A stretch of DNA of 64,000 nucleotides from Breznakibacter xylanolyticus (GTDB taxonomy: Bacteria; Bacteroidota; Bacteroidia; Bacteroidales; Marinilabiliaceae), in contig NZ_QKZK01000004.1 of NCBI RefSeq assembly GCF_003254275.1, positions 124,001-188,000 on the forward strand. The letters run 5' to 3'. The translations under genes were made by a program, and so were the position numbers. Every line of letters begins with the position of its first letter. The stretch's first letter is position 1. Shown one piece after another: positions 1 to 64,000 of this stretch. Below the pieces are notes generated by a model. That model was not told the DNA's origin, made no database searches, and saw only the letters and a program-made list of their open reading frames with translations.

Positions 1-885
1 TTTGTTTACAATAGACCTCAGCATGTGAGTCGTACCATCGAGGCCTTGCAACAGTCTGAGGGTGCTAACGACACGATTTTGTATGTTTTTTCCGATGGGC
101 CAAAATCTGGTGAGTCTGAAGTGCTAATTGATGAAGTAAGGCACATCTGTCATCATTTGTCCGGTTTCAAGCAGGTTATAGTCAACGAGAGATCTTCGAA
201 TATGGGGTTGGCTGCCAATATTATTGACGGAGTAACTCAAGTTGTGCGTGAACATGGTCGTGTGATTGTGCTGGAGGATGATTTGCAAGTTCAAAGTGGG
301 TTTTTGCGATATATGAATGCAGCCCTCGATTCGTATTGTAATCATAGTGTGTTGTCAGTGTGTGCATATACACCGCCTATTTCAATCCCTGATGATTATT
401 CTTACTCCACTTATCTGACTCGTCGCATTGGTTCGTGGGGGTGGGGTACTTGGCGTGATGTTTGGGAGCGTGTTGATTGGGGGGTGCCGAGTTTTGAGGA
501 ATTTATCACCGACAAGCATCGTCGTTGTCTTTTCAATAGTTCCGGAAACGATTTGTCGGTGATGTTGCTCAAACAGCAGCAGGGGATTATTCGCTCGTGG
601 GCTGTTCGTTTTGCTTATTGGGGGTTTATTTCGGGTTTAGACACCGTTTATCCTGTCAAATCGTTGATTGCCAATCATGGTGTTGATGGCAGCGGTACGC
701 ACATGAAAAAATCTCAAAAGTACGTTTCGTCAATGACCGATTTTATTGATGTCGACAGGTTTTGTCCTCCCGGTTATTGTGATATGCGAATTGTTGAGTC
801 ATTTCGCAAGTTTTACAATACTTCATTGTTTCGTAAGGTGATTAATTGGTTTAAAGTGAATAGATATATTTATTTGAATAGATGA
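1..885 (+). CDS. Glycosyltransferase, GT-A fold (5' end outside window)
   Basis: The frame is open from the first base and reads F-V-Y-N-R-P-Q-H before the first in-window start-like codon (GTG at 25), so the gene begins to the left of the window. The opening resembles the start of GT2-like and GNT-I-like enzymes, where an N-R-P motif follows the first beta strand. A short acidic E-D-D motif, preceded by V-I-V-L, lies about 93 codons into the visible part and is the probable nucleotide-sugar and metal site. A W-G-W-G-T-W stretch follows near codon 145. The role is probably sugar transfer in surface polysaccharide or glycoprotein synthesis in the cytoplasm. The acceptor cannot be told. No terminator is visible downstream. 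Confidence 0.75.
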   Translation, partial: FVYNRPQHVSRTIEALQQSEGANDTILYVFSDGPKSGESEVLIDEVRHICHHLSGFKQVIVNERSSNMGLAANIIDGVTQVVREHGRVIVLEDDLQVQSGFLRYMNAALDSYCNHSVLSVCAYTPPISIPDDYSYSTYLTRRIGSWGWGTWRDVWERVDWGVPSFEEFITDKHRRCLFNSSGNDLSVMLLKQQQGIIRSWAVRFAYWGFISGLDTVYPVKSLIANHGVDGSGTHMKKSQKYVSSMTDFIDVDRFCPPGYCDMRIVESFRKFYNTSLFRKVINWFKVNRYIYLNR

Positions 886-1106
886 TTTAAGTAAAGTGAT
901 TGGTTCGTGTCAATCTTCACGATTTGCAAATTGAAAATTTTGGGGATAAACGGTCGTGAATAATCATTTGATTAATTTTCTAACTTATGACATTGATACT
1001 CAGACTGAGGTTTTGTTCATATCTCATTGAAAATAAGCTCACAAATACGATTGTTCATAATCTCTTTCATTCAATCACATTCCTATATTCAAAAGCCTGA
1101 ATTTTT

Positions 1107-1114
1107 TATCTTTG
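1107..1114 (+). promoter_or_regulatory. -7 promoter box upstream of tyrS
   Basis: TATCTTTG matches the Bacteroidota -7 consensus TAnnTTTG exactly. No TTTG-like -33 box is found 19-21 bp upstream. Transcription would start near 1121, giving a leader of about 56 nt. Confidence 0.4.
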
Positions 1115-1176
1115 AGCCCCTCAACATGTTTTGTTGATAGAGCTTGATTGTTGTGAATAATAAATTTCAGATATAG

Positions 1177-2469
1177 ATGAATTTTGTAGAAGAATTGACC
1201 TGGCGTGGCATGATTCACGACATGATGCCCGCAACCGAAGAACAACTCAACAAAGAGATGACAGCGGCCTATGTGGGCATTGACCCCACTGCCGATTCGT
1301 TGCACATTGGCCACCTGGTGAGTGTGATGATGCTGAAGCATTTTCAGGCCGCCGGGCATAAACCCATTGTGTTGGTAGGCGGTGCCACAGGTATGATTGG
1401 TGATCCGTCTGGTAAGTCGCTTGAGCGTAATCTTCTTGATGAGACTGCGCTGCGCCACAATCAGGAGTGTCTGAAAAATCAGTTGTCTCGTTTCCTCGAT
1501 TTTAACACCTCTGCTGCAAACTGCGCCGAGATGGTGAACAACTACGACTGGATGAAGGAGTTCTCGTTTCTTGATTTTATTCGCGACGTGGGCAAGCACA
1601 TCACCGTTAACTATATGATGGCCAAAGATTCGGTAAAGAAACGTCTCAGTGGCGATACCCGCGACGGATTGTCGTTTACCGAATTCACCTATCAGTTGGT
1701 GCAGGGCTATGACTTTTTGCACCTTTATCGTGAGAAGAATTGTCGCCTTCAAATGGGTGGTTCTGACCAGTGGGGTAATATCACCACTGGTACTGAATTG
1801 ATTCGTCGTGTGGCCGGTGGCGAAGCATACGCGCTCACTTGTCCGCTCATTACCAAGGCCGATGGGGGCAAGTTTGGAAAAACCGAAAGTGGCAACGTGT
1901 GGCTCGATGCCGAAAAAACATCTCCTTACCAGTTTTTCCAGTTTTGGCTCAACACCAGCGATGCCGACGCCGAAAAATACATCAAGATATTTACCATGCT
2001 GACGCGTGATGAGGTCGAAGTATTGGTGGCTGAGCAGACTGCAGCTCCTCATCTTCGTCCCCTGCAAAAGAAACTGGCCGAGTTGGTGACGATAATGGTG
2101 CATGGCGAAGAAGCCTACCAAAATGCGGTTGAAGCTTCTGAAATCCTGTTTGGAAAAGGTACTACCGATACCCTTCGTAAGATGGACGAAGCCACATTGC
2201 TTGATATTTTTGATGGCGTGCCAACCTTCGAAACCACTCGAGCTGAAATCGGTGAAGGCATCAAAGCAGTCGATTTGCTGGGTGAAAAGGTCGCCGTTTT
2301 CCCTTCTAAAGGCGAGTGCCGCAAAACCATTCAGGCTGGTGGTTTGAGCATCAATAAAAACAAAGTGGCAACTCCCGATGAAATGGTGACTCTGACCGAT
2401 TTGCTCAACGATAAATACTTGTTGATTCAAAAGGGGAAAAAGAACTATTATTTGGTCATTGTGATTTGA
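1177..2469 (+). CDS. tyrS: Tyrosine--tRNA ligase
   Basis: Class I aminoacyl-tRNA synthetase that charges tRNA-Tyr in the cytoplasm. The 430-aa length is normal for bacterial TyrS. The HIGH signature is visible as H-I-G-H at residues 43-46, and the KMSKS-equivalent is K-F-G-K-T at about 232-236, the usual TyrS form. A C-terminal S4 RNA-binding domain spans roughly residues 355-430. The ATG at 1177 is chosen because it gives the canonical N-terminus. The gene stands alone, with a -7 box upstream and a strong hairpin just after the stop. A 501-codon open frame on the opposite strand covers the gene and is a shadow. Confidence 0.97.
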
Positions 2470-2489
2470 GAAATCACAACATTTAAAAT

Positions 2490-2523
2490 GCACAAAGGCA
2501 TCGGGATACCGGTGCCTTTGTGC
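2490..2523 (+). terminator. Hairpin after tyrS
   Basis: A perfect 11-bp stem (GCACAAAGGCA paired with its complement) with a 12-nt loop lies 20 bp after the tyrS stop. The U-tract is poor on both strands, so termination strength is uncertain. Confidence 0.55.
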
Positions 2524-2614
2524 GTTAAAGGAGTAAAAAGAAGGGCCTTTGCTGTTCCTTTCAAAAATCGTGAAATGCAAGGCCGAAAATGGGCTTGCAT
2601 TTGATCAAATTGCT

Positions 2615-2664
2615 TTTTAAAGAAGTCTGTCCATCGAACTTGTGTTATTTCGATGGGCAGACTT
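2615..2664 (-). terminator. Hairpin after the AraC-type regulator gene
   Basis: Arms 2623-2638 and 2649-2664 form a 16-bp stem with one G-T pair, directly downstream of the regulator's stop on the minus strand. The tail is only moderately T-rich (CTTCTTTAAAAAG). Confidence 0.5.
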
Positions 2665-2673
2665 GTGAATGGG

Positions 2674-3609
2674 TTACATGGGGCGTACCGGGATGCAGAT
2701 GTCAACCGTAAATTTGCCGTCTTTGGGTTCTTCGGGATACATTTCAAAACAGGGTTTGTCGTCAGGGACATAACCGCTCGATGGCAGCCATTGACCGCAC
2801 ACCCAGTCCCAGGCCTGTTGAAATTCATCCACCCCAATGACAAATCGGGCTATGGCATATTGCCCGTCTTCCAGTTCCATTTTGCCGATGGCACCCTCGG
2901 TTTTGGTGTCGGGGGGAACCGTGATGCACACACTGGTGCGCAGTTTTTCTTCGTTGGTCACATCCGGATCGTCGTGGTAGATGATGAGCGATTTAAAATC
3001 CGGTCCGCCAATCAACCCTCTTGGCCCAGCCCATCCCATGAGTTGTTGCCACAGTTTTTCAAACAGTTGGCTGTTTCCCTTGTAAGAGCCAATGTGGCGC
3101 ACATACGCCAGCGTCATTTTGGGAAGCTTGGTGACTTCCACGCTTTGATTAAGTTTCATGTTTGTCCTCCATTTAATGGTTTGTGATCTGGAACAAATGT
3201 ACATGAAGGTTTCTCCGTGGTCTTGTTGCTCGTTGCTTTCGACTTGATGAATATTGCTTTTCTCGTTTTTCTCACTCCGGTATCGGGTGGGGGAAACGCC
3301 AAAATGGGATTTAAAATTTCGCGAAAAGGTGCTGGGGTCGGGGAATCCGCATTTGATGCCGGCTTCATTCAGGGGAATGTTTGGGTGAGTGGTGATGCTC
3401 GATGCGGCTTTTTCGAGGCGAAGGCGGTTGATGAACTGAAAGGGGGTTTCGCCCGTCATGCCATGAAATATACGGCTGAAATGGTACTTTGAAAAGTTGG
3501 CTTCTTGTGAAATTTCGTCAAGCGTCATCGGTTGTTCCAGATGTTGCTCGATGTAGTCGAGTGCCCGGTTGATGCGATGACGGTATTCGTTTTCAAGTGG
3601 GGTGGTCAT
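2674..3609 (-). CDS. AraC-family regulator with GyrI-like effector domain
   Basis: A 311-aa protein with the HTH first and the effector domain last, the arrangement of the Rob/SbmC-linked family. Residues about 8-108 form the double HTH, ending in F-G-V-S-P-T-R-Y-R. Residues about 146-311 form a GyrI-like (AraC_E_bind) small-molecule-binding domain. It probably activates genes in response to a hydrophobic or cationic ligand; the ligand is unknown. The start lies only 12 bp after a terminator hairpin belonging to glyS, and I see no promoter box in between, so expression may depend on read-through. Confidence 0.9.
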   Translation of the reverse strand: MTTPLENEYRHRINRALDYIEQHLEQPMTLDEISQEANFSKYHFSRIFHGMTGETPFQFINRLRLEKAASSITTHPNIPLNEAGIKCGFPDPSTFSRNFKSHFGVSPTRYRSEKNEKSNIHQVESNEQQDHGETFMYICSRSQTIKWRTNMKLNQSVEVTKLPKMTLAYVRHIGSYKGNSQLFEKLWQQLMGWAGPRGLIGGPDFKSLIIYHDDPDVTNEEKLRTSVCITVPPDTKTEGAIGKMELEDGQYAIARFVIGVDEFQQAWDWVCGQWLPSSGYVPDDKPCFEMYPEEPKDGKFTVDICIPVRPM

Positions 3610-3621
3610 GGTTTGTAATTT

Positions 3622-3660
3622 AAAAAAGCCTGTAAATGTTGTATTTACAGGCTTTATTTT
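3622..3660 (-). terminator. Terminator of glyS, just upstream of the AraC-type gene
   Basis: On the minus strand AAGCCTGTAAAT and its complement form a 12-bp stem around a 5-nt loop, followed by a T-run. It begins 18 bp after the glyS stop and ends 12 bp before the regulator start codon. Confidence 0.8.
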
Positions 3661-3678
3661 TATTGATGGATGAGGGGT

Positions 3679-5232
3679 TTAAACCAGTTTCTTAAACAAT
3701 TCCTTCATGCTTACTTTTTTGGTGATGATGCTTTGCAAATCGGCAATTTTCACCCGATCCTGCTCCATGGTGTCGCGGTAGCGAATGGTAACAGTGCCAT
3801 CTTCGGTCGACTGGTGGTCGATGGTCACACAGAAGGGTGTTCCAATAGCATCCTGACGACGATAGCGTTTCCCGATGGAATCTTTTTCGTCGTATTGGCA
3901 GTTAAAGTCAAACTTGAGGTCGTCGATGATTTGACGTGCCAGCTCGGGCAATCCGTCTTTTTTCACCAGCGGCAATACAGCCATTTTTACGGGCGCCAAT
4001 GCCGGCGGGATGCGCAACACCACGCGGCTTTCTTTGGCGCCGTCTTTGCCGTCTACTTCTTCTTCGCAATATGATGCAGCAAGTACACTCAGGAACATGC
4101 GGTCAACACCAATAGAGGTTTCAATCACGTAGGGAATGTAGTTTTCGCCTTTCTCGGGGTCGAAATACTGCATTTTTTTACCCGAATATTGTTGGTGCGA
4201 CGACAAGTCAAAATCTGTGCGTGAGTGGATGCCTTCGACTTCTTTGAATCCAAATGGCATTTGGAACTCAATGTCGGTGGCTGCGTTGGCATAGTGAGCC
4301 AGTTTCTCGTGATCGTGGTAACGGTATTTGTGGTCGCCTAAGCCCAAGGCTTTGTGCCACTTGAGGCGTGTTTCTTTCCATTTGGCAAACCACTCGAGTT
4401 CGGTGCCGGGTTGTACAAAGAATTGCATCTCCATTTGCTCAAATTCGCGCATGCGGAAGATGAACTGACGAGCCACGATTTCGTTGCGGAATGCTTTCCC
4501 AATTTGTGCAATTCCAAAAGGAATTTTCATGCGGCCGGTTTTCTGCACGTTGAGGAAGTTCACGAAAATACCCTGAGCCGTTTCGGGGCGCAGATATACT
4601 TTCAATGCCCCGTCGGCAGTTGAGCCCATTTCGGTGGCAAACATGAGGTTGAATTGGCGCACGTCGGTCCAGTTGCGGGTTCCCGAGATGGGGCACACCA
4701 CTTCGTAATCGACAATGATTTGGCGAAGTTCCTCGAGGTCGCTATCGTTGAGAGCCTTGGTGAAACGGTTGTGAATTTCGTCCCATTTGGCCTGGTTTTC
4801 GAGCACGCGGACGTTGGTCTCGCGGAATTTGGCTTCGTCAAACGAATCGCCGAATTTCTTGGCCGCCTTCTCAACTTCTTTGTTCATTTTGTCTTCGTAC
4901 TTGGCCAAAAGCTCTTCAATCAGTACGTCGGCACGATAGCGTTTTTTGCTGTCTTTGTTGTCAATCAACGGGTCGTTGAACGCGTCCACGTGACCCGAAG
5001 CTTTCCAAATGGTGGGGTGCATAAAGATGGCCGAGTCAATGCCCACCACGTTTTCGTGCAACAGCACCATGCTGTCCCACCAATATTTTTTGATATTGTT
5101 TTTCAGTTCCACGCCCATTTGACCGTAGTCGTACACGGCGCCCAACCCGTCGTATATTTCACTCGATTGAAATACAAATCCATACTCTTTGCAATGCGCA
5201 ACGAGCTTCTTAAAAACATCTTCCTGTGCCAT
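3679..5232 (-). CDS. glyS: Glycine--tRNA ligase (homodimeric type)
   Basis: Class II synthetase that attaches glycine to tRNA-Gly. At 517 aa it is the single-chain eukaryote/archaea-like form (GlyQS), used by Bacteroidota instead of the alpha2-beta2 enzyme. Class II motif 2 is visible as F-R-N-E-I followed by R-E-F-E-Q-M-E, and motif 3 as E-T-S-I-G-V-D-R. The last 100 or so residues are the HGTP anticodon-binding domain. The ATG at 5232 gives the expected N-terminus. An exact -7 box lies about 50 bp upstream, and a terminator follows the stop. Confidence 0.97.
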   Translation of the reverse strand: MAQEDVFKKLVAHCKEYGFVFQSSEIYDGLGAVYDYGQMGVELKNNIKKYWWDSMVLLHENVVGIDSAIFMHPTIWKASGHVDAFNDPLIDNKDSKKRYRADVLIEELLAKYEDKMNKEVEKAAKKFGDSFDEAKFRETNVRVLENQAKWDEIHNRFTKALNDSDLEELRQIIVDYEVVCPISGTRNWTDVRQFNLMFATEMGSTADGALKVYLRPETAQGIFVNFLNVQKTGRMKIPFGIAQIGKAFRNEIVARQFIFRMREFEQMEMQFFVQPGTELEWFAKWKETRLKWHKALGLGDHKYRYHDHEKLAHYANAATDIEFQMPFGFKEVEGIHSRTDFDLSSHQQYSGKKMQYFDPEKGENYIPYVIETSIGVDRMFLSVLAASYCEEEVDGKDGAKESRVVLRIPPALAPVKMAVLPLVKKDGLPELARQIIDDLKFDFNCQYDEKDSIGKRYRRQDAIGTPFCVTIDHQSTEDGTVTIRYRDTMEQDRVKIADLQSIITKKVSMKELFKKLV

Positions 5233-5281
5233 TTGGTCTGTGCTGTTAAATATTTTGTGTTAATTGATTCAGAGAAAGGCA

Positions 5282-5289
5282 CAAAAATA
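5282..5289 (-). promoter_or_regulatory. -7 promoter box upstream of glyS
   Basis: On the minus strand TATTTTTG matches TAnnTTTG exactly. No clear -33 box is present at 19-21 bp. The start site would be near 5275, giving a leader of about 43 nt. Confidence 0.45.
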
Positions 5290-5363
5290 AGCGATTTTTG
5301 CATTGATGGGTCAGCAGCAGGTGAATCTTTTTCCCCTGTTGATGCCCTGATGGAATTGAACGA

Positions 5364-7907
5364 TTAAAACTTCACCTCAAATCGTCCCCGGATCCCAAAT
5401 TTAGGAGCACCGGGATAGGTCACTTCCGATATTCGGTAAATGGCATCGATGCGGAAAAAGCGGAACACGTTTTCAACGCCCCAACCCACTTCGGCATACG
5501 GAATGTGGTTGTTGGGCGAGATGGACAGGGGCAAATCGAGCATCTGTGTATGCCCGTTGCGTAGTGTGCCATACAACCCTTTGAAGGTGATGACTTCGCG
5601 CAATCCGAGATGTTTGATGAGCGGAAATCGCTTAAAGAACATGCCGTTGAGATGGTAGTCGAGAAACAGGTGCACGTAGGTGTCGTGCACGTATTCCAGG
5701 TTATTCATCAGGTTGTAGTTGTACATGATGAAGCCGTAAGTTTCGTTGCCGCGCGGGATGTCAAGAATCGTGTAAGGCGCTTTTCCGGCCACGGCGCCTG
5801 CTTCGCCAACGTATAACATTTGTGTCTGTCCCCAAAAAAACATGTGCTTATAGGTGGCATGGATTCGGGCGTAAAACTCGTTCATCCCATTGACAAACGA
5901 TTGACCTCCGCCTAAGTTCAAATTCACAATGGGGTAGCGGGTGCCGGTGTAAAGTCGGCGAAATCCTTTGTCAATATATTTTTCTTTCCACGACCAACGT
6001 AAATTGATGCCCATGTCGGCAACACGAACGGAACCCACCGGATTCCCCTGGCACATAAAGGGGTAAAAGTCTGGCGAGAATTGCTTACTGTACGATGCCT
6101 TCAAGCGGGTCGAAAAGCCCGAGCGCCACTCATGTTCATATTCAAACGTCGCTTTTTGTTGACGGTAGAGTTCATCCAATCGGTCGCGTTTAAAGATGTG
6201 CGCGATGAGGTTGCTCTCCGACGTGTTTTGCTTGTTTTCGTATATGTTGAGTATCTTTTCGTTTTCGCCAATGCGAATGTAATCGTCGGTCAACGAGCCT
6301 CGAATGATTTGTCGGGTCGGTGAGTCTAATATGTATCCGCCGCCCAATCGCCATATCATCTCTTTTTTGCGAGTGGCATAACCCACGCCGCCCCAAATTT
6401 GGCCGTTTTCCCATATCTCGGTACTGGTGCGTCCGCCGATGTATAGGTGGGTGCCTTCTACAGCGTTTTTGTTGAAGACGTAGTCGTAGGGGCCGACTTC
6501 CCATTTACCCAAGTCCCAATAACCCGTAAAGAGCATGTAGCTCAACTTGTCGAGAAATTTCACAAAAGGTTTTTGGTTGAGCGAGTCGATGCGGCTACGG
6601 GTGAGCTCATCTGATGCGCTCAATCCGACATGGCGCACCGTCTTCCAATAGGCGGTGTCACGGGTGTCAGCTCCACGAACTTTAAGCGTTTCGTACGACA
6701 GTTTGCTCGAGCTGAGTTTCACTTCTCCCGGAGGGTTGAGGGTCACCTTGTCGATGGACGAAAGGTGCTTCACATTCAATTCTATACGTTTGTCGTTTTT
6801 GCCAAAGCTGACAGGCATGTAATCCACTGCCGCATCAATGGTTGTGGTTTTGAAGAACGGAATGGTGTCGTTCACAAACTGGTACGAGGCTGTAAATTCA
6901 AGTCTTCGTACAAAGTTCAGATGGCTGGTGTTGGTCAGCTTGGCTTGTATGTCCACCACTGAATAGTGGTGAGTTTCGGCAATAAAGTTGCCCGTGAAAA
7001 CGTTGTCTCCCCATCGACGTGGCACGAATCGTACGTTGTAGTGTTTGATGCCGTTGATTTGGGTCGAATCGGATAAATAATACTTGTAGTAAAACCAACC
7101 GTTGTCGGCCAGCGGGCTGATGAAGTTTTGCGAGAGGATTTTGATTTGATTGTCGTAAAAATTCACGCCCATATCCAGGCCGCTGGTAAATCCCGATATT
7201 TCAGTGTCCTCAAGCATCCCCAAGCCCGATTTGGAGTTGGCCAGAATGGTGCATTTTTGCCGCGCCGGCGTGCGTTGATATTCGTTGTAGAATATTTGCT
7301 CCGAAAAAAACAGTGGGATGTCCTGCATGGTGTCCAAGGCCATGGCCGACATGGCTTTATCACGCAAGTTCACCGAGTCGCACTGCAGCTCTTTTTTTCC
7401 GGTGTTGTTAATTTTGTATTCCCATCGGCTATATTTTTCAAAGGCGTAACGGGTGTGCCGTTCCGGGTTGTTAACGGGTTTCTGTTTTATGATTTGGTTG
7501 AACAGGCGCCGCATGGGGCCGTCGTCGGGCGCAACTTTCACCTCTTTGAGAGCCACCATATCAGGTGTTAACTTCACGGTGACATTGTTTTTCTGTCCCC
7601 GTTTGATGGCATGGCGACTGCTGCGGTATCCAATGGTGCTCAGCAGGATGGTGTCGCTCATTATTTTTCCCTGCAATTTGAAGCATCCCGTAGTGTCACT
7701 GATGGTGCCAATGGAGGTGTTCTTAAAAATGATATTGACAAACGGAACGGGTTGCCCATTTTCACTGTCCACGACTTTCCCCTGAACTGAGGTGATGCCC
7801 TGACCCATCACCATTGGGTGATTCATCAGTATAAATAAGGTAACAATACACCACAAATGCCGGACTTTGGTGAACGCCGGAGTCGCATGGCTGATGTTGA
7901 ATAACAT
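5364..7907 (-). CDS. DUF5686 outer-membrane protein with carboxypeptidase-like regulatory domain
   Basis: Large secreted envelope protein. The frame is open further upstream (to 8012), but the ATG at 7907 is preferred. It leaves a short leader and a hydrophobic segment ending near M-V-M-G-Q, a plausible signal peptide, and it lies downstream of a promoter-like pair. After the signal, residues about 40-120 form a CarboxypepD_reg-like beta-sandwich (V-Q-G-K-V-V-D through T-I-G-Y-R-S). The rest matches the DUF5686 pattern, rich in alternating aromatic beta strands that suggest an outer-membrane barrel, and it ends in F-E-V-K-F. The molecular function of DUF5686 is not established. About 847 aa, typical for the family. 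Confidence 0.87.
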   Translation of the reverse strand: MLFNISHATPAFTKVRHLWCIVTLFILMNHPMVMGQGITSVQGKVVDSENGQPVPFVNIIFKNTSIGTISDTTGCFKLQGKIMSDTILLSTIGYRSSRHAIKRGQKNNVTVKLTPDMVALKEVKVAPDDGPMRRLFNQIIKQKPVNNPERHTRYAFEKYSRWEYKINNTGKKELQCDSVNLRDKAMSAMALDTMQDIPLFFSEQIFYNEYQRTPARQKCTILANSKSGLGMLEDTEISGFTSGLDMGVNFYDNQIKILSQNFISPLADNGWFYYKYYLSDSTQINGIKHYNVRFVPRRWGDNVFTGNFIAETHHYSVVDIQAKLTNTSHLNFVRRLEFTASYQFVNDTIPFFKTTTIDAAVDYMPVSFGKNDKRIELNVKHLSSIDKVTLNPPGEVKLSSSKLSYETLKVRGADTRDTAYWKTVRHVGLSASDELTRSRIDSLNQKPFVKFLDKLSYMLFTGYWDLGKWEVGPYDYVFNKNAVEGTHLYIGGRTSTEIWENGQIWGGVGYATRKKEMIWRLGGGYILDSPTRQIIRGSLTDDYIRIGENEKILNIYENKQNTSESNLIAHIFKRDRLDELYRQQKATFEYEHEWRSGFSTRLKASYSKQFSPDFYPFMCQGNPVGSVRVADMGINLRWSWKEKYIDKGFRRLYTGTRYPIVNLNLGGGQSFVNGMNEFYARIHATYKHMFFWGQTQMLYVGEAGAVAGKAPYTILDIPRGNETYGFIMYNYNLMNNLEYVHDTYVHLFLDYHLNGMFFKRFPLIKHLGLREVITFKGLYGTLRNGHTQMLDLPLSISPNNHIPYAEVGWGVENVFRFFRIDAIYRISEVTYPGAPKFGIRGRFEVKF

Positions 7908-7981
7908 GGGTCGATGCACAGACAAGACATTAAGTTCCGGTTCTTCTAGGGCCGGATTGGGTAAATGGTTGAAACAGGTTG

Positions 7982-8013
7982 CAAAAATGGTTGAAAATCT
8001 TTGATTAAACAAA
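7982..8013 (-). promoter_or_regulatory. Candidate promoter for the DUF5686 gene
   Basis: On the minus strand a TTTG box is followed after 20 nt by CATTTTTG, one mismatch from TAnnTTTG. It supports the start at 7907 and lies between the SemiSWEET stop and the DUF5686 start. Confidence 0.45.
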
Positions 8014-8072
8014 AGGTTGATGATGCGATGTTACTTTTTTTGAGCAATGGCCTGTTTGTTTTGACGACGGAT

Positions 8073-8345
8073 TTATTGTTTCTGGTTCAGCCTGATTTTT
8101 AATATCAAAATGGTTAATGCCGGCACAATCGCTACCAGATTGGCATAGATGATGGGTTTTTGATTGAGCAACAAACCGTAAGTGCCCCACATCACTATCC
8201 CCAAGCTGTTGGTAAGATACATCCACATGGAGATGCTTTTTACGTCGCGCGTTTTGATGATGCGAAATGCCTGTGGAAACATGGCCACGGTGGTTAATAT
8301 TGCTGCTGAGGTGCCTGTGATGTCGATGAAGTGGGTTGGGGTCAT
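8073..8345 (-). CDS. SemiSWEET sugar transporter (PQ-loop/MtN3)
   Basis: A 90-aa membrane protein with three predicted helices (about residues 8-26, 38-58 and 64-84), the size of a bacterial SemiSWEET half-transporter. The PQ motif is visible in helix 1 as M-F-P-Q-A-F, and the helix 1-2 linker K-T-R-D-V-K-S-I-S is typical. Known family members dimerise and move sugars by facilitated diffusion across the inner membrane; the substrate cannot be inferred. A longer overlapping open frame (8005-8373) is a shadow. It is transcribed away from the sugar-nucleotide cassette across a 277-bp gap, in which I saw no convincing promoter. Confidence 0.9.
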   Translation of the reverse strand: MTPTHFIDITGTSAAILTTVAMFPQAFRIIKTRDVKSISMWMYLTNSLGIVMWGTYGLLLNQKPIIYANLVAIVPALTILILKIRLNQKQ

Positions 8346-8622
8346 GGGGTATTATTTGATTGTGGGTTGCCAAAATAGTTAAATAACACCATTTTTTTAC
8401 CGTGCTTTATCCTTCATAATAAAATTGTGTGGGGTTGCAGTAAAATTTTTTAACTTTTCAGGCGTTTTTACCCTGTCCGAATGAGTTTTCACCGGCCTTT
8501 AATGTGTTGTGCTTAACGCTTTCTTTTGTTGGTGATTGCATGGCGCCTGTGTGAATCCGTTGGGATGATTTTTAACCTTTTTGTGCTCACCAATATCCAG
8601 TCAATTGAATTCCATTCATTCC

Positions 8623-9750
8623 ATGCGACCCATTCAGATGGTCGATATTGCCACTCAATATTCGCGTCTTAAAACCGATATCGACCGATCGATACATCAG
8701 GTCCTCGATAGAGCAAATTTTATTAATGGGGATGAAGTACAATCTTTTCAGGAAGAGTTGGCCGATTATTTGGGTGTCAGGCATGTGATTACTTGTGCCA
8801 ATGGTACCGATGCTTTGCAGGTGTCGCTCATGGCGCTTGGGTTGCAGCCCGGCGATGAAGTGATTACTTCTAATTTCACGTTCATTGCAACGGTCGAGGT
8901 CATCGCTTTGTTGGGGCTTAAGCCCGTTTTGGTCGATGTGTGCCCCGATACTTTTAATATGGATGTGGATGCTCTGGCCAAAGCCATAACTCCCCGCACG
9001 AGAGTCATTATTCCTGTGCACTTATTTGGTCAGGGAGCGCACATGAATGAAATCATGGATATTGCCCGACGTCATCAAATTTATGTTGTTGAGGATGCTG
9101 CGCAGGCGACAGGGGCATTTTATCATCATAACAGAACCATATCGTCACGCCTGGGAACCATTGGAGACATTGGTTGTACTTCGTTCTTCCCATCTAAAAA
9201 CCTGGGGTGTTTTGGCGATGGGGGTGCTTGTTTTACCAATGATGACAACCTGGCTGCTGTTTTGCGTAGCATTGTCAATCATGGTTCCAAAATCAAGTAT
9301 GTGCACGATCGCATAGGCGTCAACTCTCGGCTCGACACGATCCAGGCGGCTGTGTTGAGCGTCAAGTTGAAGCATCTCGACGATTTCAATCAGCGCAGGG
9401 CGATGGCTGCTGCCATATATAACAGTCGCCTGGCCGCGATCCCTCAAGTGCAGATTCCTTTTGTTGCCTCTGATACATCTCATATTTACCATCAGTATAC
9501 CGTTCGGGTGAAGGATGGCAGTCGTGATGAATTACGGGCTGTATTGCAGGCATCCGGCATCCCCTCTATGGTGTATTACCCTTTGCCCATTCATCGGCAA
9601 AAGGCGTTTGAGCAATGGATTAGCCCTGATGTGCACTTCCCTGTATCCGACATGCTTTCTAAACAGGTGCTATCCTTGCCCATGCACACTGAACTTGAAT
9701 CTGAACATCTGGATTTTATCACGTCTGTTATTAAAAACTTCTATAAATGA
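8623..9750 (+). CDS. wbpE: WbpE-like UDP-sugar aminotransferase (DegT/DnrJ/EryC1/StrS family)
   Basis: PLP-dependent sugar aminotransferase of about 375 aa. The ATG at 8623 gives the family N-terminus M-R-P-I-Q-M-V-D and is preferred to the TTG at 8581. V-V-E-D-A-A-Q-A-T-G supplies the Asp and Gln that hold the cofactor, and F-F-P-S-K-N-L-G contains the Schiff-base lysine. With the three following genes it probably transaminates UDP-3-keto-GlcNAcA, using glutamate, to give UDP-GlcNAc3NA. Its stop overlaps the next start (ATGA), so the two genes are translationally coupled. The specificity is inferred from the neighbouring genes. Confidence 0.87.
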   Translation: MRPIQMVDIATQYSRLKTDIDRSIHQVLDRANFINGDEVQSFQEELADYLGVRHVITCANGTDALQVSLMALGLQPGDEVITSNFTFIATVEVIALLGLKPVLVDVCPDTFNMDVDALAKAITPRTRVIIPVHLFGQGAHMNEIMDIARRHQIYVVEDAAQATGAFYHHNRTISSRLGTIGDIGCTSFFPSKNLGCFGDGGACFTNDDNLAAVLRSIVNHGSKIKYVHDRIGVNSRLDTIQAAVLSVKLKHLDDFNQRRAMAAAIYNSRLAAIPQVQIPFVASDTSHIYHQYTVRVKDGSRDELRAVLQASGIPSMVYYPLPIHRQKAFEQWISPDVHFPVSDMLSKQVLSLPMHTELESEHLDFITSVIKNFYK

Positions 9751-10328
9751 GTGAGTCTGCATATTTTTCGCATCCTTCATCTGTCATCGATGAGGGATGT
9801 GCCATTGGAGATGGAACCAATATCTGGCATTTTTCCCACATCATGACCGGATGCTCCATTGGCCCTCGTTGCAACATAGGTCAAAATGTAGTGATTGCGC
9901 CGGGTGTGGTGCTGGGCACCAATGTGAAGGTGCAAAACAATGTGTCTGTTTACACGGGGGTGACGTGCGAGGATGATGTTTTCCTGGGGCCTTCGGTGGT
10001 GTTTACCAATGTGTTGAATCCCCGGAGTGCGGTTGTGCGTCGTGATAAGTATTTGTCAACAGTGGTTCGTCGTGGGGCTTCTATCGGTGCCAATGCCACT
10101 GTGTTGTGTGGCATCGAGATTGGGGCTTATGCCATGATAGGGGCCGGCGCAGTCGTTACCAGGTCGGTAAAGCCATACGCGCTCATCACCGGAAATCCCG
10201 GACGTCAAACGGGATGGGTGAGTGAAAACGGTCACAAGCTCAAGTTTGCCAATGACCATCGCGCTGTTTGTCCCGAAACCGGGCAGATGTATCGAATTGA
10301 TAATAATGAGGTGAGCCGTATTAGTTAA
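9747..10328 (+). CDS. wbpD: WbpD-like UDP-sugar N-acetyltransferase (hexapeptide repeat)
   Basis: A 193-aa left-handed beta-helix acetyltransferase. Imperfect hexapeptide repeats run through residues about 20-150 (I-G-D-G-T-N, I-G-P-R-C-N, I-G-Q-N-V-V, L-G-T-N-V-K), with the family landmark F-T-N-V-L-N-P-R-S near residue 87. It probably transfers acetyl from acetyl-CoA to the 3-amino group made by the preceding aminotransferase, giving UDP-GlcNAc3NAcA. The start overlaps the preceding stop by 4 bp. A 286-bp gap carrying a dispersed repeat separates it from the next cassette gene. No terminator is visible in that gap. Confidence 0.87.
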   Translation: MSESAYFSHPSSVIDEGCAIGDGTNIWHFSHIMTGCSIGPRCNIGQNVVIAPGVVLGTNVKVQNNVSVYTGVTCEDDVFLGPSVVFTNVLNPRSAVVRRDKYLSTVVRRGASIGANATVLCGIEIGAYAMIGAGAVVTRSVKPYALITGNPGRQTGWVSENGHKLKFANDHRAVCPETGQMYRIDNNEVSRIS

Positions 10329-10520
10329 TGATTGTTTGATGATTTACCGGAGGTGCATCGTGACCCAATTCCAATGCAGAACGTTATCACAGAAGCTTTC
10401 AAATGCATGATTTTCATTCTGATATGGTGTTTCTTCGTGACACTCGGTAATTGGTAAAGCCAATGATTATGTGTGAGTTCCATCTGGCAATTGACAAACA
10501 AATGAAAAGTACATGAAACC

Positions 10521-10590
10521 ATCATGATGGTTACCAAGCGACGCACAGGAAGATGATTATAGATTATCATCGTCTGGTGTCTTGATACTT
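10521..10590 (+). repeat. Dispersed 70-bp element, copy A
   Basis: By hand alignment 57 of 70 positions match the minus strand of 28111-28180, without gaps. It ends 24 bp before the start codon of the WbpB-like gene and shares that orientation with copy B, which lies just before the M16 protease gene. On the opposite strand it carries part of an 81-codon open frame (10325-10570). Between the two copies that frame shows mostly non-synonymous differences, so I do not call it a gene. Confidence 0.75.
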
Positions 10591-10614
10591 AAGTCTTAAT
10601 ACTTTTATAGATAC

Positions 10615-11640
10615 ATGAATTCTTCCATCATAAAATTCGCGGTTGTGGGCATGGGGCATATTGGGAAACGCCACGCCGAAATGATTCGCCGTCATCCACA
10701 AGCCCGCTTGGTGGCCATGTGCGACATTGTTCCGGCACAACAGGCCGGTATCGCTGACGCTGATGTGCCGTGGTTCAATTCCATCGAAGCGTTGCTGGTT
10801 TCAGACCTAGAGGTTGATGTGGTTAACATCTGCACGCCCAATGGGTTGCATGCCCGTCAAGCCATACTAGCCCTCGAAGCGCGTAAGCACGTGGTCATTG
10901 AAAAACCAATGGCCTTGACCAAAGCCGATGCTGAGGCTGTTATTTTTAAAGCCCTGCAAATGTCGCGGCAAGTGTTTGCCGTGATGCAAAACCGTTATTC
11001 GCCTCCTTCGGCTTGGCTCAAACAGCTGATTGCCGAAGGCGTTTTGGGTGATATTTATATGGTTCAGCTAAATTGTTACTGGAACCGTGACGACCGTTAT
11101 TACAAGCCGGGGAACTGGCATGGAACTGCGCAATTGGACGGTGGAACTTTATTTACGCAATTCTCACATTTTATTGATACCTTGTATTGGCTTTTTGGTG
11201 ACATCACCAACATTAAGGCTGCTTTTGGTGACTTTGCGCATCGTCATTCCACCGATTTTGAAGACTCAGGCACAGTAATGTTCGACTTTGTGAATGGTGG
11301 TATGGGGTGCATCAATTATTCCACTGCTGTGTGGGATAAAAACCTTGAAAGCAGCATCTCCATTGTTGCCGAACGCGGCAGCGTGAAGGTGGCAGGGCAA
11401 TACATGAATGATGTGGTTTATTGCCACGTCAAGGATTACGACATGCCGGTGTTGGCACCTGTGAACCCTCCCAACGATTATGGTGCGTATAAAGGGTCGG
11501 CCGCGAACCATCATTATGTGATTGAAAACGTGGTTGATACTCTGCATCATCGGACGGCCATCAGTACCAATGCCCTCGAAGGTCTCAAAGTGGTCGACAT
11601 CATCGAACGCATTTATAGCCTCAAACCAAATCCGACTTAA
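10615..11640 (+). CDS. wbpB: WbpB-like Gfo/Idh/MocA oxidoreductase
   Basis: NAD-dependent sugar-nucleotide oxidase of 341 aa. The Rossmann motif is G-M-G-H-I-G-K-R-H at residues about 12-20. The Gfo/Idh/MocA signature I-E-K-P-M-A-L and the WlbA/WbpB-like M-Q-N-R-Y-S-P-P stretch follow. It is predicted to oxidise C3 of UDP-GlcNAcA, supplying the 3-keto substrate for the WbpE-like aminotransferase. In characterised systems the NADH is recycled on the enzyme with 2-oxoglutarate. The gene starts 24 bp after a dispersed 70-bp element and is followed after 30 bp by the WbpA-like dehydrogenase. Function is assigned from family and context. Confidence 0.85.
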   Translation: MNSSIIKFAVVGMGHIGKRHAEMIRRHPQARLVAMCDIVPAQQAGIADADVPWFNSIEALLVSDLEVDVVNICTPNGLHARQAILALEARKHVVIEKPMALTKADAEAVIFKALQMSRQVFAVMQNRYSPPSAWLKQLIAEGVLGDIYMVQLNCYWNRDDRYYKPGNWHGTAQLDGGTLFTQFSHFIDTLYWLFGDITNIKAAFGDFAHRHSTDFEDSGTVMFDFVNGGMGCINYSTAVWDKNLESSISIVAERGSVKVAGQYMNDVVYCHVKDYDMPVLAPVNPPNDYGAYKGSAANHHYVIENVVDTLHHRTAISTNALEGLKVVDIIERIYSLKPNPT

Positions 11641-11670
11641 TGACTTTAACTAAACATAAATACCTATCTT

Positions 11671-12960
11671 ATGCTTGACCTTTTGCTGAATAAGCAAGCC
11701 CGACTCTCCGTAACCGGGCTGGGGTATGTTGGGCTCCCCATTGCTTTAGAATTTGCCCGAAAGATGTCCGTGATTGGGTTCGACATCAAACAGGAACGTG
11801 TCGATTTGATGAACAGGGGCATCGACCCCAGCAACGAACTCGAAGCAGAGGCTTTTAATGGGTGCGACATTCGTTTTACGGCCAACCCCGATGATCTCAG
11901 GCAGGCTTGTTTTCACATTGTGGCAGTTCCTACCCCCATCAACAAACACAACCTGCCCGACCTGACCCCTTTGTTGGGTGCTGCCCGTACGGTGGGACGT
12001 GCTCTGAAAAAAGGGGATATTGTGGTTTTTGAATCGACCGTTTATCCCGGATGTACCGAAGAGGATTGCGTACCCATTCTGGAGCAGGAATCCGGACTGA
12101 AGTTCAATGTTGATTTCAAGGTGGGCTATTCACCTGAGCGCATCAACCCGGGAGACAAGGAACATACGTTAACTAAAATTCTGAAGATTGTGTCGGGCAG
12201 CGATGCCGAATCGCTCCAAATCATTGCCGATGTTTATGCATCCATCGTCAAGGCCGGAATTCACAAGGCAAGCAGTATTAAAGTGGCCGAAGCGGCTAAA
12301 ATCATTGAAAACACACAGCGCGATGTCAATATTGCCTTGATGAACGAGTTATCGCTCATTTTTCAGCGCATGGGCATCAACACCTACGAAGTGCTTGAAG
12401 CTGCCGGCACCAAATGGAACTTCCTGAAATTTTCGCCCGGGTTGGTGGGAGGCCATTGCATTGGTGTTGATCCTTATTATCTCACTTATAAGGCCAATGA
12501 ATTGGGTTATCATACCAAAATCATTACCGGTGGACGCTTCATCAACGACTCCATGGGGGCATACATCGCTAAGCAGGTGGTGAAGAAATTAATTTCAATT
12601 GGTCATAAGATCAATGGGTCTAAGATTTTGGTTCTTGGGGCAACTTTTAAAGAAAATGTTACCGATATTCGCAACAGCAAAGTGGCCGACATTGTCAATG
12701 AGCTCAAATCATTTAGTGTGGCTGTGGATGTTTATGACCCGCATGCCAACTCTGATGAGGTGATGCACGAATATGGTTACCCCATTATTCCTGATATCAC
12801 ACAGAAATACAATGCTGTGATTGTGGCCGTAAATCATCGTGAGTTTGTTGGGCTTGACGAATCTTTCTTTTTGTCGCACGCTATTCCCGATGCTCTGTTT
12901 GTGGATGTGAAGGGGATTTATCGTGGGAAGATTCATAAAATGAAATACTGGAGTTTATAG
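11671..12960 (+). CDS. wbpA: WbpA-like UDP-N-acetylhexosamine 6-dehydrogenase
   Basis: UDP-sugar dehydrogenase of 429 aa that oxidises C6 of a UDP-N-acetylhexosamine to the uronic acid with two NAD+. The N-terminal Rossmann motif reads G-L-G-Y-V-G-L-P (residues about 16-23). The catalytic cysteine lies in G-G-H-C-I-G-V-D-P-Y-Y-L near residue 267. The central helix I-E-N-T-Q-R-D-V-N-I-A-L-M-N-E-L is typical of the TviB/WbpO/WbpA group. Beside the WbpB, WbpD and WbpE homologues the likeliest substrate is UDP-GlcNAc, but UDP-GalNAc cannot be excluded from sequence alone. Only 5 bp separate it from the metallopeptidase gene. Confidence 0.87.
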   Translation: MLDLLLNKQARLSVTGLGYVGLPIALEFARKMSVIGFDIKQERVDLMNRGIDPSNELEAEAFNGCDIRFTANPDDLRQACFHIVAVPTPINKHNLPDLTPLLGAARTVGRALKKGDIVVFESTVYPGCTEEDCVPILEQESGLKFNVDFKVGYSPERINPGDKEHTLTKILKIVSGSDAESLQIIADVYASIVKAGIHKASSIKVAEAAKIIENTQRDVNIALMNELSLIFQRMGINTYEVLEAAGTKWNFLKFSPGLVGGHCIGVDPYYLTYKANELGYHTKIITGGRFINDSMGAYIAKQVVKKLISIGHKINGSKILVLGATFKENVTDIRNSKVADIVNELKSFSVAVDVYDPHANSDEVMHEYGYPIIPDITQKYNAVIVAVNHREFVGLDESFFLSHAIPDALFVDVKGIYRGKIHKMKYWSL

Positions 12961-12965
12961 AAAGA

Positions 12966-13691
12966 ATGTTAACGAAAGATTTGGTGAATATTGATGGCGT
13001 GGGGCCTGTGATGCTGGTGTGCAGTCAACGGGCTTCGCGCCTTTCTATTCGTGTGAAGCCTTTTAAGGGTATCGAGGTGGTTTTTCCTTTTGGGACATCC
13101 CCCAGGCAACTTTCTGCTTTTATCGAAAACCATCGCCAATGGATGCTTGATGCCATTCAAAAGGTGAAACAACATGAGCACAAACAGACAATTTTTGATG
13201 AGTCAACTGTTTTTAAAACCCGTTTTTTTGCATTGAAAATTGAACCCGATGTGCGTCATAATGTGCAGTTAACATTTAAAAACGGGCTTTTGCACGTACG
13301 CTACCCTTCACACATGTCAGTGGCAACGTCATCCATTCAGGAGGTGATACGTGGAGGTATTGAACAGGCGTTGCGCTACGAGGCCAAATCATTTTTACCC
13401 AAACGAACTTTTGAATTGGCACAACAGCATGGTTTTGCATTTAACACCATTACGGTCAAGAATTTGAAGAGTCGGTGGGGGAGTTGTTCCGGAAAAAAGA
13501 ACATCAACCTCAACCTTCATTTGATGCGCCTTCCCGATCATTTAATTGATTATGTGTTATTGCACGAGTTGTGCCATACCGTTGAAATGAACCATGGCCC
13601 CCGGTTCAAAGCTTTGCTCGATAAAGTGACCGTGGGACAGCGAGTGCGGTTAGAAGCGGAAATGAAAAATCAACGCACAGTGGTTTATTGA
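12966..13691 (+). CDS. YgjP-like zinc metallopeptidase (DUF45, M48-related)
   Basis: A 241-aa protein of the YgjP/DUF45 family. The zinc site is visible as H-E-L-C-H followed by N-H-G-P-R-F near residue 200, preceded by the diagnostic S-R-W-G-S-C motif. It has no signal peptide or membrane segment, so it should be cytoplasmic. The physiological substrate of this family is poorly defined. The 5-bp spacing to the sugar-nucleotide dehydrogenase suggests co-transcription. The stop is only 3 bp from the stop of the convergent phosphatase gene, leaving no room for a terminator between them. Confidence 0.88.
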   Translation: MLTKDLVNIDGVGPVMLVCSQRASRLSIRVKPFKGIEVVFPFGTSPRQLSAFIENHRQWMLDAIQKVKQHEHKQTIFDESTVFKTRFFALKIEPDVRHNVQLTFKNGLLHVRYPSHMSVATSSIQEVIRGGIEQALRYEAKSFLPKRTFELAQQHGFAFNTITVKNLKSRWGSCSGKKNINLNLHLMRLPDHLIDYVLLHELCHTVEMNHGPRFKALLDKVTVGQRVRLEAEMKNQRTVVY

Positions 13692-13694
13692 GTG

Positions 13695-14927
13695 TCACAG
13701 AAATCCCATGGCAATGAGGGCAATATCGTCAAATACCGACCCTTCGCGTACCAATTCGGCCACTCTGGTTTTTATTTCGGCCATGTCGTCGGCGATGGGG
13801 TGACGTTGGTTGATGATGTGTTCCAGTTCCAGCACATCGGTTTCTACCATTTGATTGCGTTCTAGCTCAACCAGGCCATCGGTAAAGGCCATGAGTTTTG
13901 ATTTGCGTGGCACAGTCATTCTTCCCACATCAATGTGTGGGATGAAATCGAGCATTCCCAGACCGATGCATCCTTTTTCTAAATGAATAATTTGGTTCTT
14001 TTTGCCATCGAAGAAGATCGGTGGCAGGTGACCGGCGTTGATGTAGGTGAGCCGGCGGGTGAGTGTGTTGTATCGACCGATAAACAGGGTGATGAACTTT
14101 TCGTTGTTGGCACTGTCGTTTACCCGTTCGTTGAGCTTGTGCACCAGTGACGGCAGGTCGATGGTGGCGGTGAAAAGGGAGCGGATAATGGCCTGAAAGT
14201 TCGACATCAGAATGGCGGCTCCGACGCCTTTGCCCGACACATCGGCAATGCAAAATCCTATTTTATAGGGTGATAGTTTAATGATGTCGTAATAATCCCC
14301 TCCAATCCCAAAGTGTGGTTGATAAAAAGCTTTTAATTCGAGGTTGGCGTAAACAGGCAGTTTTTTGTCGTTGGGAATGAGTTGATTCTGTATTCTGGCG
14401 GCCAACTGCATCTCGCGTTTTAACGCTTCCTGCTCGAGCAGCGCGTTTTGCATACGCTTGTTCTCGATGAACACGATGATGAGGTTGGAGATGATTTGAA
14501 TGAGTTTCAGGTGCTTGATGGTGGGGCTGATGCCTGTTTGTTCCTCTTCGACGTCGCCAATGAGTACGTAACCAATTTCTTTGTAACGGTGAAACAGCGG
14601 AATCACTGCGTCGAATCCTTTGAGTTGTGGGGGATGCGACAGGGTGATGTTCTCGATGGTTTTGTATTGAATCAAGTCCTGTTCCACGTCTATTTGCTCC
14701 CGCTCGTTGTCCGACACGCCCATCGAGAGCAGGTTTTTCCATGAGTTGTTAGAATAGGTGTACACCAAAACCTTACCAACCTCAAGTTCTTCTTTGAGGA
14801 GGATTTTAAAGCCGGCCAGCAAATCTTCGATGGTGTGGTCCTGGTTAATGGTTTGAGCCACATCGAGAATGATGTTCAGTCGGTCTTTGTATATATGTAG
14901 CCTTTTCTTGCTTGACTCGGTGAGCAT
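13695..14927 (-). CDS. GAF-domain PP2C-type (SpoIIE/RsbU) phosphatase
   Basis: A 410-aa soluble protein. Residues about 15-165 look like a GAF sensor domain, followed by a short coiled coil (about 165-190) and a SpoIIE-type PPM phosphatase domain (about 205-410). The metal-binding motifs are intact: G-G-D-Y-Y-D, D-V-S-G-K-G, N-A-G-H and F-T-D-G-L-V-E. Such enzymes usually dephosphorylate anti-anti-sigma (STAS) proteins in partner-switching cascades. No STAS or RsbW-like gene lies nearby, so the target is unknown. It is transcribed after efp but separated from it by a strong terminator. Confidence 0.9.
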   Translation of the reverse strand: MLTESSKKRLHIYKDRLNIILDVAQTINQDHTIEDLLAGFKILLKEELEVGKVLVYTYSNNSWKNLLSMGVSDNEREQIDVEQDLIQYKTIENITLSHPPQLKGFDAVIPLFHRYKEIGYVLIGDVEEEQTGISPTIKHLKLIQIISNLIIVFIENKRMQNALLEQEALKREMQLAARIQNQLIPNDKKLPVYANLELKAFYQPHFGIGGDYYDIIKLSPYKIGFCIADVSGKGVGAAILMSNFQAIIRSLFTATIDLPSLVHKLNERVNDSANNEKFITLFIGRYNTLTRRLTYINAGHLPPIFFDGKKNQIIHLEKGCIGLGMLDFIPHIDVGRMTVPRKSKLMAFTDGLVELERNQMVETDVLELEHIINQRHPIADDMAEIKTRVAELVREGSVFDDIALIAMGFL

Positions 14928-15002
14928 TGAATGGAGGTGGAATGAATCTACGGTGATGTAATTTACTGAAAATTACAGAAAATGCAAGCAATTCGCGTTT
15001 AT

Positions 15003-15048
15003 AAAAAAAGCACGCCATGCGAAGTCATGCTTCGCATTGGCAGTGCTT
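15003..15048 (-). terminator. Rho-independent terminator of efp
   Basis: On the minus strand a long imperfect hairpin (AAGCAC, GCCA and ATGCGAAG arms around a 5-nt loop) is followed by seven Ts, 15 bp after the efp stop. Confidence 0.88.
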
Positions 15049-15062
15049 GATGCTTTGGGGTG

Positions 15063-15632
15063 TTATTCTTTAACGCGTTCCACGTATGAACGATCGCGTG
15101 TGTCAACTTTAATTTTGTCGTTTTGGTTTACAAACAGGGGAACCATAATGATGGCACCGGTTTCGATGGTGGCCTGTTTGAGTGACGAAGTGGACGAAGT
15201 ATCACCTCGAACACCTGGCTCGGTATATGTGATTTCGAAGTTGATGAATGCAGGAAGGTTGACCAGCAATGGCGTTTCGGTGTCGGCGTGGTAAACCACA
15301 TCTACCTGGGTGCCTTCTTTCAACAGGTCGTAGTTTTCAACCAAATCTTTATCGACGGTGATTTGCTCAAAACTTTCCATGTTCATGAAGTGGAAACCCA
15401 TTTCATCGTTGTAAAGGTATTGATGGGGACGCATTTCTACGCGCTGCTCGTTAATTTTTACGCCGGCCGAAAAGGTGTTTTCCAGAATTTTGCCGGTGGT
15501 GACGTTGCGCAATTTGGTGCGGACAAAAGCGGGACCTTTGCCTGGTTTAACGTGTTGAAATTGGACGATGAAACAAAGCTGGCCGTTGTATTCGATGCAC
15601 ATGCCGTTTCGGAAGTCTGCAGTAGTTGCCAT
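15063..15632 (-). CDS. efp: Elongation factor P
   Basis: Translation factor that relieves ribosome stalling at polyproline stretches. The 189-aa length and three-domain beta-barrel layout match EF-P. The tip loop that enters the peptidyl-transferase centre reads V-K-P-G-K-G-P-A, with lysine at the position modified in many bacteria. No modification enzyme (EpmA, EpmB or a rhamnosyltransferase) is encoded in the window. The gene has its own -7 box, which abuts the terminator hairpin of the preceding DUF3108 gene, and its own strong terminator. Confidence 0.97.
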   Translation of the reverse strand: MATTADFRNGMCIEYNGQLCFIVQFQHVKPGKGPAFVRTKLRNVTTGKILENTFSAGVKINEQRVEMRPHQYLYNDEMGFHFMNMESFEQITVDKDLVENYDLLKEGTQVDVVYHADTETPLLVNLPAFINFEITYTEPGVRGDTSSTSSLKQATIETGAIIMVPLFVNQNDKIKVDTRDRSYVERVKE

Positions 15633-15663
15633 TTGAAATATTTATTTTTTGAAAGATTAAAAC

Positions 15664-15701
15664 GAAAAAATGGGCGTGATTTTTTTAAAAAAAACACGCC
15701 C
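15664..15701 (-). terminator. Terminator of the DUF3108 gene
   Basis: On the minus strand GGGCGTG pairs with CACGCCC around a T/A-rich inner segment that extends the stem, followed by a T-run (15664-15671). It lies about 75 bp after the DUF3108 stop and 31 bp before the efp start. Confidence 0.8.
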
Positions 15702-15708
15702 AAAAGTA
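15701..15708 (-). promoter_or_regulatory. -7 box of efp overlapping the upstream terminator
   Basis: On the minus strand TACTTTTG matches TAnnTTTG exactly. Its final G is the first base of the upstream gene's terminator stem. Initiation about 7 nt downstream (near 15694) would leave the whole 5' arm out of the efp transcript. The -33 region is weak. Confidence 0.5.
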
Positions 15709-15773
15709 ATGGTTTTATCTGAAAAATGGCACGTATTGGGTTCGTTATCATCCAAAATGCGTGCTGATTGGCT

Positions 15774-16550
15774 TCATTTTTTGAGGCTTGTAAAGGGATT
15801 TTTCAGGTTTTTGTAGTTGTCGAGTACGCAGTTGAATGACCCTACCGTCAGGTCGAATTGAATGCGCACAGGGATTCGGTTGGCATCGCGCGAAATCCAC
15901 ACGTGCATGTCGTCTTCGGTGGCAAAGGCGCGCCCTTTTTCGGTCACCGGGCTAAAACGGTAGCATTGCACGTCCCCAAATTTGGTGCTCACGGTTTCGA
16001 TGCCCCGGTACCGGATGCGTAAGGGAAACAGTTCGTTGGAGAAGTAGGTCATGATTTCAATGATTTCGTCCTTCTTGAGGCTGTCGTTAAATTTGAAGTT
16101 GCGTGCATAGTAAAAGGCCGAAAGAATATCCTGGATGCGCGAAGGAACCGGTTGTGTTCCTTTTAGTTTGCTCACAACATAAAGGGAGTCGTGGTTGTAG
16201 GTTACTTCGTCATAATATTTATAGCGTCCTTCTTTAATGCTACGAACCGATTTCATCGGCAAGTCATTGGTGGGATTGATAAAGCTCTCGTACCGGTCGC
16301 GTACGCTGAAGAGCATGTCGGCAACGCCAACTGTTTCTCCGCGGGCGACAACGTGATTCAGTTTTACGCCGTTCATCAGTGTGTCTTTTACCGAAAGTAT
16401 GCCTTTCCCTCCTTTGATAAAGCCATAGTTGAGCGAATATTCTAAAAATTCACCGGGACCGTATGACGTATTTTTTTTCACCGGCGTGTCGAATCCGGTC
16501 AACATAGCGAAGATGGCAAGAATTGCCCATGTGCGTAAGATTGTTTTCAT
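15774..16550 (-). CDS. DUF3108 secreted protein
   Basis: A 258-aa protein with an N-terminal signal peptide (residues about 1-20, R-T-W-A-I-L-A-I-F-A-M-L-T-G). The remainder fits DUF3108, with the tyrosine-rich opening Y-G-P-G-E-F-L-E-Y-S and a closing segment D-D-M-H-V-W-I-S that is typical of the family. Members are periplasmic beta-rich proteins of unknown biochemical function. The gene lies between tsaB and efp on the same strand, but it has its own terminator, so it is not obviously in an operon with efp. Confidence 0.85.
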   Translation of the reverse strand: MKTILRTWAILAIFAMLTGFDTPVKKNTSYGPGEFLEYSLNYGFIKGGKGILSVKDTLMNGVKLNHVVARGETVGVADMLFSVRDRYESFINPTNDLPMKSVRSIKEGRYKYYDEVTYNHDSLYVVSKLKGTQPVPSRIQDILSAFYYARNFKFNDSLKKDEIIEIMTYFSNELFPLRIRYRGIETVSTKFGDVQCYRFSPVTEKGRAFATEDDMHVWISRDANRIPVRIQFDLTVGSFNCVLDNYKNLKNPFTSLKK

Positions 16551-16705
16551 AGCTTGATACCTTTGGTTGCGTTTCCTTCAATTGGTTATCAATTCATACG
16601 TTTGAGTTCGCTATTGAAGTTACAAAATCTATGCAATTCTCAGACCAATTTCAATGTGTGATGGATGGGGTGTTGTAAGTATCAGTAAGTGAGTGAGTAA
16701 TCTTT

Positions 16706-17404
16706 TCAAAAAACTTTGTTTTTGGGCGTTGTTGCTACAAAGTCTTTCAAATATAACGGTTCCATGTAGGCCACATCTTCAAAACGGTTTTCATGAAAAG
16801 CCAGTTGAGCTGGTATTGCCATGTGGTGAGCCAGTGGCATACATTGATCAATGAAAAGGGCGTTGGGGTGGGTAATTACTTCATGGCATTTATCTGCTCC
16901 ATTGCCGGCAAAAATGATGGGTTGTTCATTTAATTGAGTGGCAAGTGATTGGTTGTCGATGATTTCGGCAGTGATGGGTGTTAGCTGTTGCATGGCAGTG
17001 TTGTACAGTGTGGTGTAAACTTCCATGCGTCGGGCATCAATCATCGGACATAACAGGGCATGGGGCGTTTGGTTTGCCAACTCGCTCTGTCGGATTTGCC
17101 AAGCAAGAATTTCCAATGAGTTAATCGCAATCAGGGGTTTGTGCATGGCGTAGCAAATACCTTTTGCGGTAGAGATGCCAATTCTCAGCCCTGTGTATGA
17201 TCCCGGCCCTGAACTGACGGCAATGGCATCGACCTCCGAAAACACCATTCCCGATTCCTGCATGAGGCTTTCAATGAGGACTGTGAGGTGCGATGCGTGT
17301 GAATAACTGTCATGGTGTTGCTTGGCAAAGCGGGTGGTTCCGTTTTCCGACAATGCCACCGAGCACATTTGGGTGGAGGTTTCGATGCTTAAAATGAGTG
17401 CCAT
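16706..17404 (-). CDS. tsaB: tRNA threonylcarbamoyladenosine biosynthesis protein TsaB
   Basis: Non-catalytic partner of TsaD in the complex that makes t6A at position 37 of ANN-decoding tRNAs. The 232-aa length is usual. The ASKHA-fold opening I-L-S-I-E-T-S-T and the conserved S-S-G-P-G-S-Y-T-G-L-R-I-G (residues about 67-79) are diagnostic. An exact -7 box sits only 18 bp before the start, implying a very short leader. No terminator is visible in the 155 bp that follow. Confidence 0.95.
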   Translation of the reverse strand: MALILSIETSTQMCSVALSENGTTRFAKQHHDSYSHASHLTVLIESLMQESGMVFSEVDAIAVSSGPGSYTGLRIGISTAKGICYAMHKPLIAINSLEILAWQIRQSELANQTPHALLCPMIDARRMEVYTTLYNTAMQQLTPITAEIIDNQSLATQLNEQPIIFAGNGADKCHEVITHPNALFIDQCMPLAHHMAIPAQLAFHENRFEDVAYMEPLYLKDFVATTPKNKVF

Positions 17405-17421
17405 GGCTGTTTCTTTTGTGG

Positions 17422-17429
17422 CAAAAATA
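17422..17429 (-). promoter_or_regulatory. -7 promoter box upstream of tsaB
   Basis: On the minus strand TATTTTTG matches TAnnTTTG exactly. No TTTG box was found 19-21 bp upstream. The predicted start near 17415 gives a leader of about 11 nt. Confidence 0.4.
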
Positions 17430-17598
17430 ACATTTTATCCCGATGATGTATCGATGTCTTCTGCTGGCACATCGTGTGTGATTTGACATGTGTCACTCTG
17501 TTTGTCCTTCTACAAGTGCATTTGATACAAAAGCTTCTCGTTATATCTGCATCACGGCTCATTCACAAGGCATCCTGGGTGGATTAGGATCTTAATGA

Positions 17599-17640
17599 AA
17601 CACAAAGGGTTGTCGTGTTATTCCGACAACCCTTTGTGTT
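17599..17640 (-). terminator. Hairpin terminator of the alpha-2-macroglobulin gene
   Basis: A perfect 17-bp stem (AACACAAAGGGTTGTCG and its complement) around an 8-nt loop lies 15 bp after the stop. The T-tract is short (GTGTTTCATT). Confidence 0.75.
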
Positions 17641-17654
17641 TGGTTGATGCCCTG

Positions 17655-20600
17655 TTATTTCACTTCTACCCATTGCCCGGTGTTGCGGGCATTGACGGTA
17701 TGGTCGTACATGGCCTCGCAGTTGGCGGCAGGCAGGTAAAACCGTCCTTTGTAGGTTGCATTAAGGAGTACCACGTAGGTGCTTGTTCGGTTGTTATCCA
17801 GATCGAAATAGGTGTAAACCCTGTCGTCGCGATAGTCACGATAGGTAGGCAGATTGCCTTCGTGCGCCGATTGGATGTTTTCCAGTCGTGTGTTGCGGAT
17901 TTCCCATCCGGAAGGGAAAATTTGCGTGAGTGCAAGGTTTTGATATGCTCCCAATAACCCGGGGTTCGATATCCTGACAATGGCCTTGAAGTCGGTACCT
18001 TGTTGTATTTGATCTATTTCAATGGCATCGCCATCCATGTCGGTGTACGACACGCTCATGCGTAGATTCGATTCCGAAGCCGTTTCTTCACCTATGGCCG
18101 GCACCCCATGCATGGTCACGCGGGCATAAATGACTTTTTTAGACGGGTTGGTGACCGTTACTTGGCCGTTGAGTGCTTTGCCAATGACCAATGAGTCTTG
18201 ACGAACCGATTTTTGGACTGTAAATGACCCTTGTTTTTTTCCGTTATGGCTCCATTCAAACTTTAATGGTTCGTTGCCCGATGTTTTACCTGCAAAACGG
18301 CTTAGAGCGATAAGTCCGTATGCAGTGGTTTGTGTACTCATCCAGTTTTGTGAGCTCATGGCTTTTGATAGTTTTACCACCAAAGGCATGGCTTTTTCGT
18401 GATGGTTGAGCAATGTCAGCGTTTCAATAATCATGGCATCGTTACGGTCGGGTGAGCCGTAGGTGTAATCCGATACTGCTTTAGTCGATTCATGGTCGGT
18501 ACTGATGTTTTCAATCATTTTTGATGCGGCATCCTGCTGACCGGCCAGTGCATACGCAGCTGCCAGTCGCCATTTGGCGTTAATTGACAGGTTTTTTTCA
18601 TTGCGTAATCTGTTCATTGAGCTCAAATCCGATTCTCCCGCCAAAGCCAGCGTGTAAAGACGATATGCCTGGCTGAAATGACTCATATGATTGCTGCCCG
18701 ATGCCTGACGTGCCATTTTCTTCTGGAATTTCACCCACTCTTTTTTCCAACCATTGGGTAGCAGGTAGCCTTTCTTTTCGGCTTCGAGGTAAAAGTGGCC
18801 GGCATATGAAGTACCCCAGTCATCGCTACTGTTGTTACTCGGCCAGTAGCCAAAACCGCCATCGCTGTTGATGAATTGTTTGAGGCGGTTGATGCCGGCG
18901 CGAATGTTTTGTTCGGCACGTTTGGCCGTTTCGGGTGTCAGCTCCATTACGTCACTCAGAAACAATTGAGGAAAGACGCCCGAGGTGGTTTGTTCTACAC
19001 AGCCGTGTGGATATGCCAGAAGGTATTTCAGGCGTCGACCAAAGTCGACAGGCGGGATGCCCGATACTTCGAGCACCCCATGGTTGGTGCCTGCCATCCC
19101 CGGGAGTGTGTAGTCGAGGGTGACTGATGCGCCGGCGGGGATGGTTTTTTCCACAAAGGTGTACACAGGCGGGTTTGGATTGCGTATCGCTATGTCGATG
19201 ACATCAACAGCGTCGTCACCGGCTGCCGATGCCTTGATGGTTACTTTTGCCGCACCAATTTGTTCTTTAACTTTCAGGTTGAATGTAACCACTTTGTCTC
19301 CAGGGCGGTCAAAGGCCACTTTGGTGGATGATTCGCCAATAATTTCAAGGGGACCCGAAATCTCTAATTTGACATTTACATTTTTGACGTTGTCTTTCAT
19401 GGCAAATACGGTGACGGGCAGGGCTACCGTTTCGCCCGGGCCAAGCACCCTGGGTAACGTGGCCAGCACCATGACCGGTTTTCGAACCGGGGTGGCCTTT
19501 TCTGCTTTTCCGTAACTTCCTTGATGAGAGGCTACAACCATGGTTCGTACCGAGCCCACGTATTGGGGCATGGTAAACGTATGAACACCTGTTTTGCCTT
19601 TTTCAAGCACAAAGGGTCCCATGAATTTGACCATGGGTTTAAAGCGATTGGTTTTGTCGCCACCCTTACGGCCATCCAAATCGTCGCCCCCGCCAATGCT
19701 GAAGGCTTTTTCGATGCGCCCGCCGTAGGCTCCTGTGACCAGGTCGTAGAGATCCCAAGTGCGCACGCCCAGTGCTTCGCGGGCATAGAAGAGGTTCCAG
19801 GGGTCGGGCGTGGTAAATCGGGTCAGGTCAAGCAATCCTTCATCGACCACGGCCACTGTGTACACCATTTTTTGATCCGTTGATTCTTTGACGCGGATGG
19901 TGGTGGTTTTGCCGGGTTGTAATTCGTCGGCCATGTCAATGACCGGTTCTAATCGGGTTTTGGGGTCTTCCACCATGATGGGGATCACACCATAAAGACG
20001 GATGGGCAGGTTGTTGACGGTTTGTAGATGTGGTTGCAGCAGTGTGATGTGTGCATACACGTTGGGCGCCATGTCGGGTGTGGCTTCGAAGGTGACGTTG
20101 GTCACTCCTTTTTGGGTTTCTACCCACCAGGCCTTCAATACGCGTGAACCCGATTCGATGCTTACCAAGGCACGACCCACACCGGGCGATGGGAATGTGA
20201 GGGTCACATTTTCGCCCGTGGCATACTTGTCCTTATCGGCGTTGAACGTGAGCATGGCAGCATCCTGTGGATTGGCCGATGGCTTCAAAGCCCATCCCGG
20301 CCAGTCAACGTAAACGGTTTTGGCGCAAGCGTGTCCTCCTTCGGTGTCGATGACGCGAATGAGGTATCTGCCCCAATCGGGGTATTTTATGGAGAAATTG
20401 AATTTCCCATTCCCATTGGTGGTGTTGAACGATCCTGATGTGATGAGGTTTTGATATTCGCTGCCTGAGTAACGTGTCAGGTCGTTTTCTGATGATTCCC
20501 ACCACCATCGCCACTCTATTTTATAAACAAAATATTTCACATTGCGACGGCTAACCGCGTTACCATCGGCATCAACCGTGACGACATGGCAGGTGTGGGT

Positions 20601-23195
20601 GGTGTCGGTGAGTAGCATGCCGCGACGGTCGCCTTTGGGAACTCGCAAGCCTACGAAGCTTTTGTATGGAGCGTATTTAATGTTAAAACGATCCACACTA
20701 AAGTCGCCGCCCTCTTCGTACACGCGCGTGAGGAAGGCTGCGTTAAGCATGCCGGGTGCTTGCTCTGACGTCTGAAGGTTGCCCGTAATATTTGCTTGTC
20801 CCAGGTCGTTTAATCGGCCATCGAAAATATTGATTTCTTCGGGTTGAAAACTGCGGGTAGGGTCATCAAAATGATAATCGGGGTAAGCCTTAAAGCTGGT
20901 TTTGGTGCTATTGAGGGTCACCAAAACATTGGCATTGAGGTTTTGGGCAATGGCTCCGTGAAGCCACTTCGAAGTCAGGGTTGAAGAGAGGGATTCTCCT
21001 TTTTTGATCATCTCTTTCCCGAAATCGAGCTCTATTTTAAGGCGGTTGGGTTTGACGGTTTCTACGCGCAGCGGTTGCTCAAACGACGTGCCGCCCACTA
21101 ACACCCTGCAGGTCCACGTTCCCGTGGGAGCTGTTTCGGTGGTGGTGGCAATAAAGCGGTAGTGGTTGTGTTCGTTGATTTGTGCCACTTGCCGCGAAAC
21201 CATTTGACCGTGGGGATTTAGTAATTCAAACACCAATGGATGACCGGCGGGGATTTTTTTGAGTTTGTCTTCAAGGATGAATCCCAAAAATAGAGTGTCG
21301 CCAGGTCGCCACACACCCCGTTCGCCGTATATGAAACCTTTGAGGCCTTTATCAATGGTTTGTCCTGATATGTCGAAACGGCTCAGTGAGAGGGCAGAAC
21401 CATCATCGAGGCGCAGATAGCCTCGTTCTTTTTCTTTTTTAGCGATGAGCAGATAAGGTTTGCGTGACACATCTATGCGAGCCAGACCGTCGGACCCACT
21501 TTGTGCTTTGCCGATAATTTGGTTTTGGTAATCAAGGATTTCTAATTCAACATTGGCCATTGGCTCGGTGCTGCGAATGTCCGAAACGGCCACCATGATT
21601 TCCTTGTTGGTACCGCCCTTTGCCACCAACCCGATGTTTGAAGCCAGGATGTTACGGCTTACGGACTTGTTTCTGTAATACATCGACTTACATGGGTTGT
21701 CGCGGTCTTCCCAGCTATCATAGTCGTTGTAATCACCATCTTCGGTATAATCCCAGTTGCTATATGAGTAAGCCGATGGTGTGTCCCAATAGGCGATGTC
21801 ACCTTCGGTAATGCCTTCGTCTTTGATTTCGGCAGCGGGCTCATTTTCTTCACCTTCGCATGGGTAAATGGCAAATTCTTTTTTCATGTTCAGCACCACG
21901 CGGTAGATGGCTCCGGGTTCCGGCTGAATCAGGTTGGCCAAATCGAGTGAAAAAGTATTCCAACGTGTGGGATCGATGGTTTTGTCCTGATCTAACAGGA
22001 TGATTTTCTTCAGCACCAGTCGTCCTGCTCTGCGCAGTTGGTCTTCTCCGTCCATGGTGTTGATTTGTAGAAACGACGCCACATTGTTTTCGAATATCTT
22101 GATGATGTTCACTTCAATGGCTCGCAGACTCACCGTGCGGAATGGTAAGATGAGACCTTGCGAATTGGGAAGGATGGTTCCTTTACCGATGAACTCCATT
22201 TGTGGCATGAGTGCCTCAAATGCCAAGTCGAAAGCTTGTCGGTTTTTCATTTCGTAAGTCAAAATATTCTTGATGCCCGGCGACGCAATGAGTTGAGCGT
22301 GTCCCTGAATGCGGCTGTTGAGATATATTGTCACCAGGTTGGCATCAATTTCGTATCGAAGGTTCTCCTGGTTTTCAATGTCCAGCAATCCATCGAGGCT
22401 TTGTGACGAGAGCAACGGGTCGGAGAATTGCACAATGACCTTTTGTGTAGGCTGTTGTTCTACCGTGACGTTCATAATTTTAAAGTCGCCCAAGGCTGGC
22501 ACTTCAATTTCTTCGCTTCCTTTGATGTCGACATCAATGGGGCTACCATCCCATTCAATGGTGATGCTTCCGGCTGCGTCTTGCCGGCTAATGCCATGTG
22601 CCGTAAAATAGTGCTGTTGTTCTATGGATTGATGTTCCCAGGTCAGGTCAAGTGTTTGACCGTTTTGTGTGACCGTGACAATTTTCTCAATTTGAGTGGC
22701 ATCTTCATGATCGGCGAAAATCAGTTTGCCGGTAAAGAGGTTTAATTTTAAGTCGGTTAGCACTTCGGGGCGCAAATTGACGGCCTCAAATTTGAAGTTT
22801 TGCGGCATTACATCAAACGTAAAATCAAAGGTGCCCTCTTCATCGGGGAAAATTTTGGCCATTTTGAGCGAGACCTCAAAATGTTGTCCGGAGGGGAGTT
22901 TTTTTTCGGGTTGCAGAACCAGCGTTTGGTTGTCTTCCCAATACATTTTCCCGTTTACCGATGGCGAAATGCTCATTAACGAAGGGGAGGCTTCTTTGCC
23001 CGGCTCGGCTTCGGGGACACTCTGTTCGAATATCACCCGGATGGCCGTTTGGTTGCTGACGGTACCGGATGTAAAGGCCACAATTTTTTCGTGGTAAGCC
23101 ACTACGTTGTCGCTTTTTTGTTGACGGCAACTGCACGAGGGCGTGGCCAACATGGCTGCAATCGCCATCAGGAGGATGGTGAAGTGTTTAATCAT
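17655..23195 (-). CDS. Bacterial alpha-2-macroglobulin family lipoprotein
   Basis: A 1846-aa envelope protein of the YfhM/MagD type. The N-terminal hydrophobic segment ends in P-S-C-S-C, a plausible lipoprotein cleavage site. MG-type beta-sandwich domains fill the first two thirds. The reactive thioester motif is intact as G-C-V-E-Q near residue 1395, followed by an alpha/alpha-toroid (about 1400-1680). Family members are periplasmic protease traps thought to guard the cell when the wall is breached, in partnership with PbpC. Here pbpC lies about 9 kb away on the same strand rather than next door. A terminator-like hairpin sits 28 bp upstream of the start. Confidence 0.93.
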   Translation of the reverse strand: MIKHFTILLMAIAAMLATPSCSCRQQKSDNVVAYHEKIVAFTSGTVSNQTAIRVIFEQSVPEAEPGKEASPSLMSISPSVNGKMYWEDNQTLVLQPEKKLPSGQHFEVSLKMAKIFPDEEGTFDFTFDVMPQNFKFEAVNLRPEVLTDLKLNLFTGKLIFADHEDATQIEKIVTVTQNGQTLDLTWEHQSIEQQHYFTAHGISRQDAAGSITIEWDGSPIDVDIKGSEEIEVPALGDFKIMNVTVEQQPTQKVIVQFSDPLLSSQSLDGLLDIENQENLRYEIDANLVTIYLNSRIQGHAQLIASPGIKNILTYEMKNRQAFDLAFEALMPQMEFIGKGTILPNSQGLILPFRTVSLRAIEVNIIKIFENNVASFLQINTMDGEDQLRRAGRLVLKKIILLDQDKTIDPTRWNTFSLDLANLIQPEPGAIYRVVLNMKKEFAIYPCEGEENEPAAEIKDEGITEGDIAYWDTPSAYSYSNWDYTEDGDYNDYDSWEDRDNPCKSMYYRNKSVSRNILASNIGLVAKGGTNKEIMVAVSDIRSTEPMANVELEILDYQNQIIGKAQSGSDGLARIDVSRKPYLLIAKKEKERGYLRLDDGSALSLSRFDISGQTIDKGLKGFIYGERGVWRPGDTLFLGFILEDKLKKIPAGHPLVFELLNPHGQMVSRQVAQINEHNHYRFIATTTETAPTGTWTCRVLVGGTSFEQPLRVETVKPNRLKIELDFGKEMIKKGESLSSTLTSKWLHGAIAQNLNANVLVTLNSTKTSFKAYPDYHFDDPTRSFQPEEINIFDGRLNDLGQANITGNLQTSEQAPGMLNAAFLTRVYEEGGDFSVDRFNIKYAPYKSFVGLRVPKGDRRGMLLTDTTHTCHVVTVDADGNAVSRRNVKYFVYKIEWRWWWESSENDLTRYSGSEYQNLITSGSFNTTNGNGKFNFSIKYPDWGRYLIRVIDTEGGHACAKTVYVDWPGWALKPSANPQDAAMLTFNADKDKYATGENVTLTFPSPGVGRALVSIESGSRVLKAWWVETQKGVTNVTFEATPDMAPNVYAHITLLQPHLQTVNNLPIRLYGVIPIMVEDPKTRLEPVIDMADELQPGKTTTIRVKESTDQKMVYTVAVVDEGLLDLTRFTTPDPWNLFYAREALGVRTWDLYDLVTGAYGGRIEKAFSIGGGDDLDGRKGGDKTNRFKPMVKFMGPFVLEKGKTGVHTFTMPQYVGSVRTMVVASHQGSYGKAEKATPVRKPVMVLATLPRVLGPGETVALPVTVFAMKDNVKNVNVKLEISGPLEIIGESSTKVAFDRPGDKVVTFNLKVKEQIGAAKVTIKASAAGDDAVDVIDIAIRNPNPPVYTFVEKTIPAGASVTLDYTLPGMAGTNHGVLEVSGIPPVDFGRRLKYLLAYPHGCVEQTTSGVFPQLFLSDVMELTPETAKRAEQNIRAGINRLKQFINSDGGFGYWPSNNSSDDWGTSYAGHFYLEAEKKGYLLPNGWKKEWVKFQKKMARQASGSNHMSHFSQAYRLYTLALAGESDLSSMNRLRNEKNLSINAKWRLAAAYALAGQQDAASKMIENISTDHESTKAVSDYTYGSPDRNDAMIIETLTLLNHHEKAMPLVVKLSKAMSSQNWMSTQTTAYGLIALSRFAGKTSGNEPLKFEWSHNGKKQGSFTVQKSVRQDSLVIGKALNGQVTVTNPSKKVIYARVTMHGVPAIGEETASESNLRMSVSYTDMDGDAIEIDQIQQGTDFKAIVRISNPGLLGAYQNLALTQIFPSGWEIRNTRLENIQSAHEGNLPTYRDYRDDRVYTYFDLDNNRTSTYVVLLNATYKGRFYLPAANCEAMYDHTVNARNTGQWVEVK

Positions 23196-23222
23196 AAAAT
23201 AATGTCTTAAAAGTTGGGTTTA

Positions 23223-23256
23223 TAAAAAACAGAATGACAATTTATACAACATTCTG
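23223..23256 (-). terminator. Hairpin with T-tract between the LytTR and alpha-2-macroglobulin genes
   Basis: On the minus strand a 7-bp stem (CAGAATG with CATTCTG) around a 13-nt loop is followed by six Ts. It is about 95 bp after the LytTR stop and ends 28 bp before the alpha-2-macroglobulin start, so it could act as terminator or attenuator. I find no TAnnTTTG box between it and the gene. Confidence 0.6.
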
Positions 23257-23351
23257 CAATTGAGAGCTTTTTTGTTGAAAAAAATATTGATTGACTTCTT
23301 TGTTAAGTTTTCTCAATCGTATCGGATGAAGCCAATGACATAACATCCCCA

Positions 23352-24242
23352 TTATAAATGGCCGAATGCCTGCATGATATCCTGCATATAAGTTTTTGAA
23401 ACAGGTATTTCAATGGGCGGGGTGGTGTCCAGTTCCAGAATGAGGCCGTCTTTGTCTTTACGGACCAGTTTTACCTTGTCAATGTTGACCATGTAGGAGC
23501 GATGACACCGAACGATGGATTTCTCAGAAAATTCATCCTCCAGCTTCTTAAGTGTGTTGCGTAAAAGAAATTTTGATGGCTTGTTAGGGGTATGATAATA
23601 GATGGTTACATAATTGTCGCTCCCTTGCAGGTATAGTAAGTCGTTTGTTTTGAGAGAAATGCGTAAAGTCCCTTTGTCGTCTTTAAAAGGAACCATTAGG
23701 TTGGTCGTCGTTGGGTCGGGTTGTTGGGTGAGTGCTTGAAGTTGTTTGTCTTTATCTCGCCACGACAAATAGAGCCACATCAGGCCATAGGGGATGATGA
23801 GAACCAGGGTGGTGTTGAGCAACGATTTGCGGAAAGCCAATAAAACCGGGCGTGGTTCGGGGACAAAAAAATATTCGTAGAACGTGTAAAAAAGTGCCAT
23901 GCTCAATATTTCAACTCCGACCCATTGAATGTAATGAAGTGTGCTGAGTTGAGCCCCTTTCTTAACCTTACTGTACATAATCATCCGACTGATAACCACC
24001 ACGAGAACGCCCGTGAGAATGATGGCACTCGACATAAAAATCAATTCACGTTCTTTGTTTCCCGATAAGAACCCCATCAGTCCCAGTTTTTCCCAGTTGG
24101 GGTTGATTCTCAAAAAGGTGCGGATGCCAAATGGTGCGTAAATATTGACAAATACCAACGCGAAAGCAGCCGTGAAAAGAATCAATCGGGTGATGTTCTT
24201 TTTTTCGGTTAGATACGAGGGCAATTTCTGGCTTAAATCCAT
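23352..24242 (-). CDS. Membrane-anchored LytTR-type DNA-binding regulator
   Basis: A 296-aa protein. Four hydrophobic helices occupy residues about 18-165 (for example L-I-L-F-T-A-A-F-A-L-V-F-V and I-I-L-T-G-V-L-V-V-V-I). A LytTR domain follows at about 190-294, recognised by L-L-Y-L-Q-G-S-D-N-Y-V-T-I-Y-Y and by C-H-R-S-Y-M-V-N. There is no receiver domain, so the membrane part probably senses the signal itself or meets a partner kinase. It lies just upstream of the alpha-2-macroglobulin gene on the same strand, which makes that gene a candidate target. That link is inference. Confidence 0.88.
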   Translation of the reverse strand: MDLSQKLPSYLTEKKNITRLILFTAAFALVFVNIYAPFGIRTFLRINPNWEKLGLMGFLSGNKERELIFMSSAIILTGVLVVVISRMIMYSKVKKGAQLSTLHYIQWVGVEILSMALFYTFYEYFFVPEPRPVLLAFRKSLLNTTLVLIIPYGLMWLYLSWRDKDKQLQALTQQPDPTTTNLMVPFKDDKGTLRISLKTNDLLYLQGSDNYVTIYYHTPNKPSKFLLRNTLKKLEDEFSEKSIVRCHRSYMVNIDKVKLVRKDKDGLILELDTTPPIEIPVSKTYMQDIMQAFGHL

Positions 24243-24405
24243 TCGCGATGTTGGTTTTTTAAAATGGATTGTAAAATTAACAAATAAAAAGTCGCATCAA
24301 AGCCCTTGTTTGTGAAATTGTGAGTCGGCGATTTCACCCCAAAATGTCAGTTTTTGCCCCTAAATACGTTCTATTACCCCAGATAGCAGGTGTCAATCCC
24401 AATAA

Positions 24406-24616
24406 TTTGGTATTAAGGTCGCGGTTTCTTTTCTTTGAATTGTGTTTTCAATCACGCATCTTTTTTTATGTGATGATTGTTCATCGTGATCAGCGTCATT
24501 TTTCAAAGTTTTTAATTAAAATGTTTGATTAATTGATTGCAGATAACTTCAACAGACTTAATACCTAAGTGATTGTTCATATTCTTCAGTAAGGGGCAAC
24601 GGCCCCTTTTTTTATG
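24406..24616 (+). ncRNA. Candidate small RNA with its own promoter and terminator
   Basis: TTTG at 24406-24409 is followed after 20 nt by TTTCTTTG (24430-24437), one mismatch from TAnnTTTG, so initiation would be near 24444. A plus-strand terminator follows at 24591-24612: a 7-bp stem AAGGGGC/GCCCCTT with a 4-nt loop and a run of Ts. Both flanking genes are on the minus strand, so this terminator has no obvious coding gene. The transcript would be about 165-170 nt. It contains the near-repeat TGATTGTTCAT twice and a 19-codon ORF that is probably fortuitous. Confidence 0.4.
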
Positions 24617-24664
24617 CCTTTATGTTTGAAGTCACTTGTGAAGTGGTGTTTTGAATTCAGCATC

Positions 24665-24731
24665 CAATGTCGTTTAGTTATGCCCAACGCTCCTGCTTAT
24701 CGCCCTTTCATGGCTTAACTTAACGACATCG
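24665..24731. repeat. Inverted-repeat unit 1 (CAATGTCGTTTAGTTA arms)
   Basis: The left arm CAATGTCGTTTAGTTA (24665-24680) and the right arm CTTAACTTAACGACAT (24714-24729) are near-complementary, with 33 bp between them. Both arms recur exactly in unit 2. Confidence 0.7.
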
Positions 24732-24837
24732 TTTCAGTATCTCATGAATGATTTTGTCTAATTCTTAACTGAAGTATTTGTGGTTCGGATTCATTGTAAT
24801 CGCCATGTGACAGACTTTTCATTTTGCAATCGTATAT

Positions 24838-25002
24838 CAATGTCGTTTAGTTAGTGACAATCGAATAAAAGACAAGGAGAATTTTAGACATCAGACAGAT
24901 AGATTAGACTGTGAAGACGAAGAAAACAGATCTAAATATCTTTCCTTATCTCATCATCTGTCTCATAGTCTTGCGTCTTCTTCTCTTAACTTAACGACAT
25001 TG
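24838..25002. repeat. Inverted-repeat unit 2 (same arms, longer interior)
   Basis: The arms at 24838-24853 and 24985-25000 are identical to those of unit 1. Extended to 25002 they are complementary at 15 of 16 positions. The interior of about 131 bp is unrelated to that of unit 1 and rich in AGACA- and TCTTC-like words. Confidence 0.7.
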
Positions 25003-25018
25003 AATCGAATATCAAAAT

Positions 25019-25056
25019 AAAAAAGCCCCGTCATGAGATGGTAGGACTTTTTTATT
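25019..25056 (-). terminator. Terminator of the PreP-like M16 gene
   Basis: On the minus strand AAAAAAGTCC pairs with GGGGCTTTTTT, allowing G-T pairs, and a T-run follows, 14 bp after the gene's stop. Confidence 0.6.
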
Positions 25057-25069
25057 TAGTATTAAACTT

Positions 25070-28000
25070 TTACTGTAAGCTAATGCAGATTTTAAACAGT
25101 GATTCAGTTTCTTTAATTTTTTCATCGTTACCATACACACACCAAGTCTTTTGATCGAGGATGTCTTTCACCATCTTGCTCAATTGCTTTAAGTCATTAG
25201 GTGTAGTATTCAGAATTTCTGTTCGTTCATTTTGAACCATTTCGCTGGAAACTCTCGTGAAATGGTTGTAAAATGCTTCATCTCCTTTTTCTGAAGGTGT
25301 TTTTGGTCTGTCGATGCGCGAAATGGTTCCGATGATGAATCGGGTCATGGCTGTGCTGTCGAGACTCAGTGAGTCGAGGTAAGCATCGATGCCGGCATAG
25401 TTATCGAGGGTCTCTTTCAAGTTGGGATCGCGATATGATGCAAAATATGCATTTCCCGAAGGATCGAAACGGCTGAATCCGCCATAGGCGCCACCAATAA
25501 CTCGTATTTTGGTTTGCAAATAGTCTGTCGATAGCAGTTGGTCAAGAACTCTGATTTTTCCGTTCCACTCGTAACCCAGTTTCTTAAAATTGGCTCCTTG
25601 CAGCACAAATTGCACTTTGGAAGGGGTCATGATACCCTCATTTTTTGCAAGTGGTTCAAAAATCCATTGCTGGGGCTTGTTGGCTGCAACGGGTAATATG
25701 GCCGTAAAATGGTTCAGTGCGGGAACCACCATTTTGGTGTAATCATCTGCAGTACATGTGAATCCTACAGTTAGATGAGTGCGATTAAATAATTTATTTA
25801 CAAGTTCTTGCAGCTTTAATGTCACCTCGTTTTTTTGTTGATCGAACTTGGCTGTCAGGTCGTTTAAAAAGCGGTAATATTCCAAGCCACCGCGCAGTTC
25901 GGCGAACATTCCCTGATTGGAGTGATACGAGTATAAACGGGTGAGAGCCACGTTCATGCCATTTTGCTTCATCCGCAAATCCAGTTGAGACTGATGGCGC
26001 GATAGCAATTCTTTCATTCGTACATGGTCATCGAATTTTGAATGCAATAAAATTTCTTCAATCAGGTCGAAAAGGGCAGGGGAGTTGTTATGCAATATTT
26101 TGGCCGAGACTTCAAATTTAGGCTGCAATTGGTCGTCGGAGCGATCCTTCATAAAACCGGTGAGGGTGGTGTTGAAACCGCCGGTTTCTCGGTTCAGCGT
26201 GTTGTCCAAATCTCCATACGTGTATTTGCGCGTAGGCAGTTTGCCCAATAATTCTGAAAGAAGGCGAATGTACGGAATATCTTCTTTGTCGATAACGGTG
26301 GCATCGAAGAATAGGCTGGTGTATATGATTCCGTTGGTGAACTCGTTGCAATGAATGATTTTCACACCTTCTTCTTCTTTTTCAATGGCGCCGTGCCATT
26401 CGCCGGTTTTGCCAATATCCGATAGTTCCAGCATTGGGATTGAGGCCAATGCGGTTGAGTCATCTTCGCGTTGTTGATATTCGATGAGCTCCGTGGTTCT
26501 TTTTACCAGTGAATCTTTTTGTTCTTGGGTCAGGGTACTTGTGTAAGTTGTTAATTCGTCTGTTACCTGACGGTTGAGTTCTGATTGCAGCCCTTTTTGC
26601 GGGTTGAGGGTCAATAGGAGCGAATGGGGGTTGTTGAGAAAGTATTGTTTGATGACCGTTTGCAAATAACCACTTTCGATGCCCTCTTTCAGGTTTTTCA
26701 AATAAGCTTCGTACTCTAACCCTACGTATGGGTTTTGAGCAAACATCCAGTTGCTCATGTTCATAAAAAAGTACATCAGCCCTTTGTGGGGCGTGTCGCC
26801 TTCTCGCAAATTGAATTCCATCCGGTTAATGATACCTTGCAACATGGCGCTGTCAAGGCCATTTTCGGCGACTTTCTTGAGCTCGGCCATTACGATGTCG
26901 TAGAATTTGTCGGCATCATTGGGATTGGCATTTAACACGCGGATTTCAAAAACGTTTTGCTGCATTTCCGACATTGCCGCGCTCACTTCTTGTCCGATTC
27001 CGGCATCGAGTAATGCGCGACGTAGTGGTGCCGACTCTTGGTTGACGAGTGCTTCGGATAACACATCAAGCGCTTTGACCAGAGCCAGATCGGTGTTTTG
27101 TCCTGTAACAAAACTTAAACTCAGGAAGGTTTTGTTTTCAGGCGTTTCGTCATCTGCAAGCGGATAGGGTTTTACTTCGCGTTTCATTTGGGCAAACGGA
27201 GCTTGCATAGGAATGGTGACTTCAGTGGGGCTTTGGGTATATTCCGAAAGGTAAGCCTCATCGATGAATTGTAGCTCCTTATCCAAATCGGCATTGCCAT
27301 ATAATAATATATAGCTGTTGGAGGGATGGTAATATTTACGATGAAAATCAAGAAACTTTTCATACGTCAGTTGAGGAATGGCAGCAGGATGTCCCCCTGA
27401 TTCATGACCATAGGCGTTATCGGGAAACAGGATGCGTTGCTTTTGATATTCGAGTTCGCTGAGGGGGTTTGAATAAACGCCTTTCATCTCGTTGTAAACC
27501 ACTCCTTTGTATTCAACTACGGATGAGGTGTCTTGCATTTCGTGATGCCAACCTTCCTGCATGAAGATTCGCTCGTCAGTGTATATCAATGGGTTAAACA
27601 CCGCATCGAGGTACACATGCATCAGGTTAAAGTAGTCTTTATCGTTCATGCTGGCGACCGGATACACCGTCATGTCGGAACCAGTCATGGCGTTGAGAAA
27701 GGTGTTTAGTGACCCCTGTAGCAGTCGATCGAATGGACTCTTGACCGGAAAGTTTTTAGAGCCGTTTAATACCGAGTGTTCAATGATGTGAGGTGTGCCA
27801 CAATCATCTTCGGGAACGGTTTTAAATGCGATGCCAAAAGTCTTGTTGGCGTCATCGGACATGATTTTAAACAGGCGGGCTCCGCTTTTTTCGTGTTTAA
27901 AATAGAGGCATTCGGCATTCACCTCTTGTACAAATCGTTTTTCAATCAGCTTAAAGCCATGGTAACTCTTTCCGGTCATATATGTTTTGTTTGTGTGGCA

Positions 28001-28099
28001 CCCCATCCAAAGAAGGGGGAGCAAAATTACGATTCCTATCCACCATGTTTGTTTATCAGGGGATGGTTTTTTTGGCATTTTCAATCTGGATGTTTTCAT
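25070..28099 (-). CDS. PreP-like M16C metalloprotease lipoprotein
   Basis: Zinc protease of about 1009 aa in the presequence-protease branch of M16. The inverted zinc motif is visible as H-I-I-E-H, with the distal glutamate in Y-N-E-M-K-G-V-Y-S about 75 residues later. The four-domain length with the M16C-associated middle region fits. The N-terminus has a hydrophobic stretch ending L-L-W-M-G-C, a lipobox that predicts a lipoprotein. An in-frame ATG at 28126 lies inside a dispersed repeat; I prefer 28099, and 28078 would also keep the signal peptide. The likely role is degradation of short unstructured peptides in the envelope. Confidence 0.9.
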   Translation of the reverse strand: MKTSRLKMPKKPSPDKQTWWIGIVILLPLLWMGCHTNKTYMTGKSYHGFKLIEKRFVQEVNAECLYFKHEKSGARLFKIMSDDANKTFGIAFKTVPEDDCGTPHIIEHSVLNGSKNFPVKSPFDRLLQGSLNTFLNAMTGSDMTVYPVASMNDKDYFNLMHVYLDAVFNPLIYTDERIFMQEGWHHEMQDTSSVVEYKGVVYNEMKGVYSNPLSELEYQKQRILFPDNAYGHESGGHPAAIPQLTYEKFLDFHRKYYHPSNSYILLYGNADLDKELQFIDEAYLSEYTQSPTEVTIPMQAPFAQMKREVKPYPLADDETPENKTFLSLSFVTGQNTDLALVKALDVLSEALVNQESAPLRRALLDAGIGQEVSAAMSEMQQNVFEIRVLNANPNDADKFYDIVMAELKKVAENGLDSAMLQGIINRMEFNLREGDTPHKGLMYFFMNMSNWMFAQNPYVGLEYEAYLKNLKEGIESGYLQTVIKQYFLNNPHSLLLTLNPQKGLQSELNRQVTDELTTYTSTLTQEQKDSLVKRTTELIEYQQREDDSTALASIPMLELSDIGKTGEWHGAIEKEEEGVKIIHCNEFTNGIIYTSLFFDATVIDKEDIPYIRLLSELLGKLPTRKYTYGDLDNTLNRETGGFNTTLTGFMKDRSDDQLQPKFEVSAKILHNNSPALFDLIEEILLHSKFDDHVRMKELLSRHQSQLDLRMKQNGMNVALTRLYSYHSNQGMFAELRGGLEYYRFLNDLTAKFDQQKNEVTLKLQELVNKLFNRTHLTVGFTCTADDYTKMVVPALNHFTAILPVAANKPQQWIFEPLAKNEGIMTPSKVQFVLQGANFKKLGYEWNGKIRVLDQLLSTDYLQTKIRVIGGAYGGFSRFDPSGNAYFASYRDPNLKETLDNYAGIDAYLDSLSLDSTAMTRFIIGTISRIDRPKTPSEKGDEAFYNHFTRVSSEMVQNERTEILNTTPNDLKQLSKMVKDILDQKTWCVYGNDEKIKETESLFKICISLQ

Positions 28100-28110
28100 A
28101 TGTATAAAAA

Positions 28111-28180
28111 AAGTATCAAGATGCAAGACGATGAGGGTTTTTAATCATCTTTCTGTGTGTCGCTTGGTGATCGTCATGAT
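28111..28180 (-). repeat. Dispersed 70-bp element, copy B
   Basis: It matches copy A (10521-10590) at 57 of 70 positions without gaps. It ends 11 bp before the preferred M16 start, in the same orientation to that gene as copy A has to the WbpB-like gene. A weaker resemblance (15 of 17 bases around CGACACACAGGAACATG on the minus strand) lies near 28412-28428. Confidence 0.75.
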
Positions 28181-28247
28181 TGTATTATGTGTTTGAAATT
28201 TTGTATGTGGGTGTTTTCTGTCTTTTGTCCACGAGATCGATCTGCGC

Positions 28248-28313
28248 TTTGCGAAGCAAAAAATTTCACGAATTTTTCACTTGGTTATAGCCCCTGGCGT
28301 TTTGCAAAGCAAA
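28248..28313. promoter_or_regulatory. Pair of TTTGC-N3-GCAAA dyads, candidate operator
   Basis: TTTGCGAAGCAAA (28248-28260) and TTTGCAAAGCAAA (28301-28313) differ at one base and are 53 bp apart, close to five helical turns. They lie in the divergent region between the M16 and tonB genes. No bound regulator can be named. Confidence 0.4.
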
Positions 28314-28985
28314 TAAAGCGACTGTGTCGAATTACATGAATCATGGAGTTTTGATCGAAACTTAATGATGATGGGACTGATGTACTACTTGTGCACTTCT
28401 TCCAATTACCATGTTCCTGTGTGTCGTAAATCATACTTCCCTTGTGATGGTTCCTAACCATTTTATGGGGAGGTTTAGGTTGTTTGGCGTTTAAATAAAT
28501 ACAACTAACCGACTTCCATTCATCTTAATTCACAAACATTTTTCAATCATTTGTTTTTACTCTGACAATCAGTATTTTTTGTCATCAGGTTTACAAATTT
28601 ATAAAAGATTCATCTAAAAGGCTCGGAATTCTTACAACTTGATGAAATGGTTCGCTTGTCAGATACCTTTTAGGGTGAATTCAATTGTTAAACAATCATA
28701 ATTTCACGTTTATTCACACATCTTCCGGTTTGTTGCACGAACATTTGGTTAACTTTAATATAAATCAATGAATGGATGCCCCAGCGGCCAAAGGCTGAAT
28801 TCTTACAGGGTGTTTTATAAAAAGATCATACGAAAGGTCTTTATAGTGAATAGCACCAGATTTATTTCATTCCCTCGACCCATGCCAGAGTAACATCCCG
28901 GGTAAAAACAACTGACACTTCTCACAGCGGATGCTTTGCATTCGGATTTTAAAACGTAGATGAACGACTTTTTAAAAAATGAGTG

Positions 28986-29666
28986 ATGGAAGTAAAAAAA
29001 TCACCCCAAGCTGATCTTGAACGTAAAAAATCCATGTTTTTACAAATAGGTTTTGTGGTGGCCATTTCGGCCGTTTTAATTGCTTTTGATTGGAGTACGG
29101 CTGATGTGTCAGCTTCGACTCTTGTATCTGACGATGGCTCTTTTGACGATATGGTGCTGCCGCCCATTACACGCCCCATGGAAGTCACCCCGCCACCCCC
29201 GCCAGCCCCGCAGTTGGTCGACGTTATTGATATTGTCACGGATGATATCCCGGTGGATGACGCGGATTTTGATTTCACGAGCGAAGGTGGAGACCAAGCC
29301 ATGGTGGATTTCATTCATGTGAAAGTCCCCGACGAAGATGTAGATGACACTTCCATTTTTATCGTTGTTGAAAAGATGCCGCAATATCCAGGAGGTGACC
29401 AAGCCTTAAAACGTTATTTGGCTGAGTCGGTGGTATACCCCGTTTCGGCTCGTGAGACCGGGATCAGTGGACGTGTTTATGTGTCGTTTGTTGTCAATAA
29501 AAAAGGTGAAGTTGTGAACGTGACTGTAGCCCGTGGTGTGCATCCCAGCCTTGATCGCGAAGCGCTCCGTGTGGTGCAGTCGATGCCCAATTGGACGCCC
29601 GGTGAGCAGCTCGACAAGAAAGTGAATGTGTCGTACACCGTGCCTATCAATTTTGTACTTCGATAG
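28986..29666 (+). CDS. Energy transducer TonB (paralogue 1)
   Basis: A 226-aa TonB-family protein that links the inner-membrane proton-motive ExbBD complex to outer-membrane receptors. The ATG at 28986 gives M-E-V-K-K-S-P-Q, matching the second copy; the GTG at 28983 is not needed. A single membrane helix lies at about residues 20-36. A proline-rich and acidic periplasmic linker follows, and a C-terminal TonB domain covers about 125-226 (M-P-Q-Y-P-G-G through V-P-I-N-F-V-L). No exbB or exbD is nearby. It is followed by a paralogue of identical length. Confidence 0.93.
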   Translation: MEVKKSPQADLERKKSMFLQIGFVVAISAVLIAFDWSTADVSASTLVSDDGSFDDMVLPPITRPMEVTPPPPPAPQLVDVIDIVTDDIPVDDADFDFTSEGGDQAMVDFIHVKVPDEDVDDTSIFIVVEKMPQYPGGDQALKRYLAESVVYPVSARETGISGRVYVSFVVNKKGEVVNVTVARGVHPSLDREALRVVQSMPNWTPGEQLDKKVNVSYTVPINFVLR

Positions 29667-29975
29667 AGAATCGATTGGCAAGCGAAGCGGGCATTTCAAT
29701 GTTGTTCTTCAAACACCATGTTTCAAAGTACAATGTGCTTACACAGACACTTTAAACATGTTCGTCTCGCTGCATCGCCTGACCCTGTCAAGATTTGAAC
29801 AATTCTTTAGAAATGATTTTTTCTTTGAAAAACCATGTAAAGATGTGATAGTTTTAAAATTATTGTTCTAATTTTAGGGTCGCATTTCCAAAGGGTTGGC
29901 CATTCTGTTTTTGACGATGGTTCAACCAACGGTATGTTTTTTAAAAGCTTTAGAATCAACTGTAATAATGAACTT
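29667..29975. other. 309-bp gap between the tonB paralogues
   Basis: No ORF or terminator is visible. A promoter-like pair for the second tonB gene lies at 29824-29856, leaving a leader of about 113 nt. Confidence 0.5.
29824..29856 (+). promoter_or_regulatory. Candidate promoter of the second tonB gene
   Basis: TTTG (29824-29827) is followed after 21 nt by TAGTTTTA (29849-29856), which differs from TAnnTTTG only at the last base. Confidence 0.45.
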
Positions 29976-30656
29976 ATGGAAGTAAAAAAGTCGCCCAAGG
30001 TTGATCTGGAGAACAAAAAGACATTGTTTATGCAGGTGGGGATGGTTGTTGCATTATCAGTTATTCTGATTGCATTTGAATGGACCAGCTCTGATGCTAA
30101 AAAGTCTGAGTTCGACAGTATCCAGGAAGCAGCGGTTGAAGAGGAGATTATCCCCATCACGCGGCAGGAAGAAATGAAACCCCCTCCACCGCCTCCACCG
30201 CCGCGCGTCAGTGATGTATTGACCATTGTGGAAGATGACGTGAAATTGGATGAAGAGCTTGACCTGAGAGAGTTCGAAGAAAAAGAAGAGGTTGTCTTCA
30301 CCAATATGGTTGCACCCCAAGAAGAAGAAGAGGCCGATGCCCCTGTATTCTTTATCGTGGAAAAAATGCCTGAGTTTCCCGGTGGTAATGAAGCATTGCA
30401 ACGTTACATTGCTCAGTCCATCAAATATCCTGTGATTGCACAGGAGAATGGTATCCAGGGACGTGTTTTTGTATCGTTCGTGGTAAATGCCAAAGGACAA
30501 GTGGTGGACGTGAAAATTGCCCGCGGGGTTGATGCCAACCTCGATAAAGAGGCCATCCGCGTGGTTATGGCCATGCCAACCTGGACGCCCGGTGAACAGC
30601 GCGGTAAAAAGGTGAAAGTTTCTTACACCGTGCCCATTAACTTTGTGTTGCAATAA
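29976..30656 (+). CDS. Energy transducer TonB (paralogue 2)
   Basis: A second 226-aa TonB protein with the same layout: N-terminal M-E-V-K-K-S-P-K, a membrane helix at about 22-37, a linker containing seven or more consecutive prolines and acidic stretches, and a C-terminal TonB domain. The C-terminal domains of the two copies are clearly homologous and share long identical stretches such as W-T-P-G-E-Q and S-Y-T-V-P-I-N-F-V-L, whereas the linkers differ. The ATG at 29976 is chosen by alignment with copy 1. A strong terminator follows, in which the hflX promoter appears to be nested. Confidence 0.93.
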   Translation: MEVKKSPKVDLENKKTLFMQVGMVVALSVILIAFEWTSSDAKKSEFDSIQEAAVEEEIIPITRQEEMKPPPPPPPPRVSDVLTIVEDDVKLDEELDLREFEEKEEVVFTNMVAPQEEEEADAPVFFIVEKMPEFPGGNEALQRYIAQSIKYPVIAQENGIQGRVFVSFVVNAKGQVVDVKIARGVDANLDKEAIRVVMAMPTWTPGEQRGKKVKVSYTVPINFVLQ

Positions 30657-30671
30657 GCTCGAAAACTTATT

Positions 30672-30679
30672 TAAATTTG
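30672..30679 (+). promoter_or_regulatory. -7 box of hflX, adjacent to the tonB terminator
   Basis: TAAATTTG matches TAnnTTTG exactly, with GTTG 21 nt upstream (30647-30650) as a three-of-four -33 match. Initiation near 30686 would fall inside the 5' arm of the terminator hairpin. Confidence 0.5.
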
Positions 30680-30681
30680 CA

Positions 30682-30712
30682 CCCGGTCATGTTTTCATGG
30701 CCGGGTTTTTTA
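30682..30712 (+). terminator. Rho-independent terminator of the second tonB gene
   Basis: CCCGGTCATG pairs with CATGGCCGGG (one G-T pair) around a 4-nt loop and is followed by a T-run. It starts 25 bp after the tonB stop and ends 11 bp before the hflX start codon. Confidence 0.9.
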
Positions 30713-30723
30713 TTTCCTTTTTC

Positions 30724-31947
30724 ATGATCGATAAAAAAGCAATCCAAAACGAGCTCGAACGCGTAGTGCTCATTGCCGTTAAAACGCCCGATGTATCAGA
30801 AGCGCAAGTCCAGGAATATCTCGACGAGTTGGCCTTTTTGACCGAAACGGCCGGTGCCGTGCCCGAAAAACGATTCGTTCAGAACCTTCAGCAACCCGAT
30901 AAACGCACTTATGTGGGATCCGGTAAATTGGAGCAGATCATCGACTATTTGAAAATTCACGAGATTAATACCGTGATTTTTGACGATGAACTATCCCCAT
31001 CTCAGTTACGAAATCTCGAGCGTGACATGCAGTGTCGTGTGTTGGATCGCACCAATCTCATTCTTGATATTTTTGCGCGACGTGCTCGTACGGCTCATTC
31101 GAAAACTCAGGTTGAACTGGCTCAATATCAATATTTACTACCCCGTTTGACCCGCATGTGGACTCACTTGGAGCGTCAGCGTGGCGGGATTGGAATGCGT
31201 GGTCCCGGTGAAAAGGAAATTGAAACCGACCGTCGTATCATTCGCGAAAAAATTGCCCGACTTAAAGAAGAGATGGAGCTTATCGACCGCCAAAAAAGCA
31301 CCCAACGTCAAAACCGTGGCAAAATGGTGCGTGTGGCGCTGGTGGGTTACACCAATGTGGGTAAATCGACCCTGATGAATGTTTTGAGCAAGTCGGAGGT
31401 ATTTGCCGAGAACAAGTTGTTTGCAACCCTCGATACCACCGTGCGAAAGGTTGTCATCGATAATTTGCCCTTTTTGCTGGCCGATACCGTAGGTTTTATC
31501 CGTAAGTTGCCTCATCACCTGGTGGAATCGTTCAAATCCACCCTCGATGAAGTACGCGAAGCCGATTTGTTAGTGCATGTGGTGGATATTTCACACCCCG
31601 GCTTTGAGCAGCAGGTGGAAGTGGTGACCCAAACATTGCGCGAGATTGATGACTCCGACAAGCCCACCATTATGGTGTTCAATAAGATTGATGCATATTC
31701 GTTCAAGCCCAAGCAGGCCGACGATCTCACGCCCCTGACGCGGGAGAATCTCTCGCTTGATGACTTAAAACAGACTTGGATGGGGAAGAATCCTTCAACC
31801 ATTTTCATCTCGGCCATTAACAAGGTGAACTTTGTGGAATTCCGAAACTTGCTGTATCAGGAAGTGAAGAAAATTCATGTGACGCGTTTCCCCTTCAATG
31901 ACTTTCTTTACGACGATAGCTACGATGCCGAGAACGACGTTGAGTAA
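30724..31947 (+). CDS. hflX: GTPase HflX
   Basis: Ribosome-associated GTPase of about 407 aa that splits stalled 70S ribosomes under stress. The N-terminal HflX domain is followed by a helical segment with G-G-I-G-M-R-G-P-G-E. The G domain shows G1 at G-Y-T-N-V-G-K-S-T, G3 at D-T-V-G-F-I and G4 at N-K-I-D. The ATG at 30724 opens M-I-D-K-K-A-I-Q; the longer open frame from 30643 would run through the upstream terminator and is rejected. Its stop is 8 bp from the convergent pbpC stop. Confidence 0.95.
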   Translation: MIDKKAIQNELERVVLIAVKTPDVSEAQVQEYLDELAFLTETAGAVPEKRFVQNLQQPDKRTYVGSGKLEQIIDYLKIHEINTVIFDDELSPSQLRNLERDMQCRVLDRTNLILDIFARRARTAHSKTQVELAQYQYLLPRLTRMWTHLERQRGGIGMRGPGEKEIETDRRIIREKIARLKEEMELIDRQKSTQRQNRGKMVRVALVGYTNVGKSTLMNVLSKSEVFAENKLFATLDTTVRKVVIDNLPFLLADTVGFIRKLPHHLVESFKSTLDEVREADLLVHVVDISHPGFEQQVEVVTQTLREIDDSDKPTIMVFNKIDAYSFKPKQADDLTPLTRENLSLDDLKQTWMGKNPSTIFISAINKVNFVEFRNLLYQEVKKIHVTRFPFNDFLYDDSYDAENDVE

Positions 31948-31955
31948 CTTTTTTG

Positions 31956-34361
31956 TTATTCCTTGTTGAGGCATTTGATTCGCCTCATGATGCGATTTCC
32001 TGCTTCGTCGGTGCAGGTAATGGTGTGCGTACCTGTCGTGAGTTGCATTCCCATTTGATGATATTGGCTGGTCTCCCCCAGATAAATGTTGTTGGCATAC
32101 CAATAAACTTTGCTTGTCGGATTTCGGTGTGCTATTTTCACCACCACTTGTTCATTGTCTCCCTGAATATTTTTGGGGATATATACAGCCACGTTTTGCG
32201 TTGGGTAAATGAACTCCATGGGGCTCAGTGTCTCATCGATGCAGCCGTTGAGCATCGGCGGTAGTGTATTGTAAAGGGGCGATTTGTGTCGGAAATACCA
32301 TTCCGTCAGCGGAGGCAATACAAACCATTTTCGGGTGAGCATGTGCGATGGTGAGTAACAGTCGGATGTAACGCGATATCTCCCCGATTGATCCAGGTGT
32401 ACCAAGTGGTGGTAGGGGCAAGGTTTTGGGCGGGTTTCACAATGAGGCACCAGCATGGTGTCGGCCACTTCGCAATTGGGGCCTGCAGGCATTCCCGAGT
32501 GGCGGCATACGGCCACCTCGTTGAGATCGTCGAGAGGTGTTTGAAACCACGATGTTGAAGGTAACAACCGAAATAAGTCGAACATGATTGGAGCCGCAGC
32601 TGACCCTCCGGTAATGCCAGGTCGCCCTTCGCCATCGGCGTTGCCAACCCACACGGCCACAGTGTATTCGGGAGTGACTCCAATAGCCCAGGCATCGCGG
32701 AAGCCAAAGCTGGTGCCTGTTTTCCACGCAATTTTTTGTGATGAGGCAAATGCCTCCCATCCCGATTCTTCTTCCGGCCGATTAAGTCGTGTCATGGCAT
32801 CGAGAGTGAACCACAATGCGCCTGCCGTCAGCCATGTGGGTACCGTTGAAAGGTTTTTACCGATGGTGAGGGTGTCGTGTTTGTTTAGCAATGGCATTGA
32901 AAGGTCGGCTGCATCGTAACGACTTTGTCGGGGCACATAACCTTGCACAATGCGGGCAATGGAAGAGTACACCCCTGCCAGTTCCCATAATTTCGTTTCC
33001 CCGCCGCCCAAGATTAATGAGAGTCCGTAATGATTGGCCGGTTTTGGAAATGATGTAAAACCGGTCTTTCGTAGGAACTGTAAAAATCGTTCTGTGCCAA
33101 AGTTGTCCTGCATCAGAACAAAGGGGATGTTGAGCGAACGAGCCAGTGCTTCGTCGGCTCGAACGGCTCCATCGTAACTACGATTGTAATTCTGGGGCGA
33201 AAAATCACTGTAGTATGTGGGGACATCTTTTATAAGTTGGCGCGGCCAAATGAGGCCGTCGTTCAGCGACGCAGCGTAAAGCAGTGGCTTGAGGATGCTG
33301 CCTGAGCTGCGTGAGGACTGAATGACGTCGACCTGGTTGCCATGATCGGCATTGTTTTTATCGGGTAACGTGTTGCCCACGTAAGCCAGCACTTTGGCTG
33401 TTTGGTTGTCTATGATGATGGCGGCTGCATTGTGCACCTGATTGAGTCTGAGTGTTCGGGCATGTCGTTCCACCACCGCGATGGCTTGCTGTTGTGTTTT
33501 TTCTGTCAGGGAAGATTGGAAGATGGTTCCGGGCGTTTTTTTTAGGGTTGATGCCAGTACATGAGGCGCCAGACGGGGAAGTGTGGCGGGATGCTCAACA
33601 ATGGGTTCGTCAATTGATAGTTGGTAGTCGAGGGTATCGATGACCTTTTTTTCCAACAATCGGTTCAGTAAACGGTCGCGTTTCGTTTTGAGGGTGTTAC
33701 GGTTTCGTCCGGGGTGTACCAGTCCGGGAGCATTGGGCAAAACAGCCAGTGTGGCTGATTCAGCCCATGAGAGTTCCGAGGCCGGACAGGCAAAATAACG
33801 CCACGAAGCAGCTTCGAGTCCCACCACGTTAGCGCCATAAGGGGCATGGGCTGCATAAAGGGTGAGAATTTCACTTTTGCTCAAGTGTAGTTCCAGCCTT
33901 ATTGCCCTCACCATTTCAATGACTTTGTTCCATAGGTTGCGTTTGGCCGGACGTGCCAAACGGATGGTCTGCATGGTGATGGTGCTTCCACCACTGATAA
34001 TTTTCCCTGAGCGAATATTTTGGTAAGCAGCTCGCAACATGGCCAATGGATTTACGCCCGGATGGACATAAAACGATTCGTCTTCAAAGGCCAGCAGACA
34101 CTGTATGTAGCGCTTAGGCACCGAGTCGGCTACCGGAAACCGCCATTGACCATCATCGGCAATGTGGGCTCCCAGTAAATGATTGTCGCGGTCGGTGACC
34201 ACGGTGCTGTAAGGGACATCAAACAGGGGGGAAGGCAGGCAAAAATAAAAGGCCGTGAGAAGCAAAACCAAAGCGTACCTAATATATGCGGGTGTACTCA
34301 ATAACCAATTGAAGAGGTGTAACAATTTGTGTACAACGGAGAACAGCCAACTTTGTCGCAT
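31956..34361 (-). CDS. pbpC: Penicillin-binding protein 1C
   Basis: Bifunctional class A PBP of about 801 aa. A membrane anchor at about residues 25-45 is followed by a GT51 glycosyltransferase domain with the catalytic glutamate in F-E-D-E-S-F-Y. The transpeptidase shows S-I-L-K (SxxK), S-L-N (SxN) and K-T-G-T. A C-terminal PBP1C-specific domain ends the protein. It polymerises and crosslinks peptidoglycan in the periplasm, or aids repair. The ATG at 34361 is preferred because upstream codons overlap the preceding kinase gene. It follows that kinase by 20 bp, so the two are probably co-transcribed. Confidence 0.94.
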   Translation of the reverse strand: MRQSWLFSVVHKLLHLFNWLLSTPAYIRYALVLLLTAFYFCLPSPLFDVPYSTVVTDRDNHLLGAHIADDGQWRFPVADSVPKRYIQCLLAFEDESFYVHPGVNPLAMLRAAYQNIRSGKIISGGSTITMQTIRLARPAKRNLWNKVIEMVRAIRLELHLSKSEILTLYAAHAPYGANVVGLEAASWRYFACPASELSWAESATLAVLPNAPGLVHPGRNRNTLKTKRDRLLNRLLEKKVIDTLDYQLSIDEPIVEHPATLPRLAPHVLASTLKKTPGTIFQSSLTEKTQQQAIAVVERHARTLRLNQVHNAAAIIIDNQTAKVLAYVGNTLPDKNNADHGNQVDVIQSSRSSGSILKPLLYAASLNDGLIWPRQLIKDVPTYYSDFSPQNYNRSYDGAVRADEALARSLNIPFVLMQDNFGTERFLQFLRKTGFTSFPKPANHYGLSLILGGGETKLWELAGVYSSIARIVQGYVPRQSRYDAADLSMPLLNKHDTLTIGKNLSTVPTWLTAGALWFTLDAMTRLNRPEEESGWEAFASSQKIAWKTGTSFGFRDAWAIGVTPEYTVAVWVGNADGEGRPGITGGSAAAPIMFDLFRLLPSTSWFQTPLDDLNEVAVCRHSGMPAGPNCEVADTMLVPHCETRPKPCPYHHLVHLDQSGRYRVTSDCYSPSHMLTRKWFVLPPLTEWYFRHKSPLYNTLPPMLNGCIDETLSPMEFIYPTQNVAVYIPKNIQGDNEQVVVKIAHRNPTSKVYWYANNIYLGETSQYHQMGMQLTTGTHTITCTDEAGNRIMRRIKCLNKE

Positions 34362-34381
34362 GAAATGTTTCAAAAATAGAG

Positions 34382-37300
34382 TTAAGCACGCAGCCATTTC
34401 ATGAGCACGGCAGTCAGATCGCTCATTTTTACCGGTTTGCCCACGTAATCGTCCATGCCGGCATTGATGCAAATGTCTCGGTCACCTTGCAGGGCATTGG
34501 CTGTCATGGCCACAATGGGCAATCCCACGCCCAACGAGCGCAATTGGCGAGTCGCGTCCAGTCCGTTGAGCACCGGCATCTGAATGTCCATGAAAATGAG
34601 ATCGTATAGTTCGCCCTGATGCACGATGCGGTCAATGGCTTCCTGCCCGTTATGGGCGATGATGGTGGTGAGTCCCAGCCGCGACAGCATTTTTTCGGCG
34701 ATCTTTTGGTTGATGACATTGTCCTCGGCCAGCAAGATGCGTTTGCCCTGAATGTTCTTCAAAAAAAGTTCTTCGTCCATCTCCATCTGTTTGTTGACTT
34801 CACGTGCAAACAGTTTGTCGAGCGCATTAAAAAGGGTGTTTTGTTTGAGCGGTCTTTGCAGCACATAGTGATCATTGGCAATAGAGCCGGAGGTGCTCAC
34901 TTTGCTGTCTGACGAAATGATGATGAACTTGAGTTTCGGGAAGCGTTGACCAATTTCGATCAACAAGCTGAAGTCCTTTTTTTCGAGCAAAATGGTATCA
35001 ACCATCAAAAGGTTGATGTCTGGGTATTGTTGCAGGATTTCAAGGGCTGTCTTTTCGTCGTTGGCCTCGCAGGTCCTCACGCCCCAGTTGTTGAGTATCT
35101 TCTTGCCCAAAAGCAGGTTGGTTTTGTGGTTGTCCACCAACAGCGCCATCACGTCTTTGAATCGCTCGGAGCGTTGTTCCCATTCGGCATCGTATTTTTC
35201 GATGGTAAAGGGAAGGTTGAAGTGGAATACCGAGCCGGGTGAATCCTTCGACCATGAAAAGTTGGGGTTGGGGCTTTCGCACCAAATTTTCCCACCCATG
35301 AGTTCCACCAACATTTTCGAGATGCTGGTGCCCAAGCCGGTGCCACCGTATTTCCGGGTTGTTGAACCATCGGCTTGCGTGAATGACTCAAATATTTTTT
35401 CGATTTTATCTTGCGGGATGCCAATGCCCGAATCCTCGATGGCAAAATGAAGCGTGATGTGGTTGCCCATCTGTTGAATCACTTCTGCCCGAATCACCAC
35501 TTCGCCTTGAGCCGTGAATTTCACCGAATTGCCTACCAGGTTCACCAGTATTTGGATAAGTCGGCTTTCGTCGCCCACCACTATGGGAGGAATGGTTTCC
35601 GACACAGCCGAAATCAGATGAATGCCTTTTTGGTCGGACTTAAAGCTCATTTGTTCAATGAGGTAGTTGATGGTCGACAGAATGTTAAAGGGATACGATT
35701 CAATTTTCATCTTACCGGCTTCAATTTTGGAGAAGTCGAGGATGTCGTTGATGATGTTGAGCAGGTTTTGTCCCGATTTGTTGATGATGCTGATGATGTT
35801 TTGCTGCTCGCGTGAAAGGCGGGTTTGGGTCAGCAAGTCGGTGGCTCCGATGATGCCGTTCATGGGGGTTTGGATTTCGTGGCTCATGTTGGCCAGGAAT
35901 TCTGATTTGGCTTTATTCGATTCGGCTTCCTTCTTTTGAATTTCCTTTTGAGCCGTGATGTCCATGAAGGCTTCCAAAAACACGTTGGTGTTGTTGAGTT
36001 TCACCGGAATGGTGTTTTTTAGCACTTCGCGATAAATGTTGTTTTCTTTTACCGTCAGCTGTTCTTCTTTGGTAATCACCACCACGCCGCTCACCGGGTC
36101 GGTGTAATCGTCCTGGCGCGTGGTTACGAAAAATCGTTCAGCGGGTTGTCCCTGCAACATGGGACGAGCCTCATCCATCGAGGTGAAGCCCATTTGTTTG
36201 ATGGCCGACTTGTTGAACTGAATGATTTCACCATCGGTGTTCACAATCAGCACACCTACGGGGAGGTTCTCGGTGATGGTGCGCATGGTTTCGTTGGATG
36301 TGCGCAGCGATTCGGTCAACGTTTTCACCTCGGTGACATCTTCCTTGATGGCAATGTAATTGGAGATGGCATAGTTATCGTTGAATACAGGTGAAATCAT
36401 CACTTTCTCCCAAAACAAGGTGCCGTCTTTGCGATGGTTCGAGAGTTGCCCCGTCCAGTTGCGCCCTTCCTGAAGTGTTTGCCACACATGGTCTAGAAAG
36501 CGGTTGTCAACTTCGGGCGACAAAAAGAATGGCCGGTTGATGGCCATGGCTTCTTCTTTAGAGTAACCCGAGCTGTTCTCGAAGCCTCGGTTCACATATT
36601 CCAAATTGCCCTGTGTGTCAGCAATGATGATGGCCACCGGGCTCTGTTCCACGGCCAGCAACAGTTTCCGGCTGTTGGCCTCGGCTTGTTTTCTCTTTTC
36701 AATGAGGTGGTGCACCTGACGAATAAGCCAGGCTGTGATGGCCATGATGACCAGGAAAAAGAAGGCCAGACTCCCGTATTTGTATCGGTTGTATTGCCGC
36801 ACCATGTTAATGTTCGAGTTGTTGAGGTACACCACTTGCTTGTTGATACTAAAAGAAATGATGTGTTCCAACTGCATGATGTGCTTAAACATCTCGGTCG
36901 ATTGTGCGGCATAGTCGTTTGCCAGTTTGGCTAACGCTGTTTTGTCAGTTTGGGTCAGGTAGAGCAGGTTGGTGAGGTGTGCCGCGTTTTTGTTCGACAG
37001 GGCTTTGAGCTCATTGAGTTTTGGTTTCAATTCAGACACCTGGGGGATGAGTTCCTCGCTTGGGTCGGGTTGGTACTCAATGATTTCGGTTATCTCATCC
37101 TGATTGGGTAAGTTTACATTGCGCACGACCGACACAATACCACCTTTCTCAAGGATGTCGAGATAGGTGTGACTGCGCGAAATGAGGTCGTTAATGTTTT
37201 TTTGAATAGCCGACAGGTCGTTGGGATCTACAACGGACGCATAACGGTTGAAATTGAGCTGCAGGTGCAGAATGTTCTCCCTCAAAAAACCATCGATTTT

Positions 37301-37474
37301 TTGTTTTTGTTCCTGGTTTTGAATTTTCTCCTGTATTTGCACCACATAGCGTTTGTTGAAATAACTTTCCACAAACAGCACTGCGATGATTGAAAAAACA
37401 TACACCCCTACCAGTAACAACAGTTTCTGGATGATGGGTTCATTGATGAATGATGCTTTTTCGGTGGTGCTCAT
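34382..37474 (-). CDS. Hybrid sensor histidine kinase (PAS-PAS-HisKA-HATPase-REC-REC)
   Basis: A 1030-aa inner-membrane kinase. Helices at about 13-34 and 229-250 flank a periplasmic sensor of roughly 195 residues. Two PAS domains follow (about 265-515), then HisKA and HATPase_c, and two receiver domains. The H-box reads S-H-E-I-Q-T-P-M-N, with Gln in place of the near-invariant Arg. The first receiver looks degenerate: its acidic pair is reduced to D-N and the K-P lysine is replaced by arginine (Q-R-P). The last receiver (L-L-A-E-D-N, F-M-D-I-Q-M-P) is intact. It probably signals through a phosphorelay; the ligand is unknown. It is followed by pbpC. Confidence 0.93.
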   Translation of the reverse strand: MSTTEKASFINEPIIQKLLLLVGVYVFSIIAVLFVESYFNKRYVVQIQEKIQNQEQKQKIDGFLRENILHLQLNFNRYASVVDPNDLSAIQKNINDLISRSHTYLDILEKGGIVSVVRNVNLPNQDEITEIIEYQPDPSEELIPQVSELKPKLNELKALSNKNAAHLTNLLYLTQTDKTALAKLANDYAAQSTEMFKHIMQLEHIISFSINKQVVYLNNSNINMVRQYNRYKYGSLAFFFLVIMAITAWLIRQVHHLIEKRKQAEANSRKLLLAVEQSPVAIIIADTQGNLEYVNRGFENSSGYSKEEAMAINRPFFLSPEVDNRFLDHVWQTLQEGRNWTGQLSNHRKDGTLFWEKVMISPVFNDNYAISNYIAIKEDVTEVKTLTESLRTSNETMRTITENLPVGVLIVNTDGEIIQFNKSAIKQMGFTSMDEARPMLQGQPAERFFVTTRQDDYTDPVSGVVVITKEEQLTVKENNIYREVLKNTIPVKLNNTNVFLEAFMDITAQKEIQKKEAESNKAKSEFLANMSHEIQTPMNGIIGATDLLTQTRLSREQQNIISIINKSGQNLLNIINDILDFSKIEAGKMKIESYPFNILSTINYLIEQMSFKSDQKGIHLISAVSETIPPIVVGDESRLIQILVNLVGNSVKFTAQGEVVIRAEVIQQMGNHITLHFAIEDSGIGIPQDKIEKIFESFTQADGSTTRKYGGTGLGTSISKMLVELMGGKIWCESPNPNFSWSKDSPGSVFHFNLPFTIEKYDAEWEQRSERFKDVMALLVDNHKTNLLLGKKILNNWGVRTCEANDEKTALEILQQYPDINLLMVDTILLEKKDFSLLIEIGQRFPKLKFIIISSDSKVSTSGSIANDHYVLQRPLKQNTLFNALDKLFAREVNKQMEMDEELFLKNIQGKRILLAEDNVINQKIAEKMLSRLGLTTIIAHNGQEAIDRIVHQGELYDLIFMDIQMPVLNGLDATRQLRSLGVGLPIVAMTANALQGDRDICINAGMDDYVGKPVKMSDLTAVLMKWLRA

Positions 37475-37515
37475 TGATTCCGGAAGGGTTAAAGAGGGTC
37501 GAGATGACGAATATA

Positions 37516-37523
37516 CAAAAATA
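37516..37523 (-). promoter_or_regulatory. -7 promoter box of the hybrid kinase-pbpC unit
   Basis: On the minus strand TATTTTTG matches TAnnTTTG exactly. The start would be near 37509, giving a leader of about 35 nt. No TTTG box lies at the expected distance. Confidence 0.45.
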
Positions 37524-37564
37524 GAAGGTTATTTGAATCGGGTTTTTGGGGACTTGGTATGGAT

Positions 37565-38629
37565 TTATTGAAGATGAACAAAATGGCGCTTGATCCATCG
37601 CGGAATTACAATGGCACCAATGATAAGGTAAGGATAGTAGCTTACCATGCGCCATAAGAGCGCCACCACCGTTTCGAGCCCTTGGGGGAGGTTGCCGTTG
37701 AGGAATTCTTTAAATATCACTTCGGCAAAGCCACTTCCGCCGGGGGTTGGGGTGATGAGCATCATAATCCACATGATGAATTGTTTCCCAAACACCATGA
37801 TGTGTGAAGTACTGTTGAGATAACTGTATCCGAAAAGAAACAAAATCAGTGCATTGACGACCCAATAACGAGCGGTCCAACTAATGGCCGTGGCTAAAAA
37901 TGCCTTGAGCCAATTTTTGAACGGCCAGGTTCGGAATTCCAGCGAGGCTTTTATCAGGTCATCGCCCGATTCTCGCGCCTGCGGGCGCCATTTGCGAATA
38001 ATGGGCAGCTTGAATATCATTAGCAACAGCCACTTGAGCCCTCTGGGATTGACAAAAAGACCATAAAAAACGATGAGCGAATAAATGAGTTTCAGGCTGT
38101 ATCCTGTGAGGGCGATGATGAAAAAATGGCTCTTGTACCAGATGTCAGCATCACTATCACCAAACGAGAAAAGTCCCGTGCCTCCAATCAGAAGGATGAT
38201 TAATGGAAAAGTAATGACGAAATATAGTTCGTCGAGTAGAGAAGTCATCAGCACGATGGCCGAACTGCGTCCCAGTGTTACCCCCTCTTTGTTAACAAAA
38301 AAGATGGCCACACTGGTTCCTCCCACCGCCGAGGGAGTGATGGCCGAGGTAAATTCCCATAGCATCACAATACTCAGGCATTTCTGCCAGCTCAGTTCCC
38401 CATTCGAAAGCAATCGTAGGCGCCAGATGTAACCAAAGTCACGTATCACCATCAATAAAAAGGCAAGGAACAGAAACACCGATGAAGCCATCGTAATTTC
38501 GAGCAGGGAAAAGGCTTTGAAATCGATGTCACGAAATAAGTACACGGTAATGCCGGCTCCAATGAGCAGAGGCCAAATGATGCGACCCGGCTTGACTTTA
38601 TTGAGGATTTTCCCTGAGTTATCGACCAT
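37565..38629 (-). CDS. LPG_synthase_TM/UPF0104 family membrane protein
   Basis: A 354-aa integral inner-membrane protein with about eight hydrophobic helices and no soluble domain. The segments W-E-F-T-S-A-I-T-P-S-A-V-G-G and T-P-T-P-G-G-S-G-F-A-E fit the MprF/AglD-like flippase domain family (PF03706). Members move or modify lipids and glycolipids, but this stand-alone form lacks the catalytic C-terminal domain of lysyl-phosphatidylglycerol synthase. The substrate is unknown. The gene lies downstream of the tRNA-Ala terminator on the same strand. I saw no clear promoter of its own. Confidence 0.85.
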   Translation of the reverse strand: MVDNSGKILNKVKPGRIIWPLLIGAGITVYLFRDIDFKAFSLLEITMASSVFLFLAFLLMVIRDFGYIWRLRLLSNGELSWQKCLSIVMLWEFTSAITPSAVGGTSVAIFFVNKEGVTLGRSSAIVLMTSLLDELYFVITFPLIILLIGGTGLFSFGDSDADIWYKSHFFIIALTGYSLKLIYSLIVFYGLFVNPRGLKWLLLMIFKLPIIRKWRPQARESGDDLIKASLEFRTWPFKNWLKAFLATAISWTARYWVVNALILFLFGYSYLNSTSHIMVFGKQFIMWIMMLITPTPGGSGFAEVIFKEFLNGNLPQGLETVVALLWRMVSYYPYLIIGAIVIPRWIKRHFVHLQ

Positions 38630-38681
38630 TGAGATGTGTTTGCTGATGGGAGACTAAGGTAATTGAATCGGCCGAAACTAA

Positions 38682-38717
38682 AAAACAAAAAACCGGATCA
38701 ATTACTTGACCCGGTTT
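38682..38717 (-). terminator. Terminator of the tRNA-Ala gene
   Basis: On the minus strand CCGGGTCAA and TTGATCCGG form a 9-bp stem (one G-T pair) around GTAA, flanked by A- and T-runs. It begins immediately after the encoded CCA end. Confidence 0.9.
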
Positions 38718-38794
<77 letters not shown>

Positions 38795-38811
38795 TTTTTG
38801 CGTTTGCGATG

Positions 38812-38841
38812 CAAAGATATATCTTTTTCCTTTCCTCCAAC
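38812..38841 (-). promoter_or_regulatory. Promoter of tRNA-Ala
   Basis: On the minus strand GTTG is followed after 18 nt by TATCTTTG, an exact -7 match. Initiation near 38805 is about 11 nt before the mature tRNA 5' end. Confidence 0.6.
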
Positions 38842-39301
38842 ATCGGGCCTCAAAAAAATGGTGTTTTTTTTACGCTCCATGGGGCGATGTCTTTATAATC
38901 AGCTATTTGGTGTTGGGCGTTTGGGGTTGCGTTGATGAGGTTTTTGTCTGTCATCGTTCGAATGAGAAATAAATTTGACTACATTTACTTGTTAATCAAA
39001 TTGGAATTGGTTATGCGTGAGGATCTCTATTGCTCATCGAATTTATCCATTGTTGTACGATTGATTTAATTGTGACAGAATAGAAACACGTCTGAAATGG
39101 GTAAACCAAACAATTGAATTGCTGACATATTAAATGTGACACATCTAAAAAATGGTATGAAGCGGCATATTATTTAATTCAGTGTTACTTGGTGCTTACT
39201 CCGTGTAATAAAACATTGTTTCACTGAGTTACACAATGGAGAATCGCAGAGTTTCACGGAGTAGACGAACCCTTTATTCGAATTAATACTTTTTTAAACA
39301 C
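38842..39301. other. Intergenic region upstream of the M28 peptidase
   Basis: No ORF of note. Near the right end an inverted repeat TACTCCGTG/CACGGAGTA (39197-39205 and 39255-39263) encloses CTCCGTGAAAC-like words. The rest is AT-rich with no recognised signal. Confidence 0.5.
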
Positions 39302-40750
39302 ATGAAAAACCTACACACTATCCACATTTTGTTGATGTTAGCCATATCGACGACATTGGTTGGTCAAAAGCTGCCACGTCAATTGCTGAAAGGCGTGCAA
39401 ATTGAATCGATGACTCGCGATTTGGCCGTGCTGACCTCCGATAGTCTGGAGGGGCGAAATACCCGAGAACCGGGCGCCGAGAAAGCTGCACGATACATTG
39501 AGTCGCGTTACCAAAAAATGGGCTTGAAACCCTATGATGGGCAATCGTATCGGCAACGTTTCGATTTGTGGAAAACAAGTTGGCAACCTGTTCGTTTGTC
39601 GGTTCGCGGTCAGATTATTGCCGACTCGCTCATTACCTATTTGGGACGCGTGCCTCAAAATGACATGATAAACAGGGATTTGGTGTATGTGGGCGATGCC
39701 GGTGATTCTTTGTTGTCGGGCATCGATCTCACTGACAAGATTGCCCTGGTGGCCATGTCGGACATGAAGGTCTCGTATCGTCTTAAGTCGAAACTGGAAG
39801 CTGCGGGTGCTTGGGGTATTTTTGCTTTTAACCCGTCGTCACCTTCGCAGTATATGCAAATACGCACCAATTATCTTAAATATCTGAATGCGCTCAATGC
39901 CTCCTCTGTTCGTCCTGAAACAGCCACCTCGGGTTCTCGTTTTTACATACTATCCAATGAAGCTGTGATGCTTTTAACTGGTTGGTCTTCTTTGCAATTG
40001 ACATCTTGTGAGGGGCGTGAGGAATTGCCGGATTCATTCGCTGTTCCTGTTCAATTGCAAACAGCCATGAGCGTGGAACCGGTGCCGGCATGGAACATCA
40101 TTGGGGTGATCCCCGGCAAGGGTGTCGATAAACAAACCATCGCCCTGACTGCACATTACGATCATGTGGGACGCGACCAAAATGGTGAAATCTGCCGTGG
40201 TGCCGATGACAATGCCAGTGGCGTAGCCGCTATTTTGCAAGTGGCCGATGTCATGACCCGAAAGGGCAAGCAACCTTATCACGACATCATGGTTGTGGCC
40301 TTCAGTGGTGAAGAAATTGGGTTGATAGGGTCGGCGTACTTTACCAATCATCCTCCGGTGGAGCGTTTTTTAGCCAATGTGAACATCGATATGATTGGCC
40401 GGCAGGATACGCTGGGGCACGACAATTACGTGTACATTCTGGGAGCCGATAAAACACCCTGGCTCGATTCGCTGCATCGTTCCATCAACGAACAGACAGT
40501 AAATCTTGTGCTTGACGGTCATTATGCCCACGAAACCGGTTCTTCGAGCCTGATGAACCGTTCTGACCATTTTCATTTTTACCGTCAGGACATCCCGGTC
40601 ATTGCTTTTTTCAGTGGCCTGCATGGCGACTACCACACGCCCCGCGATACCATGGATAAGCTTGATTTGGAATTGATGGCCAAACGCATCAGGCTGGTTT
40701 TGGGAACTGTTTATCAAATGGCTGTGCAGCCCGATTTGAGCAGTCATTGA
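39302..40750 (+). CDS. Secreted M28 family zinc aminopeptidase
   Basis: A 482-aa exported peptidase with an N-terminal signal peptide (about residues 1-21). The co-catalytic zinc ligands of clan MH are visible in order: A-H-Y-D-H, G-A-D-D-N-A-S-G, F-S-G-E-E-I-G, N-I-D-M-I-G-R and H-G-D-Y-H-T-P. A PA-like insert of about 130 residues lies between the N-terminal part and the catalytic half. It probably removes N-terminal residues from peptides in the periplasm or outside the cell. The gene appears to stand alone, with no terminator visible after it. Confidence 0.93.
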   Translation: MKNLHTIHILLMLAISTTLVGQKLPRQLLKGVQIESMTRDLAVLTSDSLEGRNTREPGAEKAARYIESRYQKMGLKPYDGQSYRQRFDLWKTSWQPVRLSVRGQIIADSLITYLGRVPQNDMINRDLVYVGDAGDSLLSGIDLTDKIALVAMSDMKVSYRLKSKLEAAGAWGIFAFNPSSPSQYMQIRTNYLKYLNALNASSVRPETATSGSRFYILSNEAVMLLTGWSSLQLTSCEGREELPDSFAVPVQLQTAMSVEPVPAWNIIGVIPGKGVDKQTIALTAHYDHVGRDQNGEICRGADDNASGVAAILQVADVMTRKGKQPYHDIMVVAFSGEEIGLIGSAYFTNHPPVERFLANVNIDMIGRQDTLGHDNYVYILGADKTPWLDSLHRSINEQTVNLVLDGHYAHETGSSSLMNRSDHFHFYRQDIPVIAFFSGLHGDYHTPRDTMDKLDLELMAKRIRLVLGTVYQMAVQPDLSSH

Positions 40751-41061
40751 TATAGATCATGGTTTGTGATTGAATGATGTGTTCCTTCATTGGTTTTAAA
40801 GAAAAGTATCATGTCATCCATATTGCTTGTGCTAATGGTTGTCTTGCATATTGTTGTTTGGCCAATGTTATAAATATCAACACATTATCGTTTGCATATT
40901 CAATCATGGGTGTAGAATGTTGAATTTTTCACGTCAATGCATCTCATTACTGTTCATTCACCCGTTTATTTGTTATTTTTATCCGATAGAGCTCAAGCTG
41001 TGAAATCTGTGTTTTTTCAGGTATGAGCTCTTTGGGGTTGGTAACACATTCAGGTCAATAT
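40751..41061. other. Gap between the M28 peptidase gene and rsgA
   Basis: About 310 bp with no ORF, hairpin terminator or exact promoter match. The nearest candidate, TATTTTTA near 40974, lacks the final G and a -33 box. Confidence 0.4.
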
Positions 41062-41991
41062 ATGAGCAGAGCAGAAGGAATCGTCATAAAGTCAACCGGC
41101 AGCTGGTATTTGGTGAAACAGGCCGATGGCTCGGTGATTAATTGCCGCATCAAGGGAAAAATGCGGATGGATGATATTAAGAGCACAAACCCTGTTGCCG
41201 TGGGTGACTTGGTGGAGTGGGAACCCGAAGAAGAGGGCAATGGCGTGATTGCAGAAATTCGCCAAAGGAAGAATTACATCATCCGGAGAGCCACGAACTT
41301 GTCAAAACAGTCGCACATCATTGCGGCTAACATTGATCAAGCCATCCTGATGGTGACCATCAATTATCCCGTAACGACGAGCATTTTCATCGACCGATTT
41401 TTAGCTTCGGCTGAGGCTTATCGCATTCCGGTTGTGATTGTGTTTAATAAGATTGACCGTTTTGACCACAAACACATGAAGGAGTTGGAGGCGATTCGGA
41501 GTATCTACACCGAAATTGGTTACGAAACAATTCTGTTATCGGCCAAAAAACAGGAAGATATCACCGAGTTTTCCGATTTGTTGACCAACAAGGTGAGTGT
41601 AATTGCGGGTCATAGTGGGGTTGGTAAATCGACACTTATCAATCGTATTGAACCCGGTTTAAACCTTAAAACTTCCGAAATATCTGATGCTCATCACAGT
41701 GGCAAGCACACCACAACTTTTGCCGAGATGCACCCTTTGCGTCAGGGGGGGTATATCATTGATACGCCGGGTATCAGAGGTTTTGGATTGTATGACATGG
41801 CGGAAAACGAGTTGCACCATTATTTCAGAGAAATTTTTGCAGCTTCATCTGCTTGTCAATACAACAATTGTACGCACGTGCAGGAGCCCGGATGTGCCGT
41901 GAAGCGCTTGGTAGCTGAGGGTGCCATTGCTGCGAGTCGTTACAACAATTATGTGAACATTTTTTTAAATAAAGACGAAAAATACCGATAG
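41062..41991 (+). CDS. rsgA: Ribosome small subunit-dependent GTPase RsgA
   Basis: Circularly permuted GTPase of about 309 aa that assists late 30S maturation. An N-terminal OB fold is followed by G4 (F-N-K-I-D), G1 (G-H-S-G-V-G-K-S-T) and G3 (D-T-P-G-I-R-G-F). A C-terminal zinc knuckle has C-x5-C-x-H-x5-C spacing. The ATG at 41062 (M-S-R-A-E-G-I-V-I-K) is preferred to 41023 because it matches the family start. A hybrid kinase gene follows after 35 bp. Confidence 0.95.
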   Translation: MSRAEGIVIKSTGSWYLVKQADGSVINCRIKGKMRMDDIKSTNPVAVGDLVEWEPEEEGNGVIAEIRQRKNYIIRRATNLSKQSHIIAANIDQAILMVTINYPVTTSIFIDRFLASAEAYRIPVVIVFNKIDRFDHKHMKELEAIRSIYTEIGYETILLSAKKQEDITEFSDLLTNKVSVIAGHSGVGKSTLINRIEPGLNLKTSEISDAHHSGKHTTTFAEMHPLRQGGYIIDTPGIRGFGLYDMAENELHHYFREIFAASSACQYNNCTHVQEPGCAVKRLVAEGAIAASRYNNYVNIFLNKDEKYR

Positions 41992-42026
41992 CCTGATCTT
42001 GCATAACCCTAGCCCCTTTGTTGCTT

Positions 42027-44822
42027 ATGAAGAAAATTATCCCTGTTGCCCTGGTAACATTGTCGTTGTTGTTTGTACTGAATGTTGTGTTTTATCAGCG
42101 TATGTTTCATCGGCAATGTGAGATCGTAGAACAGGAGCTTCAAGCGGATCTCGATCAGGTCCTATCTGCCTTGATGGGAGAAGTCGCACTACAGAGGGAT
42201 GGCAGTTTCATGATAACTCCGGCTGAACTGGATATATTGATCCATCAGCCCAATCATGCTGAATTGGTGCGCGATCGGTTAGATATTTATTTCCGAACAC
42301 GTGGCTTATATATCAAACAACTTCGTTTTATTTCTGCGAAGGATGTTTGTTATACCCTAACCCGATCATCTTCCAGTGCCCTGCCTGTTCATTCCGTTGA
42401 ACAGCAATATTCAGAAAGTCATAAACCATTTGGTGTTTATGTAGATGTTGAAATTCAGAAGGTAGAGTGGCGTTTCCCGATGGTTGAAAGTCTTCCAAAT
42501 CAGGGTTTCATTGAAGTGAGTTACCCTTTGGATGTTTTCTTTAAACGGGCAACGCAACAACTGCATGACCACCAATTGTTGTGGGTTGAAAGTGAGGACG
42601 GGCAGGTGATATTTTCATCGGAGAACTTTGGTCATGGGAAAATTTCGGAGAACCGTGTGCCCTTAATTTCTGATGGTTGCGGAGCGTTGCATGAAATTAC
42701 AGTTCAACGCGCGACGCAGACGCAAAGCTACTATGCACTCCGACGTCCCATCGCGGGCATAGGACCCGGATGTGTGGCCGTATTATCGGTTCCACGCCAG
42801 GTGGTGATGGAGATGGTCAACGAAAACACCTTGTGGATAATTGGGATTTCAATTTTTATGGCGGTGATGGTCATTACCGGCTTTATGGTGCATTTTTATC
42901 GGATGGTGCAACATCGGGCTCGTGCCCGCATCTCCCTCGAAGGTGTGCGAAAGGTTATTTATTACCTCCCTTTAGGGGTTATCATGCTCGATCATAAAAA
43001 GAAAATTCTTCAGGTAAACCGATGGTTGTTGCAATTGGTTGAGATTGAAGACGAAGATTTTTTTATCAGCCAACAGGTCACCCCTGAGCTGGTATTTAGT
43101 CGTGTCACCATTGTTGATGCTGTTCACTACAGTGATGTCTCATCTAAATATGTTATTCGCAAATCTGATGGTCGTGAAGTGGTGATTTTGAATGAAAAAA
43201 TCCCAATGTACGTTCAGTTCGAGAAATGTTGGGTGGATAGTTATATGATGCTTTCCGAAGAATCGGCACCCGTTGTGAACCGAAGTGCTCAAAACATTTT
43301 CGTGGCCAACATTAGTCATGAACTGCGCACGCCTCTTAATGGCATCATTGGCATGATTGACCTGCTTTCGCAAAGTCGTGCCGATACCGGTGACGCTGAG
43401 ATATTGACTTTGCTTAAACGATCGAGTGATACATTATTAAGCCTGATTAATGACATTCTTGACTTTTCAAAAATTCAGTCCGGAAAGTTTGAAATTGAGG
43501 CCATCCCTTTTGACCTTAGTTCCGAATTCATCGAAACCATCCGTTCATTTGAACCCAGGGCTCAGGAACGCGGGCTTGCATTGACCTGGCATGTCGAGGG
43601 GGCATTGCCCGAAGATTTTGTGGGAGACCCCATCCGTTTGCGTCAGGTTTTAAATAATTTGTTGTCCAATGCCCTGAAGTTTACACCACGTGGGCAGGTG
43701 CACGTGAGTGTAGAACCCACCCGGATGCTCAATGGTAACCCGGGATTGCTCTTTTCGGTGAAAGATAGCGGTATTGGCATTGCAAAGGAAAAGCAACGCG
43801 ACATCTTTAAGTCGTTTCAACAGGCCGACGAGAGTACCACCCGAAAGTATGGCGGTACCGGGTTGGGAACCACCATTGCCAAGGAGTTGGTTCATTTGAT
43901 GGGGGGCGAAATTTGGGTGAATAGTCCCGTCAAGTGGGAGATGACCTGTGAATACCCAGGGAGTGAATTTTGTTTTACGTTGCCCATACGTACCATGCGT
44001 CATTTGAAAAATATTCCGGTAGACACTATCACCGATTTTCGACATCTGCGGTGCGTGATTGTGACCGATGATGTCATGCAGGTACAGATTATGCACAGTA
44101 ATGCCAGTGCCCTTCATATCGATTGCCGGATTATGTCGCCCACGCAGGAAACCATCGACATGCTTCGTACCAGCCGTCGTTTTCATTTGTTGGTCATTGA
44201 CAATCGCCCCGATTTTGACGGCCTGGTTTTCCTTCAGGAACTGTATAATCATCATTTGCATCGCAATTACATCATACTGTTTCAGAGCAACGATCAGCAA
44301 AACACCAATACGGGCGTTGCTCGTCGTTTGGGTGCCGATGCCTATCTTCGTAAGCCGGTTAAATTGGTGGTGTTTCGGGATTTTCTTTTAAAACATTTTC
44401 CTCATATCGAGAATCGGGTGAAAGTAGATGCCGCTGAATGGTCGCATCATGCCCTGAGAATTTTGGTGGCTGAAGATAATTTATTGAACCAGAAAGTGAT
44501 TCACAATCTGTTTCAGAAGTTGGGTTTTGATATTGATGTGGCTACAAACGGGCAAGAGGCCGTTGATTTGGTTCTTGATAAGCAGCACGACATTGTTTTT
44601 ATGGATGTGTATATGCCTGTCATGGATGGCATTGAAGCTTCGCTGAAGTTAAAGAAACACCACTATCGGGGAACCATTGTTGCCATGACCGCAAGTAACG
44701 ATGTGGGAGAACGTCGTCGTGCCCTTGATGCCGGCATGGATGACTTCATCAGTAAACCGGCTCGCCTCGACGACATTCAGCGAATGTTGGTTAAGTGGTG
44801 CAGTCGGGTTTCTCAAGCTTAA
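42027..44822 (+). CDS. Hybrid sensor histidine kinase with two receiver domains
   Basis: A membrane kinase of about 931 aa. Helices at about residues 3-23 and 268-290 enclose a periplasmic sensor with no recognisable family. A short PAS-like region precedes HisKA, whose H-box S-H-E-L-R-T-P-L-N is canonical, and HATPase_c (D-S-G-I-G-I-A, Y-G-G-T-G-L-G-T). The first receiver-like region is divergent (V-T-D-D-V, V-I-D-N-R-P). The second is canonical (V-A-E-D-N, F-M-D-V-Y-M-P, with lysine in S-K-P-A). The ATG at 42027 is preferred to the TTG at 42018. It lies between rsgA and another kinase on the same strand. Confidence 0.93.
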   Translation: MKKIIPVALVTLSLLFVLNVVFYQRMFHRQCEIVEQELQADLDQVLSALMGEVALQRDGSFMITPAELDILIHQPNHAELVRDRLDIYFRTRGLYIKQLRFISAKDVCYTLTRSSSSALPVHSVEQQYSESHKPFGVYVDVEIQKVEWRFPMVESLPNQGFIEVSYPLDVFFKRATQQLHDHQLLWVESEDGQVIFSSENFGHGKISENRVPLISDGCGALHEITVQRATQTQSYYALRRPIAGIGPGCVAVLSVPRQVVMEMVNENTLWIIGISIFMAVMVITGFMVHFYRMVQHRARARISLEGVRKVIYYLPLGVIMLDHKKKILQVNRWLLQLVEIEDEDFFISQQVTPELVFSRVTIVDAVHYSDVSSKYVIRKSDGREVVILNEKIPMYVQFEKCWVDSYMMLSEESAPVVNRSAQNIFVANISHELRTPLNGIIGMIDLLSQSRADTGDAEILTLLKRSSDTLLSLINDILDFSKIQSGKFEIEAIPFDLSSEFIETIRSFEPRAQERGLALTWHVEGALPEDFVGDPIRLRQVLNNLLSNALKFTPRGQVHVSVEPTRMLNGNPGLLFSVKDSGIGIAKEKQRDIFKSFQQADESTTRKYGGTGLGTTIAKELVHLMGGEIWVNSPVKWEMTCEYPGSEFCFTLPIRTMRHLKNIPVDTITDFRHLRCVIVTDDVMQVQIMHSNASALHIDCRIMSPTQETIDMLRTSRRFHLLVIDNRPDFDGLVFLQELYNHHLHRNYIILFQSNDQQNTNTGVARRLGADAYLRKPVKLVVFRDFLLKHFPHIENRVKVDAAEWSHHALRILVAEDNLLNQKVIHNLFQKLGFDIDVATNGQEAVDLVLDKQHDIVFMDVYMPVMDGIEASLKLKKHHYRGTIVAMTASNDVGERRRALDAGMDDFISKPARLDDIQRMLVKWCSRVSQA

Positions 44823-44869
44823 TGAGTGTATCACCCTTTGTCAACATATTTGTATAGACTTTTTCAATC

Positions 44870-46027
44870 ATGAGTTTTTATTCCCGAAAAAAACGGTGGA
44901 AATATTTTTTGTTGTTGACGGCTCTTTTTATTGGTGGGTTTACCCTATGGTACACCAATGGGTTGGTCGAGATTATTAAGCAGGATGAGCACCGAAAGAT
45001 GGAGATTTGGGCTGAAGCCATTCGTGTTCTCACGGTGTCGGACGGAAGTGAGAGCGCCCCAATGATGAACTTGATTAACAAGGTGATTGCTGAGAATCGC
45101 ACCATTCCGGTGATTCTGATTGACCATGCAGGCCAAGTTCTCTCGTACAACAACCTGGATGCCGGACGTGAAAACGATGTGCAGTATCTGATGAAAGAGC
45201 TTGAGGCCATGAAACATCATGGTGATCATATCTTTATTGATTTGGGCGAAGGGGAAATACAATATTTGTATTATCGCGATTCGGTGCTGCTTCAGCAGTT
45301 AAAATGGTTTCCGATGGTGCAGATGCTGGTCGTGGCCGTGTTTATTATTGTAGCCTATATGGTATTCAGTGGTACGCGCAAGGCTGAGCAGGATCAGGTA
45401 TGGGTGGGTATGGCTAAAGAAACGGCTCATCAGTTGGGTACCCCTACTTCTTCGTTACTGGCTTGGGTCGATTTGTTGAAAATGAAGCAGGTAGAGCCCG
45501 ATTTGGTGGGAGAGATGGCCAAGGATGTGGAGCGTTTGCGCATCATCACCGATCGGTTTTCAAAAATCGGCACTCAGGGTGATATGCAAATGCTTGTGTT
45601 AAGCCAAACCATTGGAGCAACGTTGGACTATCTGAAAAAGCGAACTTCTTCTCAGGTTCATTTTCACCTCAATGAGGGTGATGCATGTTATCAAGCGTTC
45701 ATTAATCCGGTTCTTTTTGAGTGGGTTATCGAAAATCTTTGCAAAAATGCCCTTGATGCCATGGGTGGGAAGGGTGATATTACCATCTCGCTTTCTGATC
45801 ACAAACAATTCGTGTGCATTGACGTGAAAGACACCGGGAAAGGCATCCCCCGGCATCGTTTCAAAACGGTGTTTCAACCCGGTTATACGACAAAAAAACG
45901 GGGTTGGGGATTGGGTTTGACATTGGTGAAGCGCATTGTTGAGCAATATCATAAGGGTAAGATATTTGTGGCGAGCTCTCAACCGGGTGAAGGATCCACT
46001 TTTCGTATTCTTTTGCGAAAAGGTTGA
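44870..46027 (+). CDS. Sensor histidine kinase (E-T-A-H-Q-L-G-T-P type)
   Basis: A 385-aa two-helix membrane kinase with helices at about residues 10-30 and 148-168 and a small periplasmic domain between them. The H-box is E-T-A-H-Q-L-G-T-P-T, a form common in Bacteroidota kinases. The ATPase domain shows N-L-C-K-N-A-L-D-A-M, D-T-G-K-G-I-P and G-W-G-L-G-L-T. No response-regulator gene follows, so it is an orphan here. It starts 47 bp after the hybrid kinase and precedes a DUF4097-type secreted protein, with which it may be co-expressed. Confidence 0.92.
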   Translation: MSFYSRKKRWKYFLLLTALFIGGFTLWYTNGLVEIIKQDEHRKMEIWAEAIRVLTVSDGSESAPMMNLINKVIAENRTIPVILIDHAGQVLSYNNLDAGRENDVQYLMKELEAMKHHGDHIFIDLGEGEIQYLYYRDSVLLQQLKWFPMVQMLVVAVFIIVAYMVFSGTRKAEQDQVWVGMAKETAHQLGTPTSSLLAWVDLLKMKQVEPDLVGEMAKDVERLRIITDRFSKIGTQGDMQMLVLSQTIGATLDYLKKRTSSQVHFHLNEGDACYQAFINPVLFEWVIENLCKNALDAMGGKGDITISLSDHKQFVCIDVKDTGKGIPRHRFKTVFQPGYTTKKRGWGLGLTLVKRIVEQYHKGKIFVASSQPGEGSTFRILLRKG

Positions 46028-46107
46028 TAATTGAGCTGAAACCATTTATCTTGGGATGCGTATCAATCATTTTTTATAACAGCTATTTTATACTAAAATC
46101 CTTGACG

Positions 46108-47154
46108 ATGAGACATTTTTTTACACAATCCATGCTTTCAGTAGTTCTGCTATTGTTTGGTGTTCTTGGACATGCCCAAATTCGAACAGTTTCGAATACC
46201 CAAATTGTCCGCGAGCATCAAGAATCCTTTTCAGGTGTAAAAAGCGTAAAAATAGATGCACAATTCAGCAAAGAAGATGTGACTGGCGACTCCGGCAGTG
46301 AATTGAAGGTCAATGGGAAATTAATGTCCGATCTCAAGGATGACAACTATCAGGTGGTATCTGATGTGGTTGATGGGGTAATATCCATCAGTGTTCGTTA
46401 TCCTGCACAGGGTTGGACGACTCATTCCGGGGAATTATCCATCCTGTTGCCTGAAGGAATTATCCTGGAGGTAATTACCACTTCAGGGACTGTAAATGTT
46501 TCTGAATTAAAAAACAACGAGGTAAAAGTAACCACTCGCAGCGGTGGCATTGAAGTAAGTAATGTGGTCGGAAATTTGAAAACAATGACTGCAACGGGCA
46601 CTACCCGTGTGAACAACGTGAAGGGAACTGTTTCTCTCAATTCAAAGAATGGTGCGCAGCACCTTCAGGATGTGACCGGCGATGTGTCGGTTGCATCTAC
46701 CGAAGGAGAGTTGCGTTTAACCAACGTGACCGGACAGGTTCGGACTGAGTCCACCTCGGGCAACCAAACTCTGTTGCAAATTAAGGGGGCTATTCGCGGA
46801 AAGGCTGTTAACGGGAACGTGAAGGTTTCTGAGTCGGAAGGAGAAGCCGCTGTGGTGACTTTTGCCGGAGCCATTAACTTTCATAACTTTAAAGGCACGA
46901 TGAATCTGAATTCTACCACCGGAGAGCAAGTGGGTTCACGAATAACCCTGACCGGTTCGTCAAATTACAAAACCACCGAAGGACGTATCCGCATGACCAT
47001 GCTCAATGCGACCGAAGAGTTGACCTTTAATTGCAAGTCGGGCACTGCCTTTATTCAAGCACGTGGCGTGTCAAAGAAAAAGAAGCTTAATTCGGGTAAA
47101 GGATCTATTGTGGTGACATCCGAATCTAACACCGGCGGTCAGGTATTTAATTGA
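46108..47154 (+). CDS. DUF4097-like secreted beta-repeat protein
   Basis: A protein of about 348 aa with a signal peptide ending near G-H-A-Q. Residues about 130-320 consist of irregular repeats of roughly 20 residues alternating V-x-V and S-G/T-G turns (T-T-S-G-T-V-N-V, T-R-S-G-G-I-E-V, T-S-G-N-Q-T), the right-handed beta-solenoid pattern of DUF4097/adhesin-like proteins. Function is unknown; an extracytoplasmic location is likely. The ATG at 46108 is preferred to an upstream alternative because only it gives a clean signal peptide. A strong terminator follows. Confidence 0.82.
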   Translation: MRHFFTQSMLSVVLLLFGVLGHAQIRTVSNTQIVREHQESFSGVKSVKIDAQFSKEDVTGDSGSELKVNGKLMSDLKDDNYQVVSDVVDGVISISVRYPAQGWTTHSGELSILLPEGIILEVITTSGTVNVSELKNNEVKVTTRSGGIEVSNVVGNLKTMTATGTTRVNNVKGTVSLNSKNGAQHLQDVTGDVSVASTEGELRLTNVTGQVRTESTSGNQTLLQIKGAIRGKAVNGNVKVSESEGEAAVVTFAGAINFHNFKGTMNLNSTTGEQVGSRITLTGSSNYKTTEGRIRMTMLNATEELTFNCKSGTAFIQARGVSKKKKLNSGKGSIVVTSESNTGGQVFN

Positions 47155-47174
47155 TTGCCATTGATTTTATCATA

Positions 47175-47207
47175 AAACCCCGTCGGTTCATGCGACGGGG
47201 TTTTTTA
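47175..47207 (+). terminator. Terminator of the kinase-DUF4097 unit
   Basis: AAAACCCCGTCG pairs with CGACGGGGTTTT around a short loop and runs into further Ts, 21 bp after the stop. Confidence 0.92.
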
Positions 47208-47329
47208 TTTTCCGGATGAGCATTCCCGATGTTGAAGTGCAAAGGTGTTGTGTTTCAAAAAATCACCTTCATAAATCCGTTTTTTGCAATTAAGTTGCTT
47301 ATTTTGCAAAACATTTCAAAAAAGCATCT

Positions 47330-47578
47330 ATGGTAAAGAAAGATGACAACAAGCCGAATTTTGCTTTGAGCAAAGAAAATTACGTGCTAATGGCCATTGG
47401 TTTTGGCATCATTATATTGGGTTTCATCCTTATGGTGGGGGGGCGGTCATCCGATCTCAATGTGTTCAATGCCGATGAGGTTTATGGTTGGCGTCGTATT
47501 ACGTTGGCTCCTGTGATTGTGTTGATTGGCTTTTTGTTCGAGATTTATGCCATCATGAAGAAGCCGAAAGGCGAGTAA
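47330..47578 (+). CDS. DUF3098 small membrane protein
   Basis: An 82-aa protein with two hydrophobic helices (about 18-38 and 55-73) separated by a short polar loop containing the family word F-N-A-D-E-V-Y-G-W-R-R. It matches DUF3098, a Bacteroidota family of unknown function. In this window it lies directly upstream of uppP, truB and queA on the same strand, with gaps of about 70-110 bp, which may reflect loose co-expression. Confidence 0.88.
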   Translation: MVKKDDNKPNFALSKENYVLMAIGFGIIILGFILMVGGRSSDLNVFNADEVYGWRRITLAPVIVLIGFLFEIYAIMKKPKGE

Positions 47579-47673
47579 TTCTTCTTGCTTTTTCTCATTT
47601 TCAGTCATTCATTTTTTAACGTTCCTGCTGCAAGGCGAGTTATTTCGTTTGCAGGGGGATTATTTTGTTTTTT

Positions 47674-48516
47674 ATGAACACGCTTGAAGCCATTGTTATT
47701 GCAATTGTTGAGGGGTTGACAGAGTTTTTACCCGTATCATCGACCGGGCACATGATTATTGCCCAAAAGTTGTTGGGTGTTCAGAGTACTGATTTTGTGC
47801 GACTTTTTACGGTTGGTATCCAATTGGGAGCCATTTTGTCGGTGGTGATGCTTTACTGGCGTAAGTTTCTGGCTCCGTTGTCGCAGAATGCTGCTTCACA
47901 AGATGCACCGTCTTTGGTGCGCATGGAGGTGAAGTTTCGGTTTTACCTCAAATTATTGTTGGCATTTGTTCCGGCAGCTTTTTTTGGGTTGGTGTTTAAA
48001 TCGGTGATTGATACCATGCTCGAGAGTGTACTGGTTGTTGCCATTTCGTTGGTGGCAGGTGGCGTGGTATTGTTGTTTGTCGATAAGTGGTTTAACAATC
48101 AGCCCGATTCGGACGAAGAACCCACTTACCCAAAGGCTTTTAAAATTGGACTCTTTCAGGTGATTGCCATGATTCCGGGTGTCAGTCGTTCTGCTGCCAC
48201 CATTATTGGGGGGCTCACGCAAAAAATGTCGCGCAAGGCTGCTGCCGAATTTTCTTTCTTTTTGGCTGTCCCCACCATGGCAGCCGCTACTGGTTACGAA
48301 TTGCTTCAAACATGGCAGTTGATACAGCCCGGCGACTGGCCCATATTCATTCTTGGAAACGTTGTGGCGTTTGTGGTGGCGCTTTTGGCCATCAAAGGTT
48401 TTATTTCGTATCTCACTCGACATGGGTTTAAAGTGTTTGGCTATTATCGCATCGCGGTAGGTGTGATTATTTTGCTACTCCTGGCTTTTGGGGTCGATTT
48501 AAACATGGTCGGATAA
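47674..48516 (+). CDS. uppP: Undecaprenyl-diphosphatase
   Basis: Integral membrane enzyme (BacA/UppP type, about 280 aa) that dephosphorylates undecaprenyl pyrophosphate to recycle the lipid carrier for peptidoglycan and O-antigen synthesis. It confers bacitracin tolerance when abundant. The two catalytic motifs are visible as [14 protein letters not shown] (about 13-26) and G-V-S-R-S-A-A-T (about 169-176). The ATG at 47674 is preferred to a TTG three codons earlier. Confidence 0.96.
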
Positions 48517-48623
48517 AACCTTTCGTGAGGCTGCACGTTCAACGTTTATAGTTTGGGTGTAAACTTGGTGGCAAATATTCATAACATCCAAACACAGAGC
48601 ATTACAACCATTAACAACATACA

Positions 48624-49322
48624 ATGATAGATTACCTCGAGGGCGAAATGCTGCTTTTCGACAAACCATACGAATGGACTTCATTTGATTTGGTGAATAA
48701 AATCAGGGTTAAACTCAAACATACCCTGCGCAAGAAGAACATTAAGGTGGGACATGCCGGCACGCTTGATCCGTTGGCCACCGGACTCATGATTGTCTGC
48801 ACCGGTAAAGCCACCAAACGCATCGATCAGCTTAGCGGACTCGACAAAGAATACGTGGCAACCATTGAACTGGGTGCCACTACGCCAACTTACGATTTGG
48901 AATCGAACGTTGACAATCGATTTCCCACGGAGCACATCACTCGCGAAGTGATTGAAGCGGTGTTGTGCCAGTTTAAAGGCGATATTGAACAGATGCCTCC
49001 CATTTATTCGGCCATCAAAATTAAGGGCGAAAAAGCATACGATTTGGCCCGTCGTGGCGACAAGGTCGAGCTCAAGCCCCGTCCCATTACCATTCACGCC
49101 TTAGAGATTCTTGACTTTGAGATGCCTCGATTGGTTGTCCGGGTTCATTGTTCCAAGGGCACCTACATTCGGTCGTTAGCCCACGACATTGGACAGGCGC
49201 TCTCATCGGGTGCCCATCTTACCGGGTTGATTCGCACACGAATTGGTGAATTTTCTTTGGATGGGGCTCAGAAAATTGAAAATTTTGTGAGAAATTTGCA
49301 ATTGGCTGAAACAAATGAGTAA
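48624..49322 (+). CDS. truB: tRNA pseudouridine(55) synthase
   Basis: A 232-aa enzyme that isomerises U55 in the T loop of tRNAs. The catalytic aspartate lies in H-A-G-T-L-D-P-L-A-T-G-L near residue 51. K-P-Y-E-W-T-S-F-D near the N-terminus and the K-G-T-Y-I-R-S-L-A stretch near residue 175 are family hallmarks. The protein is short because the C-terminal PUA domain of proteobacterial TruB is absent, as is common in Bacteroidota. It lies upstream of queA, another tRNA-modification gene, with a 73-bp gap. Confidence 0.95.
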   Translation: MIDYLEGEMLLFDKPYEWTSFDLVNKIRVKLKHTLRKKNIKVGHAGTLDPLATGLMIVCTGKATKRIDQLSGLDKEYVATIELGATTPTYDLESNVDNRFPTEHITREVIEAVLCQFKGDIEQMPPIYSAIKIKGEKAYDLARRGDKVELKPRPITIHALEILDFEMPRLVVRVHCSKGTYIRSLAHDIGQALSSGAHLTGLIRTRIGEFSLDGAQKIENFVRNLQLAETNE

Positions 49323-49395
49323 TTGCTCCGTATAAGGTATCCCGGCTTAGCCGGATGCCTTGTTAATAACTATTTTTTTAAATAACGTTTTTGGT

Positions 49396-50445
49396 ATGAA
49401 GCTGTCAAAGTTTAAGTATAAGCTCCCCGAAGAACTCATCGCCCTTCACCCGGTTGATAACCGTGATGAATCACGTATGATGGTTGTTGATAGAGAAAAG
49501 AAAACCATTGAGCACAAGATCTTTAAAGACTTGATTGATTATTTTGATGATCAGGACGTGATGGTTTTCAATAACACCAAAGTGTTTCCGGCACGACTTT
49601 ACGGCAACAAAGAGAAAACAGGAGCCGAAATTGAAGTGTTTCTGCTTCGTGAGCTCAATAGTGAGATGCGATTGTGGGATGTGTTGGTGGATCCGGCTCG
49701 AAAAATCCGCATTGGTAACAAACTTTATTTTGGTGAAGACGACAGTTTGGTGGCCGAGGTGATTGACAACACCACCTCGCGTGGTCGTACCTTGCGTTTT
49801 TTATTTGATGGCAGTCACGAGGAGTTTAAGAAAACTTTATATGGACTGGGCGAAACGCCTCTTCCCAAGTTTATTAAGCGCGATGTGGTTCCTGAGGATC
49901 GCGAGCGTTATCAAACCATTTTTGCCAAGCACGAAGGTGCGGTTGCTGCCCCAACTGCGGGAATGCACTTTAGTCGGGAGTTGCTCAAGCGACTGGAGAT
50001 TAAAGGTTTGCATTTTGCAGAGGTGACCTTGCACGTCGGTCTTGGTAATTTCCGTGCCGTGGATGTTGAGGATTTGACCAAGCATAAGATGGATTCTGAG
50101 CAAATCATGATTACCCAGGAGGCCACCGAAATCATCAACAAAGGTAAGGACGACCGTCGCAAAGTGTGTGCCGTGGGAACCACGGTGATGCGCACGCTTG
50201 AAAGCTCGGTTTCGACCTTCGGCCACGTGAAGCCTTTTGAGGGATGGACCAATAAGTTTATTTTCCCTCCTTACGATTTCAATGTGGCCAACTGCATGAT
50301 TACCAACTTTCATCTCCCATTGTCCACATTAATGATGATGACCAGTGCTTTTGCAGGTTATGATTTGTTGATGGATGCTTATAAAGAGGCGGTGAAAGAA
50401 AAGTACCGTTTTGGAACCTATGGCGATGCCATGCTCATTCTGTAA
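49396..50445 (+). CDS. queA: S-adenosylmethionine:tRNA ribosyltransferase-isomerase
   Basis: Enzyme of queuosine synthesis that transfers and rearranges the ribose of SAM onto 7-aminomethyl-7-deazaguanine in tRNA, giving epoxyqueuosine. About 349 aa from the ATG at 49396 ([11 protein letters not shown]), which matches family starts better than 49360. Recognisable blocks include [20 protein letters not shown] and N-F-H-L-P-L-S-T-L. No other queuosine genes are in the window. A good terminator follows. Confidence 0.96.
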
Positions 50446-50467
50446 AATGAGTTTTCGTAACATATTT

Positions 50468-50495
50468 AAAAGCACGACCTGGGTCGTGCTTTTTG
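50468..50495 (+). terminator. Terminator of queA
   Basis: AAAGCACGAC pairs with GTCGTGCTTT around CTGG and runs into Ts, 22 bp after the stop. Confidence 0.9.
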
Positions 50496-50511
50496 CATTT
50501 TGATGGTAATG

Positions 50512-50552
50512 AAAAAACCGGCACACCCTCTAATGAGAAAGTGTGCCGGTTC
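50512..50552 (-). terminator. Terminator of ilvE
   Basis: On the minus strand AACCGGCACAC and GTGTGCCGGTT form an 11-bp stem with a 13-nt loop followed by Ts, about 22 bp after the ilvE stop. It faces the queA terminator. Confidence 0.85.
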
Positions 50553-50574
50553 GTAAATGGTCACATTAGCGTGC

Positions 50575-51597
50575 TTAGATTTCGATGACTGTTACCCAGC
50601 CATAAGGGTCGGGTTCGTCACCATATTGAATGGCGCGCAGTTTTTTATAGAGCATTTCGCAATTTTTTCCCGGGTTGCCATCTTTGCTGAAGATGTAACT
50701 TTTTCCGGTGTCAATGTCATCAATTTTACCAATGGGGCTGATGACAGCAGCGGTACCACAAGCTCCGGCTTCTTCAAACGTTTCAAGTTCTTCGAGGGGA
50801 ATGGGGCGGCGTTCGGCTTTTAAGCCCATGTCCTGTGCCAACTGAAACAGACTCTTGTTGGTGACCGATGGCAATATGGACTTTGACTCGGGGGTGATGT
50901 AAGTATTGTTTTTAATGCCAAAAAAGTTGGCTGGGCCGCATTCATCGATGAATTTTTTCTCGCGGCTGTCCAGGTAAAGCACTGCGGAATAGCCTTTGTG
51001 ATGGGCTTCTTCGCCGGCAACCAAACTCGCCCCGTAATTGCCTCCGGCTTTAATGTTGCCTGTACCCAGTGGTGCAGCACGGTCGTGAAGGCGCGTAATC
51101 ATCATGTTAGTGGGTTTAAAACCGGCCTTGAAATAAGGGCCAACGGGGGTCACAAAAATGATGAACAGGTATTCGTCGGCAGGTGACACACCTACTTTGG
51201 CGCCGGTTCCAATGAGCAGCGGACGGATATAAAGTGAAGCCCCTGATTCGTATGGAGGGACAAAGCGTTTGTTCAGTTCGATGGCTTTTTGCACGGCATT
51301 GCAAAAGAGTTCCTCCGGAACCGGAGCCATCAGCAACCCGTTGGCTGAGTTTATCATGCGCTGCGCGTTTTCTTCCATACGGAATACACGCACTTTGCCA
51401 TCTTTCCCTTCAAAAGCTTTGAGACCTTCAAAGGCTTCCTGACCGTAGTGCAAGCAGGTGGCTGCCATGTGCATGCTAATCATCTCGGAGGAATGAATCT
51501 CCAGTTCACCCCATTTGCCGTCCCGGTAGTAGCAACGGACATTGTAATCAGCTTTCATGTAGCTGAAACTCAGGTTGCTCCAATCAATTTCGCTCAT
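50575..51597 (-). CDS. ilvE: Branched-chain amino acid aminotransferase
   Basis: Fold-type IV PLP enzyme of 340 aa that interconverts Val, Leu and Ile with their 2-oxo acids. The length and motifs fit the eukaryote-like BCAT2 branch. The cofactor lysine is in G-N-I-K-A-G-G-N-Y, and the conserved Y-L-D, F-I-D-E-C-G-P-A-N-F-F and G-T-A-A-V-I-S-P-I segments follow. The ATG at 51597 (M-S-E-I-D-W-S-N-L) is a normal start. It is monocistronic, with a terminator downstream and a 263-bp gap before the panD terminator upstream. Confidence 0.95.
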   Translation of the reverse strand: MSEIDWSNLSFSYMKADYNVRCYYRDGKWGELEIHSSEMISMHMAATCLHYGQEAFEGLKAFEGKDGKVRVFRMEENAQRMINSANGLLMAPVPEELFCNAVQKAIELNKRFVPPYESGASLYIRPLLIGTGAKVGVSPADEYLFIIFVTPVGPYFKAGFKPTNMMITRLHDRAAPLGTGNIKAGGNYGASLVAGEEAHHKGYSAVLYLDSREKKFIDECGPANFFGIKNNTYITPESKSILPSVTNKSLFQLAQDMGLKAERRPIPLEELETFEEAGACGTAAVISPIGKIDDIDTGKSYIFSKDGNPGKNCEMLYKKLRAIQYGDEPDPYGWVTVIEI

Positions 51598-51807
51598 CTC
51601 TAAGTGTTTTATTTTCTGACCATATTCTTCGGTGCTAAAAATAGCACTTTTAGGCCATTGATAGGATGATGAATCGTCAAATATTGACCGTTGTAAGTGG
51701 TTTTTTGTGTCAAATTCCGGGGTGAATTGCCCGTTGTTGATTTAGATTCGGTCATTGAACGGTTTTTTGTCGTGTTTGATGTGGTTTTTTGGGAACCTTT
51801 TTAAATG

Positions 51808-51846
51808 AAAAAACCCGGCAAACATAGTTCTGCCGGGTTTTTTTTA
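51808..51846 (-). terminator. Terminator of panCD
   Basis: AAACCCGGCA and TGCCGGGTTT form a 10-bp stem with a 10-nt loop, with A- and T-runs outside on both strands. It begins 14 bp after the panD stop. Confidence 0.92.
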
Positions 51847-51860
51847 TGATCGCAATCGAA

Positions 51861-52211
51861 TTAAATCAACTGATTGGTTTGTGTGTCGGGAAAGATGAAG
51901 GTGGGCTTGAATTTTTTAGCCTCTTCAAACTCGAGGGTGGCGTATGAAATAATGATCACGACGTCGCCAACGGCTACTTTACGGGCTGCGGCGCCGTTGA
52001 GGCAAACCACTCCACTGCCTCGTTCCCCTTTGATGACGTAAGTTTCGAGACGTTCACCATTGTTGTTGTTGACCACCTGTACCTTTTCGTTTTCAATAAT
52101 GTTGGAGGCTTCCATCAAAGCCTCGTCGATGGTGATGCTGCCCACGTAATTCAGGTTTGCCTCGGTGACCGACACATTGTGAATCTTCGATTTAACAACC
52201 TCAATAAGCAT
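51861..52211 (-). CDS. panD: Aspartate 1-decarboxylase precursor
   Basis: Pyruvoyl enzyme (116 aa) that makes beta-alanine from aspartate for pantothenate synthesis. The self-cleavage site is visible as Y-V-G-S-I-T-I-D, where cleavage between Gly and Ser generates the pyruvoyl group. The catalytic Lys region is near the N-terminus (V-V-K-S-K-I-H), and N-G-A-A-A-R is conserved. It starts 3 bp after the panC stop, so the two genes form an operon. Confidence 0.97.
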
Positions 52212-52214
52212 GAT

Positions 52215-53063
52215 TTACTTTTTTTTGTATATGATATTATCTATCAGTCTGACGTTGCCGGCGAAAACCGCGATGCAACCTACAATATAATCGGATTTGT
52301 CCCAGTTGTCAATGCTTTGTAGCGAAAAACCATCCACGATATCAAAATATTCAACCTCTAAACCCGTTGATTTGTTCACTGTGGCTGTTACTTCATTTTT
52401 GACCTCCTTAACGGAACGGTGACCGGCAAAGTTACATGATTCCATTAATGTTTTGGCAATCACAGGCACGATTTTTCTTTGTTCGGGTGTCAAAAGGGTG
52501 TTGCGCGAACTCATGGCCAGGCCGTCAGCTTCACGAATGATGGGGCAGGGGACAATTTGAACCGGCAGTTGCAACTGTTTCACCAGTTGAACGATGATGG
52601 CCAGTTGCTGAAAATCTTTTTGCCCGAAGAAGGCCATGTCGGGGCGAACCATGTCGAAGAGTCGGCTGACGACTTGTGCCACGCCATTGAAATGACCCGG
52701 ACGATGTTTGCCTTCCATCACTTTGTCCAGCTCACCAAAGTCGAAGACCCGTGTGTCGGGTTCGGGGTACATTTCGGCGACCGAGGGAGCAAAAACCAAA
52801 CGACAAGCTGTGCCGGAGAGCAACGCCACATCGCGGTCGAGCGTGCGCGGATAGTTCTCAAGGTCGGCCGCGTTATTAAATTGCGTGGGATTCACAAATA
52901 TCGATACCACCACTAAATCACAGCTTCGGGCAGCTTCATCTACCAGGCTCAGGTGGCCGGCATGAAGGGCACCCATGGTGGGGACAAAGCCAATCCGGGC
53001 GCCGCCTTGACGATGTTCTTTCACAACGTTCTGCAACTCCCCGACTGTTTTTACAACTATCAT
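52215..53063 (-). CDS. panC: Pantothenate synthetase
   Basis: ATP-dependent ligase (282 aa) that joins pantoate and beta-alanine. The HIGH-like motif is in P-T-M-G-A-L-H-A-G-H-L, the KMSKS-equivalent in M-S-S-R-N, and F-G-Q-K-D-F-Q-Q-L is conserved. Its product pathway uses the beta-alanine made by the adjacent PanD. It is divergent from the GT5-like gene across 204 bp. No exact -7 box was found on its own side. Confidence 0.97.
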   Translation of the reverse strand: MIVVKTVGELQNVVKEHRQGGARIGFVPTMGALHAGHLSLVDEAARSCDLVVVSIFVNPTQFNNAADLENYPRTLDRDVALLSGTACRLVFAPSVAEMYPEPDTRVFDFGELDKVMEGKHRPGHFNGVAQVVSRLFDMVRPDMAFFGQKDFQQLAIIVQLVKQLQLPVQIVPCPIIREADGLAMSSRNTLLTPEQRKIVPVIAKTLMESCNFAGHRSVKEVKNEVTATVNKSTGLEVEYFDIVDGFSLQSIDNWDKSDYIVGCIAVFAGNVRLIDNIIYKKK

Positions 53064-53199
53064 GGCGTGAAAAAATTTTTCGCAAAGAAAGGAAAAATCT
53101 TATAAACGAACGGGGGGTTAACATTTTTTGTCCTCTGCCGATGTCCCTTTCAACATCCCGGCAGGTGCATTGGTCTGATAATGTCGGTCTTGTGTGCCT

Positions 53200-53230
53200 T
53201 TTGTAGAATGGGCTTTTTTTTGTATTTTTG
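53200..53230 (+). promoter_or_regulatory. Consensus Bacteroidota promoter of the GT5-like gene
   Basis: TTTG (53200-53203) is followed after exactly 19 nt by TATTTTTG (53223-53230); both boxes are perfect. Initiation near 53237 gives a leader of about 31 nt and rules out the longer open frame starting at 53181. Confidence 0.75.
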
Positions 53231-53267
53231 CGCTGTTTTTTATTTCATAAAAGTCACACCAAGTCAA

Positions 53268-54077
53268 ATGGAAAAAGCCAAAGTTCTATTCATTTCACAG
53301 GAAATTACGCCCTACCTTCCGGAAACCGAAATGTCCAAAATTGGCCGCTATTTGCCGCAAGGCATTCAGGATCTGGGTAAAGAGATTCGCACTTTTATGC
53401 CCCGCTTTGGCTGTATTAATGAGCGTCGCAACCAACTCCATGAGGTTATTCGTCTTTCGGGGATGAACCTGATCATTGATGAAACAGATCATCCGCTGAT
53501 TATTAAGGTGGCTTCCATTCAAGCGGCGCGAATGCAAATTTATTTTATCGACAACGAGGATTATTTTCAACGCCGTCATACCCTCACTGACTCGAAGGGC
53601 AACGAGTTTGAGGACAACGACGAACGAGCCATCTTTTTTGCTCGCGGCTCGCTCGAGACCACTAAAAAGTTGCGCTGGTGTCCCGATATCGTTCACTGTC
53701 ATGGTTGGTTCACCGCTTTAGCGCCCTTGTATATCAAGAAGAACATGTACGATGACCCTCATTTTGCCAAAGCCAAAATCATTGTTTCCATTTATGATGA
53801 TGATTTCACGTTGGTTTTTGAGGATACCTTTAAGGAAAAACTGAAACTCGAAGGGGTAGAAGATAAGGACTTGGAAGTATTGCGTCCATGTAATTTCGTG
53901 AACCTGATGAAGTTGGCTATCAATATGTCTGACGGTGTAATTCAGGGGAGCAAGGAGATTAACCCTGAATTGAGTCACTATGCCAAAAAATCGGGTAAAC
54001 CATTTTTAGAATATCACGACGAGGAGACTTATATCCCAGCCTTTAACGACTTTTACGATAAGGTGTTGGCATTGTGA
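53268..54077 (+). CDS. GT5 (glycogen/starch synthase)-like N-terminal half-protein
   Basis: About 269 aa, matching only the N-terminal Rossmann half of GT5 glycogen synthases (roughly 480 aa). The opening K-V-L-F-I-S-Q-E-I-T-P-Y and the later H-C-H-G-W-F-T-A-L-A-P-L-Y are GT5 hallmarks. The ADP-glucose-binding K-x-G-G-L motif is replaced by M-S-K-I-G-R-Y-L, and the C-terminal half that completes the GT-B active site is missing. Catalysis as a glycogen synthase is therefore unlikely. Short GT5-like proteins beside panC are known in Bacteroidota from annotation, but I know of no proven role. The ATG at 53268 follows a consensus promoter. Confidence 0.85.
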   Translation: MEKAKVLFISQEITPYLPETEMSKIGRYLPQGIQDLGKEIRTFMPRFGCINERRNQLHEVIRLSGMNLIIDETDHPLIIKVASIQAARMQIYFIDNEDYFQRRHTLTDSKGNEFEDNDERAIFFARGSLETTKKLRWCPDIVHCHGWFTALAPLYIKKNMYDDPHFAKAKIIVSIYDDDFTLVFEDTFKEKLKLEGVEDKDLEVLRPCNFVNLMKLAINMSDGVIQGSKEINPELSHYAKKSGKPFLEYHDEETYIPAFNDFYDKVLAL

Positions 54078-54136
54078 TTATTTGAATCTTTTTAGATTCA
54101 AAATTTTACATCAACGAATAATTCATTTTTGATCAT

Positions 54137-54171
54137 AAAAAAGGCTGCCCTTTAAGGACAGCCTTTTTTGT
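54137..54171. terminator. Bidirectional terminator between the GT5-like gene and asd
   Basis: AAAAAGGCTG pairs with CAGCCTTTTT, with further imperfect pairing inside, and A- and T-runs on both sides. It lies 59 bp after the GT5-like stop and 17 bp after the convergent asd stop. Confidence 0.85.
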
Positions 54172-54188
54172 GTGTCATGCTTGAGAGG

Positions 54189-55202
54189 TTATTTTTTTAT
54201 CAACCCTGCCTCAATCATGTATTCGGCAATCTGCACAGCATTAAGGGCAGCACCTTTATTAATTTGATCCGAAACAGTCCAGAAGGTGAGGCCATTGGAG
54301 TTCGAGATGTCCTTGCGCACACGTCCCACGTAAACCGGGTCTTTGCCGGAAAGGAACAATGGCATGGGGTATTGTTTTTCAGCCGGGTTGTCCATGAGTA
54401 CTACGCCCGGAGCCGCTGCAAAAGCTTTGCGTGCATCTTCTATCGAAACGGGTTGCTCTGTCTCAAGCCAAATTGACTCCGAGTGAGCCCGCATCACGGG
54501 AATACGCACGCAAGTCGCGCTCACTTCCACATCGGAGTGCATGATTTTGCGTGTCTCGTGATACATTTTCATCTCTTCCTTGGTGTAACCGTTGTCGGTA
54601 AATACGTCCACTTGGGGAATGATGTTCATGGCCAACTGATATGGGAATTTCGACACGGTTACCTCTTCGCCTTTTACCACCTGACGGAACTGTTCTTCGA
54701 GTTCGGCCATGGCTGTTGCACCGGCACCACTGGCAGCCTGGTAGGTCGACACGTGGATGCGCTTGATGTGCGAGAGTTTCTCGATGGCGTTGATGGCCAC
54801 AACCATCTGAATGGTGGTACAGTTGGGGTTGGCAATGATGCGTCGGGGCGCATTGGCGCAATCGGTGGGATTGACTTCGGGAACCACCAACGGGATATCC
54901 TTCTCCATGCGGAAAGCGCTGGAGTTGTCAATCATGATGGCGCCATATTTGGTGATGGTGTCGGCATATTCCTTTGAGATGCCTGCACCGGCAGAGGTGA
55001 GGGCAATGTCGATGTCCTTGAAATCATCGTTGTGTTGTAACTCTTTCACCACGATGTCCTTGCCTCGGAACGAATAAACCGTTCCGGCACTTCTTGCCGA
55101 ACCAAACAATACCAGTTCGTCTAAAGGAAATTGACGCTCGGCCAATACGCGCAGGAATTCCTGCCCTACTGCGCCACTCACACCAACAACAGCTACTTTC
55201 AT
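54189..55202 (-). CDS. asd: Aspartate-semialdehyde dehydrogenase
   Basis: NADPH-dependent enzyme of about 337 aa that reduces aspartyl phosphate to aspartate semialdehyde for Lys/DAP, Met and Thr synthesis. The Rossmann motif G-V-S-G-A-V-G-Q-E opens the protein. The catalytic cysteine lies in N-P-N-C-T-T-I, and the R-I-P-V-M-R-A-H segment carries the active-site Arg/His region. The ATG at 55202 (M-K-V-A-V-V-G) is preferred to 55286 because it gives the normal N-terminus and lies downstream of an exact -7 box. Confidence 0.96.
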
Positions 55203-55283
55203 TTTTTCTATTGGTTTAAAAAATATTTTTCGGTTAACGGGCCATTCCTTAAATTGTTGGAGCTCTGCCCTTGAGGTAAAATG

Positions 55284-55291
55284 CAAAAATA
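55284..55291 (-). promoter_or_regulatory. -7 promoter box upstream of asd
   Basis: On the minus strand TATTTTTG matches TAnnTTTG exactly. The predicted start near 55277 gives a leader of about 75 nt. No TTTG was found at -33. Confidence 0.45.
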
Positions 55292-55305
55292 GGGATTAAT
55301 CATTC

Positions 55306-58146
55306 ATGAAACAGTGTATGAAGTGGATTTTAATGTTTTTTTTGGCTTTTGGCGTCGAAGCACATGCACAGTTGAGTTTGACGTTTTCGAACATTGATGA
55401 ACTCACGTCATCAGGGAGATGTGGCACTCCTGAAAAATTTCAACTGACTCCCGATGGCATGTTACAACTCAATGCTCTCGGTGAAACGTCGGATGCTTGT
55501 GTCATGTTCCCGAGTTCGGCCATCGAGGATGGACAATGGCAATGTGATGTAAAAATGGGTTTTGACCCTTCGTCGCAAAATTTTTGCAGGTTTTATATTG
55601 CTGCCGATGCGCCTGACCCTGCACTTGTGCAAAACGGATGGTTTGTGGCCATTGGTCAGGCCAATGACAACGTCAGCCTTTGCCGTATAGACAATGGACA
55701 GTCTCAGTGTATTATTAACGGCGAGAGCCATCGACTGGCGCGTAACAATGTTGATGTTTCTGTACGAGTAACCTATTCGAACCAAAGTGGCTGGAATCTT
55801 GAGACTTTTATTGATGGGCAATGGTTTCATGAAGGCAGTGCATTGTCGCATCCCATTGAGTCGCCAAGATGGTGTGGCATTTATTGTAAGTACACGAACA
55901 CACGCAGCAATAAGTTTTGGTTCGACAACCTGGTGGTATCAGGCAGTCCGCTCAAGGATCGCGTGCCGCCCCAATTGATTGATTTTAGGGTTCGCAATCA
56001 ACAATTAATAGAATGTCATTTTTCAGAGCCGGTATTATTGACCTCAGCAACTGCTTTATTGATTGACGCTGAGCAAGTGATGTTGCAATTTGATCCCTCT
56101 GTACCAAATAAAGCAACTTGCCATGTTGCAACGCCATTGGCCGATGGGTTCAGTGGGCAGATGCGGTTGTCGGGCATTACCGATTTGGAAGGGAATGTGA
56201 TGAAGGACACTCTTGTTCTCATCAATTATGTAGCAACCAAAGTGACCAAGGCTTTTTTTCGTAACATGAGTTTGGTGGTCGTTTTTTCTACACCAATGGA
56301 TGAAACGAATGTGGCGGGTATTCGCATTGATGCAGTGCCATTGTTAAGTACGCCTGGTACACCTAAGTGGGTAAACAACACCACGTTAGTTGTTCCATTC
56401 ACTGTAGCGCCAATCAACCGGACACGGTATCAGGTTCGTTTGGGGAGGTTATATGATGCCCATGGTGACCCTTTTGATATGCCTGAGTTGGTTGTGCCCT
56501 GTTTTGTTCCCGAGCGTTATGATTTGGTCATTACGGAATTAATGACAGATCCTGCCCCACCGGTTAACTTGCCTGATCGGTCGTACATTGAGCTTTACAA
56601 TCGCAGTGATTTTGACCTTGAAGGTGAGGATTATGCCATTGTTATCAATGAAAAGCGGTACGTTTTGCCTTCGGTTCATATTCCATCACATGATTTTGTG
56701 GTGCTTGTGAAGGATGATACAACTCAATGGCCTTGTCCTGTTTTGAAGGTTAAGGGCTTGCCAACGCTACCCAAAACAGCTGGTGAAATAGTGCTACTGG
56801 ATGCTGGAAATTTGGTGTTAGATGCCATTTGCTATGATGAACAATGGCAGGATGGTACCTTTAAAACTCAAGGCGGTTGGTCGTTAGAGATTATTGACTG
56901 CGACAATCGGAGTGGTATGCCCGACAATTGGCACTATTCTGTTTCGACAAACGGAGGCACGCCCGGGTTGCTCAACAGTGTGGATGCCATTTACCGCGAC
57001 GTTGTTGCGCCTGCCATCGACAAGCTGTTGTTGCCCAACGATACCACACTGGTGGTTTGTTTTTCTGAACCCATGATGGATTTGATCCGTTTGCAAATGG
57101 ATGATTTAACCTTTGAACCAACGTGTTTTTTAAGCAGTTTGATACCCGACAGCATTTACGGGAAATCGTTGACCATCCGCTTTGCCACACCTCCGACCAT
57201 TGGGCAACTGTTTGAACTTTCGTTTGATGGAACGTTGACTGATTATGCCTGTAATGGCCTCACTCATGGATTTGTATCCCGTTTTATGAATGCGAAACCT
57301 CCTTTGTTAGGAGATGTAAAGTTCAATGAGTTAATGTTTAATCCCTCTGCGGAGGATGTGGATTTTGTTGAAGTGATCAACGTCTCCAATCATGCTGTGT
57401 TGATGAATCAGTTGTATTTGACTGCGATGAAGGATGATGTGCCTGAAAAACTTGTTTCGTTGTCAACTGATCCCATCCCCATGTTGCCGGGAGAGCCCTG
57501 GGTGTTTTCGGCCAATCGGCATGCCACGTTGTCAAATCATCATTGCGCCTATCCCTGGCGGGTGATGAGCGTGAGTTTGCCATCGATGCCTGACCAAGGT
57601 GGCGATGTGGCAATCACGGATCGGTCAGGGAGTGAGATCGATCGCGTTACTTACTTAGAGACATGGCATCATCCCACCTTGGCATCAAAAGTGGGCGTTA
57701 GCTTGGAGAGGATGTCTGTTTCTGGAGCGACGCAAAGCTCTTGCAACTGGAGTAGTGCTTCTTCGCTGCGGGGCTATTCTACACCCACTGACCATAACAG
57801 TCAGTCAACGTGCGAGATTGCGGCAGATTCGTATGTCTCGTTAACGCCACAACTGTTTACTCCCGATATGGATGGGACGGATGACTACTTATACATCGAC
57901 CTTGCGGAGAATGCTGCAGGAGGCAATGTAACGCTGCGGATTTATTCAAAAGAAGGGTTGCCGGTGAAACAACTGGCCAACCACGTGTTGGTGGGTAATG
58001 GGGAGCGCTTTCGTTGGGACGGAACCGGCGATCAGGGGCAAAGGATGGTTCCCGGCGTGTATGTGGTATGGGTACGAATCGACTACGCCGACGGCCGTTC
58101 GGAGGAGCATCGGATGACCTGCTACCTCGGGCTTTCGGCACGGTAG
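55306..58146 (+). CDS. Secreted lamin-tail domain protein with FlgD-like C-terminal Ig fold
   Basis: A 946-aa exported protein with a signal peptide ending near A-H-A-Q. The first 220 residues resemble a laminin-G/concanavalin-like sandwich. Bacterial Ig-like segments follow. Two lamin-tail (LTD) domains begin at about residue 405 (L-V-I-T-E-L-M-T-D-P) and 670 (V-K-F-N-E-L-M-F-N-P). The last 90 residues resemble a FlgD/CHU_C-type Ig domain (F-T-P-D-M-D-G-T-D-D, G-V-Y-V-V-W-V). No classic type IX sorting tail or membrane anchor is obvious. It is probably a cell-surface or extracellular protein of unknown function. Confidence 0.8.
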   Translation: MKQCMKWILMFFLAFGVEAHAQLSLTFSNIDELTSSGRCGTPEKFQLTPDGMLQLNALGETSDACVMFPSSAIEDGQWQCDVKMGFDPSSQNFCRFYIAADAPDPALVQNGWFVAIGQANDNVSLCRIDNGQSQCIINGESHRLARNNVDVSVRVTYSNQSGWNLETFIDGQWFHEGSALSHPIESPRWCGIYCKYTNTRSNKFWFDNLVVSGSPLKDRVPPQLIDFRVRNQQLIECHFSEPVLLTSATALLIDAEQVMLQFDPSVPNKATCHVATPLADGFSGQMRLSGITDLEGNVMKDTLVLINYVATKVTKAFFRNMSLVVVFSTPMDETNVAGIRIDAVPLLSTPGTPKWVNNTTLVVPFTVAPINRTRYQVRLGRLYDAHGDPFDMPELVVPCFVPERYDLVITELMTDPAPPVNLPDRSYIELYNRSDFDLEGEDYAIVINEKRYVLPSVHIPSHDFVVLVKDDTTQWPCPVLKVKGLPTLPKTAGEIVLLDAGNLVLDAICYDEQWQDGTFKTQGGWSLEIIDCDNRSGMPDNWHYSVSTNGGTPGLLNSVDAIYRDVVAPAIDKLLLPNDTTLVVCFSEPMMDLIRLQMDDLTFEPTCFLSSLIPDSIYGKSLTIRFATPPTIGQLFELSFDGTLTDYACNGLTHGFVSRFMNAKPPLLGDVKFNELMFNPSAEDVDFVEVINVSNHAVLMNQLYLTAMKDDVPEKLVSLSTDPIPMLPGEPWVFSANRHATLSNHHCAYPWRVMSVSLPSMPDQGGDVAITDRSGSEIDRVTYLETWHHPTLASKVGVSLERMSVSGATQSSCNWSSASSLRGYSTPTDHNSQSTCEIAADSYVSLTPQLFTPDMDGTDDYLYIDLAENAAGGNVTLRIYSKEGLPVKQLANHVLVGNGERFRWDGTGDQGQRMVPGVYVVWVRIDYADGRSEEHRMTCYLGLSAR

Positions 58147-58161
58147 CTCGAGGTGATGTTG

Positions 58162-58193
58162 TTTGTAGATGGGGACGTGTTGTATTATATTTG
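58162..58193 (+). promoter_or_regulatory. Consensus promoter of the CPBP protease gene
   Basis: TTTG (58162-58165), a 20-nt spacer and TATATTTG (58186-58193) are all consensus. Initiation near 58200 excludes the long open frame beginning at 58153. Confidence 0.72.
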
Positions 58194-58257
58194 GCCTTTC
58201 ATAAAAAATAATCGCATGGCGACCGTATTTGCATCGCCGCCATTAACCCCTACATTC

Positions 58258-59154
58258 ATGAACGCACGTTTCTCTAGCATCCATCCCTATCTTCAATTGG
58301 TGTGGTTTATTGTTTTTGTTGTCATCGGTACGCTGATAGCCAGTTTGTTGACGTCGGCCGCTGCGGTAGCTATGTTTGGTTCGGATGTTGCCGCGATGGC
58401 GGGTGAGATGATGCGGAATCCTGATTTTTTGCGAATGGCACAAGTGGCACAAGTGTTTGGTTTGATGTTTGTTCCGGTGCTCACCTTTTATTCTCTGTTT
58501 GGTAACGAAGATGATTTTTCAGCCTTTAAGGGACCTCAACAGGGGCGTTTGTTTATTTTGGCCATGGTGGCCATTGGCATCAGTCAGCCGTTAATTGGGT
58601 GGAGTGCCCATTTCAACCAACAGATGTTTACTTATTTGCCTTTTGACGACACACGTCAATGGATGGTGAGCAAGGAACGCGAGGTTGCCGACCTGACTTT
58701 TTTGTTTCTTAACACCACCGACTGGCGTGTAATGATACTCAATGTGGTGATTATGGCTGTGTTGCCGGCCATCTTCGAAGAATTGTTCTTTCGGGGTGTG
58801 ATACAGCAAAAGCTCACCCAGTGGTGGGGCAGGGGGCATGTGGCCATTTGGGTGACGGCCATTATCTTTAGTGCCATTCATTTGCAGTTTGAGACATTTC
58901 TGCCCCGTGTGTTGTTGGGCGCGTTGTTGGGATATTTGTTTCGTTGGGGGAAGTCGCTTTGGTTACCCATGGCAGCACATTTTGTCAATAACTTTTTTGC
59001 ATTGGGTGCCTTTTATTATCAGCGCTCCAAGAGTCCTGATTTTAATCCCATTACTTCCGAAACACCTTCGAATGGCTGGATGGCGTTGTTGAGTTTTGTG
59101 ACCATTGTGCTGTTGCTGTTAAAAATAAGGCAGCGGAGTTTAAAGTCTGAATAA
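58258..59154 (+). CDS. CPBP family intramembrane metalloprotease
   Basis: A protein of about 298 aa with six to eight hydrophobic helices. The ABI/CPBP (Rce1-like) motifs are present: F-E-E-L-F-F-R-G-V (EExxxR) near residue 178, a histidine in F-S-A-I-H-L-Q-F, and H-F-V-N-N-F near 240. Members are intramembrane proteases or bacteriocin self-immunity proteins; no bacteriocin gene is visible here. The ATG at 58258 gives a 57-nt leader from the predicted start site. The ATG at 58216 is also possible (14 more residues). Confidence 0.87.
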   Translation: MNARFSSIHPYLQLVWFIVFVVIGTLIASLLTSAAAVAMFGSDVAAMAGEMMRNPDFLRMAQVAQVFGLMFVPVLTFYSLFGNEDDFSAFKGPQQGRLFILAMVAIGISQPLIGWSAHFNQQMFTYLPFDDTRQWMVSKEREVADLTFLFLNTTDWRVMILNVVIMAVLPAIFEELFFRGVIQQKLTQWWGRGHVAIWVTAIIFSAIHLQFETFLPRVLLGALLGYLFRWGKSLWLPMAAHFVNNFFALGAFYYQRSKSPDFNPITSETPSNGWMALLSFVTIVLLLLKIRQRSLKSE

Positions 59155-59185
59155 TAGAATTTAGTTGCCCTGTGTTTGATTGTAG

Positions 59186-59225
59186 CGCAGTGTTTTCAAT
59201 GAACAGGGAAACACTGCGGTTTTAT
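59186..59225 (+). terminator. Terminator of the CPBP protease gene
   Basis: CGCAGTGTTT pairs with AAACACTGCG (10 bp) around a 13-nt loop, followed by GTTTTATA, 31 bp after the stop. Confidence 0.8.
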
Positions 59226-59383
59226 ACAAACGTTGCTTGTGACATCTTTTTTCTGTCTATGAATGATGTGTGAGATCTTAGGGCTGTTGCTCATATAGAG
59301 TTTTCAATGAACACAGAGTCAAAATAAACGCTGAGGCGCGAAGGCGCTGAGTTGGTTTGATTAATAGATTGCGTTTAAATATG

Positions 59384-59520
59384 AAAGCAGATAACTCAGC
59401 ATTTAATCATTGTCCTCTACTTAACGAACTAATAACTAACGCTGATTTGCAGTGAGATAAGATGAGATCCAGTGAGGAGAAGAAGCCTCAGTGCCACTCG
59501 GTAAAAGAGTTATATAGTAG
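59384..59520. repeat. Repeat unit 1 with AAAGCAGATAACTCA and GAGTTATATAGTAG arms
   Basis: AAAGCAGATAACTCA (59384-59398) recurs exactly at 59586-59600. The sequence at 59503-59520 recurs with one mismatch at 59600-59617. The inner parts ATAACTC and GAGTTAT are complementary. Here 104 bp separate the arms. Confidence 0.65.
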
Positions 59521-59585
59521 GCTCAGAGTTATTTTTAAGTTGTGTTGTGCGTTTGAGATACTGATTATACCTGTGTTCAAATTAA

Positions 59586-59617
59586 AAAGCAGATAACTCA
59601 AAAGAATTATATAGTAG
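59586..59617. repeat. Repeat unit 2, compact form with abutting arms
   Basis: The same two arms as unit 1, placed directly side by side. They form a short stem-loop of the type ATAACTC-AAAA-GAATTAT with one mismatch. Confidence 0.65.
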
Positions 59618-59655
59618 TTTGTTTAGAGGGAGAGAACATTTTATGATGACGAAAT

Positions 59656-59700
59656 AAAAAAACGCAAGGCCGACAAAGGTGTCGGTGTCTTGCGTTTTTT
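59656..59700 (-). terminator. Terminator downstream of the second M16 gene
   Basis: AACGCAAG and CTTGCGTT form the outer stem and CCGACA with TGTCGG an inner stem, with A- and T-runs on both sides. On the minus strand it lies about 100 bp after the M16 stop. Confidence 0.8.
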
Positions 59701-59799
59701 AGTTCCTCAATATTCAAATCGTTTATAATGGCATTAAGATGCTGTAAGGTAACGATTATTAATGCGTTATAGGTAAATCAGTCTTTGTATTAAATTTTA

Positions 59800-62655
59800 T
59801 CATTTGTTGCTTAACGTCTCGCTGTCGGGAGTGGAAGATGGTTGTGCAGCGGGCATCATCACCACCTCAAGCATTCGATTGGGCGAGAATGTTTTGGCCA
59901 TAAATTGTTGGAGGGTTTTGGGGCTCATTTTTTTCACGCCTTTTTCGTAACCTGTGTGTCGATCAATGCCCTCAAGGTAGTTGTTGAGGATGTTTGACAT
60001 CCAATAGCCATTTTCAATTTGCCGGTCGGTGAATGATTTCAGGAATAATTCTTTGGTCTTTTGAACGTCTTCGGCCGAAGGCCCTTGGGTCATGAGGTTG
60101 TTGATTTCCTCATGCAATAGCGAGAGCATTCGCTCAGCTTTGGCTGAGTCGGTATTGAACGAGAGGGTGATTTCGGCCTTTTTCTCGGGCTGTTTTTCGC
60201 AGCTTCCGCTGACACTCACGCCATAGGTTCCGCCCTCTTTTTCGCGAATGGATGCAACGTAGCGGATGTCGAGTATGTTTTTAATGGCCGAGATATGGAG
60301 CATATCATCGTTGGTGTATTTTATCGGGCCACTGTAGTATGCGAACACTGATGTTTTGGGTGTCTGCATGGTTTTGTCGAAGCGGGTACGAACCATATCC
60401 GCAGGCGTTCTGACGCCCCTGTCGATGTACGTTTCCTTGCGAGCTCCGGCAGGCAGCGATCCCAGGTAGGTTTCGACCAGCGGTTTGAGTTTGTCCATGT
60501 CGATGTTGCCTACGAACACAAACGTAAAGTCAGCAGGGTCGGAAAACCGGTCGCGGTATATCTGCTCCACTCGTTCGAAGGTGACTGCTTCCAATGCTTC
60601 TGTAGAGATGGATTTGATGCGGGGATGGCGATTGGTGAGCAAGGCCGTCACGCTGTCGCGGAAGGCCGCATCGGGGTTCAGTGCCATGTATTGGAGGTAA
60701 GGCTTGAGACGAGCCATGTAGGCATCAAAGGCTTCGCGGTCGAAACGGGGTGCGGTAAAGCGAAGATGTACTTGTTGGAGCAACAGTTCCATGTCGTCGG
60801 GCGAGCAGTTTCCGCTGATGATTTCACGGTCGTCGCCCAATGCGATGCCTGTGGATACGCGTTTCCCGGCCAGCATCTTCCGAAGATCCGACGTGGTGTG
60901 GTTGCCCATCCCCATTTCGCCAACGAGTGTGGGCATAAGTACGGCCGAGAGCCACAGGTCATCTTCCAGTTGGCTCATGCCGCCATCGCTTTGGCCATTC
61001 ATCAGGATTTCATCTTCTTTGAAATTGGTCTTTTTCACCATCACTTTGATGCCGTTTGACAGTGTCCATTGGTGAACGTCGAATTTTTTCAGTTTTTCGT
61101 CTTTCACCACAGTGCCTTTTTGCGGCACCGTTTCTATGAGCGATTGTGCCAGAAGTTTTTCTTCGTAAGCATCGACTTTTTGATGTTTCGAAGCTTCGTA
61201 CATCGCCAGCAGTTCGTTTTGTGACGGTACCTGAATGTCCTCTTTTTCAGGGGCGGTGAGGGTGATGATGACATTCTTTTCGGTGAAAAATGACGCGGTC
61301 AGTGTGTTGATTTCGTTCACCGAAATGCCGGGTACCACTTCCTTGACAAAGTCCCGGTAGTAGGCGATGTCGCATGTGGGAGCGTTTTGGGTGAAGTGAG
61401 AGTAATAGTCCCACACATAACTGTTGTGTTCACGGTTTTGACGTTCGATGAAGCGCGACTCTATTGAGCGAAGAAAGTTGGCTTTGGCACGCTCCAGTTC
61501 CGGTTGCGTAAAGCCGTGGTGTTGCATGCGGCGGCATTCGGTCAGCAGCATCTCGAAGGTGGGTAGCGTTTGATTGGTTTTGGCTGTTCCCGAAGCATAC
61601 AGCACTTTGGTGGTGGGCGAAAATCCACCCATGCCAACATTTGCCGTGATGGCCGGCGCCGACTCTTTTTTAAGTAAGTCGCTCAGGCGCACGTTCATCA
61701 TTTGACCAATAAAATTGGTGAGGATGTTGTGACGCAGGTATTGTTGGTTTTTTAGCGAATCGGGCGTGGCCGGGTGTTTGATATAGAAGGAGATATTGGT
61801 GTTTGTGGCTTCGGGGTCGGTGGCCATGGCAATGATGGGTTGGTCGTTGTCGGGAACGCCGTAAACGGGTTTGGGGGCTGGGTTTTCAACGGCCGGGATG
61901 GCTGAAAAGCGCGCGATAATTTTTTGTTCCATCATTTTGGCGTCAAAATCACCTACTACGATAACGGCTTGTAAGTCTGTGCGATACCATTGATGGTAGA
62001 AGTCGAAAATCGCCTGATGATCAAAGTGGTTGATAACGGCTGTATCACCAATCACGTTGCGTTGTCCATATTTTGATCCGGCATAGATGATTGGGCGCAG
62101 CTTGTCGCTCATACGAGCTTGTGCACTGCCGCGAGTTCGCCATTCTTCGAGGATGACCCCTCGTTCCGATTCAATCTCTTCGGCCTCAAACGCAATGTAA
62201 TTGGACCAGTCGTGCAAAATGAGCAGACAGCTGTCGATGATGCCATCGCGGGTGATGGGCACGCTGCCAATATTGTAGCAAGTCACATCCTGACCGGTAA
62301 AGGCATTGACGTTTTGACCAAATTTGCAGCCAATGGTTTCGAGGTAATTAAGCAATGCCTTTTTGGGGAAATGCTTGGTGCCGTTAAAGGCCATGTGCTC
62401 GGTAAAGTGTGCCAGGCCGTTTTGGTTGTCCTCTTCGAGGATGGCTCCCACGTTGTGCACGATGTAGAATTCTGCACGTTTTTCGGGTTTCTTGTTCGAG
62501 CGAATGTAGTAACGCATGCCATTGGCGAGGGTGCCATGTACCACGTTGGGGTCGAAGGGTACCGGTTGATCGGGTTGGTACAGTTGTGCCTGAACAGGGG
62601 TCACAATTGTGCTTAGAAGTAGCAACAGGACAAAAAGCTTCACGAATTTTTTCAT
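59800..62655 (-). CDS. Pitrilysin-type M16 zinc protease (secreted)
   Basis: A 951-aa protease with a signal peptide ending near V-Q-A-Q. The inverted zinc motif H-F-T-E-H lies near residue 84, with the distal glutamate in E-S-E-R-G-V-I-L-E-E about 77 residues later. Two pairs of M16 N and C domains fill the rest; the second half lacks the zinc motif, as is normal. It probably degrades peptides in the periplasm. It differs from the PreP-like M16C lipoprotein encoded at 25070-28099 in signal type and architecture, so the two are not recent duplicates. Confidence 0.93.
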   Translation of the reverse strand: MKKFVKLFVLLLLLSTIVTPVQAQLYQPDQPVPFDPNVVHGTLANGMRYYIRSNKKPEKRAEFYIVHNVGAILEEDNQNGLAHFTEHMAFNGTKHFPKKALLNYLETIGCKFGQNVNAFTGQDVTCYNIGSVPITRDGIIDSCLLILHDWSNYIAFEAEEIESERGVILEEWRTRGSAQARMSDKLRPIIYAGSKYGQRNVIGDTAVINHFDHQAIFDFYHQWYRTDLQAVIVVGDFDAKMMEQKIIARFSAIPAVENPAPKPVYGVPDNDQPIIAMATDPEATNTNISFYIKHPATPDSLKNQQYLRHNILTNFIGQMMNVRLSDLLKKESAPAITANVGMGGFSPTTKVLYASGTAKTNQTLPTFEMLLTECRRMQHHGFTQPELERAKANFLRSIESRFIERQNREHNSYVWDYYSHFTQNAPTCDIAYYRDFVKEVVPGISVNEINTLTASFFTEKNVIITLTAPEKEDIQVPSQNELLAMYEASKHQKVDAYEEKLLAQSLIETVPQKGTVVKDEKLKKFDVHQWTLSNGIKVMVKKTNFKEDEILMNGQSDGGMSQLEDDLWLSAVLMPTLVGEMGMGNHTTSDLRKMLAGKRVSTGIALGDDREIISGNCSPDDMELLLQQVHLRFTAPRFDREAFDAYMARLKPYLQYMALNPDAAFRDSVTALLTNRHPRIKSISTEALEAVTFERVEQIYRDRFSDPADFTFVFVGNIDMDKLKPLVETYLGSLPAGARKETYIDRGVRTPADMVRTRFDKTMQTPKTSVFAYYSGPIKYTNDDMLHISAIKNILDIRYVASIREKEGGTYGVSVSGSCEKQPEKKAEITLSFNTDSAKAERMLSLLHEEINNLMTQGPSAEDVQKTKELFLKSFTDRQIENGYWMSNILNNYLEGIDRHTGYEKGVKKMSPKTLQQFMAKTFSPNRMLEVVMMPAAQPSSTPDSETLSNK

Positions 62656-62847
62656 GGATGATGAGTTGGTATAAAGATTACTTTACAATAGTAATCAATT
62701 GGAAAATACATCCGGTGGTTTTTTGTAACAATTAGGAGGAATGATTGGGCATTTTGGGGAACGAATTCGCAGACACTTTCCACATCTAAATCATCCACAG
62801 CATTGTAAAAATCCATTACTTTGCAGAATGGGTTACCTTCAATTATC

Positions 62848-63564
62848 ATGATTCACGCAACCAACGGCATTGTACTCAATCATGTGCGTTACGGCGAAAC
62901 CAGTGCTGTGGTGCATATCTATACCGAACATTTTGGTCAACAGTCGTATATGGTCAATGGGGTGCGATCGACCCGCAACAAGGGAAAAAGCGTGTTGCTT
63001 CAACCCCTCACGTTGTTGTCCATGCAGGTGTACCACAAGCAGGGCAAGGAGATTCAGCGCATCAAGGAGTTTGAGGTGGCACTGCCTTTTGTTTCTATCC
63101 CGTTTGATCAAACCAAACGTTCCATTGCTTTTTTCATTACCGAAATGATGCGGCGTTCGTTGCGCGAGGAGGAAGCAAATCCCTCGCTTTTCGGTTTCAT
63201 CGAACAATCAGTCAGGGATCTTGATGCCATGCCCCGTTCTGGGAATTATCACCTCACTTTTTTGGCCGGACTCACACGCTATCTCGGTTTTTACCCCGAT
63301 TTGTCTCATTATTCGCCCGACCATTGGTTTGATTTGGAAAATGGCGTTTTCTCGGGCCATTTGACGCCTTCTCCCCAGTCGGTTCCATCAGATTTGTGTG
63401 GTTTGTGGGTCAATGTGTTTGAACCGGATAGCAACCCCTCTGTGCCTGTCAACAGTGAGCAGCGAAACCGTTTGGCCGAATATATGATTGATTTTTACGC
63501 GCTGCATCTTCCCGGTTTTGGACGCGTTAAGTCGTTGGATATCTTGCAGGGAATCTATTTATGA
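62848..63564 (+). CDS. recO: DNA repair protein RecO
   Basis: A protein of about 238 aa of the RecFOR pathway, which loads RecA onto SSB-coated gaps. The N-terminal OB fold opens with G-I-V-L-N-H-V-R-Y-G-E-T-S (residues about 7-19), and a helical C-terminal domain follows (about 85-235) with L-A-G-L-T-R-Y-L-G-F-Y-P-D. The zinc-finger cysteines found in some RecO proteins are absent. The ATG at 62848 is preferred to the TTG at 62821. No exact promoter is seen; TTACTTTG near 62817 is one mismatch from a -7 box. Confidence 0.93.
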   Translation: MIHATNGIVLNHVRYGETSAVVHIYTEHFGQQSYMVNGVRSTRNKGKSVLLQPLTLLSMQVYHKQGKEIQRIKEFEVALPFVSIPFDQTKRSIAFFITEMMRRSLREEEANPSLFGFIEQSVRDLDAMPRSGNYHLTFLAGLTRYLGFYPDLSHYSPDHWFDLENGVFSGHLTPSPQSVPSDLCGLWVNVFEPDSNPSVPVNSEQRNRLAEYMIDFYALHLPGFGRVKSLDILQGIYL

Positions 63565-63588
63565 ACAGGTTGTTGATAATTATTCGAT

Positions 63589-63698
63589 GGCTATTTTGGG
63601 TAAAAGGTGTAAATTGAGTGAGCCAATTTCGCCAATCGGACTCTCCCAATTTGCCGGGCGAAATAGGTCTCCTTATATACCCGACTAAAACAACCTCC
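63589..63698 (+). promoter_or_regulatory. Possible structured 5' leader of the aminotransferase gene
   Basis: A weak promoter-like pair (a GTTG-type box and TATTTTGG, 19 nt apart) lies near 63566-63598. Downstream, CCAATTTCGCC (63623-63633) and GGCGAAATAGG (63657-63667) are complementary at 10 of 11 positions. CCAATTTGCC also occurs between them, as an alternative partner. No known riboswitch consensus is recognised. Confidence 0.3.
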
Positions 63699-64000
63699 AT
63701 GATCTCTTCAAAAATTTCGAATTATGACCCGTCGTTCTACGATGCCATTATGGCCATGGCCGAGCAGCACGGAGCCATTAACCTGGCCGGTCATTACCCG
63801 TCGTTGCCCGTTCCTGATGATATTGATCAGATGATCCGACGGCATTGGCTCGATGAGAGCCACATCACAGGGGAACCTTTTGGCAACCTGAGTCTGCGTG
63901 AAAAGATCGCTGAAGGCACAGCCCTTAGAACCGGGCATCAATACGCCCCCCAAACCGAAATCACCATTTGCGGATCGCGTGAACAGGCCATGTATGCAAC
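63699..64000 (+). CDS. Class I/II PLP aminotransferase (3' end outside window)
   Basis: The frame is open from the ATG at 63699 to the window edge (100 full codons). The N-terminus M-A-E-Q-H-G-A-I-N-L-A-G-H-Y-P, followed by L-R-E-K-I-A-E and P-Q-T-E-I-T-I-C-G-S-R-E-Q-A-M-Y-A, matches the opening of methionine/kynurenine-type aminotransferases of fold type I. The usual S-Q-G-F-P and G-A-T-Q-A words are replaced by A-G-H-Y-P and G-S-R-E-Q-A. The catalytic lysine lies beyond the window, so specificity and intactness cannot be judged. It probably acts in methionine or aromatic amino-acid transamination. Confidence 0.8.
   Translation, partial: MISSKISNYDPSFYDAIMAMAEQHGAINLAGHYPSLPVPDDIDQMIRRHWLDESHITGEPFGNLSLREKIAEGTALRTGHQYAPQTEITICGSREQAMYA

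Follow-up and report, generated by a model that had tools for sequence, protein, structure and literature searches.

Two copies of a repeat upstream of unrelated genes

Two 70-bp segments of the window (the whole 64,000-nucleotide stretch of Breznakibacter xylanolyticus DNA that was analysed), one at 10521-10590 on the plus strand and the other at 28111-28180 on the minus strand, are identical at 57 of 70 positions without gaps. The runner-up 70-mers in the window reach 39 matches to the first copy and 36 to the second, with a mean of about 18 and a standard deviation of 3.7. The first segment ends 24 nt before the ATG at 10615, which opens a gene for an oxidoreductase of the Gfo/Idh/MocA type (10615-11640, plus strand; WbpB-like according to the initial annotation), and the second ends 11 nt before the ATG at 28099 of a gene for a PreP-type M16C protease (25070-28099, minus strand). 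The initial annotation of this DNA was accurate on the match and on both distances. The PreP-type open reading frame as called opens at an upstream TTG, at 28126, inside the second copy of the repeat.

The 70-bp length given there for the element was too short, although the repeat itself is real. The 70-mers are the inner part, or core, of a larger element of about 90-120 bp, which we call E_B and which occupies about 10513-10614 and 28188-28100. It has ATGAAAC at its left end and ...AAACANATG at its right end, on the gene's own start codon, and its 3' part is a tandem repeat of GTCTTGATACT. In the aligned copies the head reads ATGAAACnATCATGAc..CACACAGGAAGATGATTA and the tail, here called tail B, reads TCATCGTCTTGTGTCTTGATACTCAnGTCTTAATACTTTTTTAAACAnATG, the end of the tail lying on the start codon.

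Copy 1 (10513-10614, plus strand) starts with ATGAAACC, holds the 70-mer at 10521-10590 and ends with ...AGATAC before the ATG at 10615, which forms its right end; a profile match spans 10497-10623, and alignments also support this copy. Its promoter-like tail B (10567-10614, plus strand) consists of two GTCTT(G/A)ATACTT units followed by TTTATAGATAC directly before the start codon, and the tail B pattern has one match in the window against none expected in shuffles. Copy 2 (28100-28188, minus strand), which holds the 70-mer at 28111-28180, ends with ...TATACAT before the ATG at 28099; its left end is degraded to ATAATAC and the second tail unit is missing. A fragment comprising the last part of tail B (TTAATACTTTTTTAAACAC; 39283-39301, plus strand), a weak match when taken alone, ends exactly at the ATG at 39302 of a 482-aa open reading frame. 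The third, more diverged piece that had been suspected near 28412-28428 is a weak profile match, not separable from chance.

Directly upstream of copy 1, and in tandem with it, is a worn copy of a second element, E (10437-10512, plus strand; covariance model, 37.2 bits, E-value 7.6e-6, model positions 1-98 of 98). This match continues as far as 10521, across the ATGAAAC joint that the worn copy shares with E_B copy 1, and since the worn copy at 10437-10521 adjoins copy 1, the order at this locus is E, E_B, gene. Here E_B stands directly downstream of an older element. A search of the window against Rfam at the gathering cut-offs returned one tRNA and nothing else.

Distribution of E_B and of its sister family E

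As the initial annotation had anticipated, further copies exist in the same genome (G000; 4.38 Mb in 92 contigs). BLAST with 10511-10620 found 45 places at an E-value of 10 or less and 41 at 0.01 or less, the weakest of the 45 being marginal; with a sequence profile built on the 3' region, 150 candidates were scored and 138 of them matched at an E-value of 1 or less. The proposed relation to gene starts was also borne out. Tail matches of at least 18 bits numbered 81 in 70 loci of this genome, and in 41 of them a frame of at least 60 codons opens with an ATG that lies 4-11 nt beyond the tail anchor; the same holds for 411 of 15,138 positions between genes in the window (2.7%). The commonest distance was 9 nt (18 of the 41 cases), and the same test on the opposite strand gave 2 of 81. 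Those 70 loci contain 76 hits of the E_B profile, of which 22 cover both head and tail and 54 lack the full match.

Copies of E_B in two other genera, represented by G019 and G008, are about 120 bp long, start with ATGAAAC and end with AAACANATG, so that both ends are common to three genera. The window copies align end to end with 17 of these and lack about 24 bp in the middle relative to them. At 10 PreP orthologues with upstream sequence E_B was absent, the flanks being too diverged to set the joint.

Element E was met downstream of one tail B copy and has the sequence ATGAAACGAGCCATGAGnnnnCTCACACAGGAGGATGATTATTGGCGAGTTCCATNTGGCCAATGAAAAACAAATTATAAACANATG. It has the left end, a CACACAGGAnGATGATTA block and the right end in common with E_B; the two are related sister families, of which E is the larger. 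At an E-value of 0.001 or less, E was detected in 38 of 60 genomes and in 17 of 21 genera sampled from the taxonomic family of the window genome. In that survey no more than 14 candidates were scored in each genome, so its counts are lower bounds. Covariance-model matches numbered 69 in G000, at least 150 (the scoring limit) in G047, 21 in G007 and 5 each in G057 and G071. The E core was also present in two loci that carry the tail pattern, one from a Saccharicrinis MAG and one from a Bacteroidales MAG (L041 and L033). Rfam gave no match to E at an E-value of 1 or less in 9 loci, searches of phage, plasmid and viral collections gave no match to the element (the last search by exact pattern only), and searches of one open-access literature library returned no description of E or E_B.

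Conserved pairing in E

An alignment of 32 E copies from G000 and related genomes contains three pairings. P1, which joins AUG-A-AAC-GA-GCC(A) to (U)GGC-GA-GUU-C-CAU, is paired in 95.9% of cells and is nearly invariant, so that it offers little covariation; RNAalifold, used by itself, proposed P1 only, without covariation support. The hairpin P2 (TGAG..CTCA) covaries, with both sides changed in 19 cells over the structure and 0 of 500 shuffles scoring as high. P3 joins an inner CATNTG to the CANATG of the right end in 93.8% of cells, with N covarying, and for P2 and P3 the observed covariation score was reached by 0 of 500 shuffles. Among 98 distinct E copies, 87 have N in a Watson-Crick pair, where 45 would be expected; after thinning at 85% identity the figure is 52 of 61. 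The inner sequence of E, GTT-C-CATNTG, is complementary to two sites, the left junction ATG-A-AAC and the right end CANATG of the element itself. Four combinations of inner sequence and right end occur as sub-types: CATATG/CATATG, CATGTG/CACATG, CATCTG/CAGATG and CTTCTG/CAGAAG. Three different inner stems are found between the constant ATGAAACGA and GAGTTCCAT, the divergent ones including GTCCCGA/TCGGGAC and ACATGAATTTTA/TAAAATTCAT.

The covariation that the initial annotation had proposed to look for is therefore present in E, in P2 and P3, and absent from an alignment of 14 E_B copies, for which RNAalifold gave no common structure. Covariation of this kind is compatible with single-stranded DNA as well as with RNA.

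Placement of E at start codons

Among the best 65 of 78 matches in G047, 49 have a right-end ATG that opens a frame of at least 60 codons, always at the same offset, and 10 are the upstream member of a tandem, the right-end ATG serving as the left end of the next element; one lies 16 nt off and five have no such frame. The left triplets of these 65 are ATG (60), GTG (3), CTG (1) and ATA (1). Within the E loci of G047, which were chosen for holding E, NTGAAA occurs 42 times at called starts, 220 times at other non-coding positions and 428 times in coding sequence, genes being called crudely as open reading frames of at least 100 codons. With 220 other non-coding sites against 42 at start codons, survival of insertions in non-coding DNA cannot alone explain the preference for starts. 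In tandem pairs of this genome the gene-proximal copy is the nearer to the consensus model in 14 of 17; two of the three exceptions are copies of one region, with a variant subtype in the proximal position.

In G000, 43 of 47 rows were used and two of these proved to be one copy, which leaves 42 distinct copies of E: 25 at a start codon and 9 within a larger repeat. Two others are antisense inside Y1-transposase-like genes (..CACTTG|AAACGAGCC..), with CTTCTG or CCTCTG inside and a right end, CAGAAG, that is not a start codon.

Judged by protein starts and blastp, the genes behind the copies appear to be unrelated. None of 27 genes behind E in G000 matched any of 50 in G047 (blastp at 1e-15; both sets are samples), and one G000 gene behind tail B matched one G047 gene behind E, at 71%.

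Filled and empty sites

Pairs of loci with and without the element come from the E family, not from E_B. In the first, L300 (G057) is 89 bp longer than its paralogue L390 (G057) and than L391 (G051), exactly at the start codon. The filled site reads ..ccaagaa ATGAAACGAGCC..ATTATCAC ATGAAAAGATAC.. and the empty sites ..cctgaaa ATGAAAAGATAC.. and ..catcgag ATGAAACGATAC.., and the filled site has one extra ATGAAA(A/C)GA. Other paralogues of L300, in G043, match the query over its full length, and some paralogues therefore carry the element. The extra ATGAAA at this pair could be read as a short duplication. The second pair consists of L305 (G071, filled) and L393 (G068, empty), with an unrelated 8 nt at the joint. 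In the third, a pair of PreP orthologues with similar flanks, a 64-bp mini-E lies exactly at the start codon in L411 (G022) and is missing from its congener L412 (G048). The congeners G057 and G071 share two positions among their five E copies each, one of them within a 3.1-kb stretch that is 99.97% identical. As read from these alignments, the sites differ by precise presence or absence of the element; a filled site could also become empty through precise loss, if the ATGAAA repeats recombined.

Tail B and the Bacteroidota promoter

The exact tail-unit pattern GTCTTGATACTNNNRTCTTRATACTT matched 76 stretches of named genomes. Most of these belong to Bacteroidota, among them Olivibacter, Algoriphagus, Carboxylicivirga, Saccharicrinis and Pedobacter; a few come from other groups, such as records of Aliikangiella, Ignavibacteria and Melioribacteraceae. 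Some of the stretches form arrays, others stop shortly ahead of an ATG, and still others do neither.

The consensus of 26 tail B copies contains TACTTTTA. Measured against the primary promoter of Bacteroidota (-33 TTTG / -7 TANNTTTG, transcription starting about 5 nt further on) as given in PMC6847099, tail B has a TTG and TACTTTTA at plausible places, but its candidate -7 element ends in A and the spacing from the TTG is 15 or 22 nt. With this fit transcription would start about 3 nt before the ATG. Almost leaderless transcripts are unusual in Flavobacterium, according to the same paper, and the nearly leaderless transcript that TACTTTTA would produce as a -7 element counts against the promoter reading. 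The resemblance to TANNTTTG is partial, and tail B may act as a promoter or other transcription signal. Its nearest published parallel is the TAACTGA heptamer of Beggiatoaceae, Cyanobacteria and some Bacteroidetes, which likewise forms short tandem units within a few nucleotides of the start codons of unrelated genes and for which a regulatory role has been proposed. The tail unit, GTCTTGATACTTGT, is 13-14 bp long as against 7 bp, and the TAACTGA repeats, as described in PMC4679880, have neither a head module nor element ends.

A probable mobile element favoring start codons

The initial annotation offered two explanations for the repeat, a regulatory leader or promoter and a small mobile repeat, and each holds in part. 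Presence and absence at start codons, shown for the sister family E, speaks for the mobile repeat; the tandem-repeat tail of E_B, promoter-like and ending on the start codon, speaks for the promoter. We regard E_B and E as probably being short (64 to about 120 bp), non-coding, structured, non-autonomous, REP-like mobile elements that favor start codons. This reading rests on the many copies, their exact ends at start codons, the unrelated genes behind them, the filled and empty pairs of E, the stacking of copies and the covarying fold.

Such an element would begin with the last letters of the target's start codon (ATG|AAAC..) and end with its own ..CANATG, so that insertion at NTG^AAA would turn the old ATG into a dead start farther upstream and rebuild a start codon before the gene. 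The inner sequence could be a guide of the kind known from IS200/IS605 and REP elements, selecting NTGAAA as the target and also the site of cleavage at the right end, and movement could proceed through a single strand in the manner of HUH/Y1 enzymes. Insertion of a single strand would fit the absence of inverted ends and of a clear target duplication, the fixed orientation, the shared joint of tandem copies and the covariation of guide and end. E_B would hand its gene a promoter together with a leader; E, lying inside the transcript, would supply a leader only.

A fuller scheme, which is possible but which we put forward only tentatively, is that these elements home to start codons. The guide would recognize NTGAAA by pairing, guide and right end would have co-evolved into retargetable sub-types, older copies would be pushed upstream, and E_B would have gained a promoter. 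With repeated insertion the 5' leader of a gene would come to consist of elements piled up one after another, and the E_B promoter would rewire transcription as the element moves. If this is true, a mobile element that targets the start codon and rebuilds it would have replaced the region of translation initiation in dozens to well over a hundred genes of each genome in this Bacteroidota group. Leaders and promoters would be rewritten by a direct route, and the insertion, guide-paired and self-restoring, would offer a natural targeting system for study. A large class of recurrent 5' leader repeats, and the stray short open reading frames that gene finders place before genes in these genomes, would be explained as well.

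The same structures could instead belong to cis-acting leader RNAs of a regulon, in which a trans-acting factor or ligand toggles P1 against P3 to switch translation and the copies are kept by selection. The two pairings, left AUG with guide and guide with CANAUG, use the same CAU and are mutually exclusive; moreover, P3 covaries with the start codon region, and in G047 most copies lie in sense orientation with their end precisely at a start codon. Yet such a regulon is unlikely given that the 27 and 50 sampled genes have no orthologous overlap at 1e-15, that copy number ranges from 0 to at least 150 within one taxonomic family, and that congeners share two of five positions. The copy in the RAYT gene, moreover, retains its pairing (CTTCTG with CAGAAG) at a right end that is no start codon, so the pairing serves the element and not the start codon. 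A leader peptide encoded by the element and coupled to the gene (ORF MKRAMSKPYSHRRMIIGEFHMANEKQIIII*, its TGA overlapping the next ATG) is highly improbable: 9 of the 26 G000 rows read begin with ATG and an open 30-codon frame, but 1-bp breaks interrupt the frame in many other copies of that genome and it is intact in almost none of the relatives' copies. No constant reading frame of E is conserved as coding across relatives, and E as a 30-aa leader ORF was rejected on those frame breaks. The initial annotation had been right to doubt a conserved small gene.

It is also rather doubtful that the heads are incidental and that tail B is no more than a common promoter or leader of Bacteroidota whose GTCTTGATACT tandem units multiplied by repeat slippage and gene conversion. 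The presence of the 13-14 bp unit in the 76 mostly Bacteroidota stretches, where it is frequently arrayed in tandem and close in front of an ATG, would agree with this, as would the 54 of 76 G000 profile hits without a full head-plus-tail match; but 22 copies in that genome and most of those in G019 and G008 carry a specific head with the left end ATGAAAC, and the heads share a CACACAnGAnnATGATTA block that is also found in E. If no dedicated enzyme were involved, homologous recombination or template switching between copies of ACATGAAA, a common gene start, would account for ATGAAA at both ends, for the single ATGAAA shared by tandem copies and for the lack of a correlated enzyme. We think this quite improbable, since 8-9 bp of homology is short, copies also occur at CTTG|AAAC in a Y1-like gene and behind GTG and CTG, and the covariation of guide and end argues for recognition.

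Comparison with known systems

Small non-autonomous repeats that lie near genes and can carry promoters are known from bacteria as Correia elements, BOX, RUP and MITEs. MITEs are the subject of a P. gingivalis paper (PMC4596501) and of a review (PMC10969869). By inspection, the ends of E, GAAACGAGCC.. and ..AAACANAT, are not inverted copies of each other as they would be in a MITE, and E further differs in having no target duplication beyond the shared ATGAAA, a strict orientation and an exact start-codon register. Like the structured leaders of Rfam, E is structured and directly precedes start codons, and it had no Rfam match in the 9 loci searched at an E-value of 1 or less; of the traits of a cis-regulatory RNA it shows a covarying structure and, in the gene samples compared between G000 and G047, no association with a set of genes.

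The closer likeness is to REP/RAYT and IS200/IS605 elements as they appear in PMC6006769, which describes guide pairing and Bacteroidetes TnpA-REP subclasses. E resembles them in being short, non-autonomous, multicopy and hairpin-bearing, with no inverted termini, a fixed short target and no clear target duplication. As in IS200/IS605, where a short guide pairs with the flank or cleavage site, CATNTG pairs with CANATG; the left pairing, GTT-C-CAT with ATG-A-AAC, is nearly invariant, so it has no covariation support. E departs from the arrangement described there in that its putative guide lies 3' of the fold rather than directly 5' of the hairpin foot, where the guide tetranucleotide stands, and from REP in that it sits on start codons and rebuilds the ATG and does not track PF01797. 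Of the genomes with E, 32 of 38 have PF01797 genes, and of those in which E was not detected, 16 of 22 do; the six E-positive genomes with no PF01797 hit are G006, G010, G014, G015, G050 and G058. By presence and absence a Y1 transposase as the mobilizer thus shows no association with E. For Bacteroidetes subclasses 2.4 and 2.6 PMC6006769 reports REP insertions inside tnpA or 'atypical secondary structures' copied elsewhere. G000 itself gives seven hits for a Y1 (TnpA) gene; it has Y1 genes of the YIHQNP type, and two regions of these carry E inside.

Tail B and inner variants

In the metagenome-assembled genome UBA1952, the unit GTCTTGATACTTG(T/C) forms long arrays with multiple consecutive matches (L043, L087 and L098). 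At 39283-39301 of the window the final 19 bp of tail B, the promoter-like tandem-repeat 3' part of the sister form E_B, stand on their own, immediately 5' of another gene start (ATG at 39302). A tRNA gene lies at 38721-38794 on the minus strand. Between their GGAG and ATGATT blocks, some heads or copies of the short structured repeat E (L003, L012, L024, L253, L367 and L369) have an additional internal hairpin, roughly 20 nt long, for example AATCAATGATTGGCGCAGCCAATGATT.

Larger repeats and transposase-like genes

In the genome of the window, a bigger dispersed repeat of several hundred bp, arranged as ..GGTAACTAAGCCGCCTTCGG + E + ..AGGCCTATGATTTTTAGCC.. (L236-L240, L242, L243, L247, L250 and L373), includes an E copy whose position there is not that of a gene start. 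Y1-transposase-like genes at L289/L290 and L292 (G000:C8, about 150.3-156.2 kb) contain an antisense E, inserted past the initial beta strand in each of two distinct gene copies. Distinct from E is the classic REP/RAYT arrangement at L286 (G000:C9:129296-132631), where CCCCAGCCTGAAGGCTGGGG palindrome arrays flank a TnpA-like Y1 gene on either side.

Congeneric relatives

Two congeners, G057 and G071, share a 3.1-kb stretch at 99.97% identity (L296 and L295, respectively), whereas identity at their other common locus is 88%. Such near-identity points to recent transfer or mixing.
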